Assembly: GCA_032358255.1 (NCBI GenBank)
Contig: JAULBX010030263.1
Span: forward strand, 434,001 to 498,000
Direction of reading: 5' to 3'
Length of the DNA: 64,000 nucleotides
From: Heterotrichella gracilis
Lineage: Eukaryota > Sar > Xanthophyceae > Tribonematales > Xanthonemataceae
The notes beneath the pieces are model-generated. The model was not told the origin of the DNA. It searched no databases and saw nothing but the letters and a program-made list of their open reading frames with translations. Position 1 is the first letter of the stretch. Each line of letters opens with the position of its first letter. Made by a program: the position numbers and the translations under genes. Positions 1-64,000 of this stretch are shown one piece after another.

Positions 1-276
1 CCGTGTTTACTGTAGTTCTATCTATAAAAAATGCGGTTGATTTCCCTTCTCTTTTCTTATTCCAACCCACTACCTGTGGTCCCCATGCGCAGTTGAACCG
101 CGACTCTGGCTTCTATCTACAAAAAATGCTTTTGATTTCCCTTGTCTTTTCTTTGTAACCCACTACCTTGCTCCCCACGCGCATTTAAACCGCGACTCTG
201 GCTTCTATCTACAAAAAATGCTTTTGATTTCCCTTGTCTTTTCTTTGTAACCCACTCCCCTGGTCCCCCTGCGCAG
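1..276 (+). repeat. Tandem copies of the intron end plus start of the first visible channel exon
   Basis: A unit of about 92 bases is repeated three times. The segment from the acceptor through the codons for NRDSGFY occurs at about 87-120 and 179-212 as degenerate copies, and at 271-304 as the real acceptor and exon. Between copies lies a shared pyrimidine-rich stretch (TTTCCCTTGTCTTTTC). The first copy keeps the CAG acceptor and the second has lost it. Confidence 0.85.
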
Positions 277-2606
277 ATCAACCGCGACTCTGGGTTCTAC
301 GTATGGACCATCGTGGTGCCAATATGCCTCACGGGCCTCATGGTGTTCTCAATTTTCATGTTCCCAGTCATAGACATATCCATGCGATTCCAGGCAATCG
401 TCACGCTCTTCCTGGCGCTGGTGGCGCTGCAGGTGGGGGGGGGCAAACCCGAAGCCTAAACCCTAAACCCTAACCCTAATGGTCACGTTCTTCCTGGCGC
501 TGGTGGCGCTGCAGGTGGGAGGGCGCAAACCCTAAACCTGAACCCTAAACCCTAACCTTTAAACCCCAATGGTCACGTTCTTCCTGGCGCTGGTGGCGCT
601 GCAAGTTGGGTGGGGGAGGCAATGCTAAATCTGAACATTAAACCCTAAACCCTAAGTCGTGACGCTCTTCCTGGCGCTGGTGGCGCAGGTGGGAAAGGGT
701 AACTCTCGAACCTGCATCATAATCCCCCCTGCTCCCTTTCCTCCCCAATTGTTGTGGTAAGCATCAACCTGCCCGCCTCCCTGCACACCCGTCCTGACAG
801 GGCCTGCCAGCAGCTCATCCTCCTGGCCCGCATCCACATGCTGGTGCTCTTAATCCGGTCATCCGTCACAACCTCTCATGCGCTGCTCTGCAATGAACAT
901 CATACCAAACAGGTAGCATTGCCATTATGCCCCGCTGACGCGTCCCCCCCTCTCCCTGCCCTCCCCAGTTCGTCGTGAACGCCAACCTGCCCGCCTCCAC
1001 CTACATCCTGCCCTCCCAGCAGCTCATCCTGCTCACCTACATCCTCATGCTGGTGCTGGCAGTGGAGTCATTCGGGGTGTTCTTCCTGGCAACCGCGCAG
1101 TCAAGGGGGGAGCAATACGTGGAGGAAAAAATGGTGTTGGAAAAGATGCAGCGGGTGATGGCGGAGGAGGAAGGGGGGGGTGTGGGGGGGGAAGGGGGCG
1201 AGGCGGGCGAGGACCAAAAGGGGCTGAAGGATGGGGATGGGGGTGGGGATGGTGCTCCTGGGGATGTGAAGCTGCAGGTGAGATCCTTGGCCACCCATTC
1301 ATGTCCCAGTCCATGTGTTTGCATCCCTTGTGCCCCCTTGCTTACCCTGTGGTGGTTTCGGGTAGGCTGTGCACAGGCCTATGGGTGGCCCTCCTCCACT
1401 GGGGCGTCAAGGTCCTATTCTCATCGTATTACCCTTGGTGGCGCCTATCCACATGACAGGACTGACGGCAACAGTAGCATGCGTGTGCACTGTGCACTAG
1501 CCACATGGAAAGGGTGTTGATGTCCTGAAACCCTCATCATCCATCCTTCTCCTCCTCCCCTGCAGGTTGAACCCAGCGTGAGCAGTGATGGCTCTGAACC
1601 CCCACTCCCATCAAAACCACCACCACCACTATCACCACCACCCACCGCAGCCACAGCCACAGCCAATGGCGACGCCAGCAGCACCCTGCAGGACCCGCCA
1701 CCCCCCGCTGCACCGCCACCCCCCCAGGATGGGGACAAGGTGGAGGGTGGAGACAAGGTGAGGGCTGGAGTCGGTAGCGATGGGGGGGTGACCTGCGTGT
1801 TAGATACCAGCATGCGTAAATCTCCGTATGCAAAAAGGTGCATGTATATCGCAGGCTGACAGTGACGACATGCAAAAAGAAGATGACGCCAAGTCCTTGC
1901 ATGATGACCACCTCACTCCCCCTGGCTCCCTCCCCAGCGAGACCACGCAAGGGGGTAAAGATGCCATCAAGGTGACTGGGGAGTCAGGGGGAGTAACACC
2001 AAGCAAGGCCAAGAGGAAGCGCCCGCCAGGCAAAGTCAGAAGGTGGTTTGAAAAGGTGCGGCCTGGGCTGGAACCTTAGCCAAAGGACTGTCGCAGCGCT
2101 CCACCCCTTTAAAACGTGGATTGCGGAGTTGTGCCCACAGGCCAATGAGAGCCATGGAGCGCAACTCCTGCATGTGCCCAGCAGGAAACTACAAAAATAT
2201 ATTGGATATATGTAGATAGGGTACAACTCTAGCCACCCTGCGCGCATGTCTCCACTTTTCTTTATTTGGCACCCCATTATATTACTTCCCTCCATCCCCG
2301 TTTGCCCCCCAGGTGTTCCGCCCCTGGCTCCTCCCCGCCCGCTGCATCACGCACCCCCTGGCCCGCACCCGCCTCACCCCGCACGAGCGGACCATGCTCA
2401 ACAACTTCATGGCACGCAAGATCGACACCTGGTGCGCGCTGCTGATGCTCCTTGCCTACGTCATCTCGCTGGTCCTGGTACTCACACTGAGCGCTGACGA
2501 CTACCGGAGCAAGTTTGACCTGAGCGTGCAGAGCGCGGTGGAGAAGGAGTACCCGGGGTACTACAAGATGGCGAGGCAGTTGCAGCAGAATGGGGGAAGG
2601 AGGTGA
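277..2606 (+). CDS. Pentameric (Cys-loop type) ligand-gated ion channel, C-terminal part
   Basis: Five exons fit in phase: 277-432, 969-1277, 1566-1757, 1855-2055 and 2313-2606 (TGA), giving 383 residues. The ligand-binding N-terminus lies off the window. Four membrane segments follow the Cys-loop receptor order. M1 contains YVWTIVVPICLTGLMVFSIF with the family's M1 proline. M2 runs from RFQAIVTLFLALVALQ to the NANLP loop and is split between exons 1 and 2. M3 contains SQQLILLTYILMLVL. M4, in the last exon, contains DTWCALLMLLAYVISLVLVL. Between M3 and M4 is a cytoplasmic loop of roughly 200 residues, with Gly/Asp-, Pro- and Ser-rich stretches and a basic patch (KAKRKRPPGK). The protein should be a pentameric plasma- or flagellar-membrane channel. 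Ligand and ion selectivity cannot be read without the N-terminus. The family call rests on M1-M3 order and the LP motif after M2. Confidence 0.82.
433..700 (+). repeat. Three copies of an exon 3' edge plus donor, spaced by CCCTAAA-like sequence
   Basis: The end of exon 277-432 (coding VTLFLALVALQ, then the donor) is repeated at about 480-519, 570-609 and 656-693. Each copy follows a short run of CCCTAAA-like repeats (about 447-478, 528-560 and 634-655). The third copy is shortened by several bases. Most copies keep a usable GTGGG donor, so they could act as decoy or alternative 5' splice sites. Confidence 0.88.
743..862 (+). repeat. Degenerate copy of the M2-M3 exon start
   Basis: This stretch matches the first 110 or so bases of exon 969-1277, including the polypyrimidine tract. 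It reads NLPAS, QQLILLARIHMLVL in place of NLPASTY, QQLILLTYILMLVL. It lies in the intron just before the real exon. The AG acceptor has decayed, so it is probably a fossil exon edge rather than an exon. Confidence 0.8.
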
Positions 2607-2639
2607 GGGGGGCGCTTGAATGCATGATTGCCAGGGTGG

Positions 2640-2720
2640 CATATGACATCCGGTGGGGAAGGAGTACCCGGGGCGTACTACCGCATGGCTGTGCAGCAAA
2701 GTACGGGGAGGTGAGGGGGG
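2640..2720 (+). repeat. Degenerate copy of the channel gene's last coding bases, in the 3' flank
   Basis: Bases 2648-2720 repeat the end of the last exon (GGAGAAGGAGTACCCGGGG through GGGGAGGTGAGGGGG), just past the TGA at 2606. This is another edge copy of the type seen throughout the window, here at the end of the reading frame. Confidence 0.75.
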
Positions 2721-5312
2721 TGCAAGGGAGGGAAGGGACCCCTTGAGAGGGTGCGGGGTGTGAGGCGGGGGGACATGGGGTTGATGGCGCACGCGGGCAG
2801 AATGGTTTCAAGTGGTGGGTGGGCGGGAGGGCGGGATCCCCTTGCCTTTTAGGGGAAGAGGGTTGAGGGGTATGTGCTGTTTATTTATACATCCTCGTCA
2901 AACTGCCATTGGGATGGATGCGGGGCGCGTGATTGCACTGCTACCGCGTAGGCATGTTGAGCGTGGGCAAGAGCGCAGATTTACAGCTGCCACCGTGCTG
3001 GCGCGTGTGGATGGGCGGTGTGCAGCATTGCAAACTATGCACTCCTTTGGCGTTGATTTTTTCCCTTTTCCTTTCCTTTTCTTTGTGAGTGGGAGCGGCA
3101 GGCCTGGGTTGCGCACAGATGATGGGTGTACATGCAGGTGAATGCTACTAGTGCGTACCAGGACCTGATGTATGCTAGGATGTGCCGTTCTAGCATTGTA
3201 TATTTCACCGGTGAACCCCTTTTGTGTGTTTTTATTTCACTTTGATTTGAATTTGAAAGACTTTTGACGGACGTGCAATTGAGTAGGTTTCCACTACTTT
3301 TACTGTTGTGACATCACCAAATTGGCGTTGAATGCCATACCATATATGGCAGTAGTTGAGAACATGTACCGAGTGCGGTACTGAAGTGACTCCTGAGCCC
3401 TCAGGGAGTCAACGGGATACAATGTTTATCCTAATCATTATCATCATGCAAGACTTGCATACTTAGTACGTCAACTTTGTATACAGTTTAATTCATTCCA
3501 AATCAGTTGTAACAGTTACATTTTAATTGCAATACTAAGTACTTAGAAGTCTTCCAAATCAGCTGCTAAGCACCAGTGGCACGCTGTTGCTTGCTCAATG
3601 ATAAATCAGTGAGGCACAATGGATACATTAATACCATGCCTCCGGGAGGGCCATAGCTATGTCCAACCGCTGAACCTGAGCCTTAACACCAATACCCAGG
3701 GTCTGTACTGCATTATCTGCATTATGATAATGCTCCATCCCGTCTAAAGGGCTGTTAAAAGTGCCACACGTACTGGTATGCTGCAGAGCAAACTCAGCTG
3801 GGTCTGGATCTGGGTGGTTAGACCTGCAGGTGCTGTCCTGTCTGAGTCAGTGATCAACAAACAACCTTTGCCTCGATCGACAAAAAAAGCATGTGATGTT
3901 TTTTTGGTGGCGCAGGTACAAATCCTGTGCATAATGATAATAGTTACGCAGCTACCATAATATGATGATATCATGTCTGGCGCGCGCACCTCAGCCTCCC
4001 AAGAAAAACCAGCCTGAAGCGCACATGTATAGTCTACTAGTCTTGACACTCGTTTTTAAGTCTTATAACCTTGAGAGTACTTACTGAACCGACTGTCAGT
4101 GCTGCTACAGCTGAACCACCAGCCCCTTGGTGGACAAAGATAATGCACCTAGGCTAAATACCCATCAGCTAGTCAAGGTGACCGACAACAAAGCTGTGTA
4201 TGGTACAGGCAACTACTGAGAAAGCCCCCGCTTTATTGCATGGCAACAGCCAGAGTCTTGACTGGCATCACCACAACCTGGCTCCACAACCACACTAGCT
4301 TGCCCAGATGTTGGTACACACACCAAGCCTTAGGCACAGCAAACACACCAATGGATAGTCCAGTGTGGCCATGCCAACCAAATGTGATTATACGCATGGC
4401 AAGCAATGGCCCTGCTAGATTGAGCATGCTATCAGCTGCGAAGCACCCACAGCCATCGGCTGCACATACTAGGGAGCTTGCGCACTCAATCTTCTCTCCT
4501 GGACTACATGTATGACACCACCACTGTACAGTGGTGGTGTCATAATCTCCTAGCACGCTCAAATGACAAGGTCCCAACCCTCTCATATATATCACTCAGC
4601 GCGTCAGCTCATTCTCCACCCTTCACAATATCAAATCCCCGTGGTGCACTCAATCCCTTCCCTGGAGCGTCGCTGCACTGGATTTGAGTGCACGCGCCAC
4701 GCTGGTACCTGACAGCCCTGGCTGCCACCATCAAATGCATACAAATTGCTCAAGAGCGAGGCCTACCCCAAGGCTGCGCTGCGCCCATACGCACGTAGCC
4801 ACTCCACCATGCACCGCGCCCTCATTTGCCACCCCACAGTGCTGCTCCACCACTCCATTGCTCCGCTGCCACACGTGTGTGCACACGTGTCTGTCCTACT
4901 GCTGCGCTGCCACTCCGGTGCCCACCCATGTGTATCCAGGTGCCACGCTGCCCTCCCCACCCCTCCCCTCAACCCCAAGAACGCCTAGCTTGGGTATGAA
5001 TAGGGACCCCAAACCACATACACTTGTGCGCCACGCTGCTTGCGCAATTTCTTTGGGCATTGTCAAAAATGCTGGGAGGGGCTGCTATACGAGTCTAGAT
5101 CCTCCAATCGCCAGTGCGTCTTCATCAACCCAACGTCAACGCTAACAGGATGCAATTCCAATGGGATTCAATCAAGTGTCACTTGGTTGCGTCTTTGGCA
5201 GCAATGGATAATAATTATTGCCAATACTATGGAAACTTCCACCATTCGATGGCTGACTAGGAATCTGACAACAATTGTAATTGCTGGTGATTGAACAGTA
5301 ATCATTGGCTGA
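2721..5312. other. Convergent intergenic region without a recognised gene
   Basis: This lies between the channel gene (+) and the end of the AP2 gene (-). Only short overlapping frames with no family resemblance are seen. The base composition swings between AT-rich (3200-3600) and C-rich (4760-4990). The one marked structure is a perfect palindrome at 4511-4544, listed separately. Confidence 0.7.
4511..4544. repeat. Perfect 34-base palindrome
   Basis: The left half starts TATGACACCACCACTGT and the right half is its exact reverse complement, with no spacer. It could form a cruciform or a hairpin in RNA. No gene overlaps it. A transposon end or a terminator of the convergent genes is possible, but nothing else supports either. 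Confidence 0.9.
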
Positions 5313-8300
5313 TCAGCGGTCCACCCTGCCAAGGGTGTGGACATAGTCGGGTGATGAGGGGAGGGCAGGCAGGGGGGAGAGACCATACTCCGACATGAAC
5401 CCAGGGGGGGTGAAAACCGATGCTGCGTCAGGAGATGGCGAGCGGTGGGGCATCGACAGAGGGGAGCGGGAGCGGTGGCGGGAAGGGGAGGGGAGGGCGC
5501 CGAGGGCCCCAGGGGAGGTAAAGGAGGGGAGGGTGGCATCCAGGGATGTAGTGGTGGCGATGTGGAGGGGCGGGGGTGGGGGCAGGCCTTGGGTCTGGGG
5601 GTAGAGGCTGGCGGAGGGTGGGGGTGGGGGTGCGGAGGTAGGAGGGTGGTAGCGCGAGAAGGAGGGGGGGAGGAGGTATGACCCGGAGTCTGCACCTGGC
5701 AGCCGATCAACACACAAAGGGTTTGCAATCAGCCCTCACACTCAGCAGGAGGTTCTGACAGGGTGTCAAGATTCTATAGACATATACAATAGCAACGTGA
5801 TAGGAAGAAGACAGTAGATATGGATAATCAAACATATAGCAGTGTTCATGCAAGCGCGTGCCCTGCGCACCAATTCATCGACATGCATACCCAGGTACTA
5901 TAACTTATGACTGAGCCCACGTAAGTTGCTTTGCGGTCGTATGGACTGCAATGGGCATTCCTCCTATCCATAATAATATACAATAATAACATATAAAATA
6001 TTATTGCAAAAGATTATTATGGAAAAAAGGATTGGCCTATGCAATCCAGGCAACCGCTGAGCAACAGATGTGGACCTTGTCACCCCATCTAGCCCACACA
6101 AGTTGCATGTGCTTGTAAAGGACTGAAACTTATCAGCCCACCCCTCAATTTATCATGTAGTACTCCTTACATGCATGCTGCGCATGTGTGTATGTGCACT
6201 GTAGCAAGGAAAGAAAAGAATACAATCCCCAAAGGCGGGCAAAAGGCGGCATAGCAATTTCGCATAGCCTTTACCAAACAGAATCAAACGTAATCGACCC
6301 AAATGTATGTGATTTCCTCCCCACCTTGCCACCCTGCCGTCATCCCCCCTGCCGCCCCACTTGAGATGACCACAGCCCCCCCACCAAACTGGCGGTGCTC
6401 CCCGCCCTCCCCCTCCATCTTGATGCTACCATGACCACCCTGCAGCCCCATCACCCCCTTGCCCCCTGCCCTTGCCAAGGGGGATGGAGGAGGGGGATCA
6501 AAGGTGGGTGTGGGGGCAGAGCGGCGGAGGGTGGGGGTGGCGGATCCCGAGAGGGTGCGGTGAGAGTGCGGGTGGGTTTCCTCCTTCTCCTCCTCGCTGA
6601 GGTCTACCAGGCAAGGTTTCACCTGCGGCAAAGGGTCCAGAGGGTATCAATGCCAGACAGTGTTGGCAGGAGCCATGAATTGAAGGTGTATCGGCGTCCA
6701 GCGAGAGGTGGTATTAACCAAATATGTGAGTATAAAAGTAAGCGGGTGTGCCGCTCATCATGTGGTATTTAGGCTGTTACCTATTACAGTACTCCCTTAT
6801 GATTCCTTCTAGGGTTTTTTCCTTGACAAGGAAAAAACCCTAGAAGGAATCATAAGGGAGTTCAACAATGTTGAAAGTTACTGTCCTGTGAGCAACAGCC
6901 AGCCCTGTGTTGATGTAGGGTTTAAGGTTCCCATATTGCTATCCATACCGCTGTGAAGGTTCAGTGCTTCTGCTGGTGTGGTGTGCCGGTGCCTTTGCCT
7001 GGTTTTGGGGCATGCAATCCCGGGGACAGCCACTGCACAGAGTGGGGTTCAGGCGATAGTGATACTACCCAGCTGGACCCACTCTGTACAGCCGCTGCAC
7101 ATGGCGTTACACGTTTCGCAAATTAAGCAAAGGCAGACGGACACCACACAAGCAGAAGCACAGTACTCCCACATGTGCAAGGCCCGGCCCGTGAATACAG
7201 GCAACGATGAGACACCTAATTTCATGCTCTATGTAAGGTATAGAGCATTACTATCCATGTACCTGATTTTCGTTTTCAAACCGCCATTATTTATCAGGCT
7301 GATGGATATCAATATCCAATTGCTGATAAACAACAATATCCAATTGCATTGGAAGCAGGAGAACTAGAATAGGCCTATCCTAGTCCGCCTGATGGAAGGT
7401 TGACTTCCTCTATCAATCATGATAAAGTTCCTTACCTGGCTCCTCGTCCCCCCCGCAGGCCCCTCCCTGCCATCCCCCTCCCCTCTTGAACCATTGTGGC
7501 TGCTCCCCTTGCTGCCCTCCGCACGCCCCTGGCTCCCTCCCTCCCCCTCCTCCTGCCCCTCCGACCCAAACTTGATCCACTTCTCAAAGTGCAAGTCCAG
7601 CCCAAACAGGCTGTCGCTGGGGGGGTCGTCGCCCTGGGTCAGCAGGGTCTGCAAGGGGGAGATACCATGGTCAGAAAAAGTGATGGGAGAGGTGTGCATG
7701 GGGTACACATGGGGGTGCATGCCTGCCGTACCACATGGTGACATCACCTATTGCTGGATGCAACAGTGGAATGGTTCGGGTCTCCTTACCCCCATGACCG
7801 CAGCGATTTTCGCGGATGGAAAGTGTGCACCAAGCGCGCTGGAAAGTGTGCACCAAGATGGTCAGAGTAGATTTAAAAATTTCCATGGCCGGGAACGTTT
7901 GGGTGAGCTATCCATGGAGCACAGTGGGCGCCATGCCTGCTCCCTACCACCACTAGTGCTGCATGGACGCAATGGTGGAAAGGTGTTTGGTCCCTAATAC
8001 AAGAAGCCGTCCGTAACCTTGGCAACAGGCGCCAATATTGAGGCCTGCATCTGCCGCCAAGGTCTTGGTAAGCCTGCTTGCATTAGGGACTCTATCCCCT
8101 TCCAAGATTGCGTCCAGCGCTAGTGATGGTAGGGAGAACGACAACGCGTGGTGCACAAAGCTGAAGTGAAGATTCGAAACCTTAATGCACGTTCCCGAGA
8201 CCTTCCAAATATCTATTCAGAGTGCCACAACCTCATGTGATTCATTAACTTCAACGCATGGCTGCTCAACCCTTTGGCACGTCCCACCCCATCCCTCGCC

Positions 8301-11300
8301 GCCCCTTGCGCACAGCACCTACTGCACCCCAGGTCTGCTCTTTAATCCCTCTGCACCAACTCATATATGGCCCCTGAAGGTTTTTACAGCGTCCAGGGGT
8401 TCTATGCAGTCACTATCTGGCAGGGCCCCCACACCCCCACCATCAGAACCCGCCTGCCGCATCCTGTGATAGTCTTCCAGGTCAGCGTGGTACTGGCCAA
8501 ACCCTAAACCCTAACCCTAACCCCAAAAAAGGTTGCCGCTGGCCCCTTCAGGCGCACCAGCGCCCAGTCATAGGCGCCAGTGGCGGATGCAACAAAAATT
8601 CCTAAGAAAATCAACTGCCAGGATATGCTATGTACCCCACTCTCCATTAGGCACCGGTTTCAAGTGGGAGTCTCCATACATTTTGATGCAACCCCGGCCC
8701 AAAAGACCCTCTCCCCTATACTAACCTGCTGTATCTTGTGGAAATCCGCCAGGTCGGAGCGGTACTCCCCCAGCCCAAAGTTGGTGGCTGCAGAGGGCCC
8801 CCTCAGCCTCACCAGCGCCCTGTCGTATGCGCAGGCTGCTGAGCGCTCGTCGTTGTACAGTCCCAGGTAGATGTGCTTGGACCCGGGGATGCCGATGCGC
8901 GCCTCCCAGCGGCCTAAGAAAAATGGAAATCATTCAAAGGGAACGCAAAGAAAAGAAAATCGACGCCAAAGTTGCTGCATCACAGTCCAGGCACATCTTC
9001 TCCAATTGACGTTCTGCGTGGTTACCATCCCCCCCTAGCCAACATGCAACGCCATGACCAGTGCTCCTGCACAAGTGTGGGAGTTCATAACCCTGCGCAT
9101 GTGGTAGCTGGTAGCATGCAGCGGCCTGCACATGCATTGATAACGAATTTGCTGGCCGTTGCATGCAACCAGGAACCACATGTGCAGGGTCACAACCCAC
9201 CGCAAATGTTCAGGAACACCGATCATGGCGACAGCAAAACATATACCTATATGGTAAGTGCCTGAGGCCCATTCAATCCAATGAGGCAATAACGGCTGCG
9301 ATAAAGGTGGCCATGATGGTGTTTGTAACAGGCGTACGTGTGGGCCGCTGCCAGCACCTTAGCTAGCCTGACGGAGTCAGGGAGTAGCTTGAATGGGGTG
9401 ACAGCGGGGTACATGTACGCCTGTAAAACCACTAGTGCCCTTTCCACTCTTACCGCCAAAGGCAACAGGTATACACATATTTTGACCAACTGAGCAGGCC
9501 GTCTGTTAAAACAGAGGCCATCGGAAAGGGGTATCTTGTGGTGGATGAAGCCACTTGCCAACCAATGGCATTTTTTGCAATCTGACTTTCTAATCCCGGA
9601 AATTCCTGGAAGCCGTTGGTTGGCGAGTAGCTTCCATATCCGCAGCTGACATGCATTCTCACACAATTGTTCTCCGAGGATGTATGCAAATGAGGGCCTG
9701 GGCCCCTGGTCACCCCCTACCAGCACTACCAGCACTACCAGCACTACCTGCTGCTGACTTAGTAGTGGCCACAATGAGGTGCCGCACTGAGGTCTAAATG
9801 AACAGTAAATGATATAAAATTAAGTTCAGCAGCTAATAAAATCAACTCTATGGACACTGACATAATAAATAATGTTTTTCTTAAAATATGAATGAAATAT
9901 CCCAGACACTAATAAAAATGTCATTGATACAGCTAGGGACACAGCAGCCCTGCTCCAGTCCACAAGTTGACACTCGGGTGGTGGTCGCCCCTATCTCCCC
10001 TCTACGGCTCACCAACAAATGCTGCATGCATGGTCACCCCCTGCATGCATTTGTGCCCCCACTTTGAAAATTTAACCGCCAAGCGCCCCCGCCTGAAGGG
10101 TGGTGCGTGACCCCCCTAAATGCACTTGTGCCCCCCCCCCCACTTTAAAATCCCCTTGAAATACCACAAAATCCCCCCCCCCCCCCCATCTGATGGGTGG
10201 TGCGTTACCCCCCTGAACGCACTTGTGCCCCCACTTCAAAGTATTCACCCCCCAACCCCCCCCCACCTGACGGGTGGTGCGTGACCCCCCTGAATGCGCT
10301 TGTGCCCCTGCTGAATCCCTGGGACTGCCTCCTCACCGCCATGATCAGCTCCTCCAGGCTGATGCCATCCATGCAGGCAAGCAGGTCGGTGTACCTGCGC
10401 ATATAAATGAGAACATTATAAATAAAAATTGATAAGAAAACAATAATGATGCTATCAATGCAGGCAAGCAGGTCGGTGTACCTGCGCAAGGGGTAGGGTT
10501 TTAGGCACCGCCAATTGTGAAGTAGAGGGTGGTGTATTTTTTTATCATTATTTTATTCAAGCGTTGCACTATTACTGTTTCTAGGGTGCAGGCAATTTAT
10601 TCTAGGGTTTAGGCAGTTGTTTCTAGGGTTGAGAGTAGCCAAGAAGTCCTCGTCAAGGCTGATGTCGTCCATGCAGGCAAGCAGGTCAGCATACCCGCGC
10701 AATGATTGTGGTGGAGGGTGGTAGATGGTGAGGCAGCATGGGGCGTGAGGCCCCATGATGGAGCGCATTGGAGACAGAAGGGTAGGGTTCTAGGGTACTA
10801 TGCAGCGGCTCATGGAGTGGCACTGCCAATGGGTCATAAGAAGCGATCTCGAGCACTGGCTGTACATCCCTCACACCGGTATGTATGGTCCATGGTCCAG
10901 CACCCAGCGGAGCACCAGCGGTACGTCACTCACACGGGCATTCAGACAGATATACTCTGGATAGCATGCCCTGTTGAAGCCACTGAATGACACCCATGCA
11001 TTCAGACACAGATACTCTGGCTAGCATGCCTTGTTGAAGCCACTCAGTGACACCCATAGCACCCCTGTCAGGAGCTCCAGTCACAAAATCTTCACAAAGG
11101 CTGGCCATCCAGTAGATATATGTCAGATATGCGGATATGCAGATACACAGATTTGAAGATGCGGATGTACCATGGGTCTCTCACACAGATACTCCGACAG
11201 TTGGAACACCCACATACAATAGACAGAAAAGAACTTAAGCAATTGCATGCTGCAACCATGCTGCACAATACTCCTGGACCAGTGACCCCCCCCCCCACAA

Positions 11301-14300
11301 AGCACTCCACTTATTGCCGTGAGATAACGAGTGAGCACTGTACCTTACCTTGCTTCTTAGGTAATGAAGTGGATTCCGTTGGCATCCCATGCACCCAACC
11401 CTCTCCAGACCCCCCAACATATCAATGACCCCCGCCCACACACACACCCCGCATCACACTCACTTGTCCATTGGGAAGTTGGTCTTGACCTTCCCCCCCT
11501 TGCACTTGAGCGCCGCCACGTCATATGCCTCTGCTGCATGCCCCTCGTCCTCGTACCCCCCCAGGTACACCTGGCGACCGAGCTCCTTCACCCAGATGTG
11601 GGCCTCCCACCTGGGGCGCAGCAATAGAAACTGCATGTCAGAATTAAGCGCTGGGGGTGAAATAGCAGCCCATCAAGGAGGCCAATATGCCCCATAAGAT
11701 CATCCTTGTATCACCCAAACTGCCAGTTGGACCCCCCCACCCACCTCCTGTGGGGTACGGGATGCATCAAATGCCACATGATGTGTAGCTTTACAATTGC
11801 GCATAGGTACAACTGGCAACCTGTCTCTTTGACCCAATTTTATATGATATGTGGGCCTCCCATTCTGAGCATAAGAAACTTCCAAAGGGCACTTTGGTTT
11901 TGTGCGCCAAACCCCAGATCCGTGGATTCCCCTCTACAGCAAACCGATGGAATCACAGTAATCAATAAAAGTCTACGTGTGGGTGACAAACTAATTTTGT
12001 TCACACTGGCCACACCTACCCGATACTGCTGTACTGAAAGATCACATGCTCACTCACCTCCCGCTTCTCCTGTGTTTTGTCACCCCCCTATACTGTGAGG
12101 ACCGTGGCGCGCGCCCCTCCCTCCCGTCGTTCCCTTTCCCGTTCCCCCCCTCGCTGTCGATGCTGCTGCTCCTCCCCCTGGCAAGGGGGACATCGCCATT
12201 GGTGCCTTGACCCTGGTAATGGGGGGTCAGAAGCCACTTAGGGTTCATGTTCTGATGTTAAGAGTATACTGTATACAAACACCATGTGGTTGTCGGGATG
12301 TCAATTCACTGGTTTGGATGCAATTCCACATCATTCATTGGTTTTAATGCAACTTCACAATATTAGTATGAACAATATGTGACAGCCCATTGGCAAGCCT
12401 TAAAATTCTTGAACTCAAGAAATGTAATATATACAACCCTTCCCTACACCCCACCAAACCTAGCACCGTTGTCGCCTATACCCAACTAATAATGCTTGTC
12501 TCCCAGCCCTGGATGCAACGCTGCAAAGACTGGCCTGGGGCCGCAAGACATGGAATGGTCAACCAATGCTGGGGGAGCAACATACCTGTGCAGGGGGTGG
12601 CAACCCTAAACCCTAAACCCCACACCCTAAACACTGTTGACCGGCCGACCGACCAGGTCATGCTCGGATGCTGGCTGCAGTAGTACAACGGTTGTACTAC
12701 CCAAAGATCCTACTGCAGCCCTGGCATAGGGTTTAGGGTTGTGAAATGCACCCTGCTGTAGTGTTGCTGGTCAACACAAGGTTTAGGGTTTGGGGTTTAG
12801 GGTGTAGGGTATAGGGTTGCCACGCGAGCGGCTGTATCCTGCATCACAAGGTTTAGGGTTTGGGGTTTAGGGTTTAGGGTATAGGGTTGCCACGCTAGCG
12901 GCTGTATCCTGCAGCACAAGGTTTAGGGTTTGGGGTTTAGGGTGTAGGGTATAGGGTTGCCACGCTAGCGGCTGTATCCTGCAGCACAAGGTTTAGGGTT
13001 TGGGATTTAGGGTGTAGGGTATAGGGTTGCCACGCTAGCGGCTGTATCCTGCAGCACAAGGTTTAGGGTTTGGGGTTTAGGGTGTAGGGTATAGGGTTGC
13101 CACGCCAGCGGCTGTATCCTGCAGCACAGCCACAGATTGCACCAAACATCATTGTCTGATTCCCCGTGTTGCCAGAATGCAAACCTCAAGTGCCTTTGTT
13201 GCTGACACCAACATGTAGCGATAGCAGCCAGGAAGTTGGTAGATGGCATCTGGCAACCCGCTGAACCCAGGAAACAACATTTGATGCACCTGGTGCTGTG
13301 CTGCAGAACCAGATCCCACTGTGGTAACACGTTGTGGCAACCCCTCATTCAGAACCTTTACAGGGCTGGGACAAACCCTACCAGGTCGGGTGTGCCCCAT
13401 TCCCAAACAAGGTCCAAGTGAAGGTTTGCCGCAGTGCGCTACCACAATGATTGTGGTGGATGCGGTGCAAGCAAAGGCAATGTCGACATGCATATTGCAC
13501 TGGCATCAGGCAGGAAGGCAGTGCATCCTTCACCTGGTCGTAACAAACCCCTTGGCCTGAGGATGATTGTTAATCATAATGCATTGGTTACGGATAATCC
13601 TAGCTGACACTCTAATCTAGGGTCCAGATAACCCCTACCGTTGTGATGCTGCGCGTAGGGTAGCAAGCGATCTGCGGCTTTGGAGGGAAGCCGGTCTGCA
13701 GGGTGGCATACCCCGTCTGGGGGGGTTGCAAGGGGAGGTCGCGCCATGTGGCGCTTTGCACCGAGTTGGGGGAGGCGATGGTGTTGGCGTTGCCCAAGGG
13801 GTGCGCCTGGTCAATCTGAAAAAGGAGGGGAGGTGACTTAACACGGGCTTTGTGAGGGGTTTTCTAGCAACATAGCTTGCATGTCCTGGGTGCGGGTACT
13901 AGGACACCGTCAGGCAATTTTCTTCGTGTGTTTTCTCCCCACACTGTCGCAAGAAGCCAATTGGCAGGCTGCAATTTCCTGTCACTCAGTCAGACTCTGA
14001 AGGACATATGGATGCATACAATCACTGGCCTGCTTGCAACTGAGGGGGCACTGGTTTTAATTGTAAATGTAAACTGTGGTGGAAGTTCCTTCTGTGTTTG
14101 TGTCTACCAATAATGCACAGCACTGTCCTGGAATGTATGCACCTCCTACTTCGAATTTCAAATTGGCCGCCTGGGGCGCCCACATGTGCCCCCCAAATGC
14201 TGCCCCCTGCTGCATCATTGTGGTGGGGGTAGGGGGGCAGAACTGGAGCAGCGTGGTCCCATCAGCTGTAGTGGTCATTGACACTACGGTGGACTGGAGC

Positions 14301-15143
14301 GGGGAGTCGAGCGATCCAACCTGCTGCGCAGCGATCAAAGGGTGATTACTTGCCATTGGATGGTGCCGCACGCCTTGGCTTGCGTGCGTTGGAAGGTTGG
14401 TTGACCGCAAGAGGAAAACATTATCCTAGCACTTCATTATAGTTGTATATGGGTTTAAGACTGACAAATGGGTTTTAAGAGTCACAAGCCTTGAGGCCTC
14501 AATCCCCTGAGGGTTTCTTACCTGCTGACTCTGGCTCTGCTGCTGCTGCTGCTGCTGAGGTGGCGCCAGGTATGCCAGCGGCTGACTGCCACCTGGCAGC
14601 TGCTGGTGGGTCAAGGGGCGGGAGGAGGGGGTGGTGAAGATGGGTGGTGAGGCGGGGGGGAGCATGGTGATGGCGGCATAGGTGGCGCCGGGAGGGGGGG
14701 TGAGGAGGGCGGATGCGCCTGGAATGGGAAGGGATGGTCACCTATCAATATCTGGCACGTATCTGCTTAAAGCAAAATTTGTATCGTGCAAGTACACACA
14801 AACTCACATCACCATTTGTCCACGCCAACCTCCCAACGCCCATGGGAGCATCCTGTGCATACTGCAATGCGTGAGCATAGCCATGCGCACATTCAGTGAC
14901 GCATACAGCTGCAGCACATTGCAGTGTCACATCACACCCAGGCCATGCCGCCTTTGACAACAGTGCATAGCGTGCACACTGTGACGCATGGCATGGGCCA
15001 ACCAATGTCAACCCCACACCACCAGCCACCCCCCCTCACCCCCCACCTGTGGGCCCCGCCACCATGATGTGCATGGGCTGCCCCATGCTGGTTGCCTCCC
15101 GCTGGCGGTGGGCGGCTTGGTACCCTCCCGTTGTGCTGATCAT
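5313..15143 (-). CDS. AP2/ERF family transcription factor with two AP2 domains (AINTEGUMENTA-like)
   Basis: Eleven exons join in phase (descending): 15143-15047, 14718-14522, 14323-14108, 13815-13639, 12212-12058, 11610-11464, 10394-10267, 8913-8726, 7648-7436, 6622-6325 and 5689-5313, about 730 residues. The ATG at 15143 has an in-frame TAA 24 bases upstream. The N-terminal half is Pro/Gln-rich with a run of seven Gln, typical of an activation region. Domain R1 starts [14 protein letters not shown] and continues [24 protein letters not shown]. The linker reads [29 protein letters not shown]. Domain R2 reads [42 protein letters not shown]. The linker matches the ANT/WRI1 group (RRKSSGFSRG in land plants). 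The C-terminal 300 residues are low-complexity, Pro/Ser-rich. It is expected to be a nuclear DNA-binding regulator. The exon 3 donor at 14108 was picked for phase over another GT at 14142, so about 12 residues there are uncertain. Confidence 0.93.
6791..6861. repeat. Perfect 35-base inverted repeat with a 1-base loop
   Basis: Arms 6791-6825 and 6827-6861 are exact reverse complements (left arm starts ACTCCCTTATGATTCCTTCT). It sits in the AP2 intron between exons 9 and 10, so the pre-mRNA would carry a 35-base-pair hairpin. The arm includes AGGGTTTTTTCC, a telomere-like fragment. Perfect pairing suggests a very recent foldback event. Confidence 0.95.
8459..8580 (-). repeat. Diverged copy of the second AP2-domain exon edge, split by a telomere-like insert
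   Basis: Read on the minus strand, the copy gives [18 protein letters not shown], then about 35 bases of GGGTTAGGGTTTAGGG-like repeat (about 8499-8530), then a part reading [13 protein letters not shown]. These match [19 protein letters not shown] and [13 protein letters not shown] of the real exon 8913-8726. The copy lies in the next intron. The TTTAGGG block sits inside the copied exon sequence, not beside it. Confidence 0.82.
9048..9231. repeat. Imperfect foldback (long hairpin)
   Basis: The left arm, about 9048-9127, and the right arm, about 9151-9231, are reverse complements at roughly three bases in four. They share blocks such as GCATGTGGT and GCCATGA. It lies in the AP2 intron before exon 8. 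It may be a small foldback element. No flanking target duplication was found by eye. Confidence 0.6.
10020..10266 (-). repeat. Tandem copies of the 3' edge of AP2 exon 7 with its donor
   Basis: The real exon ends at 10267 ([14 protein letters not shown], then GTGGGG). Downstream on the sense strand, the same coding and donor segment recurs at about 10190-10240, again at about 10085-10135, and in weaker form near 10020-10070. Copies have drifted by a few substitutions, and C-homopolymers expand between them. Each retains a possible GT donor. Confidence 0.85.
10445..10705 (-). repeat. Two copies of the 5' edge of AP2 exon 7
   Basis: Upstream on the sense strand of the real acceptor (exon start 10394), the codons [10 protein letters not shown] with their GCGCAG acceptor recur at about 10450-10492 and 10640-10702, the latter reading [16 protein letters not shown]. 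Short TCTAGGGTTT-like runs lie between them (about 10578-10635). Exon 7 is therefore duplicated at both of its edges. Confidence 0.85.
10935..11062. repeat. Tandem duplication of about 60 bases
   Basis: A unit beginning near CATTCAGACA and ending with TTGAAGCCACT, AGTGACACCCAT occurs twice, at about 10938-10997 and 10998-11058, with few differences. It lies in the AP2 intron between exons 6 and 7. Confidence 0.75.
11755..11875 (-). repeat. Degenerate copy of AP2 exon 6 (first AP2 domain)
   Basis: The minus strand repeats the layout of exon 11610-11464, beginning TGGGAGGCCCACAT and continuing through a weak match to the RQVYLGGY region. It is diverged with stops in the corresponding frame. 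It lies directly upstream of the real exon and is a dead pseudo-exon. Confidence 0.65.
12673..12720. repeat. Nested hairpin
   Basis: The outer arms GGCTGCAGTA (12673-12682) and TACTGCAGCC (12711-12720) enclose an inner pair GTAGTACAAC and GTTGTACTAC with a 1-base loop. It lies in an AP2 intron close to a CCCTAAA-like run at about 12602-12632. Confidence 0.8.
12778..13127. repeat. Minisatellite: five 70-base units with a telomere-like core
   Basis: Units start at 12778, 12848, 12918, 12988 and 13058. Each holds a TTTAGGG-like block (GGTTTAGGGTTTGGGG, then GGTGTAGGGTATAGGG) followed by a unique part with CCACGCTAGCGGCTGTATCC. Copies differ at only a few bases, so the array expanded recently. 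It lies in the AP2 intron between exons 4 and 5. Confidence 0.95.
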
Positions 15144-17950
15144 GAGCTCTCCACAGCTTGCTGCTTACTGAGGAGGCGCCCCTGGCCTCAAAAGTTTTGG
15201 TTTAACCAAAGTGCTGCAATGTGCGCATAAATGTTGGTCAAGCAACCGTTGATGGCTAATTTCATGGAAGGGGATCCATGAGCAAGGTGTGCGTTGAACG
15301 TTGATGTAGACACGGTGATGAGGGTTGTGGTGCGCATATTTACTGATCTAGGGGATGATGGATGGCATGGCTTGGGACGCACTTGGCATGCCACCAACAG
15401 TGCCCATCTCTCACCATTAGAAATGTCCTGGCATTGCAAAAAGCGGGGAGCCTATCACTTATGCCTATGTTGCGCCACCGCCGCCACCACCATTGAGCAT
15501 GGGACTTATTGGCAATGGTAGCCAGTGTGACACTGTAGCGCACATATATGGTGCCAGGGGGGCAGGGGGTGTGTAGGCAGGACACAGTGCTTGATGACCA
15601 CGAGGTGGGTTCTTGCAGTGCACCATGCCACCCCATGCGCATGCAAAGTGGGACTGTCACAGACTGTGCTGCATGCACTGCAGCCGATTGAGCAGAGAAT
15701 CAATGGGGCAGGTCCTGAGCCTACGGCTTTCTTGCAAGTAGACCACCACCTGGGTTGAACTTCAACAAAACCGCTTGAAACATGCACGGTGCAATCGACT
15801 CTAGGCTAGAGGCCAAGTGTTGTCACCCACGGCCCATCATGGGTGCAAGCCGCCAATGGGTACTGTAACGTTTCCAAGTGTAACTTACATGGACAGTTGT
15901 GGGGTCTCCGACACAGCGTTTGCATAGCTCGGTGCAAGCCTGTTGAGCACCTGAACCGAGCTATGCAAAAGCTGTGCTGGCAGACGCACAAGTGGTCCAT
16001 GCAAGGCAAGGCAACCGGAACTGAGACCGCACTGGGAACATGGGCTATACAACGTTAACTGCAAACCTACTGATCAGTGACTGCATCATAAACTTGAAGT
16101 GTTGCCAACGGTTACCCACTGCAGGGTGCAGTCCAATGGGCGATACCTGCTTTTGCTCAGCTGTATTTTCCTGCGCATGCAGCAATCTCCTGCTTTCCAC
16201 CGGAGCAGGCAAGCACCTGTTCCCACTCTCCACGTGACCTGCCGATGGGTGCAAACCGGAGCGCCCACTTGGTGCAGTCTACACAAAACAGCGGAGGGAA
16301 ATAGACATGGATCAGTGGTAGGGAAGGAACGCTTTTCCCCTCGCCACAGAATACTACGTATCGCGACCGTATGCCCAGGCGACTGGCATTGCGCATGAAA
16401 GTGTACTTGCAGTACCCTTACACTCACCGGTTGGCATGCGCGTTCTCTCCAGAGTGTGAACTCTATGCGGCAGTGGCAGGATCTGAGACTGTTAGCACAG
16501 CCTTCCAGCTGAAAGCTCTGCCTTTGAAGCACTAGTTGCTTGCGTTTTGCGCATGGACCATGCAACAGCGAGGGGCAGGCTGGTTCGCCATGTGAGTGAT
16601 GTAAATCTGACGCAATCCGTGGAGCCGCCAGTGATACGACACCACAGTGAGGTGACAGGACATGCGCAGCCCGTCTTGCGTATGTCTGACATGGCCCCAA
16701 ACGTTTTCAGACGGTCTTTTGTGGCGCAACAGTTGTTGCATAGAACCGTACACAGATACACTTTTCTCAGAGGGGTGCGGGTTGGCCGTTGGTGCAACCT
16801 CGCGGCCACACGAGCCAAACCCTGCACACCCTAGCCTGGGGTATTGTGCCGGCACAATCACGTCACTCGCATGTTCCTCTACCGTACAAGCGCATGTGAC
16901 GCACATGGTAGGGTTGATTGCCCAGTTGGCACCAGAGTTCAGCTTCTGCCCCTGCTTCACCCCGTACCAGTACGTCTGCCACCCAGCTTCTCTCAGATGA
17001 TGCACGTGCACGGGAGGGGGTGCGACCTTGGATGGACCACAGCACGTGACCGTGGCGAGGACAGTTTTGTTCCTCACTGAGTACCTGGGATAATACTGGT
17101 CCCTTGTGGACGGGTGACAATCCCCGTCAATTGCAGACAATTTTGGCTGCCAGTGGCCATTGAGTCAATTTTGGCCTTTGGGACAAAGGAACAACTGTAC
17201 TCCGTAGCCGTAGCACATACGCTTTCCAGCATGTGCCGGAAGTCCAAACAGTTACTGCAAATGTTGCCGTTGTTGCCCAGCATGGAACTGCAAATGTTGC
17301 ATGCAAACTTTCTGAGTAATCTGAGTTTAGCAAGTTGCACAACTGCACCAAAGTTACTTTACTGTACAGGAAAAAGCAGTGTTGTTTGCACCGTGCAAAA
17401 TTGGCAATTGCACATGCATGAACCATATCATTATACTTATGTGTATGGTACCAATAATTGCTATTTTGTACTGTCAAGAATATAATCAACACGCCACACG
17501 TTTCAACATGACAAGCACCAGCTTAAGCCCCTACATACTGTGCACGAATGTTCCTGATACATGGAACAAATCCACATCCTAGGCTGCTGTTGCAGTGGAG
17601 CATGCAACGCGTGATCATCAACATGGAGCAAAAAAGCAAGCCATCAAATTCAAATAAGGGCGCTCGTGCGCACAGCGCCCTGGTAATGTAACCAGCTAGT
17701 CGTATGAGGCCGCGATTGTTTCAATCGTCTCCAAGCTGCCAGCATGGCAAGAATGCGCAGGCTGAATCTGTGGCACGTCTATTCAATATATGGCAATTGC
17801 ATTGTACATTATAAAATAAATAAAATAAACCAGACAAAACTATAAATTGGATGCGCATAGCAGTGCTTGCCACACCACCTTCACAAAGCGGCAGTATGAC
17901 GATATTTCAAACCCACTCTGATGCCATCCCTCACATGCGTCAAGGTGGTG
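15144..17950. other. Intergenic region without a recognised gene
   Basis: This lies between the AP2 start codon (AP2 promoter side) and the 3' end of the lipase gene, both on the minus strand. Open frames up to about 200 codons occur on both strands near 16100-17140, but none resembles a known family and opposite frames overlap. Structures seen are the foldback at 15888-16001 and short repeats of GCAAATGTTGC near 17258-17302. Confidence 0.6.
15888..16001. repeat. Foldback with a near-perfect 22-base inner stem
   Basis: The inner arms 15912-15933 and 15955-15976 pair with one mismatch (CACAGCGTTTGCATAGCTCGG on the left). Pairing continues more weakly outward from CATGGACAGTTG near 15888 to its partner ending near 16001. 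The loop is about 21 bases. The shape resembles a small-RNA precursor or foldback element. No transcript evidence is visible. Confidence 0.75.
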
Positions 17951-20900
17951 CTATCGCCTGATCACCACCATGGGAGGTGGCGTATCCCCATCCACCTGCA
18001 CCACCACCTCACCATCCACACCCACCTCCACACCCACATCCCCGCTCCCCCTATCAGACTCATTTCCATCATCCTCATCTTCCTCCCCTTCGTCATCGTC
18101 ATCCTCGTCGCCCCCTTTGTCGATGCTGCTGCCCCCGAGACTGGCCGCTGTGCTAGGCAGCTGGGGTCCTCCCCCACTGGTTCCCTTTGAGCCACTCTCC
18201 TTGGACATCCATGCCTGCAAGGGAGGGAGGGAGAGCGGGGTTGGACATTCAATCACTCCGTTGTAGCTCATTGTGACGTATAGCAAAGTCTACATTTTTT
18301 CCATGATACAAAACACATACGTGAAAGTTGTATGATAGTACAATTTCTTCTTTTCACATTGTATGAAAATGTATGTATACTGTAGTGTCCACCACATCAC
18401 ATTTCCCTCCCCCTTACCGAGATTGATTTCCTCCCCTTCCTTGCCTTGAGCACCCGCTTGGTTCCCAGCCGCGTCAGCTGCTCAATCATATCCTGATCCA
18501 GACCAAGCAGCTCCATCACCTCACCCATGGTGTCGCTGTTGCGCAGCCCTAGAAGGGCTTTGGCGCCGCCGCTCATCTGGACACAATAAAATCCCAGCAT
18601 TAAATCACCATGCTGCACATGAAATCATGGCATGCCAGGAGGACTCCAACGAGATGTGTGGCTACCAGTATCCCCGCACCCCCCGCTCCTAACAGTATCC
18701 CACCTGCCTGCGCCCAAACTGGGCTCTGCATATGGCCATGAAGGCGCGCTGGTACTCCCCCAACAGGTGCTGCTTCACGCTGTTGCCTGCACAAGGGGGA
18801 GGCATTCGTATAAGACCCCAATACCCTAGACCCTATGTGTAGACCCTAGTAGGTGACGGCTCCACGCTGTTGCCTGCACCAGGGGGAGGCGTGCCAAGGA
18901 TACCCTAAATATCCACATTATGGAACCTGAAGGCACTCAAAATCACCTTTTTCATACCACCTGGGCCTGTACGACACGCAACCCCCCAAATCACACGCAC
19001 AGAGCCAAAAGCACATGCTCCTCAGCCAAAAAGTGCCCACGTGTCTTTAGGTCCACACACTCCCAAGCGTCTGGTGCAGGGTGGTCTCCTCAAACAAGGG
19101 TTTAGCGTTCAGGGTTTAGGGTTAGGGATTTACGCACTCCCAAACTTTTGGTGCAGGCTTGTCTCCACGAATGAGGGCCGCACAATGAGGTCCCCCATTG
19201 GGCTGATCAACACGCGGTGGCCGGGGCGCTTGTAATAGATCCCAAACTTGGCGTTCTTGGCAACGGCATCCTGGTACAAGAAGTGAACGTCAGGGGAGTG
19301 ACTATGGACTTTGAGCAAGTCCAGCGAGCGGGGATTAGAGTTTATGGGTCAGGATCTGTGGCCAGGGTAAGGGCAGTGTGTGACGGTGCGGTGTGCAGGA
19401 GGTGGATCCACTGCGGTAACTGGCCCGCTGCCCTTCACAGCAGACACACCCTATGGTTGATGACGTGCCAAGTCTCTGGAACGGTGGAGCGGATCCAAAC
19501 TCCTGAGCCTTCATCAATGACAGTAAACAACCAGGACATGCCCCAAAGATAGAAGCCGGTGGGCTTCGCTCCCCACCACACACTTGGTCATTGATGATGC
19601 GTCACGTTTAGGACAGGGCGAGATAAGGACAATTCCCCCACACCAAAACATGCTAAACCCTGGTCAAAACCCTACACTACACCACACCCACCCAGCCCGC
19701 ACCCCACCTGGTCGTTAATGATGTGCCATGTCTCGGGCACAGTGCGGTTGTAGTCGCGTGCAAAGGAGTGGTTTCCTGTCCGCGGCGCGCCATAGGTGTA
19801 GCACACCAGGTCAGTGCGCTTCAGGCATGGGCAGGCGGTGGCGATGGCGTAGGCGGCAAGGGTGGCAAGGGCGCCGCCCAGAGAGTGGCCTGTGTGAGCG
19901 GGGGGGTGCGAGGTGTGTGTGTGGGAGGTGATAAAAAGTAGCAGGGTGCTGTTGGTGGTTTAGAGTTTAGGGTTTAATCTGCATGGAGGGAACATGCAAG
20001 GTTGGGTGGAGGTGCCAAGGGTGGAGGTGCCAAGGGCAGAGCTTCACTCTACCTCTCAATTACTGGTGCCCCCTACCCCGTACACCGCTATCATACCCTG
20101 CCTACAAGGTCCAATCCAACTGACATATTCGGGACCAAGGTGTACAAGCTGGGAACTATTCACAACAGCTTGCTCCAAACCCTACTCCAAACCCCTACTC
20201 CCCACCCTCACCTGTGACCACCACCTTCACAATCTCTGCGCTCTCCAAGGCATTCAGGGTTGAAATGGTAACTCCTGAACCCTACTCAAACCCTCACCTA
20301 AACCCTAACTGCCCCTCCTCACCTGTGACCACCACCTTTACGATCTCCGCACTCTCCCCGTACACAATCCCGTGCACCGCCTCCACCACCTTGTCGCACA
20401 GCCCGTTGTGCACCCAGCTCTTGAGGAAGCCGCTGTGCACCGCAGGGCGGCTGATGCAGGGGGTGCCGCGCGCAGGGGGGTGGGTCATCTGCCAGGCCTG
20501 GGGAGAGGAAGGGGAGGGGAGATAGATAATCATGTTTCATAAAACGGGAAGGTCACCAGGGGAGGTTGACGGGGTCAATGCAGGTGGCAACAGGGACGCA
20601 ACGTGTTTGGCCACAAATTGATGTGCAACCACCACCAGCAGCTTCCCAACCCTCCCTAACCCACACATTTTCCCCCCAACCTTAACCACTGCCATCATCA
20701 GACTCTCCATTCCCCTTCCCCCCATGACCGCCCCAAAACACCCCACCTGCAGGTCCGCGCATGCGTTGCGCAGGCTTGCCGTCCCCCTGAACGCCACCAC
20801 CACGCATGTCTCGCTCCAGGCCACCACGCACTTTGTGTCCAGACCCTTCTCCCACAGCATGAGGTGGTGGGTCAGGCCGTACAGACGCATGGCGCTCTCA

Positions 20901-23900
20901 AGGGTGAACCGAGAGTTCTCAGCCTGCAGGGGAGGAAATGGAGGGGATAAAAAGGGGGATATGAATTTAATGTAGGGGAGGACATGTGGGGGTTAACGGC
21001 ACCCCTCCAGGGTGAAGCTGAGGAATGGCCCTTCAACCACCAGGACACAAAACCCTATCCAAACGCTGTTGGATGCCCAACTAAAACCCAGCCCCAAGCC
21101 TTCCTCATCTCCCTTCAGACAAATCCTGCCGCCAGCCGCCTCGTCAACACCCTAAACCCCGCGCCCTCACCTCCTTGTGGTCGCACATCATGTAGCTCCA
21201 GTACCACCTTGACCTCAAACCCTAAACCCTAAACCCTAAACCCCGCGCCCTCACCTCCATGTGGTCGTACATCATGTAGCTCCAGTACCAGGCCTTGAGC
21301 GCTGTCTCAAAGCAGAACATGGGCTCAGAGTACAGCTGGGACCCAAAGGGCTCGGGTAGGCTGCTGCTGCGTATGGTGATGTTGGTGGTCTTGTCGGCCT
21401 CGGTCCATGCAAACTCCTGGAGCCAAACCTGGGGAGGAGATGGGGGATTGGGTTGGGGATGGCGAGAGATGAAGCGGGATGCTGGTCAGGGGTGGGCAAG
21501 TGTTTAAAAAAAAAAAAATTGGTTATAATAGGTAACGATTATGGGGCTGTCCCTGGAGGGCATCAATGCAAAACTGCGACCCCATTGGCCTGGCAAGGGG
21601 CACATATTGCACGTGGTGATTATGGTCGCAACGCAGACCTGCGGAGGCACGTCAGTAGGGTTTGCCTATGTATTAGCCATGCCAAACTAGAGTATCACCA
21701 CCACCGGATGCATGCCCTCAGCATTGCCAAACCCCAGCTATGCCACTCTAGGGTTCACACTAAAGGTTTACCCCAACAAAGGGTTTGACTTACCCCCAGC
21801 ACTGGGTGCGGGTTCATGAACTTGCACCTTGGAGTTGTGAAGTACAGCAGCACCATGGAAAGGGCGGTGAAAACAACCTGGGGAGGGGGAGGGTGGGAGT
21901 GAGTGCGGCACCAGTGTGGGCACCAGATTGGGAAGCCAAACCGTAAAGCCCTAGACAGAACAGCACCATGGGTGGGGTTGGTGGGGTTGAACACAACCAC
22001 AAGGACGTCCGCACGTATTCATACATGTCCCGTATGCTGACATGAAACGCAATGCACGTATCCAAAACTGGTGCACAATGGGCATGCAACAGGAGCAATT
22101 GTAACCGCGACAGCCTATTATGCGCATGCCGCACGCACATGCACATGCCACACAGGTGTCGGCGTGCATGGCCACCCCCCGGCCCACACAGAAGCATGCA
22201 TGCATGTGTGTTAGACATCCAAGGACAGACGGGGTGCAGATGCAGCAGCGGACCTACCCCCACCAGGTTGACGAACGCATCTGAGCACACCCGAAACCCT
22301 AAACCTTAACCCCACCAGGTGGACCACACCACTGGCCCACACTGCCCACCCATAACCATGCATGTGCAGTGCAAAAGAGCGAGATGCATGCACACGCGTT
22401 CAACGCCAAGGGTGGTTGCTGGGTGCCTGCGCCTGTTGCGTGTGCGTGCATCTGGTTTTGCCTTCACTACTTGGCTTTTCCCCACACCGCGCACTCATCA
22501 TAGTGCACCTGCGTGTACTGAGCCAGGACAGGATGCATGTTCAACAAGAGTCCTGGCACAGTATGTATGCGCAGGAGGTGTGTGGCTGCGTGCGCGCATG
22601 GATTAGGGATTTTAAGGTTTAGGGCGCCACTCACAAACATGGCTGTATACCCCAGCCATGACATAATGAAGCTCTGGCAGCTGTCCAGCCCCACCAGGCT
22701 GTACACATGGGTTAGGGTTTCTAGGGTTCAGAGGCGCCACTCACAAACATGGGTGTGTACCCCAGCCATGACAGAATGAAGCTCTGGCAGCTGTCCAGCC
22801 CCACCAGGCTGTACACATGGGTTAGGGTTTCTAGGGTTTAGGCCCCACTCACAAACATGGGTGTGTATCCCAGCCATGACAGTATGAAGCTCTGGCAGCT
22901 GTCCAGCCCCACCAGGCTGTACACAACCACGGTGATGAGGAAGAACACGAGGACGGGTAGGCGCATGCGGGCCTGCGGGGGACACACAGGCATGGGTTAG
23001 GGTTTAGGGTTTAGGGTTTAGGGTTTGTGCGCATGCGTGCCTGCGGGGAACACACAGGCACGGTTAAAAGTTCAGGGTTTCTTAAACCCTTATGCAGTTC
23101 ACATTACCCTAAACCCTTCACCACAGTATGGGCAGGCGCATACCGGCCTGCGGGGGTTGACAAGCATGGACATGCGGGTACCCTAAAACCTTATTAAGGC
23201 CTGGATGGGTTGCCACAAGTTCTTCAGAACTGGGGTGGGCAGGCACACGGGTCACTCCCCATTCTAGGGTCGAACTGTAGTTGGCCAGCTTGTACTCCCT
23301 GTAGTAGGGCTTACGTCTCAGGGTTACAGTTCAGGGTTTAGGGTCCCCCCCCCTCACCTGGCTGCGGACCATGGAGTTGGCCAGCCTGTACTCCCTGTAG
23401 GGCACAGTGCGCAGGAACTTAGCCATGTTTCTCAGTAGCAGGCAAAACACAATGACGTACAACCCCGTCACACCCACGATGCAGCCCAGCAGTGCGGTGA
23501 TGACCCCGGTGGATGCGCAGTCATAGGGCTGGTCCTGGCATGAGGGCAGGGAGGCCAGCTGGCGAAAGGATCCCGTGTGGGCTGCAGGGGGCAAGGGTAT
23601 TGTTAGGGTCTTGGTGGATTGGGCTTGGTGGGGTTGCATGTGGGATGGCATGCAGGGGCCGGAGTACATTGAGTAGAGAGATATGAACCATGCGTGGCGT
23701 AACTTGCTGGGGTATGATGCATTGTTGCTAGGATTTTGCTAGGGGTTTGTGAGGGTTTGCAACAAGGTGCATGAGATTGGATTCGCTTCGGTCAACATGT
23801 GCACGCAAACCATTCACACATGCTGTGGATTGAGTTTGCATGCTGAGTGCAGGTGAGTTTCCCGTACATCAAACAAGTACTGTCGCATATTGGTTTCCAC

Positions 23901-26900
23901 TAGGGTTTAGCCACTCACTCTCAACATATACTGCAATGCCGATGATCAAGCCCTGCATAACCAGCCTGCAGGCAGTGGAGCGTGGGGGGTCATCAACAGG
24001 AAAACAATATGATAAGGAAGTGAATACACGTTGAAACCATCAGATTTTGCCATGAATGCAGACATCTGCTGGCGAGTGCCCAAGGACCAGGGGTCCAAAA
24101 TTACGCTTGCACTCTGAGCAGACAGATGAGTACACAAATGCCACAAATGTGGCACATAAATGCCACATCAGGCCAGCCATATGCATGCGGTGTGTTTCAT
24201 AGCAGAAGAACTGCCAACCCTGCACCCACTTTTAATCCAGAGCTCAACTAATGTTCAAATTTCTACATCAACCCCTTGACCCCTGCCTGGAATGCTCACC
24301 AGAGCAATGCAGGCAGGGGGGCCCAACCCTACACATGACCCTGGACCCTAAGCTAAACCTTAGCTAGGGTTCCTCACCACGGCAGTGCGCAGGGCCACAG
24401 GGCAGTGATGTGTGCATCAATGACTGATGCGTCGGGGCGGGTGATGGCGGGGATGCCTGGGGAGGGAAACACAAACATGACATACCGACGCACACATACA
24501 TAGACACCCTGTCTATACGAACACGCGCATCTGACAGCAAGCCCACATGCATGCATACAACCCACACATACACACATGCATATAACCTACACATGCACAC
24601 GCAGCACGAGAAGCAACTTATTTGCACACGCTGCCACCATCAGCCCCACCACCCACCATGCCTGCGGCTCTTGATCATTGACAGCGGTTGGTTCCCGTAC
24701 AGCATGGACACAAGGAGGAACAGCATCTGCACACATGGGCGCATGCACGTCAATCCCACAGTGCAGTCTAGGGTTTCGGGCTATGTTCAGGGATTCATAG
24801 GGTCTTTGAAGGTGTCAAGGGTTACAATTTGGCCGAATCACCACGTGGGGGTACTCGGCACATGCTGGGGTTAGCAAATAGGGTTTAGGGTTGTCTTGCC
24901 ATAGCCTGAGTACGATTCCGGGTGACACCGTCAGCAGCAATGGGTTTAGAATTGCAGAGGCAGAGATATAGGGCAAAAAGCAGGGTTCAGGGTTTAGGGG
25001 TTGTTGTGCGCACCGCGTTCCAGCATGTCCACTGCAGGTATGCGCTCCACACCACCACCTGGGAGTACCAGGCACACTCCTCCTGGAGCACGTGCGCGTT
25101 GGGGACCAGGAAAAAAACGAGCCCCAGCAGATTTGTCATGGCCAGCGCAAATGTGAAAGAGGCCCCTCGCCTGCGCCGGTGTGACCTGCACACATGGGAC
25201 GGGTGTGGATGCGAGGTGAGGTGGCGAAGGGCTTGTGCGTGCATGTGCTCTGTGCGCATGACAGGCATGTATGCGTGCGTGTGTAGATGTAAATGAGAGT
25301 ATGCGAGTGTGTAGACATTGCATGCACGCACATGGCCGTACTCCACCCATGAGGATACTACCAGCGCTACATCATCCTCACCATGTCATTTTCCACCTCC
25401 AAGCGTTGTACACCCGCACGCAGAAAGGCAGCAGCACCGTCAGCAGCAGCACCAGGCAGATGACCGCAACCACCACATTCATGATGGGGGTGGCATTGGT
25501 GTGGATGTAATAGTTGTCGGGCTGCAGACAGGGGAGGGAATGCTGGTGGCTGTTGTACACTTTTTAGATACCTTTTCCTGTGTGGGTACATTTCGACCCT
25601 GATTGCCTTGGTGAGGTTTCAGCATTTGATGTCCCCAAGGCGCAAGTGGATGCTCATATGTGTACTTTTACTTATGTTTATAGATTTGACAAATGTTTTT
25701 ATTTGCAGTCACACCAGGGCACCTGTGGCCACAAAGCACCACATTGCGCGACAACCCCTGCCACCATGAACCCTGTCCCATGTGTGCACTCGCTATGGTA
25801 TCAATGTGACATGCTGCACTTGTACAAGGAGCAAGGTAATTTCCCATGCGCAATGCACGAAATGTACACAAAAAAGCATCAAACCCGCCTCAGAAATGCC
25901 ACACCCTGCAGCACAGCAGTATGTTAGCCTTGTGTGCGTCTGCGTACCCTGTTTATCTTGTTGTACAGCGCTGCTATGAGGAATCCCAGCGCAACCACGA
26001 TGGAGGCGTTCACAAGGGACATGCCAAGCTGCAAGGGGGGGGATTTAGGGTTTAGGGTTTAGGTGGGGGGTCATGGCTGAGACAAGATGATGGAGGCGTT
26101 CGCAAGGGACATGCCAAGCTGCAAGGGGGGATTTAGGGTTTAGGGTTTAGGTGGGGGGGACATGGCTGAGACAACATGATGGAGGAGTTCACAAGGGACA
26201 TGCCAAGCTGCAAGGGGGGGGGGGGAGAGAGTATGTTTCACTGCTGTGCTCTGATGCCTGCAGTGGTTGCAATGCAGCAGCACCCTCAGGGTGGTGAGAG
26301 GCCCATGCAAGTTGCGTGAGAGGTCCAAACCAAAGGGGGCGAGAGGTTAACGCAAAGGGGGGTGCAATGCAAAGGCACCCCACATTATCAGGCCAAATGG
26401 CGCATGTCACAAGATTGACCGGCTGGTGTCCGGACTTCCCACCTTGACAGTCCCTCGCGGATAGAAACCCTATACCTAAACCCTAGACCCTTCACAATGC
26501 CGCTTGTCACGAGGATCCCCAGATTGGCCGGCTGGTGCTAGGGCTTCCCATCATGCCATCCTAAACCCTAAAGCCTAAATCCTGATCCCCGCCCGCACCT
26601 TGACATCTTTGGCAGACAGGAACTCCTGGCGGAAGATGACGTCATTCCCGGGGTTGAAATGCGTGGACCCCAGGTTGGGAGAGCCGCAGGAGGACCCCGG
26701 AGGCATGGCCTTGTGCGCTCTGGCACTGCTGCCGGTATCCTTGTGACGCAGCGCTGCCGGTAGGTCCTCCTCTGTGGGTTCCTCCCCTGGCGCCCCCTTG
26801 CAGCCACCGACCTTCAAGGCTGTGTCACCTCCCCTGGCCTCGTACTCCGCCGCCAAGCTTTGCACCGCCACGCTCCCTCCCTTGGGGTCTGACCCCGCGC

Positions 26901-27405
26901 TCTTCATGGGGGTGTCCTCCCCTGTGGATGCTGTCTCCATGCTGTCTCCTCCCCTGGCTTCAGACTCGCGGCTTTCGAAGGCGCTGCTGCCATCTGTTGC
27001 CAGTTGTGCTTGTTCCACCTGGAGCCTTGCCACTGTGCTGGGAGGGTGCTGGTTCTGCCAGGGGTGGGGGGCTGGCCCCACATGGTTTTCTCCCTCTACT
27101 AGTACATCTTCCCCCCCCTGACGGCCCACCGCTAGCAATGCGTGTGGTCCCATAGCTAGGGTTTTGGGCTGCGCTTCTAGGGTTTTGCCAGTGCCTGCAG
27201 CATGCTGAGTCAGTTCTAATGTGCCCTGCCTGACGCGCTGTGCACTACTCCTTAGCTTCAGTAGTTCTTGCTCTTGTCCACCAGCTGCGTTCCTGGACCT
27301 AGCGGGCATGACATTCCATAGGTCAGCGCACATGATGTCACACCTCATGCCAGCGACTATGGTCAGCCGGTGTCCCAGGCGTGTTGATCGATGGGTTATG
27401 CACAT
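17951..27405 (-). CDS. Multi-membrane-span class 3 lipase
   Basis: Eighteen exons join in phase (descending): 27405-26599, 26028-25948, 25521-25382, 25185-25014, 24726-24657, 24456-24378, 23965-23919, 23581-23358, 22972-22853, 21877-21794, 21428-21255, 20923-20747, 20497-20323, 19889-19708, 19270-19138, 18786-18704, 18576-18418 and 18214-17951, about 1056 residues. Exon 1 (269 codons from the ATG) is soluble and low-complexity. About eight hydrophobic spans follow, for example NVVVAVICLVLLLTVLL and GVITALLGCIVGVTGLYVIV. The lipase domain has VAFRGTASLRNA, the nucleophile motif GHSLGGA (Ser about 786), YGAPRTGN, HIINDQDAV (acid, Asp 843 or 845) and SVKQHLLGEY (His about 895). The tail is acidic (Asp/Glu runs). 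It should hydrolyse acylglycerols or other lipids at a membrane. The span-plus-lipase plan recalls diacylglycerol lipases, but substrate is unproven. A small extra exon near 22250-22290 could not be excluded. Confidence 0.9.
18840..18895 (-). repeat. Copy of a lipase exon 5' edge
   Basis: The intron end and first bases of exon 18786-18704 (GTGCAGGCAACAGCGTG) recur about 65 bases upstream on the sense strand, at about 18860-18895, after a CTAGGGT-like stretch. Confidence 0.7.
19050..19135 (-). repeat. Copy of a lipase exon 3' edge with TTTAGGG-like junction
   Basis: The codons FVETSLHQKFG that end exon 19270-19138 recur as a decayed copy at about 19057-19100 (CACCAGACGCTTGGG on the sense strand). 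A GTTCAGGGTTTAGGGTTAGGG run on the plus strand separates it from the exon. Confidence 0.72.
19445..19612 (-). repeat. Two decayed copies of the lipase exon ending in NDQ
   Basis: The end of exon 19889-19708 (TVPETWHIINDQ and donor) recurs at about 19450-19495, where TVPETWHVIN can still be read, and at about 19578-19605, where only the last ten or so codons are recognisable. Both lie downstream in the following intron. Confidence 0.75.
20205..20318 (-). repeat. Copy of a lipase exon 3' edge with CCCTAAA-like spacer
   Basis: The end of exon 20497-20323 (coding SAEIVKVVVTG with donor) recurs almost unchanged at about 20211-20255. The spacer (20265-20313) carries AACCCT and CCTAAACCCTAACT. Confidence 0.85.
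21165..21254 (-). repeat. Copy of a lipase exon 3' edge with a CCCTAAA array
   Basis: The end of exon 21428-21255 (YWSYMMYDHME and donor) recurs at about 21168-21210 with few changes. Between copy and exon are three to four perfect CCCTAAA units (about 21215-21242). Confidence 0.88.
22615..22852 (-). repeat. Two further copies of the 3' half of lipase exon 9
   Basis: The last 80 or so bases of exon 22972-22853 (coding VYSLVGLDSCQSFILSWLGYTPMF with its GTGAGT donor) occur again at about 22738-22825 and 22628-22715. Donors are spaced 108 and 110 bases apart. Each junction holds GGGTTAGGGTTTCTAGGGTT on the plus strand. Copies are about 95% alike, so they are recent. Confidence 0.93.
22985..23170 (-). 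repeat. Copies of the acceptor side of lipase exon 9, with a TTTAGGG array
   Basis: The acceptor region of exon 9 (plus strand GCGCATGCGGGCCTGCGGGG, then CACACAGGCA) recurs at about 23030-23060 and less perfectly at 23125-23160. Four TTTAGGG units lie at 22998-23026. Exon 9 is thus duplicated at both edges. Confidence 0.8.
23274..23345 (-). repeat. Copy of the 3' edge of lipase exon 8
   Basis: Plus-strand AGTTGGCCAGCTTGTACTCC at about 23278-23297 repeats the real exon end at 23371-23390 (coding EYRLANSM). A GGGTTTAGGG run at 23333-23343 separates the two. Confidence 0.75.
26029..26225 (-). repeat. Two copies of the acceptor side of lipase exon 2
   Basis: The intron end and first 13 or so codons of exon 26028-25948 (LGMSLVNASI) recur at about 26085-26126 and 26178-26217. 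Three TTTAGGG units lie in each spacer (26044-26062 and 26132-26150, plus strand). Each copy keeps a CTTGCAG acceptor, so use of an upstream acceptor is possible. Confidence 0.88.
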
Positions 27406-29128
27406 CGATCACTCCACATAGTCACTCTGTGCTTGGGGGTGTATTGGCTACTTTGGTACACTAGGGCAGGAGTGGCACAGTGGTCGTCTCCCTCCCTCCT
27501 CAGAGTCCGCACGTAGCGCAAGACAAGAAAAAATAACTTATTCCGTTGGCGTCACAGTATGCATGACGTGGCGCTTGAAGACTTTCCGCTTGTCGCTGAG
27601 TGCACTGTACAGCACCGAATATACCACATGCATGCATTGTCCAATCCAACATGCATGCACTATTACCCTACCATAGGACCAAGCCGCCCCTGGCGTCGCC
27701 TCCCGCCACTCCGCCCCTCCTTTCGCTATTTCCAGTGGCCCAGGCCACCTAAGAGTAGCATCTTATGCCGAGCAGACTGCTGGTTCCTCCGTACATGTGC
27801 AATGGGTACAAGGGTTCGTGCCCACACGGGGGGAAGGCGCAGTAAAGGAGGGCACTGTTCCGCAACCACATGAAGATAAAGCAAGCACCCTCTTTCGCCA
27901 GCAAATACGAGTGTCGTCGCGGGAAGGCTTGTAGGACAACCGGTACAGTGTACCCACCAAACCCTCGAGGGTAACCCTGTATGAAGCATGGGTGTCCTGA
28001 GCAAAACCACAGCCTCCGTGGCTATCACAGCACTATCACAGCACGTTAGTGTGGAATGGTTCGGAAAGAGGCTTCTATTGCAGTTGAGACTTACATTTCA
28101 TGCAGTCCCTGCTTGCGCGCCCTATTAGGCATGCTCACGCCGTGGGTAGCAGGAGCAAATACAAATTTTAAAACACCACTCAATTGCGCAGAGTTGGTTT
28201 TCATAAACAAACAATTGAATCCCCTGGATCATGCCATGCCAAGGGATGGCTCGCAATTGCTGCACAGGAAGTTGCACTCTATCAGCGACCGCTGCCATCG
28301 TGGCAGGCACACCAGCTGGCAAATGGCAACACGCTAATGTGCTGGTTGCTGATAAATTGTCACAGCCACATGACTGTGAGGTTACAGCGCTGCAGGAGGG
28401 ATGTTTAGGGTGCGCCAGGCTGTGGCCAGGCACAGGTGGTGGCATCATTCTTACATCAGAATTGAGCCGAGGCACGCGTGCGCACACCAAAATCGAGCAA
28501 AAGGGTGTTGGGAAAGATCTGGTATGCTATGTACCGCTAAACCAACCGATTTGGATTGTATCTCCTAACTAGCGTAAACTGGAATATACACAACTGGCTA
28601 CTGCTACACCATGCTGCCAACTGGCTACATCTAACAACAGCAACAAAAAGCCAATACACTAAACAGAAATGAAATTATCACGGTATATGTTGGCCTGGCA
28701 AGGTGTTTCAAGCGGTTCATTCGTGTATTCGGAAAGTGTTCCATCTTCTGTCAGAGCAAAATGTGACCAATAAACTGTGCCAATTACCCTGGAGTGGGAG
28801 GTGAATTGCAAGATAGGGTTGCGCTCTCACTTCTGCGCAGAAGTGAGACGGCAATAATGGTTGCGCTGGGCACACGTAGCACGTGCACCATACTCCCAAA
28901 AATGTTTGGATGGGGCTAAAAAATGAATCACTGGACTGGTACGGCTGGGGCGTTGTAGGGGGGCTGAGGGGACCTAGTGAATAGCAACTGGCCAGAGGAA
29001 CTCCTCAGGATAAGCTCCACCCTAAACCCTAAAAGCTTAGGATTAACCTAAAACCCTACTGAAGGACCTGCGCGCGCAGGCAGACTCTGAGAGCACTCAG
29101 ACTTGGGCTTGGACGTGGTGGTCATGGC
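27406..29128. other. Intergenic region upstream of the lipase gene
   Basis: It contains the likely lipase promoter. No coding family is recognised. A 24-base perfect palindrome lies at 28825-28848 (half-site TCTCACTTCTGC). Confidence 0.6.
28825..28848. repeat. Perfect 24-base palindrome
   Basis: TCTCACTTCTGC is followed directly by its reverse complement. No gene overlaps it and nothing around it suggests a function. Confidence 0.9.
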
Positions 29129-30324
29129 TCAAGACAGCGCCTCCATTGTCACCTCAATGGGGCCAGCCTCCGCACACCACCAGAGGCCATCCAGGAGGCT
29201 GAGCGCACAGCCGCCCTCGCGCAGGGCCCTGTCCCGGGATGGACTTGGGGTGCCGCTGGTGGCGTTGGTTGGTGTTGATGACTGCCCGGCGTTGGCGCTG
29301 GCGCTGGCGCTGTTGGTGCTGTTGGTGTTGTTGTTGGTGGTGGTGCTGGGGTTCAGCCACCTGGTGAAGCGCTGGAGGAGGGAGGGGTTTGCAGCTGGTG
29401 GTGGCGCCAAGGGTGGTGAGGGAACTTCAGTGGAGGGGGCTGGTGCCTGTGGGCCAAGGGAAGGTTTAGAAGGTGCGCCTGTCACGAACACAAGTACTTG
29501 CAGCTGCAGGTGAACATGTTAGTGTACCTTCAAAAGAACCCGCAACGCTGGCAGGGCTCGGAGGATACATAGAGGACATTGAACAGTTATCAGGTAAGCT
29601 ATTGCGCGTTTGGAGGCAAAGGCTGGCTGGACATATGCTTGCATGGCAGCCGGCTGTACAGCTGTAGGTACAGCTGCAGGTACAGGTTCGAACGAATCAA
29701 GGCAGACACCTATCAGTGGACATTGATGCACGTACCTGCGGTGGTACTGTTGGGGAAGCCGCGCGAGGTGACTGGGGAGGGGTCAGGGGCTGAGCCAACA
29801 CGACCACCACGAAGTCCCAGGAAGGGGCGTTCGAAGGCGCACAGGGGTACACCAGCGTGGACATGCTCTGCGAGGCCGGCTGGAAGGCGATGAGGTTCTG
29901 GCTGTTCCCAGACCTGGCGATGAGGTTCACCACCCGTGGCACCTGTTCTTGGTTAACCACCACCTCCTTTTGCTGCAGGGTGCGGAACAGGTGTCAGTGT
30001 ACCCAGCAGGAACAACGGTTTGAAACGTTTGATACATGAGCTCGGCAATGGGCTTGCATTGCAGTGGAAGTAAGCAGCGATCAAACAGCTGGGTGGAAAG
30101 GCCAGTTTGCGTGGATCTGGTTGTTAGCAACCCACCTGCAGATGGGCTTGGACGCGTTCGTGTCGCCGTGCAACACCCCAGCTCACTCGGGGTACCATTG
30201 CCCCTAGGCCAGGAGCCCAGAAAGGATGCTCGCTGGCCCTGGCGTGCAACTCGTGGCGCCACTCCTTGGCACCATGGGTGCCCCAGTAACTCGGTGGGGG
30301 CATCCTTGGCGGGGCGCTTTCCAT
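29129..30324 (-). CDS. Unrecognised protein, three-exon model
   Basis: Exons 30324-30136, 29972-29736 and 29446-29129 join in phase to 247 residues. The ATG at 30324 is the first plausible start in an open frame that also extends upstream, so the start is uncertain. Exon 1 carries a Trp/His-rich segment (EWRHELHARASEHPFWAPG, then PRVSWGVARRH). Exon 2 carries QEQVPRVVNLIARSG and a hydrophobic WDFVVVVLAQ. Exon 3 is low-complexity (Pro, then Thr/Asn and Ser/Ala runs) and ends CALSLLDGLWWC, EVTMEALS. No family is recognised. Support comes from good splice sites, phase agreement and codon pattern only. Confidence 0.35.
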
Positions 30325-30959
30325 TGGGAAACTTGTTCTCGGCGGTGGGCTTGGCACTGGCACTGGCAGAGTGTTCGCCACCAACGCCAAGGTGAATGCG
30401 TGTCACGGTGAGTCAGGAAGCTTGAACACACGGAAAGCTGGGCTGCAAACCAAGACAGAAAGTGAACTGTTTGAACGCCAGTGCTTCAACAGAGTCAGTT
30501 GTTGCTTGTCTCGAAACGCGTTTTCAAAGCCTTTTGGGCGAAGTGAACACACACTGGAATGCACCCAATACAGGTTTGGGAGGTTTGTGGCGCTGTACGT
30601 GGGCAGGAGGCGGATAGCAACTAGAGACCGATAGTAAGAAAGTGGGCGACACGAGTGCTTTGAGTTGCTAGAATAACCGGTTACAATGGACTGCAAGTGC
30701 CTTTGTACGGTTTCAAAACGAACCGTGTTGTTTGCTTCCCGCCAATCTCAGCAGGCAGTGAGTTTCAAAACAAAAAGTGCAGAAGAACGCGTCGTCCCAG
30801 GGGGCAAGGGATCACCTCGAGGCAATACAGAATTTCCTGCCCGTTCCGGTCACCTGCATGCCTTTGTCAGAGGACCCTGCTTGTGGTGCATTTGCACTCG
30901 AGCTGGTTTCCCATATGCCTTTCTGTCCTCTAACAACCCACGTCATCTATACAGGGCAC

Positions 30960-31560
30960 TGAACCATTGTGTGGAATTCTATTGCCAGTATTGTATTGCA
31001 GTGGCAGACGCAAACGTCATAGCATGCAAGGCGCACAGAGGGCACAAACCAACCAGTGTAGGAGTGTATTAACCATTGCAGCAGTTTCTTGTAGATGGTC
31101 CCTATCCAACGTCAGAGCAAGGCGACCAAACTCAGCCTGCCCGGTGCCCCTTCACCTTCTAAAGCTATTCCAGTGCCAATCCACACGATGGCTCCCCTTC
31201 CCCCCCTCTCACTCCTCCCCCCTCCCCCTTCCTTACTATATCTGCTGCATATTGGCACACTGCCAGGCTATGACCCACCCATGACCAAGGCGCTCTGCTG
31301 TCCACCCAATTGGCTATTCGGCTGCCCACCCACTACATGTCACCCTATTGTTAGCGCCTGAGACAGCTGCTGGTGTGCTGGATCACGGGCTATGGGGAGC
31401 TGGCAGGCACCCTTGCCCTCCGACTGGGCCACATTTGGCGCCCCTCGCCGACCCCCGCCGCACTTTCTTGCGATCCCGCCAGTGAGCTTGCCTGCCTGGA
31501 CACCCTTCATCACAACCTGGCAACCAGAGGGTGGGAGGGTATTGCAGTCGGGATGGGGGT
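30960..31560 (-). repeat. Diverged duplicate of the alanyl-tRNA synthetase last exon and its 3' flank
   Basis: Matches to 33650-34320 run in order through TATTGCAGTGG, TAACCATTGCA, GATGGTCCCTATCC, a C-rich tract with CTCCCCCTCCC, and the coding block. On the minus strand 31340-31516 still reads open from a CCAG acceptor: VMKGVQAGKLTGGIARKCGGG to LSQALTIG and TGA. The real exon reads [21 protein letters not shown]. It is either a pseudo-exon or a distal alternative last exon. Confidence 0.85.
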
Positions 31561-32246
31561 CATTTAAAGGAATGAAATGGGGATGGTGAAGAAGGGAACA
31601 GTTACGATTACATCCCCCAGTGTGACGCATCAAGGCCCACCGTGCACATTCTCTCAAACAAGCTCCACGCAATATGCATGGGTGCTCATAGTTGCGTGTA
31701 TTCAATAGCTAGCGCTTTGCAGCTTTTAGATCATCACCTGGCGGAGGCTGGCGGTGCTGCATCCACCAAACTCCCATGTAGTTCCACACAACAATGGCGC
31801 CGCGCAGGGGCCCATAGCGGATGCGCCCAGCCAGCATCCACCGGGACAAGCTCCAAAGCATGATGAGCTGCCCATCCCTGCAGCAGGGGAGTGATTTTTA
31901 GGTTTGCAGTTGCAAATCTCTTAACATTTTCATTCAGGGCACGATGATCTGCCCTGTAGCTCCTGTTACAGAGTTCACAAGTTGGGCCCAAAGCTGCTCG
32001 CTTTTTAGGGTTTTCAGGGTTAAAAACTCTATGCGGCTCCGATAACTCAACGAAACGATGCCAAAATGACAGGCGCCAGCAGGAGCAGCAAGGAGCAGGC
32101 ACAGTGCATGCGTGCCTGTGACAAACAGCACACTGAAAAAGCCTTGTACCACGTGGGTACCTTGAACTGACACACACAACACCTTAGCTGTGCTCACCTC
32201 ACTCCTGAGAGGGGAAGGCGCTCGGAAATGCGGTTTTGATATCCTC

Positions 32247-33816
32247 TTACGACCGGATGATGCTGCACTCCATGGGGCACATCCTCCTCAGCTTCCGGTT
32301 GTGCTTGATGGCCTCATAGAGGCAGGCTACATCATCGTCCAGCTCCGCCATGCTGCCAGGGTGGACAAATGCGTTCTGGCGCTCAATTACAAGGTCACCC
32401 TGCTTCAGGACTGTAGATGGCGAGAGGTCCAGCACCTGCGCCAGCGTCTGGATGACATGGCTACTTCCAGGACAAGGGCATCAACCGCACTGCAAGCTGG
32501 AGATCATGAATGTCCAACCTCTTCTCCACTTCTTCACGGAACTGTGTGAAGTTGAAGCCCCTTTGGAGCACTGATGCGGGTGAGGTCCCGGCAGGCAAGC
32601 AGTCCCGCCAGTTGGGCGGTTCCATACTGCTGGTGCTGGTCACTGCCAACACGGAGAGCTGCTGGTCCTTTGGAAGTGCTTTGGCTATGTCTAGACTCTT
32701 TGACTGCTGGCTGGTGGCTTCAAATTGAGATCACAGCGATTTGAGTGGCAACTTGGCAGTCACGAGAGCGTCACCTGCGAATAAGCAACCCAACAGGTTA
32801 ATTTGGGGGGAAACGAGCACATAGGCACCCACGTCTATTGGAGCTTAAAGGTGCACGAGTGACGTATTTAAAAGCATGCTGAATGCATGCATGCATATGG
32901 CATGCTGAACGGATGCAATATGTCTGGAAGGACATTGCAAGAAGGCAGACAACAGGTCTTCCTTTGCTTACCCACCTCTACTGACTCCCCCTGTGGACAA
33001 CGAAGGGCGCCCAATTGCAGCACCCACGTTTTGCATTATCCACAAGTGAGGTGCGCAACTGGGCGTAAAGCAAGGCACCACGCTGTTGGAAACACTCACC
33101 GAGAGCCATGGTGTGCAGGGCCTCCTCCAGGGTGGTGCTGAACGTGTTCGTGGCATGGTTCGTTTTTCATGCCAGACTCAATCTTGTCGCCGATATGTTT
33201 CATACCGGTGTCAAGCTTGTCTACAATATGGACCATACCCTCTTTGATATTGGCCAGTCCACCTTTCAGCGTACTACCAGCCACCCAGGCCGCCAGGACG
33301 ATTGCGCTGTACTTGGCACAGCTTTTCACAAGTGGTGGCCATGGATTGTCAGCCATGCTGACTAGGTATGGGACAAGCTTTCCAAAGTTGCAGCCGTTGT
33401 TGGTATGCACAGTCAGGCTAAGCACTGTGTACTTTGCTTTCAAGGTTTGAGCGTTTATGTTGGCTCTCCATCTGGGCACACGAAATATCCATGCAAGGAT
33501 GCCATGTAGAGTAGCCCCATTGGCACTGGGGTGATTTTGGGATTTGGAAGACAAATATCACGAGAAAGAATTTCACTGCCATGTCACCTGGCATGTCCTT
33601 GGCAGGGGCAGCAACCAGCAAGTCACTGTTGAACAAGCGCACAAAAACTACGAGTAATATTCTATTGTCAGTGCTGTATTGCAGTGGAAAATTGGTACCC
33701 CTGCGTTGCATGGGCCACCAACAAAAACAACATATTTTGTCGCATATTTTGTATAACCATTGCACCAGTTTCTCAAGTGGATGGTCCCTATCCCAGTATA
33801 GAACAGGGTGACTCAA
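32247..33816 (-). pseudogene. Decayed coding region of unknown family
   Basis: Protein-like stretches appear in order on the minus strand but are interrupted more than once. They include a hydrophobic stretch followed by an amphipathic helix (AAWVAGSTLKGGLANIKEGM, then GMKHIGDKIESGMKN, about 33150-33370). Next comes TSQQSKSLDIAKALPKDQQ with FNFTQFREEVEKRLDIHDLQ (about 32520-32740). Last is TLAQVLDLSPSTVLKQGDLV with AELDDDVACLYEAIKHNRKL (about 32250-32450). No family is recognised. It sits between the two copies of the alanyl-tRNA synthetase 3' end, which suggests it was carried in or trapped by that duplication. Confidence 0.5.
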
Positions 33817-34116
33817 ATCAGGCTGTCCGGTGTCTCTACTCTTTCAGAAGCCTTCTGTGGCACATCCACAGCCTGTCCCGTGCCCCGCCCCGCCCCACAT
33901 CCTATGAAATGCCACCCCGCAATTCAACGCCACAACAGCTTGCGCAGCTGGACCAGGACCACGCTATATCAGTGCTACATCCCCACCATGGCTCCCCCCC
34001 CTCCCACCACCACCGCTCCTCTCACTCACTTCTCCTCCCCCTCCCATTCCTTGCTATTGCTGCTACATACGGCACCCATGCTTGGACGTGGCACTCCGCT
34101 GTCTACCCGCCAGGTG

Positions 34117-43672
<9,556 letters not shown>

Positions 43673-45505
43673 TGCTGAAACCGTCGCCACAACCACCTCC
43701 TGCTATCACCCCCTTGCAGCAACTTGGCCAAAGGTAAGTTTTAAAGTCAAAAAAACCACCGGGTATACTAGTCGAGTCCTAGTTCCGGTAAACTATGCCA
43801 CTGTCACCCTAGCGCCATATGCATTGCGTTGTCTGTGGGTGGAAAACGCAAAGCAAAGGGGAGCAACCAACAGACTGCGGGTTTTGCTGTCGATGCGGTG
43901 CCACCTTTGTGCAGGAATTGCAGCTCTGTTGTTGTTGTTGTGGCGAGACAGAGACGAGTGGCTCGGGTTTGGCCAGTGAGGCGGACCAGCGGCGGACGTA
44001 AGCGGCACAAATGCGGTACCGCCGAGGATATCCTCCCCGTTTCAGGGAAATTAAATTCGAGGGGTGCTTTAAACATCAACAGAAGCGGGTAGGATTTCGG
44101 TGGCTTTTGGAGTTTGGGTTGCGCGCTGCAGCGGCACAAGTCGAAAGCAAGGCCCGAGGAGCGGCCCATGCTGCCGTTTTGACAGGAAGCAACCAGATAC
44201 AAGCGCAGTCTCGCACTTATTACCTACATACGGGGTCGTAGCTAGCAGTTGTTACGCCGCAAACAGTTTTTGTGGGTTCTTATTACAGTTTGAACCACGC
44301 ACCTCAGTGGGCATTGCCGTCATGCCGTTGCCGTAGGGAGGTGCAGCGATAATTACCCGTGCGACACAGCTCGGCAGCCAACCTCGTGCAGTACATAGCG
44401 GCCCAATACATGCAGCTACCTTTGAGACATTCAGTTAGCAGCTTTTCGTGTCAGTAACAGGCCGCAGTTGAGAAATTGACCAGCAGTGCCATTTGGGCTC
44501 GCACCATCGCCCACTAGGCAGCAGGCCACTCCAGAGCAACCAAGGCGATCTGAGACGGCTACAGGCGTGCTGATACCATCTTACTCATACTTATGGCAGT
44601 GGAGTAACCATAGCTGGGCAAACGTGGCCTCCATCGGACTTGGGATCAGCAGGTATGTCGGGCACTAATGGCATGGTGCTGGGGCCTGGGGCATGGCGCC
44701 CATCCGCGTGTTCGTACGTTTTTCGGCGCAAACGCTCTTGCATAGACAGTAAAATAGGAAGTAAAGAATATCTACGGTGGGATAGTTACGTTTTGTGCTG
44801 CAGTCGGGTTGGCATTGCGCAATGGTGGGTGGTGTGTGGGGTTGATACCAAACGGGTGCCACCGGCATGGGGGTCCGCTGACCGTGGACTGCCCAACACG
44901 CAACACACATAACACGCATACGCCTTTTAATATTGCTAGGAGAGTATTTCTCCTGGCCTGCGATGCCTGTGCTTGACTCGTTGAGTCCTCATCTCGCGTC
45001 ACTTCCTCGAGGTATTAGTCACGCTGGATTCTGCAAGTGCAATAGTGTCTGGGGTTTGCAAGGCTGGTACAGGTATTCGCCAGATATCCCACCTTTATAA
45101 AACATCCCGCCCGTAAGTAGGCTACTCGATGCGGCCATCTGCGGCCCGCGAAACACTTGTTCGCCTTGGGTCTTCCGCACGCAACGCAGTCACTTCAGTC
45201 ACCACCCCCTCCACCACCACCATGCTGACCAACCTGCTGTGCCCTCACTTGCAGGTGACACCACGCCCACCAGCCCACGCCCCAACCAGCGCAACCCACT
45301 TCAAGACACGTGCTTCGCCCGGGGCTGCCTGGCCTACCCAAGTAGGCAGGGCCCCAGGCTCAGGCCATCAATCGTACTCTGCGCAGGGTTCCAGCCTTGG
45401 AACAACCAGCCTGCCACATTCCCCAGTTTTCTCCTTGTATTTCTCTTCACTGGCACAGACGAAACAGCCATTGTGAACACACGCCCCGCCGGGCTCCGCA
45501 CCCCC
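43673..45505. promoter_or_regulatory. Divergent promoter region between the synthetase and root-cap-like genes
   Basis: About 1.8 kb separates the two divergent start codons, so both promoters should lie here. No TATA box or known motif could be singled out. Overlapping frames on both strands near 43800-44300 have no family resemblance. An open frame upstream of 45506 on the plus strand (from about 45239) could extend the root-cap-like protein, but it has no ATG before 45506. Confidence 0.4.
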
Positions 45506-48500
45506 ATGCCTCCCCAGCACCACCACCACCCCCTGCAGCGGGGGTGGTGGCGGCAGTGCTGGCAGCTGGTGCTACTGGCGCTGGCCCTCGCACATGTGGG
45601 GCGGGCCGCAGCCGATGTGGTGTACTTCAACTCAGGGGTAAGCACGTGCATCCAAAACCCTAGCTGCAAACCCTACTGGATTGTGCCAGTGTTGGCTCTA
45701 TGCACCCCTTAGGGCAGTTGCCATTGGGTGCATGGTGGCGTGATCCGGCCATGGCGCGTACCACTTTAATGCATGCCTGCCTGGGATGTTGCACTGCAAA
45801 AATGTGTATTTTTATACAATGAAAGCATGCCTCCCCCTGCACCACTCCCCGCTGGAAGGCACCACACACGCATGAAAATGTTGCTTACTTCACTTACAAA
45901 TGCAATCGCTCTCCCCTCAATCCCCTCTCTCCCACTCAGCCCCGTCCCCCTCTGCCCTCCCCTGCTGACCCACCCCCCTTACCCCCCTTGCAGGACACCC
46001 AGACTGTCACCCGGTCCATGATCCCTCAAGTGCTGCAAATGGCAAACCCATTCGGTGAGTACAACTGATGTGACTATCGAAACCCTCGGCAGGGTCTTGC
46101 CTTATCCCACTGCAATGCCGCATGGCTGTGGCCATGGGCGCTGTTGGCACTGCCCTTGGCATGGCTTACAGCCCCATCTTATCTGCTGCACCACCCACCA
46201 CCCACCACCCACACGTCATGTACTCCCCACCCGCAACCCATCACCAACACGTCATGTACCCACTTGATGTGGCAACACCCTCGTCTGTGCCTCTCTTCTC
46301 GCATACCTGCCACTGTTCCCCTGACAGAGCATCCACCATCGGAGCACACAGCCCACCCACGCAATCTAAACCCAGGGTCAGTTGACAAACCTAGCCAGAA
46401 ACCCTAGCCCAAGCCCTAGCTTGACGCTGCTCCCCCCACTTGCAGCGGCCATGCGGTCCATAGGTGCAGCCATGCAGGGGTCGGTGCAGCCCGCCATCGC
46501 CAGGCGAAAGCTCATCGACATTTCTGCGGCGTACAAAACCCTAGCCGAGGCCCAAAACCCTACCATGGAGGTCCCCAACCAAGCCCTCACCCGCACACAC
46601 CCCGGCCTGGCGCGCCCAAACCCTAGCTCGGGCCAGAAGAACCCTACCGCATGGCAGCAGCAGCAAGACCCTCTAGGGTTGCGGCAAAAGCCTACGCAGG
46701 GTGTGGCGGCGATGGCGCCTGGGGCTATGTCCCACGGGGATGAGGAAGTCATCCCTGAAATGGGGTTGGTTTCCGAGGTTGGCAATACTGTTGGCGTGCA
46801 TGGCTCTGCAGCCGAGCTGGAAAAGGCGGTGGGGGGCATTGGAGGGGCTGATGGGAGCTTGAAAGGTGGGTGGCAACCCTTAGGGTCTGGGTATGATCTC
46901 GCATTCATTCCAGTATACTCATGTGTAAGATTGCTGTGGGGTTTCTACCCCCTGGACATTGCCTATTCACCACCAAACCCCTTTACTCAACTGTAAAAAA
47001 ACGTATTGTTTGTAACACCTGTGATCACCCAATACACAGATCGTGTGGTTTCCCAACGCAGCTTATTGAAGGGAACGCAAAAAGGCGGATTGAAAAAGGC
47101 AATATTACACCACCATGCTTGGCTCCCCCTCCTGCCTGGATACTAAACCTCTCCCCTCGATTAAAACCCCCAATCCTCCCACCAACACCCCCAAGGTCAA
47201 CCGAGACCAACCAGTGCGCGTGCCCTCACCTGAAACCCCAACAGGACCCTTCAAAACCCTATCCCCTTGCAGGCTCCACCAACAGCGACTAAGTGTGCGT
47301 GCGCAGATATGGCGGCGAGTGGTTCACCTTCACAGCCGCGCCCTAATAAACCCAATAAAAATCCCCCAAAAACTCCCCACTAAAAACCCTTACCCACCTT
47401 TTCCCAACCCCCCAAAAGCTCTACCATGACCGACCGAATGCGCATGTGGTCACTTAAACCCCAACACAACCCTAACAAAACCCTAACCCCTCTTTAGGCG
47501 CCACTAAGAGCGACCGAGTGCGCGTGCGCGGCTTTGATGGCGAGTGGTTCACCTTCCCCACCCCCCAGCCTGCCACCATCAACATCCTCACAGAGTCCCG
47601 CTACCAGCTCAATGCACAGCTGGGGCCCCTGCCGGCAGACGGGGATGGGCAGGGTCCCAGCCGGTCCCAAGGGGGAAACTACATGATGGCTGTGGGGCTG
47701 CGGTGCGAGAAGGCCAGGCTGTCGGTGGAAGCTAGCGGCAAGGGGAGCGTGATAGGTGAGTGGGACCCACTACAGCGCATGCATGCAGTGGTGCAACCCA
47801 CATTTGTGAACAGGTTGGCAGGCTGACCACTGAAAACCAAAGGAGGGCAGCTTTTGTGATGGTGGAACCCTAGACAGGCAAATGTCGCCCTGTGCTCGCG
47901 CCATGAGCTCTTCACTCATTAGCCTAACGTATTTATCCGTAAATTCATTGCCACTACATGATGTATTGAAGTCCCGCCAATACCACTCGTAAGACCATGG
48001 TAGATAAAACCCCACACGCCATTATAAAAATATCATTGCTTCAACTAAAGTTGAGAAAAACAGTTCACAGCAGTTGCTAATCTATCTAGTCAGGCACCCC
48101 TCTCCCCTCCTGTGATAATTGACGCTGGGGATCTGTACCCAAAGGTGCCAATTCCTGCAATATTGCCCCTGATGTGGTCACGGTGGCATAAGAATAATAC
48201 ATACCCTGTATTTTATTACTATCAGATAGTGGCTGGCGCTTCTGATCACCCTAAACCCTAAACCCAGTCTGGCTTGATCGTCGCAGACACTTAACCTAGC
48301 AGGGACTTGGAGCTTAGGCAACACTACTTGGAGTGTTTACAGGACATGATGTGAATGTTGGCTACCCTCTGTGGGCCTGTTGTGTCAGGTGGCACAAAGC
48401 CCAGCATGGCTAAGTGGCCACTACCTGTGCAATCAAATACCTCCTTCATCACCATAACACCTGCAGCCGCACACCCGTATACTCTACAGGTAAATGGTGC

Positions 48501-50336
48501 CGTATTCCATCGCGGATGTTTAACAAGAGTAACCTATCCAAACCCTAACCAAACCCCATTTGAAACCAGAAACCGGGGTAACATGCAAAACAGATCGTGG
48601 CCTGGCTGCCTAGCCCGTTGCAGCAGTATGCCCAGTCATGACAGTGCACTGGGGCTAGTGCGCACTCAGGAGGGATGTGAGGTTCTGGCCGGCATTCTCC
48701 GGGCCATAGGGTTTAGGGTGTCATGGCTACACTAGTAGTGTTCAAAGCTGTGGGCGCACAGCCAGGGTGAAGGCCGAGGAAGGTATCAGGTATCTAATTT
48801 AAATTGGCAATTGTATACGTCATGATACATATGTAAAATATTCCCTCCCCATTCCTTCGGGTGATATTCCCTCCCCTCTCCCCCCTTCCAGCTATGAAAA
48901 AATGTTTCAAATGTGGGCATGCTCATGATCAATTGACTAAATGCAGTTGTACCCCTCATCTTCCTTCACCAATCTTGTCACCTTTGCCCCCCCTGCCCTT
49001 CACATACATGGCGTTGTGTGTGTAATACTGCGTTTTGGGGGCGCTGTTGCCGCAACGTGGGCCTTTGTTGTGGCTGAGAATCACAACCACACCCACCAAG
49101 CTACATGTGTGTGGAATAGGGCGCCACATGTGCCAAGACTGTCCAAAAAAGGGTTAAATTGGGGGCGAGTATGTAAGGGTGGGGATACATCGCGTAACCA
49201 GTTCCCAGCTGCTGGCACCACCCCAGTCAGTGTGTACATCACACATCCTCCTCTTCCCTCCCCAGTACCCGTCCAGACCAAGCCATCACCCCCTTATGCT
49301 AGTAATACCTGCACCCAATTTCCCCCCCTTCTCATCTCCTACTCAACCCCCCTCACCCCCTTGCCCTCCCCAGTCCGCCTCCAAGACCAGGACATCACCC
49401 CCTTTCTGCTGCCAAACGTGGCAGTCACACTCAAGTCCTTCCCCTCCATCGCCCTGGTATTAAAGCAACCTGGCATCAGGGGGGGGCAGACCCTCATCGT
49501 CGACTGCCCCGCCATGCGCTTCACTGCATACAGCGCGGCTGGCGAGGACTGGATGGATGTGGATGCCGCTGTGCTGAGCAGCAGTGTGGTGCACATGCAT
49601 GGCGTGATGGGGCAGACGTGGAACAGGTGAGGGGTTGGGCTAGGGTTTGTGATAGGGTTTGTGATAGGGTCTGGAGTGGGGATTGGAGACAGGATCTGCC
49701 GTGCTGAGCATTAGTGTGGTGCACATGCACAATGGTTGGGATACATGTGAAACAGGCTAGGGTCTGGGGTAGGGTTTTTGCAGGTGGTGGGGCACATGAC
49801 GGCATGACGGGGCAGACTGTGTACAGAAATAGGGTTTGGGACAAGGTTTTCATAAGTGGTGATGTGCCATGAATGGGTGGAAAAGCTGCATTCCAGGGAA
49901 ATAACCAGTTGAGCAGTGGTGAGAGTCCTTGTAGGGTTACAGCTTGCCATGAATTTGTGCGATGCCATGCCAATATCCCTCCTGCATCCGCCCCTTCTCT
50001 CACTTTCAAAACCACCCACCACGTCTCCACGCCTCACCCCCCCTACCCCTACCCTTCCACAGGATCGTGCCCCACGCCGCCCAGCTATTCGAAGACAACC
50101 TCCCCCGCCTGCTGTACGAGGGCAACGCCACAGACTACAACCTCACAGATGGCTTGCTGGGGGTTGACTTCCCCTTCAACCTGTTTGACGCCCCCCCTGA
50201 GCGGCGCAAGGGGGCGCACAACCACGGCGAGGCGCCCCTGGCCAACCGCAGGCGCATGTTTGAACAGGAGGTGACCCTGGCATCGGGCCAGTTTGCCCAG
50301 AGGCAGCCGCTGGGGACCTCGAGCATGATGCACTGA
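45506..50336 (+). CDS. Secreted protein resembling the plant root-cap family
   Basis: Exons 45506-45637, 45994-46054, 46446-46865, 47498-47755, 49374-49626 and 50063-50336 join in phase to 465 residues. A signal peptide is clear: RGWWRQCW, then the hydrophobic LVLLALALAHVGRAAAD. Residues from about 205 on (VRGFDGEWFTFP, then ESRYQLNAQLG, then NYMMAVGLRCEKARLSVEA) follow the von Willebrand D/root-cap layout in which a probe of the protein's own fold (GxDGxxFxF, LINAxF) is followed by a C-terminal part ending near HMHGVMGQTWNR. Land-plant members end similarly with a GVLGKTYR motif. The function of the family is not established; a cell-wall or extracellular matrix role is likely. Exon 3 is low-complexity and partly built from telomere-like sequence. 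Assignment to the family is from remembered motifs and is moderate. Confidence 0.6.
46540..46700 (+). repeat. Telomere-like CCCTA motifs inside a coding exon
   Basis: Within exon 46446-46865, AAAACCCTAGCC, AAAACCCTACCATG, AAACCCTAGCTCG, GAACCCTACCGC and CTAGGGTTGCGG follow in 150 bases. They are translated as KTLAE, QNPTM, RPNPSS, KNPTA and LGLRQ. The frame stays open across all of them. Confidence 0.85.
47270..47497 (+). repeat. Two copies of the acceptor side of root-cap-like exon 4
   Basis: The start of exon 47498-47755 (coding ATKSDRVRVRGFDGEWFTF) recurs at about 47276-47335, where GGCGAGTGGTTCACCTTC is exact but a stop has arisen in the frame. A shorter, decayed copy lies at about 47428-47450. 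CCTAAC and AACCCT runs lie between. Confidence 0.85.
47756..49373 (+). other. Long intron of the root-cap-like gene
   Basis: A 1.6 kb intron holds no recognisable gene. It includes two CCCTAAA units at about 48250-48266 and several single AACCCTAACC fragments (about 48540-48560). Direct joining of the flanking exons is in phase. Confidence 0.55.
49660..49860 (+). repeat. Copies of the 3' edge of root-cap-like exon 5
   Basis: The exon end (GCTGTGCTGAGCAGCAGTG, then GTGGTGCACATGCA, then GGGGCAGAC) recurs at about 49698-49760 and, in part, at about 49788-49835. TAGGGTTTGTGATAGGGTTT-type sequence fills the junctions. Confidence 0.8.
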
Positions 50337-53300
50337 AAACCCTAGCACAGGGTTTCAACCGCAGTGCGGTACACCCACAACTTGAGTTGTGTTATGGCAT
50401 CCAGCGGGCTTGGCTGCAGGTGCCTTTACATTCCAGCTCGCTTTGCTCAACTGACACTGTGTGGTCCATGCAGACAGTCACTTGTTTGGGCGTTTCCTGT
50501 CTTTATTCCTTCCTAGGGTTTTATGTTGGCAGTCGCAACCCTCTACTAGAGTAGTGGAGCTTGGTGGGTGGCCAGGGGGGAGGAAAGGTGGCAAGCGCAT
50601 GGGTTTTGTGTCTTATTGCAGGGTGAAATATCCCTAGGTTGCTATTTTTATTGATGGGCTGCATGTGCGAACCACTTGCACTGACTTCCGGGCTGCAACG
50701 TTTCCATCCATCCCACTGCACTGTCTGCAATTGATGCAGCTCATCGATTAGGGTTCTTGGGGGCGGGGCGGGGTCGCTCCGCAGCACTGTGTGTTCTAGT
50801 TTGCACTTGCAATAATGTAGTGTTGGTCAACAGAAAGTATTTTCGCCGTATGTTTTTTTCTCTTCGTAGGTTTTCTTGGTCACTCGCTAACTGCACAGGC
50901 GCGTGTATTGTTCCCTGCAGCATGCCGTGCCAACGGGTGAGAACACCTGGTGGAGGCTTTGGAGGCCTACCTAGCAGTACGCTTCCAACAAACACCAGCG
51001 CCAACCCTTTCAAACACAAGCTGTATGCTGTCAATAAACTATCCGGGGTAGAGGGCCCACACGTTTAGGTGTTACACATGGCAGCCGTGTTTAGCCATTC
51101 AGTCAAAGTGGCATGCACGAGCACTTACAAAGCAAAGGCATCCACCTGTTTCCTAGCGTTTTTGGCATTGGCAAGGATATTCACCGCACTTTCTCACAGT
51201 TGTTTTTTCATGTCTTATAAATGCGCCTTTCCCACCCAAGGCAAGTGTTTTTACAAAGCACTAAAATTCGTGTACCTGTTCCAACGTTCTCATGTTGTAC
51301 TTATCACTATGAAAGTGCTCAAATCCTATTTGGCGCCACAGTTTTAGCGCACTGTCCATCATCAACGATTGCCCACATGGGTGTTGACCACAAGAAGTGT
51401 AAGGAATCAACATAGCAGCTTTGCAGCTGCTGGATCCAGCTCTACCCATAGCGGCCCCATGAACTGCCTCACCTGTTTGGCCATGGTGCACCTGTCGCTC
51501 GCTAGTCAAGGATTGGGCCACACACCATAGAATGAGCCCCAAGGCTTACAAAACCACCACCCTTCATGCCCACACCGGTTTCAGGAAGGGAAGCAGCTTC
51601 CTGTAAACGTGACTGTGTCAGTCACTGTAATGCGGGCAATCACAAGTGCATCTCGGTGGCACTGTGAGGTTGGCAGTGTGCACTGCCGCATGTGCTATGC
51701 TAGCTTGGGTGTAGTCAGTGGCATGGAGGCATGCCGGACGAGGCGCGTGTCCCTGCAGGCAGAGCGTACCTTAACACTCCAAGCTTGGCGTTATTCCTTG
51801 GGCGCTCAAGGTCTCTGCGCAACGGATGTTTTGCCGCTTTGATAACGCCGTTGTCGAAGTCCTTGACCTTGCCCAGCCCACTGCCGGCGGCACTGGTTTT
51901 ACCCGCCGGCGGGAGAGGCGGATATCCTGATCACTCGAGCCTCAAGTAATCAAACTGCGATTTCAAAAGATACTCCCTTAGGTACACCTTATGACCACAA
52001 ATTACGGCATATGGACAGTAAAGGTACACACGTGCTCTATATTGTTACCACTTTGCCAATAGACAGCCTCCAACCTGTACCACCAAACGTCACTTTTGCC
52101 TCAGAACGTACCACAGCCGCAGGATCTGGAGGACAGGATTCGCCCTCACTCAGACAAGATCCGCCGCCGCTGGCCCGCCGGGAGGCACGTGAGCGATCAA
52201 GGCGACGTTGCCTGCAAAATCAGGCGACGTCGCCCCACCTGCCCAGCCCAACGGCAGGAGTTGGGGCGACTGGCTGCAAATCTTTGCCCGGCGACCTTCT
52301 GGAAAGAGTGCAAACCTGACAAGCAACGTCACACAAAGCCACCTCACCCACTTTCTTGCATGTAAAACACAGCATTGGTGCCACCAAACATCCATCGCTG
52401 CCTCACACCCGCGTACGTTGCCGCAACCTTTGCTTGTTGACCTTTTCCAAGTCCTGGTGCCACCAGTTGAGACACCAGCTGGGACTCCTTCTGGGTCTTT
52501 TTTGAAGTGTTTGCCAGCAGCCGCTCAGCACGTTGCTCCTAGCGGCAGATACCACCCTCGGCCCCGAGCCTGTGCATGCGTCTTGAAGCTTGCTAAAGAA
52601 GCTTCGTTTGAAAAGAGCCTCCACAGAGCAGCACCCCACTGGACTGAGCAGCGGTACCTTCCCTGGTCAGGACTAACATCCACAGCAGCCATCAGGTGCG
52701 GCCACGGATTATTCAGGCTTGCCAGGGGTGACCGCAGCGTACTGCACCAGGATTGCACTTGGGAGTCCACAACGAGCATGTGTGTGTTGGTGGGTGGGGC
52801 TGTGCTTGGTTTGCTTGTCAAGCCAAAGTCAGGAGTTTTTTGGGGCGCCCAGTGTGGCCTGTAGTCAAGCAACGCAGCGAACCAGATCATTGCCGAATGC
52901 GCCAATGAATGGGCCACATTGAGATCGTTTTGGCAGATGCCAACACATGGCATTGCGTCGAGCAGCCACCTGCAGCTGGTTGATGAGCTGCAGTAACCCC
53001 GCACAGGCCGCTGCTGCACTCGCTCGCTGATTTTTCTCATTTAGCCTCATACACCATGCCTTACTCTACTCTCCCGCGGTGCCCTTGTGCCTGTTGGGGG
53101 GCTAAGACAGGCCATGCCATCAGCATTGATTCAGCAAGCACATGCTTAGGTTGTTGTGTTTCAACGTGTATTGCTGCCAAGCAGCAGGCCACTCCAGCGG
53201 TATGCCTTGTTTGCTGTGCGGGTTGCCTCGTTTATGTGCGGCGCACAGTGGTGGTTGGCCGAGGTTGGTCACTCTGCGCCTAGCTGCCGTTGGGCAGAAG

Positions 53301-54089
53301 CAAAGCAACCGGTGTCCCACTAGCAGACTTGCAACGACACATATTCTAGAGTCCTTGGTTTATGCGTTTGGCACTTGAGTACACTCAGCTCGGGGCTTGC
53401 CCGGTCAGTTGCATGCATGCATCTACTGCCGCCACTTCTAGCTTGTCGTAGCAGTCATTTTCGCACCTGTTCTTAGACCCGCACAAGTAGAGCTTGCAAA
53501 TCGCTCGTGTACTGCTCACGCAATCATTTTTTCCTCTGCCCGGAAGCCGGCACGGGCTTTGCAACCAGGCTCCGCACGACGAACCATCCCCCTCGGCATG
53601 TCTCGTCTGCCGCACAAGTGCCCTGCCTTGTCACACTTGTTAGCGCTCAGCAGCCCCCCATGCTTCTCAGCCCAATGACTGAAGAACTTTTTCCCAGCTG
53701 TCCACGCACCCCCCCTTTTGTTGTGTATAAAGTGGTTTGGCGCCTACCCCCGTGCATGCAGCGTAATGCTCAACCACGGCACTCTAGCTGAACCAACCCA
53801 GTGCCTGGCCAACAAAACCCCTCCATTCTCCCCCAGGTGTGTACCCAACCGCTCCTGCACAAGACACAGAAGTGCTTCGGGTGCAAAGACAGCAGATGAG
53901 GTACGCGAAACAACTTTTCCCACATGCACGAGCGCCATGCCATCCCTCAGTGTCCACTGCCGTTGCGCGTACCTGGCATGTACACAAATTCCTACCACTG
54001 CTTATAGTCGCAAGATTTAGGGTTCAGGGTAGCCCTAAACCCTACATGCACTGATGGCAACCTGACTTCACACCCATGTGCACCCGCAG
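50337..54089. other. Intergenic region with no recognised gene
   Basis: This is the largest gap (3.75 kb). Open frames reach 170-220 codons on both strands between 52200 and 53040, but they overlap each other and none has a known motif. The unresolved first exon and promoter of the bZIP gene probably lie in its right end (a possible short exon is at about 53838-53898, but its phase does not fit). Confidence 0.5.
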
Positions 54090-56676
54090 TCGGCCAGCCA
54101 CCGCACCCAGCCCCCGAGCAAGGTACACCCAGAGCCAATCAGCGACCACAATACGCGCTGCAGATCAATCCCAGCTTGCGCATAGACACACAACCTGGTA
54201 AGGATATACGCCATGCACCTTGGCGGCAGGCATGCAACATGCGATCATCTACCCCCCCCTCCACATCTGCCAGTGTTGTTGGGGGCGCATGTATGCATGC
54301 GGGGTGGCGCAAGCACATCATTGATAGGTGGTGGCACTCTGGGCCAGGGCCCTGTGGCGCACAGCGGGGCACAACTCTGCTCTCTCACACCCACATGCAT
54401 CCACATTGTTTAGCCCCCCGCACCTCCCCACACACATGCGCCCACTCACCACCCCTCCTCCCTCTGTAGGTAATCCCCACACCCACCTCCACCCCAGCAC
54501 CCTCCCCTAGGGGTGCCAGACATGAACCAGACACTCAACTCGTGGACCCTACAGCGAGCCAGGTCAGGCTCCAACCTCAACTCCAGCTCAACGTCAGGCT
54601 CTGACCCGGGCTCGCATCCCCCCGGCCTCACCAACTCGGACCGCACCGTCTCCTTGGAGATGTTCCACCAGGGGCTGAAGGACCACAACATGCTGTCGGT
54701 GCCATCCATACCCGACGGCTACCTGCCTGAGCCAACCACCCTGCAGCTGGAGCAGGAGCTGCTCAACTACAACAACTCCCAGGTGTGCAGAACCTGCTAG
54801 TGCCGCTAGGTGCCAGAACATGCTCGAGTGTATTGTTTATATTTGAAAATGAGTTTTTATTTTTTGCTACAAGATACAAGATTACAAGATTTTTTTGACA
54901 GTCACATTCAGGGAGCCAACCCAGGCTCACAAGACTGTTGGGGGTGCTTGAAAAAGTCACCCTGCTTACTAAATAAATTGTGAATTAATGGAGCCACATT
55001 GGCCCCACATTTACTACCAAAAAAGCTAAACAAGTTTCTTGAAATGCCATTATAGCAGCTCTGAAATGCTTCTCTAACATCGTGGTATAGTGGACATTCA
55101 AAAATAAAGTGGTGTTCATCTTCAACGTGATGTTGTCCAATCGTCTCACAATATTTGCACAACCTATGTTCATAATCAATGCGTCTCCATCTACCAGTGA
55201 GGTTTCAACCTCAAGATCATGGGCACCCATTCTAAATCTAGCTAATTCAACCCTATGGCTTTTGCACAAGTCCCAAGTCAAATATTCTGCTACGATTTAT
55301 ACCCAATTGAAGTAAAATGAGAATTAAACGTATAATATCCACGCATGTGCAAGGCTGACTGCTGCTCTAGCTGTACTGCTGAAATGCACGTAACTAGAAG
55401 CGTAGGCCTAGGCGCGGGGAAGTAAATCCACATACAAAGGCTAGGCGCTAGTAGCTAACTGAACCCACTACTCCCAGGTGGCCAACGGCATCATGTCCAC
55501 GCAAGGGCTGGGCCTTTCCCAGGAGCACCTTGCGCTGCCCATGTGCCTGCCCCCCCACCAGCAGCAGCGCAGGTACGGCATGGACGCGCGCATCAAGCAG
55601 GACATGGAGGATGCGCTGACAGCGCTCAACAACGGCCTGCTGGTGCCCTCGCAGGGGCTGGGGAAGTCCAACATGCAGGCCATGATGCAGCCACAGGTGG
55701 GGAACTAAACTCTGGAACCCCTACATGCAGCCTCGGCACCTTGCCACACCACGGCTGCATCAGATATGAATGCAGTACCCACACAGCAGCACACATTTCC
55801 CCACGACACCACTACATATCCCTCGATTGCTGCCGCATGTACATGAAATCCCCCCCCCCCTGATAGTGCCTCCACCCAGCCTCTCACCCGCTGTACGCCG
55901 CCCTCTGCCACCCACCCACAACCCCCCTCCCCTTCTTTTCAGATCATAGGATGGCTCCCTGGCAACGGCATGCAGGCCCTACCCATGGACGCACCCCTGC
56001 CCGCATCAGCCTTTGTGGCAGCGCAGCACATGCTCAACCCCCCCGAGGGCGCGGGCGTGTTCCGCAACATGAGCCTCACATCCACGCACGACTCGGGGCA
56101 CCTATACTCGAACCACAGCGGGGAGGAAGACACCGATGACCACGAGGACGACCCGGACCACCAAGGGGGTGGGGGCGGGGGTGGGAGGCGGGGCAAGCTT
56201 GATGAGCTGCGCAAGAGGCGGAGGGAGAGCGCACGCCAGTCGCGGGCACGCAAGAAGGTGTGTGTGCAAACCCTAGCCAGAACCCTAGGCTGGGTTCCTT
56301 ACGCCCTTACCGCTCTATGCCCTGCCCTGTGTGCTGCTGGCACCCAGTTACGCACCCTTTCTCAGTTGGAGACACGCATTTTGGCAGTATACCCCGACCT
56401 TGGGCACCTCCACTGGTGACACATGCAGGCACATGTGCATGCGTGTGGATCTTCGAGATTTGGCTACTCCCCTCATCTCTGACCGCCGCACCCCCTCCCC
56501 CCCCTCAGGTGTACGTCCAGAGCCTGGAGCGCCAGAACCGCCAGCTGAAGGACCTAGTGGAGCGGCTGCGGTGCGAGAACAAGGGGCTGCGCGACACGGT
56601 GGGGGCAGGAGGGGGGGGCACGCAGCCCCCACCAGTGGTGGTGCCCGCACGCAGCTCGCGCAAGGGGTCAAACTAG
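54090..56676 (+). CDS. bZIP transcription factor (first exon not found)
   Basis: Exons 54090-54197, 54511-54782, 55478-55696, 55943-56257 and 56509-56676 (TAG) join in phase to about 360 residues. The frame continues upstream, so the N-terminus is missing from the model. Before the bZIP come Pro/Gln and Ser-rich parts, an acidic/Gly hinge (GEEDTDDHEDDPDHQ) and then the basic region ELRKRRRESARQSRARKK. The leucine zipper follows with VYVQSLERQNRQLKDLVERL; its heptad leucines are L in QSLE, L in RQLK, L in ERL and L in KGLRD. An intron falls exactly between basic region and zipper. The usual invariant Asn of the basic region is replaced by Arg. It is expected to be a nuclear, dimeric DNA-binding factor of unknown targets. 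Confidence 0.9.
54854..55313 (-). mobile_element. 5'-truncated LINE (non-LTR retrotransposon) 3' end
   Basis: On the minus strand it reads ELARFRMGAHDLEVET, then RWRRIDYEHRLCKYCETIG, then HHVEDEHHFIFECPLYHDV. This is the C-terminal zinc-binding end of a LINE reverse transcriptase protein (CX2C, H, C). One frameshift separates the first two parts. The 3' end carries a tail of ATCTTGTA-type repeats and A-rich sequence. An 8-base target-site duplication AAAATGAG flanks it at 54846-54853 and 55314-55321. It lies in antisense orientation in a bZIP intron. About 460 bases remain. Confidence 0.85.
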
Positions 56677-58331
56677 TGCGCACCCAGGGGAGTCAGGGGG
56701 GCAGTGCTGCCCCGGCGGATAAAGGTGGTTGTGGGGGGGAATGTGTGAAGGTCATGGCAGTGGAGAGGAGCCATTGTTTTCAACGAATGCCGCACCATTC
56801 AACGCAACGGGTTTCTGGGCGGGGGAAGGGGGAGGGCAGAATAAGATAATCCAGCGAACTTCCAGCCCTTTCCAGGATATGCATGCCAGTAGCCGTTGCT
56901 GTATTTGAAGCGTTCACCACTTAGAATTATTCTTACCTAAGCTGAATTGACCCGTGCAAGGCCAGTTTTTTTTTTTTGCTTGATCACTTGACATGCTTCT
57001 GTCCCTCTTGCCGACCCAAGGCAAGCCAATAAAGTACGATAGAACAGCGCGCACCCCCTGGTTTTCAAGGGGAGATGCACCCAATATTAAGCAAACACGT
57101 AACATCATTACTCCCGCCCGCTGCCGTAGTTCCTCGACTCGAGTCCCCGCCATTAGGTTTGCTGTGTGAGTTTCAAATGTTAACTGTCGAGTGGTACGTG
57201 TGTTTCCTGAGAGTGCACAGCATCTACTTATGCCAGTTGCCTCACAGCTAGTTTCCCATGGCCATTTTCCATTGTGGCAGTGCCAGGCCATTTGCATGTG
57301 GTGCTGTCGATGCATCACTTGAGGTTGGCTATTTGTGCCTAGGATTCATGAAGGCTTGCAAGGCTCGTTACGCCAGTGGCACCCCAGGCCACCCCAACCA
57401 TTTTGGGCCGATTGGCACATTGAGTGGAACTGTCTCAGCACTGCAGATTAGGCAAGACTTGGCGCATGCAAGGATGCGCACACGTAGTGCTGCGCGCGCT
57501 TTTACCCATTTGCCTGCATGGCATTGTTGCTGAAAACCGCACCACGTGCTATGTGTGCGAGTTTGCTTAGAACTGCTGGCATCATGCATGATGCCAAACG
57601 TTTTCTTACACGCTAGCGTGGCATTCAGGGTATACCGTCATTGGGTTGGCGACATTTCACAATGTTGTTGGCAGTCCCTGCAAGTGCTTTTTATTTAGGG
57701 CCACGCTCAAATTTGATAGCTTGTCAACTTTCCGTGGACTTGTTATGTGTACACATGCATGCATGTGCATCATGCGTGCCGGCCAGAATCCATTTGCTTT
57801 CTACGTGCGCAATCATTATGTTTGATTTGCAAGGAGAGGCCCCCCTTGGGTTGGTGCATGAAGCGCAAGTCCGTTTAATGAGTTTTCAAGCTTGCCATAC
57901 TTAAGTTGCAGACCTTCAGATGTATTACGGTATACATTCAATTATCGTAGCAAAAAAGCTATCATAGCAAAAAACTGTCTCGAGTAACTCTTCTCTCAAC
58001 TGTTGGGATACTGTAACTTACATTTGGATTGTCAATGAATCATGTGTCATACACAGTGAAACACATGTATTGCAATAACTGGCAAATTGGCAATGAAATA
58101 TTGTGCCATAATACCAGTGCTAACTGGTCTAACATCCGGTCAGTGAATCATAACTTCTTAAAGATGCATTCAGGAATAATATTGATATTATCCACTGGGC
58201 CAGGCAATATGCAGGCCATTGAAAGGTTGCAACACATTGTGTGTCTCAAGCGCTTTCTTGCACCTTGTGTTGTGGTCGTAGGTGATCCTTTCGTGCAGGG
58301 TTTAGGGTTTCCTGCCAGCTCGGCACTGTGC
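56677..58331. other. Convergent intergenic region
   Basis: This lies between the ends of the bZIP (+) and glycosyltransferase (-) genes. It holds both 3' ends. No gene or repeat is recognised. Confidence 0.6.
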
Positions 58332-60857
58332 TCAGTTGCACCTCGTGTCATGGTCGTAGCTCAGCCAGGGCCCGTCCCACGGGCTGTCCACCATGCGCTG
58401 GTACAGCTTTGCAGTGTCCCACATCACCTGGGCGGCGGCCTCGCGGTTCTTGAAGGTGGGGGCGCGCAGGTGGAAGCTCACCTGTGGGGTATTAGAGTTG
58501 AGCTTTATAAATCCTAAAGGGCTAGGGCTCGCTTCTGGTGGGTGATTAGGTTTAAAACTTTGAAGTTCAGGAACTGGAGGTGGGGGCGCGCATGTGGAAG
58601 CTCACCTGGTGGGGAGGATTAGGGGTTTACCTTCAGGGTTGGGGTAGTTGAAAGTGGGGGCGGCAGCATGGCCATGCAGGGGGTGGGGTTTGTCGACCGG
58701 GGCATAGGGTATCTACCAGGACTCAAGATTATCCACCATGGTGTGGGGTTATGTTATTATATGAGCGTTTTCCCCCGCCGCACTTGCGACCTCAGCTGCG
58801 CCTTGCACTGCTTAGGGTTTACGGTTTAGGGTTTTCCCCGCCACACCTGCGACCTCAGCTGCGCCTTGCACTGTGTAAGGTTGAGGGTTTAGGGTTTTTC
58901 CCCAGGGTGTAGGGTTTTTCACTCCCCACCTGCGACCTCAGCTGCGCCTTGCACTGCCTGTTGCAGCAGTCGCTCTTCACGTTGCGGTACAGGCGCTCAA
59001 GCAGGGACCCACCCGCGTTCAGCCCCGGGTCAAACAGCGGGTACTCGGGATAGGCCGCAAACCTGCCAGGATAAGAAAAAAAATAAGAATAATAATAAGG
59101 AGATAATTTATCAAATAATAGTAATGTACCGGCCGCGCCCCAAAAGGACATAGATCACGCACTGGGACAGGGACAGCATCTCTGCAGAGGAGGTGACCAG
59201 AGCAATGTGCGCTCATATGCAAAAATACCGCACCTCCCGGGGTCGGTCGCCGCATACCCCGCCCACCAAATGCAGTAGGTGAGCAGGGTGTCCGACCCGG
59301 GGATCCACTCGGGGACGTGGTCTGAGGCCACGCACTCCTCCATTTTTGCAAGGGGGACTGCGCGGAAGAAGGCGGAGGAGAACACCAGCCCCGCGCCACC
59401 AAACATGATGTACTCCCAGCGGGGCTGGTGGCCATGGCCAAACTTGGTGGGGGAGTTGCAGACGGTGGGGGGGTCCTCGGGGTGGCGGTAGATGCCCCCC
59501 CGGGTGTCGTTGGCGCACAGAAGCTGGGAGGTGCAGGGGCAGCCCTCGGGGAGGTCAAACCTTGCGCCGGGAAGGTTTGGCCTGTGCGTAGCGCAGGGAG
59601 GGAAGAGGGTAGTTAGGGTCATGTGGGGCATGTGCTGACCCTAACATGGCCATGCGCGGCTGGTTTGTGAACCCTGTGGCAATGGCTCAATGGCTGTGCG
59701 ACTGCAGTGCCTGCGCTGTTGGATGAAAATGGACCCCTGCCATTGCGCTGCAGTGGTGGGTGCGTCACTCACATATGACGCAGCATGTACAGGGTTTTTT
59801 GCTCATAACCTGAAACGGGATTTAAACATCAGATATTTTAACAACGGATCTAATGTACACGCTGCAGTCCTATATATTGAAGCATGGTGCACCCTAGGCA
59901 AGGGACTCCCCAAAAACCCTCACCTGCGCGCCTTGAAGCCGCATGGCAGGCAGCGTGGCGCCGCAGGCGCCGGCCGGTTGCGCTCATCCGAGTAGTACGG
60001 GTGGTCAAACCACAGGTGGTCGGTGAGCACGTAGGGCACCTTGGGGTCAAGAAATCTGGTCATGTGGGCCACCCCCTCCAGGAAGAACATGGTGTCATCG
60101 TCGCCAAAAAGGAGCCAATCAAAGGGCGTGTTGGTGTTGGTGAAGTGCTGCGCGGCGTAGAAGGGGGCGAGGGCCAGCTTGGCTTTCCATGTGTGCGGGG
60201 GGGCCTCGGTGTAGAGCTGCCAGGTCTCGCCTTGGCGCTCGGGGACTGGGGATGATCAGCAGGGGGAAAGGGGGTGTTGGTGGGGGATGAGAAAAGGGTA
60301 TTGAGGGTTCGGGGTTGAGGACACAGGGTTCTGAAGATAGGGTGTCCGGAGGTGATACCAGGAGAAGTGAGGCGGTGGGTCACGGGGGGTAGGGACATGG
60401 GGGAGTGGCAGGCAGGGAGGCTGGCATGAGCGTATGCCCACAGTGCAAAATGCAAAGTGCGTATACTCTTCAGTAGCACCAGTGCAGGATTTCCGCAGAA
60501 TACCAGCGCATGGTTTCAATCAGGCACTAGGGTAGGGTTTAGGTCACAGGGTTTTGATAGGGTTTCATTAGGTATGAGCATAGCTGTACCTGGCCGCGCC
60601 TGCCTGTCCTGCACGATGGTGGCGTTTGCGCACAGTATGAATGTGGGCACGCCCCGCCGCCAGCTGGCACCCGCATCAGCAAACAGCGGCTCATCCATGC
60701 CTGTGGCGGTGACCACCTTGAGGCCGCCAGGGGGGGGCAGGGCGATGTGGAAGGAGGGGGGGGAGCACTGGACCACCCACAGGGGGAGAAGGATGGATAG
60801 CAGGAGGAGGAGGAAGGGGGCCTGTGAGGGTTGGAGGGGGTGGAAGGGGGGTGCCAT
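58332..60857 (-). CDS. Fringe/GT31-like glycosyltransferase
   Basis: Exons 60857-60590, 60245-59924, 59581-59234, 59062-58930 and 58481-58332 (TGA) join in phase to 406 residues. It is a type II Golgi protein by layout: a short cytoplasmic end, then a signal anchor (FLLLLLSILLPLWVVQC, about residues 15-31) and a lumenal catalytic part. FDWLLFGDDDTMFF supplies the metal-binding DxD (Asp 138-140), followed by the YYSDERNRP segment. EYIMFGGAGLVFSS (about 254-266) matches the GGAG motif of Fringe and plant DUF604 proteins. The C-terminal part has a Cys-rich CCNRQCKAQ and ends YDHDTRCN. The donor sugar and acceptor are not known. Family level is GT31-like, from motifs only. Confidence 0.82.
58560..58680 (-). 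repeat. Copies of the 5' edge of the glycosyltransferase last exon
   Basis: Plus-strand GGTGGGGGCGCGCA, then TGGAAGCTCACCTG repeats at about 58575-58606 what the exon has at 58456-58486. A part copy (GTGGGGGCGGCA) is at about 58655-58667. TAGGGTTTA is nearby. Confidence 0.75.
58785..58929 (-). repeat. Two copies of the 3' edge of glycosyltransferase exon 4 with TTTAGGG-like junctions
   Basis: Plus-strand TGCGACCTCAGCTGCGCCTT, the end of exon 59062-58930 with its donor, recurs at about 58847-58866 and 58785-58806. Junctions hold TTAGGGTTTACGGTTTAGGG and GGTTTAGGGTTTTT. Confidence 0.9.
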
Positions 60858-63800
60858 GGCGGGCTGCCGGGGGGTGACTTGGACTGGGGTTGGCTCTTGA
60901 AACACCCTAGGTTAGGGTTTTGCTGCCGCGGGGTGTTTCAGCACGCCACCATCTGCTGCCTTGAGTTAGAGCTAGGTGCAGCAGATGGCAGCAGAGCAGC
61001 CAATGCCCTCCGCAATGCGCCTGGCTCCTAGGCCTGCCCTCTCCGCCATCTTGGAAGCCGCTTGGTCGTGTGGGCGTCTTGGGCTAAGTGTGTGTGCGCC
61101 GCATACTATGCTGGCCGCGCGCAAGCACGCGGATACATATGGTGCCTGATACCCCAGGAAGTAAGCCAATGTAAGTGCGCTGGGAGGCTGGGAGCCGGTT
61201 TGGCAACTCCACCCTGCGGGTAGGGGAGGTCATGCTTGTCAGGAGCGTGCGCACGGTGGTTGGTGCGGCTCTTAGGATGGACTGACACCTACAGCTACAC
61301 TACTACATACATCGCCAGGCTATGCGGTTCTCCTACTACTTTATAGTGGATAGTCTACGAGTCTTTTCAGTCCTAAAAAGCAGGCACTGTGCAGTGGGTT
61401 CCAAGGGTGTAAATATGAATTTTGGACGTGGCATGTAGTCCCCAAGAGACAAAATTGCGCGTTTTAATACGTTTCTGTTTTGATAAAAAGCCTGGGCAGC
61501 ACTATAGCGCAACGCTTCCGCAGCGCCATACATATGGCATGCACCAAAACTGCATATATGCATGCATGCATGCATCGCACCTACACTCCGATGTTGCCCA
61601 CAGCGACTCTCACTCGCTCACATATATGCCACCAGGCCAAAGGTTCATATGTGTGTAAGCGGTTGTGACGCAGATCACCCTAGCAGAGGGTGCGCTTTAG
61701 GGTCCACAGCTGGTTCCGCCCAGATCTGGTGCGTCCAACGCAGCTAAATGCCAGAAGCTGCGGGTGTAGGTGCAATGAGCTTAGCTTGCAGGTTATGTGG
61801 GTGTAGAGAGGCTGCAGAGCCTGCTGCACTGCTGTTTTTCAGGTGCGCTGGAAGTTGGAGGTGGGTGACAAATGTAGGATAGGAAAGCGGGGTGGAAGTT
61901 GGCCCTGTCACAGGGCCTGTGCCCACAGCACTTTGATGGACCGTCAAAACGAGCCAAACTCGCCCTGACGTACCTTTAATGCCATACTTGACCCCTCACT
62001 AAACAACTGATACGGTGTGCGAGTCGCAGCACCCAATTCACTTGGCTGATACCTATTCAAGTACGGCACTACATCACCAGAAGTACAAGACTGTGATTGC
62101 ACCCACCACTGCCCTTTTTCGCGTGCCGTAGCACCCCGCACAGCCGCTCCCTCGAGTTACATAAGGCTGTGCCTGCTTCGAACCGCGCAGGTTGCCGATT
62201 CGTTCCGCCCCCACCCGCGCCCACCCTGCCTCCCACATCACAACCAGAGGGCACTGCCCACTGGCGGCGGCACGCATCATCACGCCCGCCCCCGCCTCCA
62301 CAGCCGCACCTCGCAATACCTCACTTGGTGCTTTCTAGCGTCACTGCTAGAAGGCGCTGGAAGCGAACCACTGCACCGCTATAGGAGGTGAGGCCGCTGG
62401 TGCATTGCTGTGTAGTGCCCTCCGTGTGGATTGGTTGCCTCCTATACCAACTTGTGCTGCTTCCACCAACCAGTTTTGCTTTTTGATAGCAATTGCGAAT
62501 AAAATTCCCTGTATCTAACAAGCGTAGGTAGTGACCCATTCCATTGTGCATCAACCATATGCATGCATACCCACACAACCTAGGTACTACGTCCTAGCCA
62601 CCCTAGCTTACACCCCAGAGTTGGTTGCCAGGGAGTAGTACCCCTTGGCCACCCGACAAACACTATTCGCCCGCACAAGAACTGCATACCCAGAACCTAG
62701 GCCACACACATGTGATGGCCCTTTTCTGGGCATCATCGTTGCTCACCCCCTTAAAACCCTTGCCCTGCCACGCGCCTGGCCGTTGATGACCTAACCGTTA
62801 CCACACTGAAGCCCTAGGGCATCACCTGAGCGACAACCTTTCACAGTTTCTGAGGCCAGGCGCGCCGCCGCACCAGCAAACCTGCACACACGCCACAGTG
62901 CACTGCCCACATGTGTACTCACCGTTGCACCTTGCACTGGCGAAGGCCATATGCAGCTATTTATTCACATCCTACCTCGCCCTGCTGGTTTGTGATGCTA
63001 CCCATTGTTACACACGCTGAGTGCGGCGTACGCCGCACTGTAATGAGGACAACTAGCGGATTTCTCTGAAACCTCGAGGCTTGCACCTGCACCACCACCA
63101 CCCCTTCCACCCTTCCACCCGGCACCACACCCTGCCACTCTCATCTGCATGCATGTGCACCAACGCCCACACCATCACTTGGTTCAGCTTATCAGCGTAG
63201 TCACTGTCAGGCATTGCAATAGTAACGCGAGGTAGGTAGCCACACTTGCATGTTTTGCAACTCAGAACATTCTGGTTTCTTTGTCCCCCCCTGGTTTGTG
63301 ATGCTACCCATTGTTACACACGCTGAGTGCGGCAACAGCCGCACTGTAATGAGGACAACTAGCGGATTTCTCTGAAACCTCACGGGGGGTTGCCAACATG
63401 TACCCTTCCGTGCCTTTGATATGCATTCCTTGCACAGCACGTCCCGGTAGAGTGGCTAGAGTATCTCATCAGTACACAGGGTTTTGCATGGTGGCGGTGT
63501 GCCTGAGGTGGTGATGCTCAAAAAGCATAGTTCAATTGAAACCGCAGCAACGCTGCTATGAAACCAACCTTCGTTTTTTCCTGAACCTCAGCGCCCCGCG
63601 CCACCCCATTTGCCACCCATGCTTTGACAGCCTAGGATCACCCTTTTTTGTTTAATTTAGAGTCAAGGTTTCTAGCGGGTCCATACCCTTGGCCTATGAT
63701 GATAAACAAATAGACAAGCATATATCTGACTGGGTGCCTGCACCCCTGAAGATTCTACTTATTGAGGCCTTGCGGAACCCTCTAGGCACCCTCTAAAACA

Positions 63801-64000
63801 CTTCTGAACCACCCATCCCATCCTGTCCATGCAGAGCGCGCTCATGTAGCAGCTGACCTGTTCCTTGTCCGATCCCATGCAGGCACCGACCCCTGTCCCC
63901 GTTGGTCCCCCACCCCACCTCCACGACACTTCACCTGACCAGGACAGCCATGGCAGCGCCCTAACCACCCACCCACCAGGCCAAACCACCGCCCGCCATG
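60858..64000. other. Region upstream of the glycosyltransferase gene, no recognised gene
   Basis: It should contain the glycosyltransferase promoter. It holds a CATG-rich stretch near 61556-61576 and a 91-base direct repeat. A possible plus-strand exon of a gene running off the window starts after CATGCAG at about 63882 (reading PTPVPVGPPP), but it has no family resemblance. Confidence 0.5.
62985..63381. repeat. Pair of 91-base direct repeats with an internal hairpin
   Basis: 62985-63075 and 63291-63381 are identical except inside a hairpin loop: the stem GTGCGGC/GCCGCAC is kept while the four loop bases are GTAC in one and AACA in the other. Copies are 306 bases apart. Confidence 0.93.

Follow-up and report, generated by a model that had tools for sequence, protein, structure and literature searches.

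The window analysed here, a 64-kb stretch of contig JAULBX010030263.1 from Heterotrichella gracilis that supplies all of the evidence, contains seven modelled genes with 57 introns and 123 exon edges. A preliminary description of the same DNA had counted eight genes, one of which has no counterpart among the models. There is support for the names AP2, class 3 lipase, bZIP and alanyl-tRNA synthetase (AlaRS). The labels 'ion channel', 'root-cap-like' and 'glycosyltransferase' come from the preliminary description, and the genes that carry them have no Pfam match at E 0.01. Scans of the window for tRNAs and against Rfam gave no matches. In viral contigs, a pattern scan gave no match, and none of the 25 pattern matches to a lipase exon was confirmed.

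AlaRS is the sole homology-defined gene among the seven models, and the most secure. The decoder alone called an intron copy at 40353-40400 in this gene an exon; that call was overruled by homology, and the homology model was put in place of the decoder model. Decoder borders in the lipase and AP2 genes, where lipase exon 22972 had been terminated at 22913 and an AP2 exon had been started at 10481, were altered by eye, and one AP2 acceptor was moved to 8913. Three of the 20 copied edges described below (lipase donor 22853, AP2 acceptor 10394 and AP2 donor 10267) were placed by eye, with the copies already known.

Copies of exon edges were detected with telomere 6-mers masked, against a null of 615 shuffled comparisons whose maximum score was 34. 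Of the 123 edges, 28 score above the 99% level of the null; 19 of these surpass its maximum and one is level with it. The 20 edges at or above the maximum are spread over the same six genes in which the preliminary description had reported tandem copies at 'at least fifteen' edges, a figure that holds under the present gene models: the lipase (8/34), ion-channel-like (3/10), root-cap-like (3/15), AlaRS (2/33), AP2 (2/13) and glycosyltransferase-like (2/9) genes, with none of nine in bZIP. As had been proposed, each edge has one to three extra copies, 34 in total, and GT or AG is retained at the splice position in 23 of them. Both exon ends are represented among the copied edges and both repeat orientations among the joins. 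BLAST identities within 26 duplication families run from 70% to 100%, in keeping with the wide range of ages suggested for the copies. Read by eye, the extra copies adjoin their own edge and not the opposite intron border, and no new exon boundary was seen to derive from an edge copy. The individual arrays are given in Table 1.

Table 1. Copied exon edges and related features, with positions in the window. Base counts refer to telomere-like bases in the joins between copies; edges placed by eye are so marked.
Feature	Positions	Strand	Description
Ion-channel-like, acceptor 277	16..299	+	About 3 tandem copies of intron end with exon start; joins of 6 and 0 bases, neither a real telomere join
Ion-channel-like, donor 432	395..694	+	Exon end and donor, four times; CCCTAAA-rich joins of 31, 34 and 17 bases; none past last copy
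Ion-channel-like, acceptor 969	723..1057	+	Upstream copy, 73%; no telomere join
Ion-channel-like, donor 2602	2536..2723	+	One weak downstream copy, 73%; score of 30, below null maximum; no telomere-like bases
AP2, donor 10267 (by eye)	10037..10308	-	Four copies; no telomere join by main border set
AP2, acceptor 10394 (by eye)	10349..10702	-	Three copies; one join with telomere-like units, the other without
Lipase, acceptor 18786	18765..18890	-	Two copies; AGGGT-rich join, 18 bases
Lipase, donor 19138	19055..19166	-	Two copies; telomere-like join, 26 bases
Lipase, donor 20323	20198..20357	-	Two copies; telomere-like join, 32 bases; telomere-like sequence also past last copy
Lipase, donor 21255	21149..21298	-	Two copies; TTTAGGG join, 27 bases; telomere-like sequence also past last copy
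Lipase, donor 22853 (by eye)	22597..22925	-	Three copies of about 110 bp, telomere-like sequence after each
Lipase, acceptor 22972	22961..23153	-	Three copies; both joins telomere-like, with 27 and 30 bases
Lipase, exon end before donor 23358	23276..23400	-	Two copies; telomere-like join, 18 bases
Lipase, acceptor 26028	25996..26221	-	Three copies; CCCTAAA in both joins, 20 bases each; none past last copy
AlaRS gene	34117..42177	-	16 exons defined by homology; 888-residue open frame plus stop
AlaRS, intron after exon 12	36104..36174	-	TTTAGGG repeats at 36129-36154, flanked by two identical 21-bp direct repeats
AlaRS, donor 40528	40343..40607	-	Single downstream copy, 95%; join without telomere-like bases
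AlaRS, donor 42028	41795..42063	-	Three copies; GTTAGGGTTT-type joins; telomere-like sequence also past last copy
Root-cap-like, acceptor 47498	47204..47556	+	Score equal to null maximum; decayed upstream copies; CCCTAA-type joins
Root-cap-like, acceptor 49374	49256..49404	+	One upstream copy; no telomere join
Root-cap-like, donor 49626	49568..49821	+	Decayed downstream copies; TAGGGTTT joins, 22 and 14 bases
Glycosyltransferase-like, acceptor 58481	58451..58666	-	Copies lie upstream; joins weakly telomere-like, 17 and 12 bases
Glycosyltransferase-like, donor 58930	58773..58957	-	Three copies; CCCTAAA in both joins, 22 bases each; none past last copy

A control with 60-base windows at the 99% score gave 28/123 for edges, 53/374 for exon interiors, 208/1093 for intron interiors and 59/1355 outside the gene models. 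Edges are barely separable from intron interiors in this comparison, in which the intron copies of the edges were themselves counted as intron windows; because of this contamination, edge bias was judged by duplication families instead. The gene models hold 25 local duplication families, and coding sequence is included in a copy in 22 of these against 9.9 expected, an expectation that is somewhat low given that the null was built on present-day intron lengths. When only the 14 families with a best pair of at least 90% identity are taken, coding sequence is present in 12, where 4.9 would be expected (p 0.0002). In no family (0/25) are both copies coding, which supports the earlier view that tandem exon duplication does not describe the pattern. 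An edge lies at least 8 bases within a copy in 16 of 26 families, and in further ones it lies within a few bases; the BLAST null for families, a single shuffled window, contained 0 near pairs.

The second component of the pattern is a telomere-like motif. TTTAGGG/CCCTAAA occurs 65 times in the window versus 7.0 (sd 2.7) in shuffles, and among 20 seven-base cycles of equal composition the TTTAGGG cycle ranks first in introns, with a coverage of 7.2% versus 1.4-3.5% for the other 19. Any 6-mer of the telomere cycle covers 0.7% of exons, 7.2% of introns and 2.1% of the sequence elsewhere, and a single one of the 72 larger telomere-like clusters lies inside an exon. Direct repeats flank 24 of the 59 intronic clusters at a score above 28, compared with 5.2% of random intron positions; nine of the 59 exceed the stricter cut of 70, which marks the top 1% of the intron null and is inflated by positions within arrays. 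The overlap of telomere-like bases with duplicated intron stretches amounts to 662 against 262 (sd 65) and was matched by 0 of 5000 shifts. The simplest form, in which a telomere-like stretch stands between two copies of a stretch X (X-telomere-X), is the unit in the AlaRS intron after exon 12, away from exon edges.

The joins between copies bring the two components together. At least 6 telomere-like bases are present in 26 of the 34 joins and at least 12 in 24, whereas length-matched random intron intervals outside arrays average 9.4 and 3.4, with maxima of 20 and 10 in 2000 draws; the earlier statement that many junctions are telomere-like is thus borne out. Eight joins have fewer than 6 such bases, and at four edges (ion-channel-like acceptor 969, AP2 donor 10267, AlaRS donor 40528 and root-cap-like acceptor 49374) the joins have none, so that duplication does not require telomere-like sequence; with alternative join borders, one AP2 join shows 7 telomere-like bases. 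The period of the joins has a median of 89.5 and a range of 63-225, as in short, direct, adjacent duplications. Ungapped extension of the join borders gave a homology length of zero at three joins and is no reliable measure of the length of X, the borders of which are uncertain.

Past the last copy, 14 of the 20 arrays have 6 or more telomere-like bases in the flank, so that in many of them the stretch may belong to the repeated unit; in the seven arrays with 12 or more, it may also be older than the duplication. At ion-channel-like donor 432, lipase acceptor 26028 and glycosyltransferase-like donor 58930, every join is telomere-like and the measured outer flank has no such bases, as expected if the telomere stretch arose with the join. 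The orientation rule predicted by telomerase, with G-rich joins nearer copy 1 and C-rich joins nearer copy 2, is followed by 8/9 and 11/15 joins respectively in the pooled set (p 0.009), from which two ties and one join of no clear orientation were left out and in which joins within one array are non-independent. With one join per array, the counts are 5/5 and 4/8 (p 0.10), and agreement with the rule is lost. This version uses the join adjoining the functional edge and excludes arrays with no telomere-like bases there, as well as ion-channel-like acceptor 277 (6 bases) and glycosyltransferase-like acceptor 58481 (orientation unclear).

A feature omitted from the preliminary description is that telomere-like stretches crowd inside donors even where no duplication is detected. 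Such units lie within 70 bases of the donor in 25 of the 57 introns and are found in all seven gene models. In the 40 introns untouched by any duplication family, the first 60 bases hold 233 telomere-like bases versus 108 (sd 27) under a rotation null, and coverage peaks 20-40 bases past the donor in introns with and without duplications alike. On the sense strand, the donor halves of introns contain 439 G-rich and 653 C-rich telomere-like bases, and the number and purity of units differ widely among donors. The donor-side excess in AlaRS taken by itself is not significant (60 bases versus 42.7, sd 15.8, p 0.15). Telomere-like sequence accompanies a donor G-run in 11 of 24 introns and is present in 14 of the 33 introns that have no run; this lack of association leaves telomerase priming on donor G-runs unsupported.

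Duplications, telomere-like joins, the association between them, the excess at exon edges and the lack of coding-coding pairs are directly visible in the window, and the arrays are best explained as scars of staggered double-strand-break repair near splice sites, a reading to which we assign a probability of about 50%. Opposite-strand nicks tens of bases apart, or a resected staggered break, at an exon-intron boundary would leave complementary overhangs. Fill-in of both overhangs, for which the telomere end-filling complex of CST with DNA polymerase alpha-primase is a good candidate, would put the stretch X on both ends, and end joining would yield X-X. If one 3' end acquired telomeric repeats before joining, whether telomerase added them or telomeric DNA was captured, the product would be X-telomere-X; alternatively, an older telomeric insert at the site may itself have been the weak spot. 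Slippage or unequal exchange could then multiply the X-telomere unit, with the copies decaying within the intron. The predominance of edges would arise partly because splicing can conceal an extra edge copy, whereas a copy within an exon would break the protein.

The breaks, the overhangs, the parts given to CST and telomerase and the order of events in time are what we infer from this pattern. The frequency of telomere-like joins (24/34), the clusters between repeats (24/59), the 662-base overlap, the absence of coding-coding families and the AlaRS unit with its 21-bp repeats are counted for break repair. The join periods, which are near the under-100-bp class in the available part of one report (PMC8355091), are counted for overhang fill-in. 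Counted against break repair are the lack of association with donor G-runs, the per-array orientation result, the telomere-like bases in outer flanks, the eight joins with fewer than 6 bases, the nine clusters at the strict cut, and AlaRS, with its two copied edges of 33 and its non-significant donor excess. The single mechanism of the preliminary description is supported in one part, the linkage of edge copies and telomere joins by tests in both directions in this window; telomerase itself would be the conjectural part.

The order of events could instead be reversed, intronic telomeric inserts being fragile or slippery sites beside which fork slippage, unequal exchange or template switching later duplicated the adjoining DNA, exon edge included, in which case telomerase would not take part in the duplication. 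Such an order is consistent with the donor-proximal units, with the excess in introns free of duplication families, with the outer-flank sequence at lipase donors 21255, 20323 and 22853 and AlaRS donor 42028, and with the instability of interstitial telomeric tracts, as given in the available parts of two reports (PMC6410037, PMC11626172). However, exchange between flanking units requires that a unit also lie in the exon next to X, and exon coverage is 0.7%; both the three arrays with clean outer flanks and the four edges with telomere-free joins argue against a telomere-first order, which is possible but somewhat doubtful. The excess at edges might also reflect survivorship and visibility, with duplications arising anywhere, coding ones being purged and edge copies being recognisable through their conserved source. 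This proposal addresses the edge bias alone and is compatible with either break repair or a telomere-first order. The absence of families with both copies coding agrees with it, as does the reasoning that a conserved source retards divergence, but families at or above 90% identity are still coding-rich and the proposal is silent on the telomere joins, and it is considered unlikely.

If the donor-side units were functional elements under selection, such as telo-box-like DNA sites or splicing signals, the duplications would be incidental. The coverage peak past the donor with or without duplications and the presence of units in all seven gene models fit this; both orientations are nevertheless common, contrary to an RNA signal, unit number and purity are highly variable, and the titles and abstracts found by a search of one open-access library for telo-boxes with introns show no such element, all of which makes selection on these units quite improbable. 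CCCTAA could act as a branch site, a function judged unlikely from the position of the peak at the donor and not at the branch-site position. Tandem duplication with splice signals can give rise to introns, and duplication of an AGGT site would leave an intron with an edge copy at each of its two ends; introners and intron gain of this type likewise involve repeats at splice sites. Here, however, the 57 introns have in common only three hits of 22-31 bp and no intron sequence family, the copies stand beside their own edge and not at the opposite intron end (by eye), and the uninterrupted AlaRS frame requires a single copy of each edge. Introner-like mobile elements, already set aside in the preliminary description, are contradicted in this window, and intron gain by tandem duplication appears to be at odds with it; both are most improbable. 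An assembly artefact is just as hard to credit, with copies mostly unlike one another, joins of unequal length and the AlaRS frame intact.

Related processes are known from other systems. Tandem duplications in plants reportedly derive from two nearby opposite-strand nicks (Vaughn and Bennetzen in 2014, and a 2016 PNAS paper on adjacent single-strand breaks, attributed to Schiml); those duplications are likewise local, and two nearby opposite-strand nicks are likewise invoked. Telo-boxes of plant promoters, as far as partial accounts of them go, are also short telomere-like units near genes, but the units here are intronic, beside donors, in both orientations and variable in number. Small tandem duplications at 3' overhangs have been shown to be the work of CST and DNA polymerase alpha-primase in cells of human and mouse (PMC8355091). 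Like the arrays here, these are short and direct, and they are ascribed to double overhang fill-in and end joining, with participation of a telomere complex; unlike the arrays, they have no telomeric join sequence or exon-edge link described in the available part of that report.

Telomeric inserts in horse, human, chimpanzee and rodents are linked to break repair, and a minority have a target duplication, according to the available sections of two reports (PMC7215372, PMC2246262). In the same sections, simple target duplication is given for 3/66 loci in horse (and for a few more in complex cases), 6/130 in rodents and 4/25 in primates, and short interstitial insertions are ascribed to staggered breaks and some to telomerase (PMC2246262, PMC7215372). 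The resemblance to the present clusters lies in internal repeats, in some target duplication and in placement, exons lacking such insertions there and rarely containing them here. However, the proportion of clusters between direct repeats (24/59 of the intronic ones) contrasts with the minority in those species, and the placement of the human inserts in introns fits a random one, whereas the clusters here crowd donors and the arrays multiply. Fill-in duplication and telomeric addition are each published elsewhere, and no report of tandem copies and telomere joins concentrated jointly at exon edges was found in searches of one open-access library.

The pattern suggests that telomere-related machinery may often take part in the repair of breaks close to splice sites. 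A broader and rather doubtful extension is that this lineage repeatedly mends boundary breaks by a telomere-type pathway, with telomerase extension and CST-primase fill-in, which would duplicate edges, lay telomeric repeats just within the intron, lengthen introns from their ends and plant decoy splice sites, so that much donor-side intron sequence would be decayed telomere. If genome-wide, the pattern would be a readable record of telomere machinery in repair within genes and a concrete source for intron growth and spare splice sites. Given the broad identity range of the copies, the order of events could be inferred by comparison of close strains. At AlaRS donor 42028 there is perhaps a fourth, decayed copy, seen by eye at 41795-41827.

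Nineteen of the 123 exon edges (exon borders with a donor or acceptor) modelled in the window have a flanking copy that scores above the highest of 615 shuffled comparisons (34), and one edge has a copy that equals it. Each edge query comprised 60 bases (45 exonic and 15 intronic) with telomere 6-mers masked, and was compared with 600 bases on each side. The 34 joins between neighbouring copies at these 20 edges hold at least 6 telomere-like bases (bases covered by any 6-mer of the TTTAGGG/CCCTAAA cycle, on either strand) in 26 cases and at least 12 in 24, against 9.4 and 3.4 expected from random length-matched intron intervals outside the arrays of tandem copies. Telomere-like coverage of introns is 17.8% inside arrays and 5.3% elsewhere, and the 662-base overlap with arrays was matched by none of 5000 circular shifts. 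Introns contain 59 of the 72 telomere-like clusters of at least 12 bases; 24 of the 59 lie between direct repeats scoring above 28, as do 5.2% of random intron positions, and nine are beyond the 99% threshold of that null distribution. A score above 28 is reached by 1 of 12 clusters outside genes and by 0 of 1 in exons.

Exon edges with copies (score at least the null maximum) and introns with donor-side telomere-like bases, by gene
Gene	Edges with copies	Introns with donor-side telomere-like bases
Lipase	8/34	11/16
Ion-channel-like	3/10	1/4
Root-cap-like	3/15	4/7
AP2	2/13	1/6
Alanyl-tRNA synthetase (AlaRS)	2/33	4/16
Glycosyltransferase-like	2/9	3/4
bZIP	0/9	1/4

The seven gene models contain 57 introns. 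AlaRS exons were located with an HMM built on 67 bacterial alanyl-tRNA synthetases; with exact GT-AG borders they form a single open frame of 888 residues plus stop, with introns of 262-468 bp, and this model is independent of the edge-copy finding. The remaining genes were modelled with a simple exon-chain decoder trained on AlaRS, followed by by-eye correction of one lipase and three AP2 borders; such borders make up three of the 20 edges with copies. Pfam supports the AP2, class 3 lipase and bZIP identities, and the ion-channel, root-cap-like and glycosyltransferase genes, named in the preliminary description, have no Pfam match at E 0.01. For one N-terminal AlaRS exon, the first 14 of at least 80 loci among the matches listed carry cyanobacterial names, a resemblance that suggests an organellar-type enzyme. 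The end of the AlaRS gene seems to be duplicated on a larger scale, because two matching pairs lie there.

Coordinates of features in the window
Feature	Position	Remarks
AlaRS gene	34117-42177	minus strand; 16 exons placed by HMM
AlaRS last-exon region and second copy	34095-34300 / 31318-31523	~2.8 kb downstream; 81%, 207 bases
Additional matching pair near AlaRS end	31065-31165 / 33750-33851	75%
Dispersed 81-bp repeat pair	6206-6286 / 39099-39179	79% identity; one copy in AlaRS intron
70-bp minisatellite	12775-13128	~5 units, telomere-like core in each; long predicted AP2 intron, off modelled exon edges
Opposed telomere-like repeats	54016-54044	TTTAGGG then CCCTAAA; directly upstream of bZIP gene model
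91-bp direct duplication	62985-63381	95%, period 306; outside any gene model; without telomere-like bases

Masked BLAST called 26 families of local duplications, 25 of them inside gene models. In 22 of the 25 a copy includes at least 10 coding bases (simulated mean 9.9, maximum 20 in 20,000 sets); no family has two coding copies. By the 99% score, edges (28/123) barely differ from intron-interior windows (208/1093), many of which are themselves edge copies. An extra edge copy would be tolerable since splicing can hide it, so selection would purge exon-internal duplications and spare those at edges; edge copies would also stay readable through conservation of the source copy. Selection and readability seem to explain the edge excess only in part, since in this single window it persists among young copies (of 14 families in which some pair reaches 90% identity, 12 include coding sequence, against 4.9 expected; p 0.0002).

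The usual array has the form (X-telomere)n-X, where X is an exon end with its donor or an exon start with its acceptor. At ion donor 432, lipase acceptor 26028 and glycosyltransferase donor 58930, telomere-like bases occur in every join and none past the last copy, and in 7 of 20 arrays the flank past the last copy holds at least 12. In some arrays, therefore, the telomere stretch and the join seem to have formed together; in others the stretch seems to be part of the repeated unit. Four edges with copies (ion acceptor 969, AP2 donor 10267, AlaRS donor 40528 and root-cap-like acceptor 49374) have no telomere-like bases in any join. Away from exon edges, two identical 21-base stretches in one AlaRS intron enclose TTTAGGG repeats.

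Filling in of both overhangs at a staggered break is reported to give short tandem duplications, which in mammalian cells need CST and DNA polymerase alpha-primase, factors that also fill telomere ends (PMC8355091). Telomeric inserts at mammalian break sites are likewise described, some with target duplication (PMC2246262, PMC7215372). Overhang fill-in with telomeric insertion at the break would yield X-telomere-X, in which a G-rich stretch would come after the first copy and a C-rich one before the second. Pooled over joins, 8 of 9 G-rich and 11 of 15 C-rich stretches agree (p 0.009; two ties and one unoriented join omitted); with one join per array, the counts are 5/5 and 4/8 (p 0.10).

Alternatively, telomere-like inserts may have preceded the duplications. 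At least 8 telomere-like bases lie within the first 70 bases of 25 of the 57 introns. In the 40 introns untouched by families, the first 60 bases hold 233, against 108 (sd 27) after rotation, with 0 of 5000 rotations reaching 233. Split by gene group, the lipase gene shows this donor-side excess clearly, as do the five smaller genes taken together; in AlaRS it does not reach significance (p 0.15). Because the orientation rule is only weakly followed per array and could be mimicked by donor G-runs or acceptor C-runs, and because the presence of a G-run in the donor is no guide to telomere-like sequence, we give break-repair scars a probability of about 0.5 and regard pre-existing inserts as a less probable alternative. 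Searches of one open-access library, judged by titles, abstracts and some passages, turned up no paper describing tandem copies of exon edges with telomere repeats at their joins. The component processes are already known; their combination, frequency and place are, as far as could be seen, apparently undescribed.

The window contains spliced genes, has 51-61% GC (2-kb steps) and is taken to be eukaryotic. Its commonest telomere unit is the plant-type TTTAGGG, reported to be the ancestral unit of green algae (PMC8226300). Counted on both strands and in every register, tandem pairs number 99 for TTTAGGG, 10 for TTAGGG and 0 for TTTTAGGG; telomere-like coverage outside genes is 2.1%. TGCATGC and GCATGCA (42 each) also rank among the commonest 7-mers of the window, a palindromic excess without telomere units.
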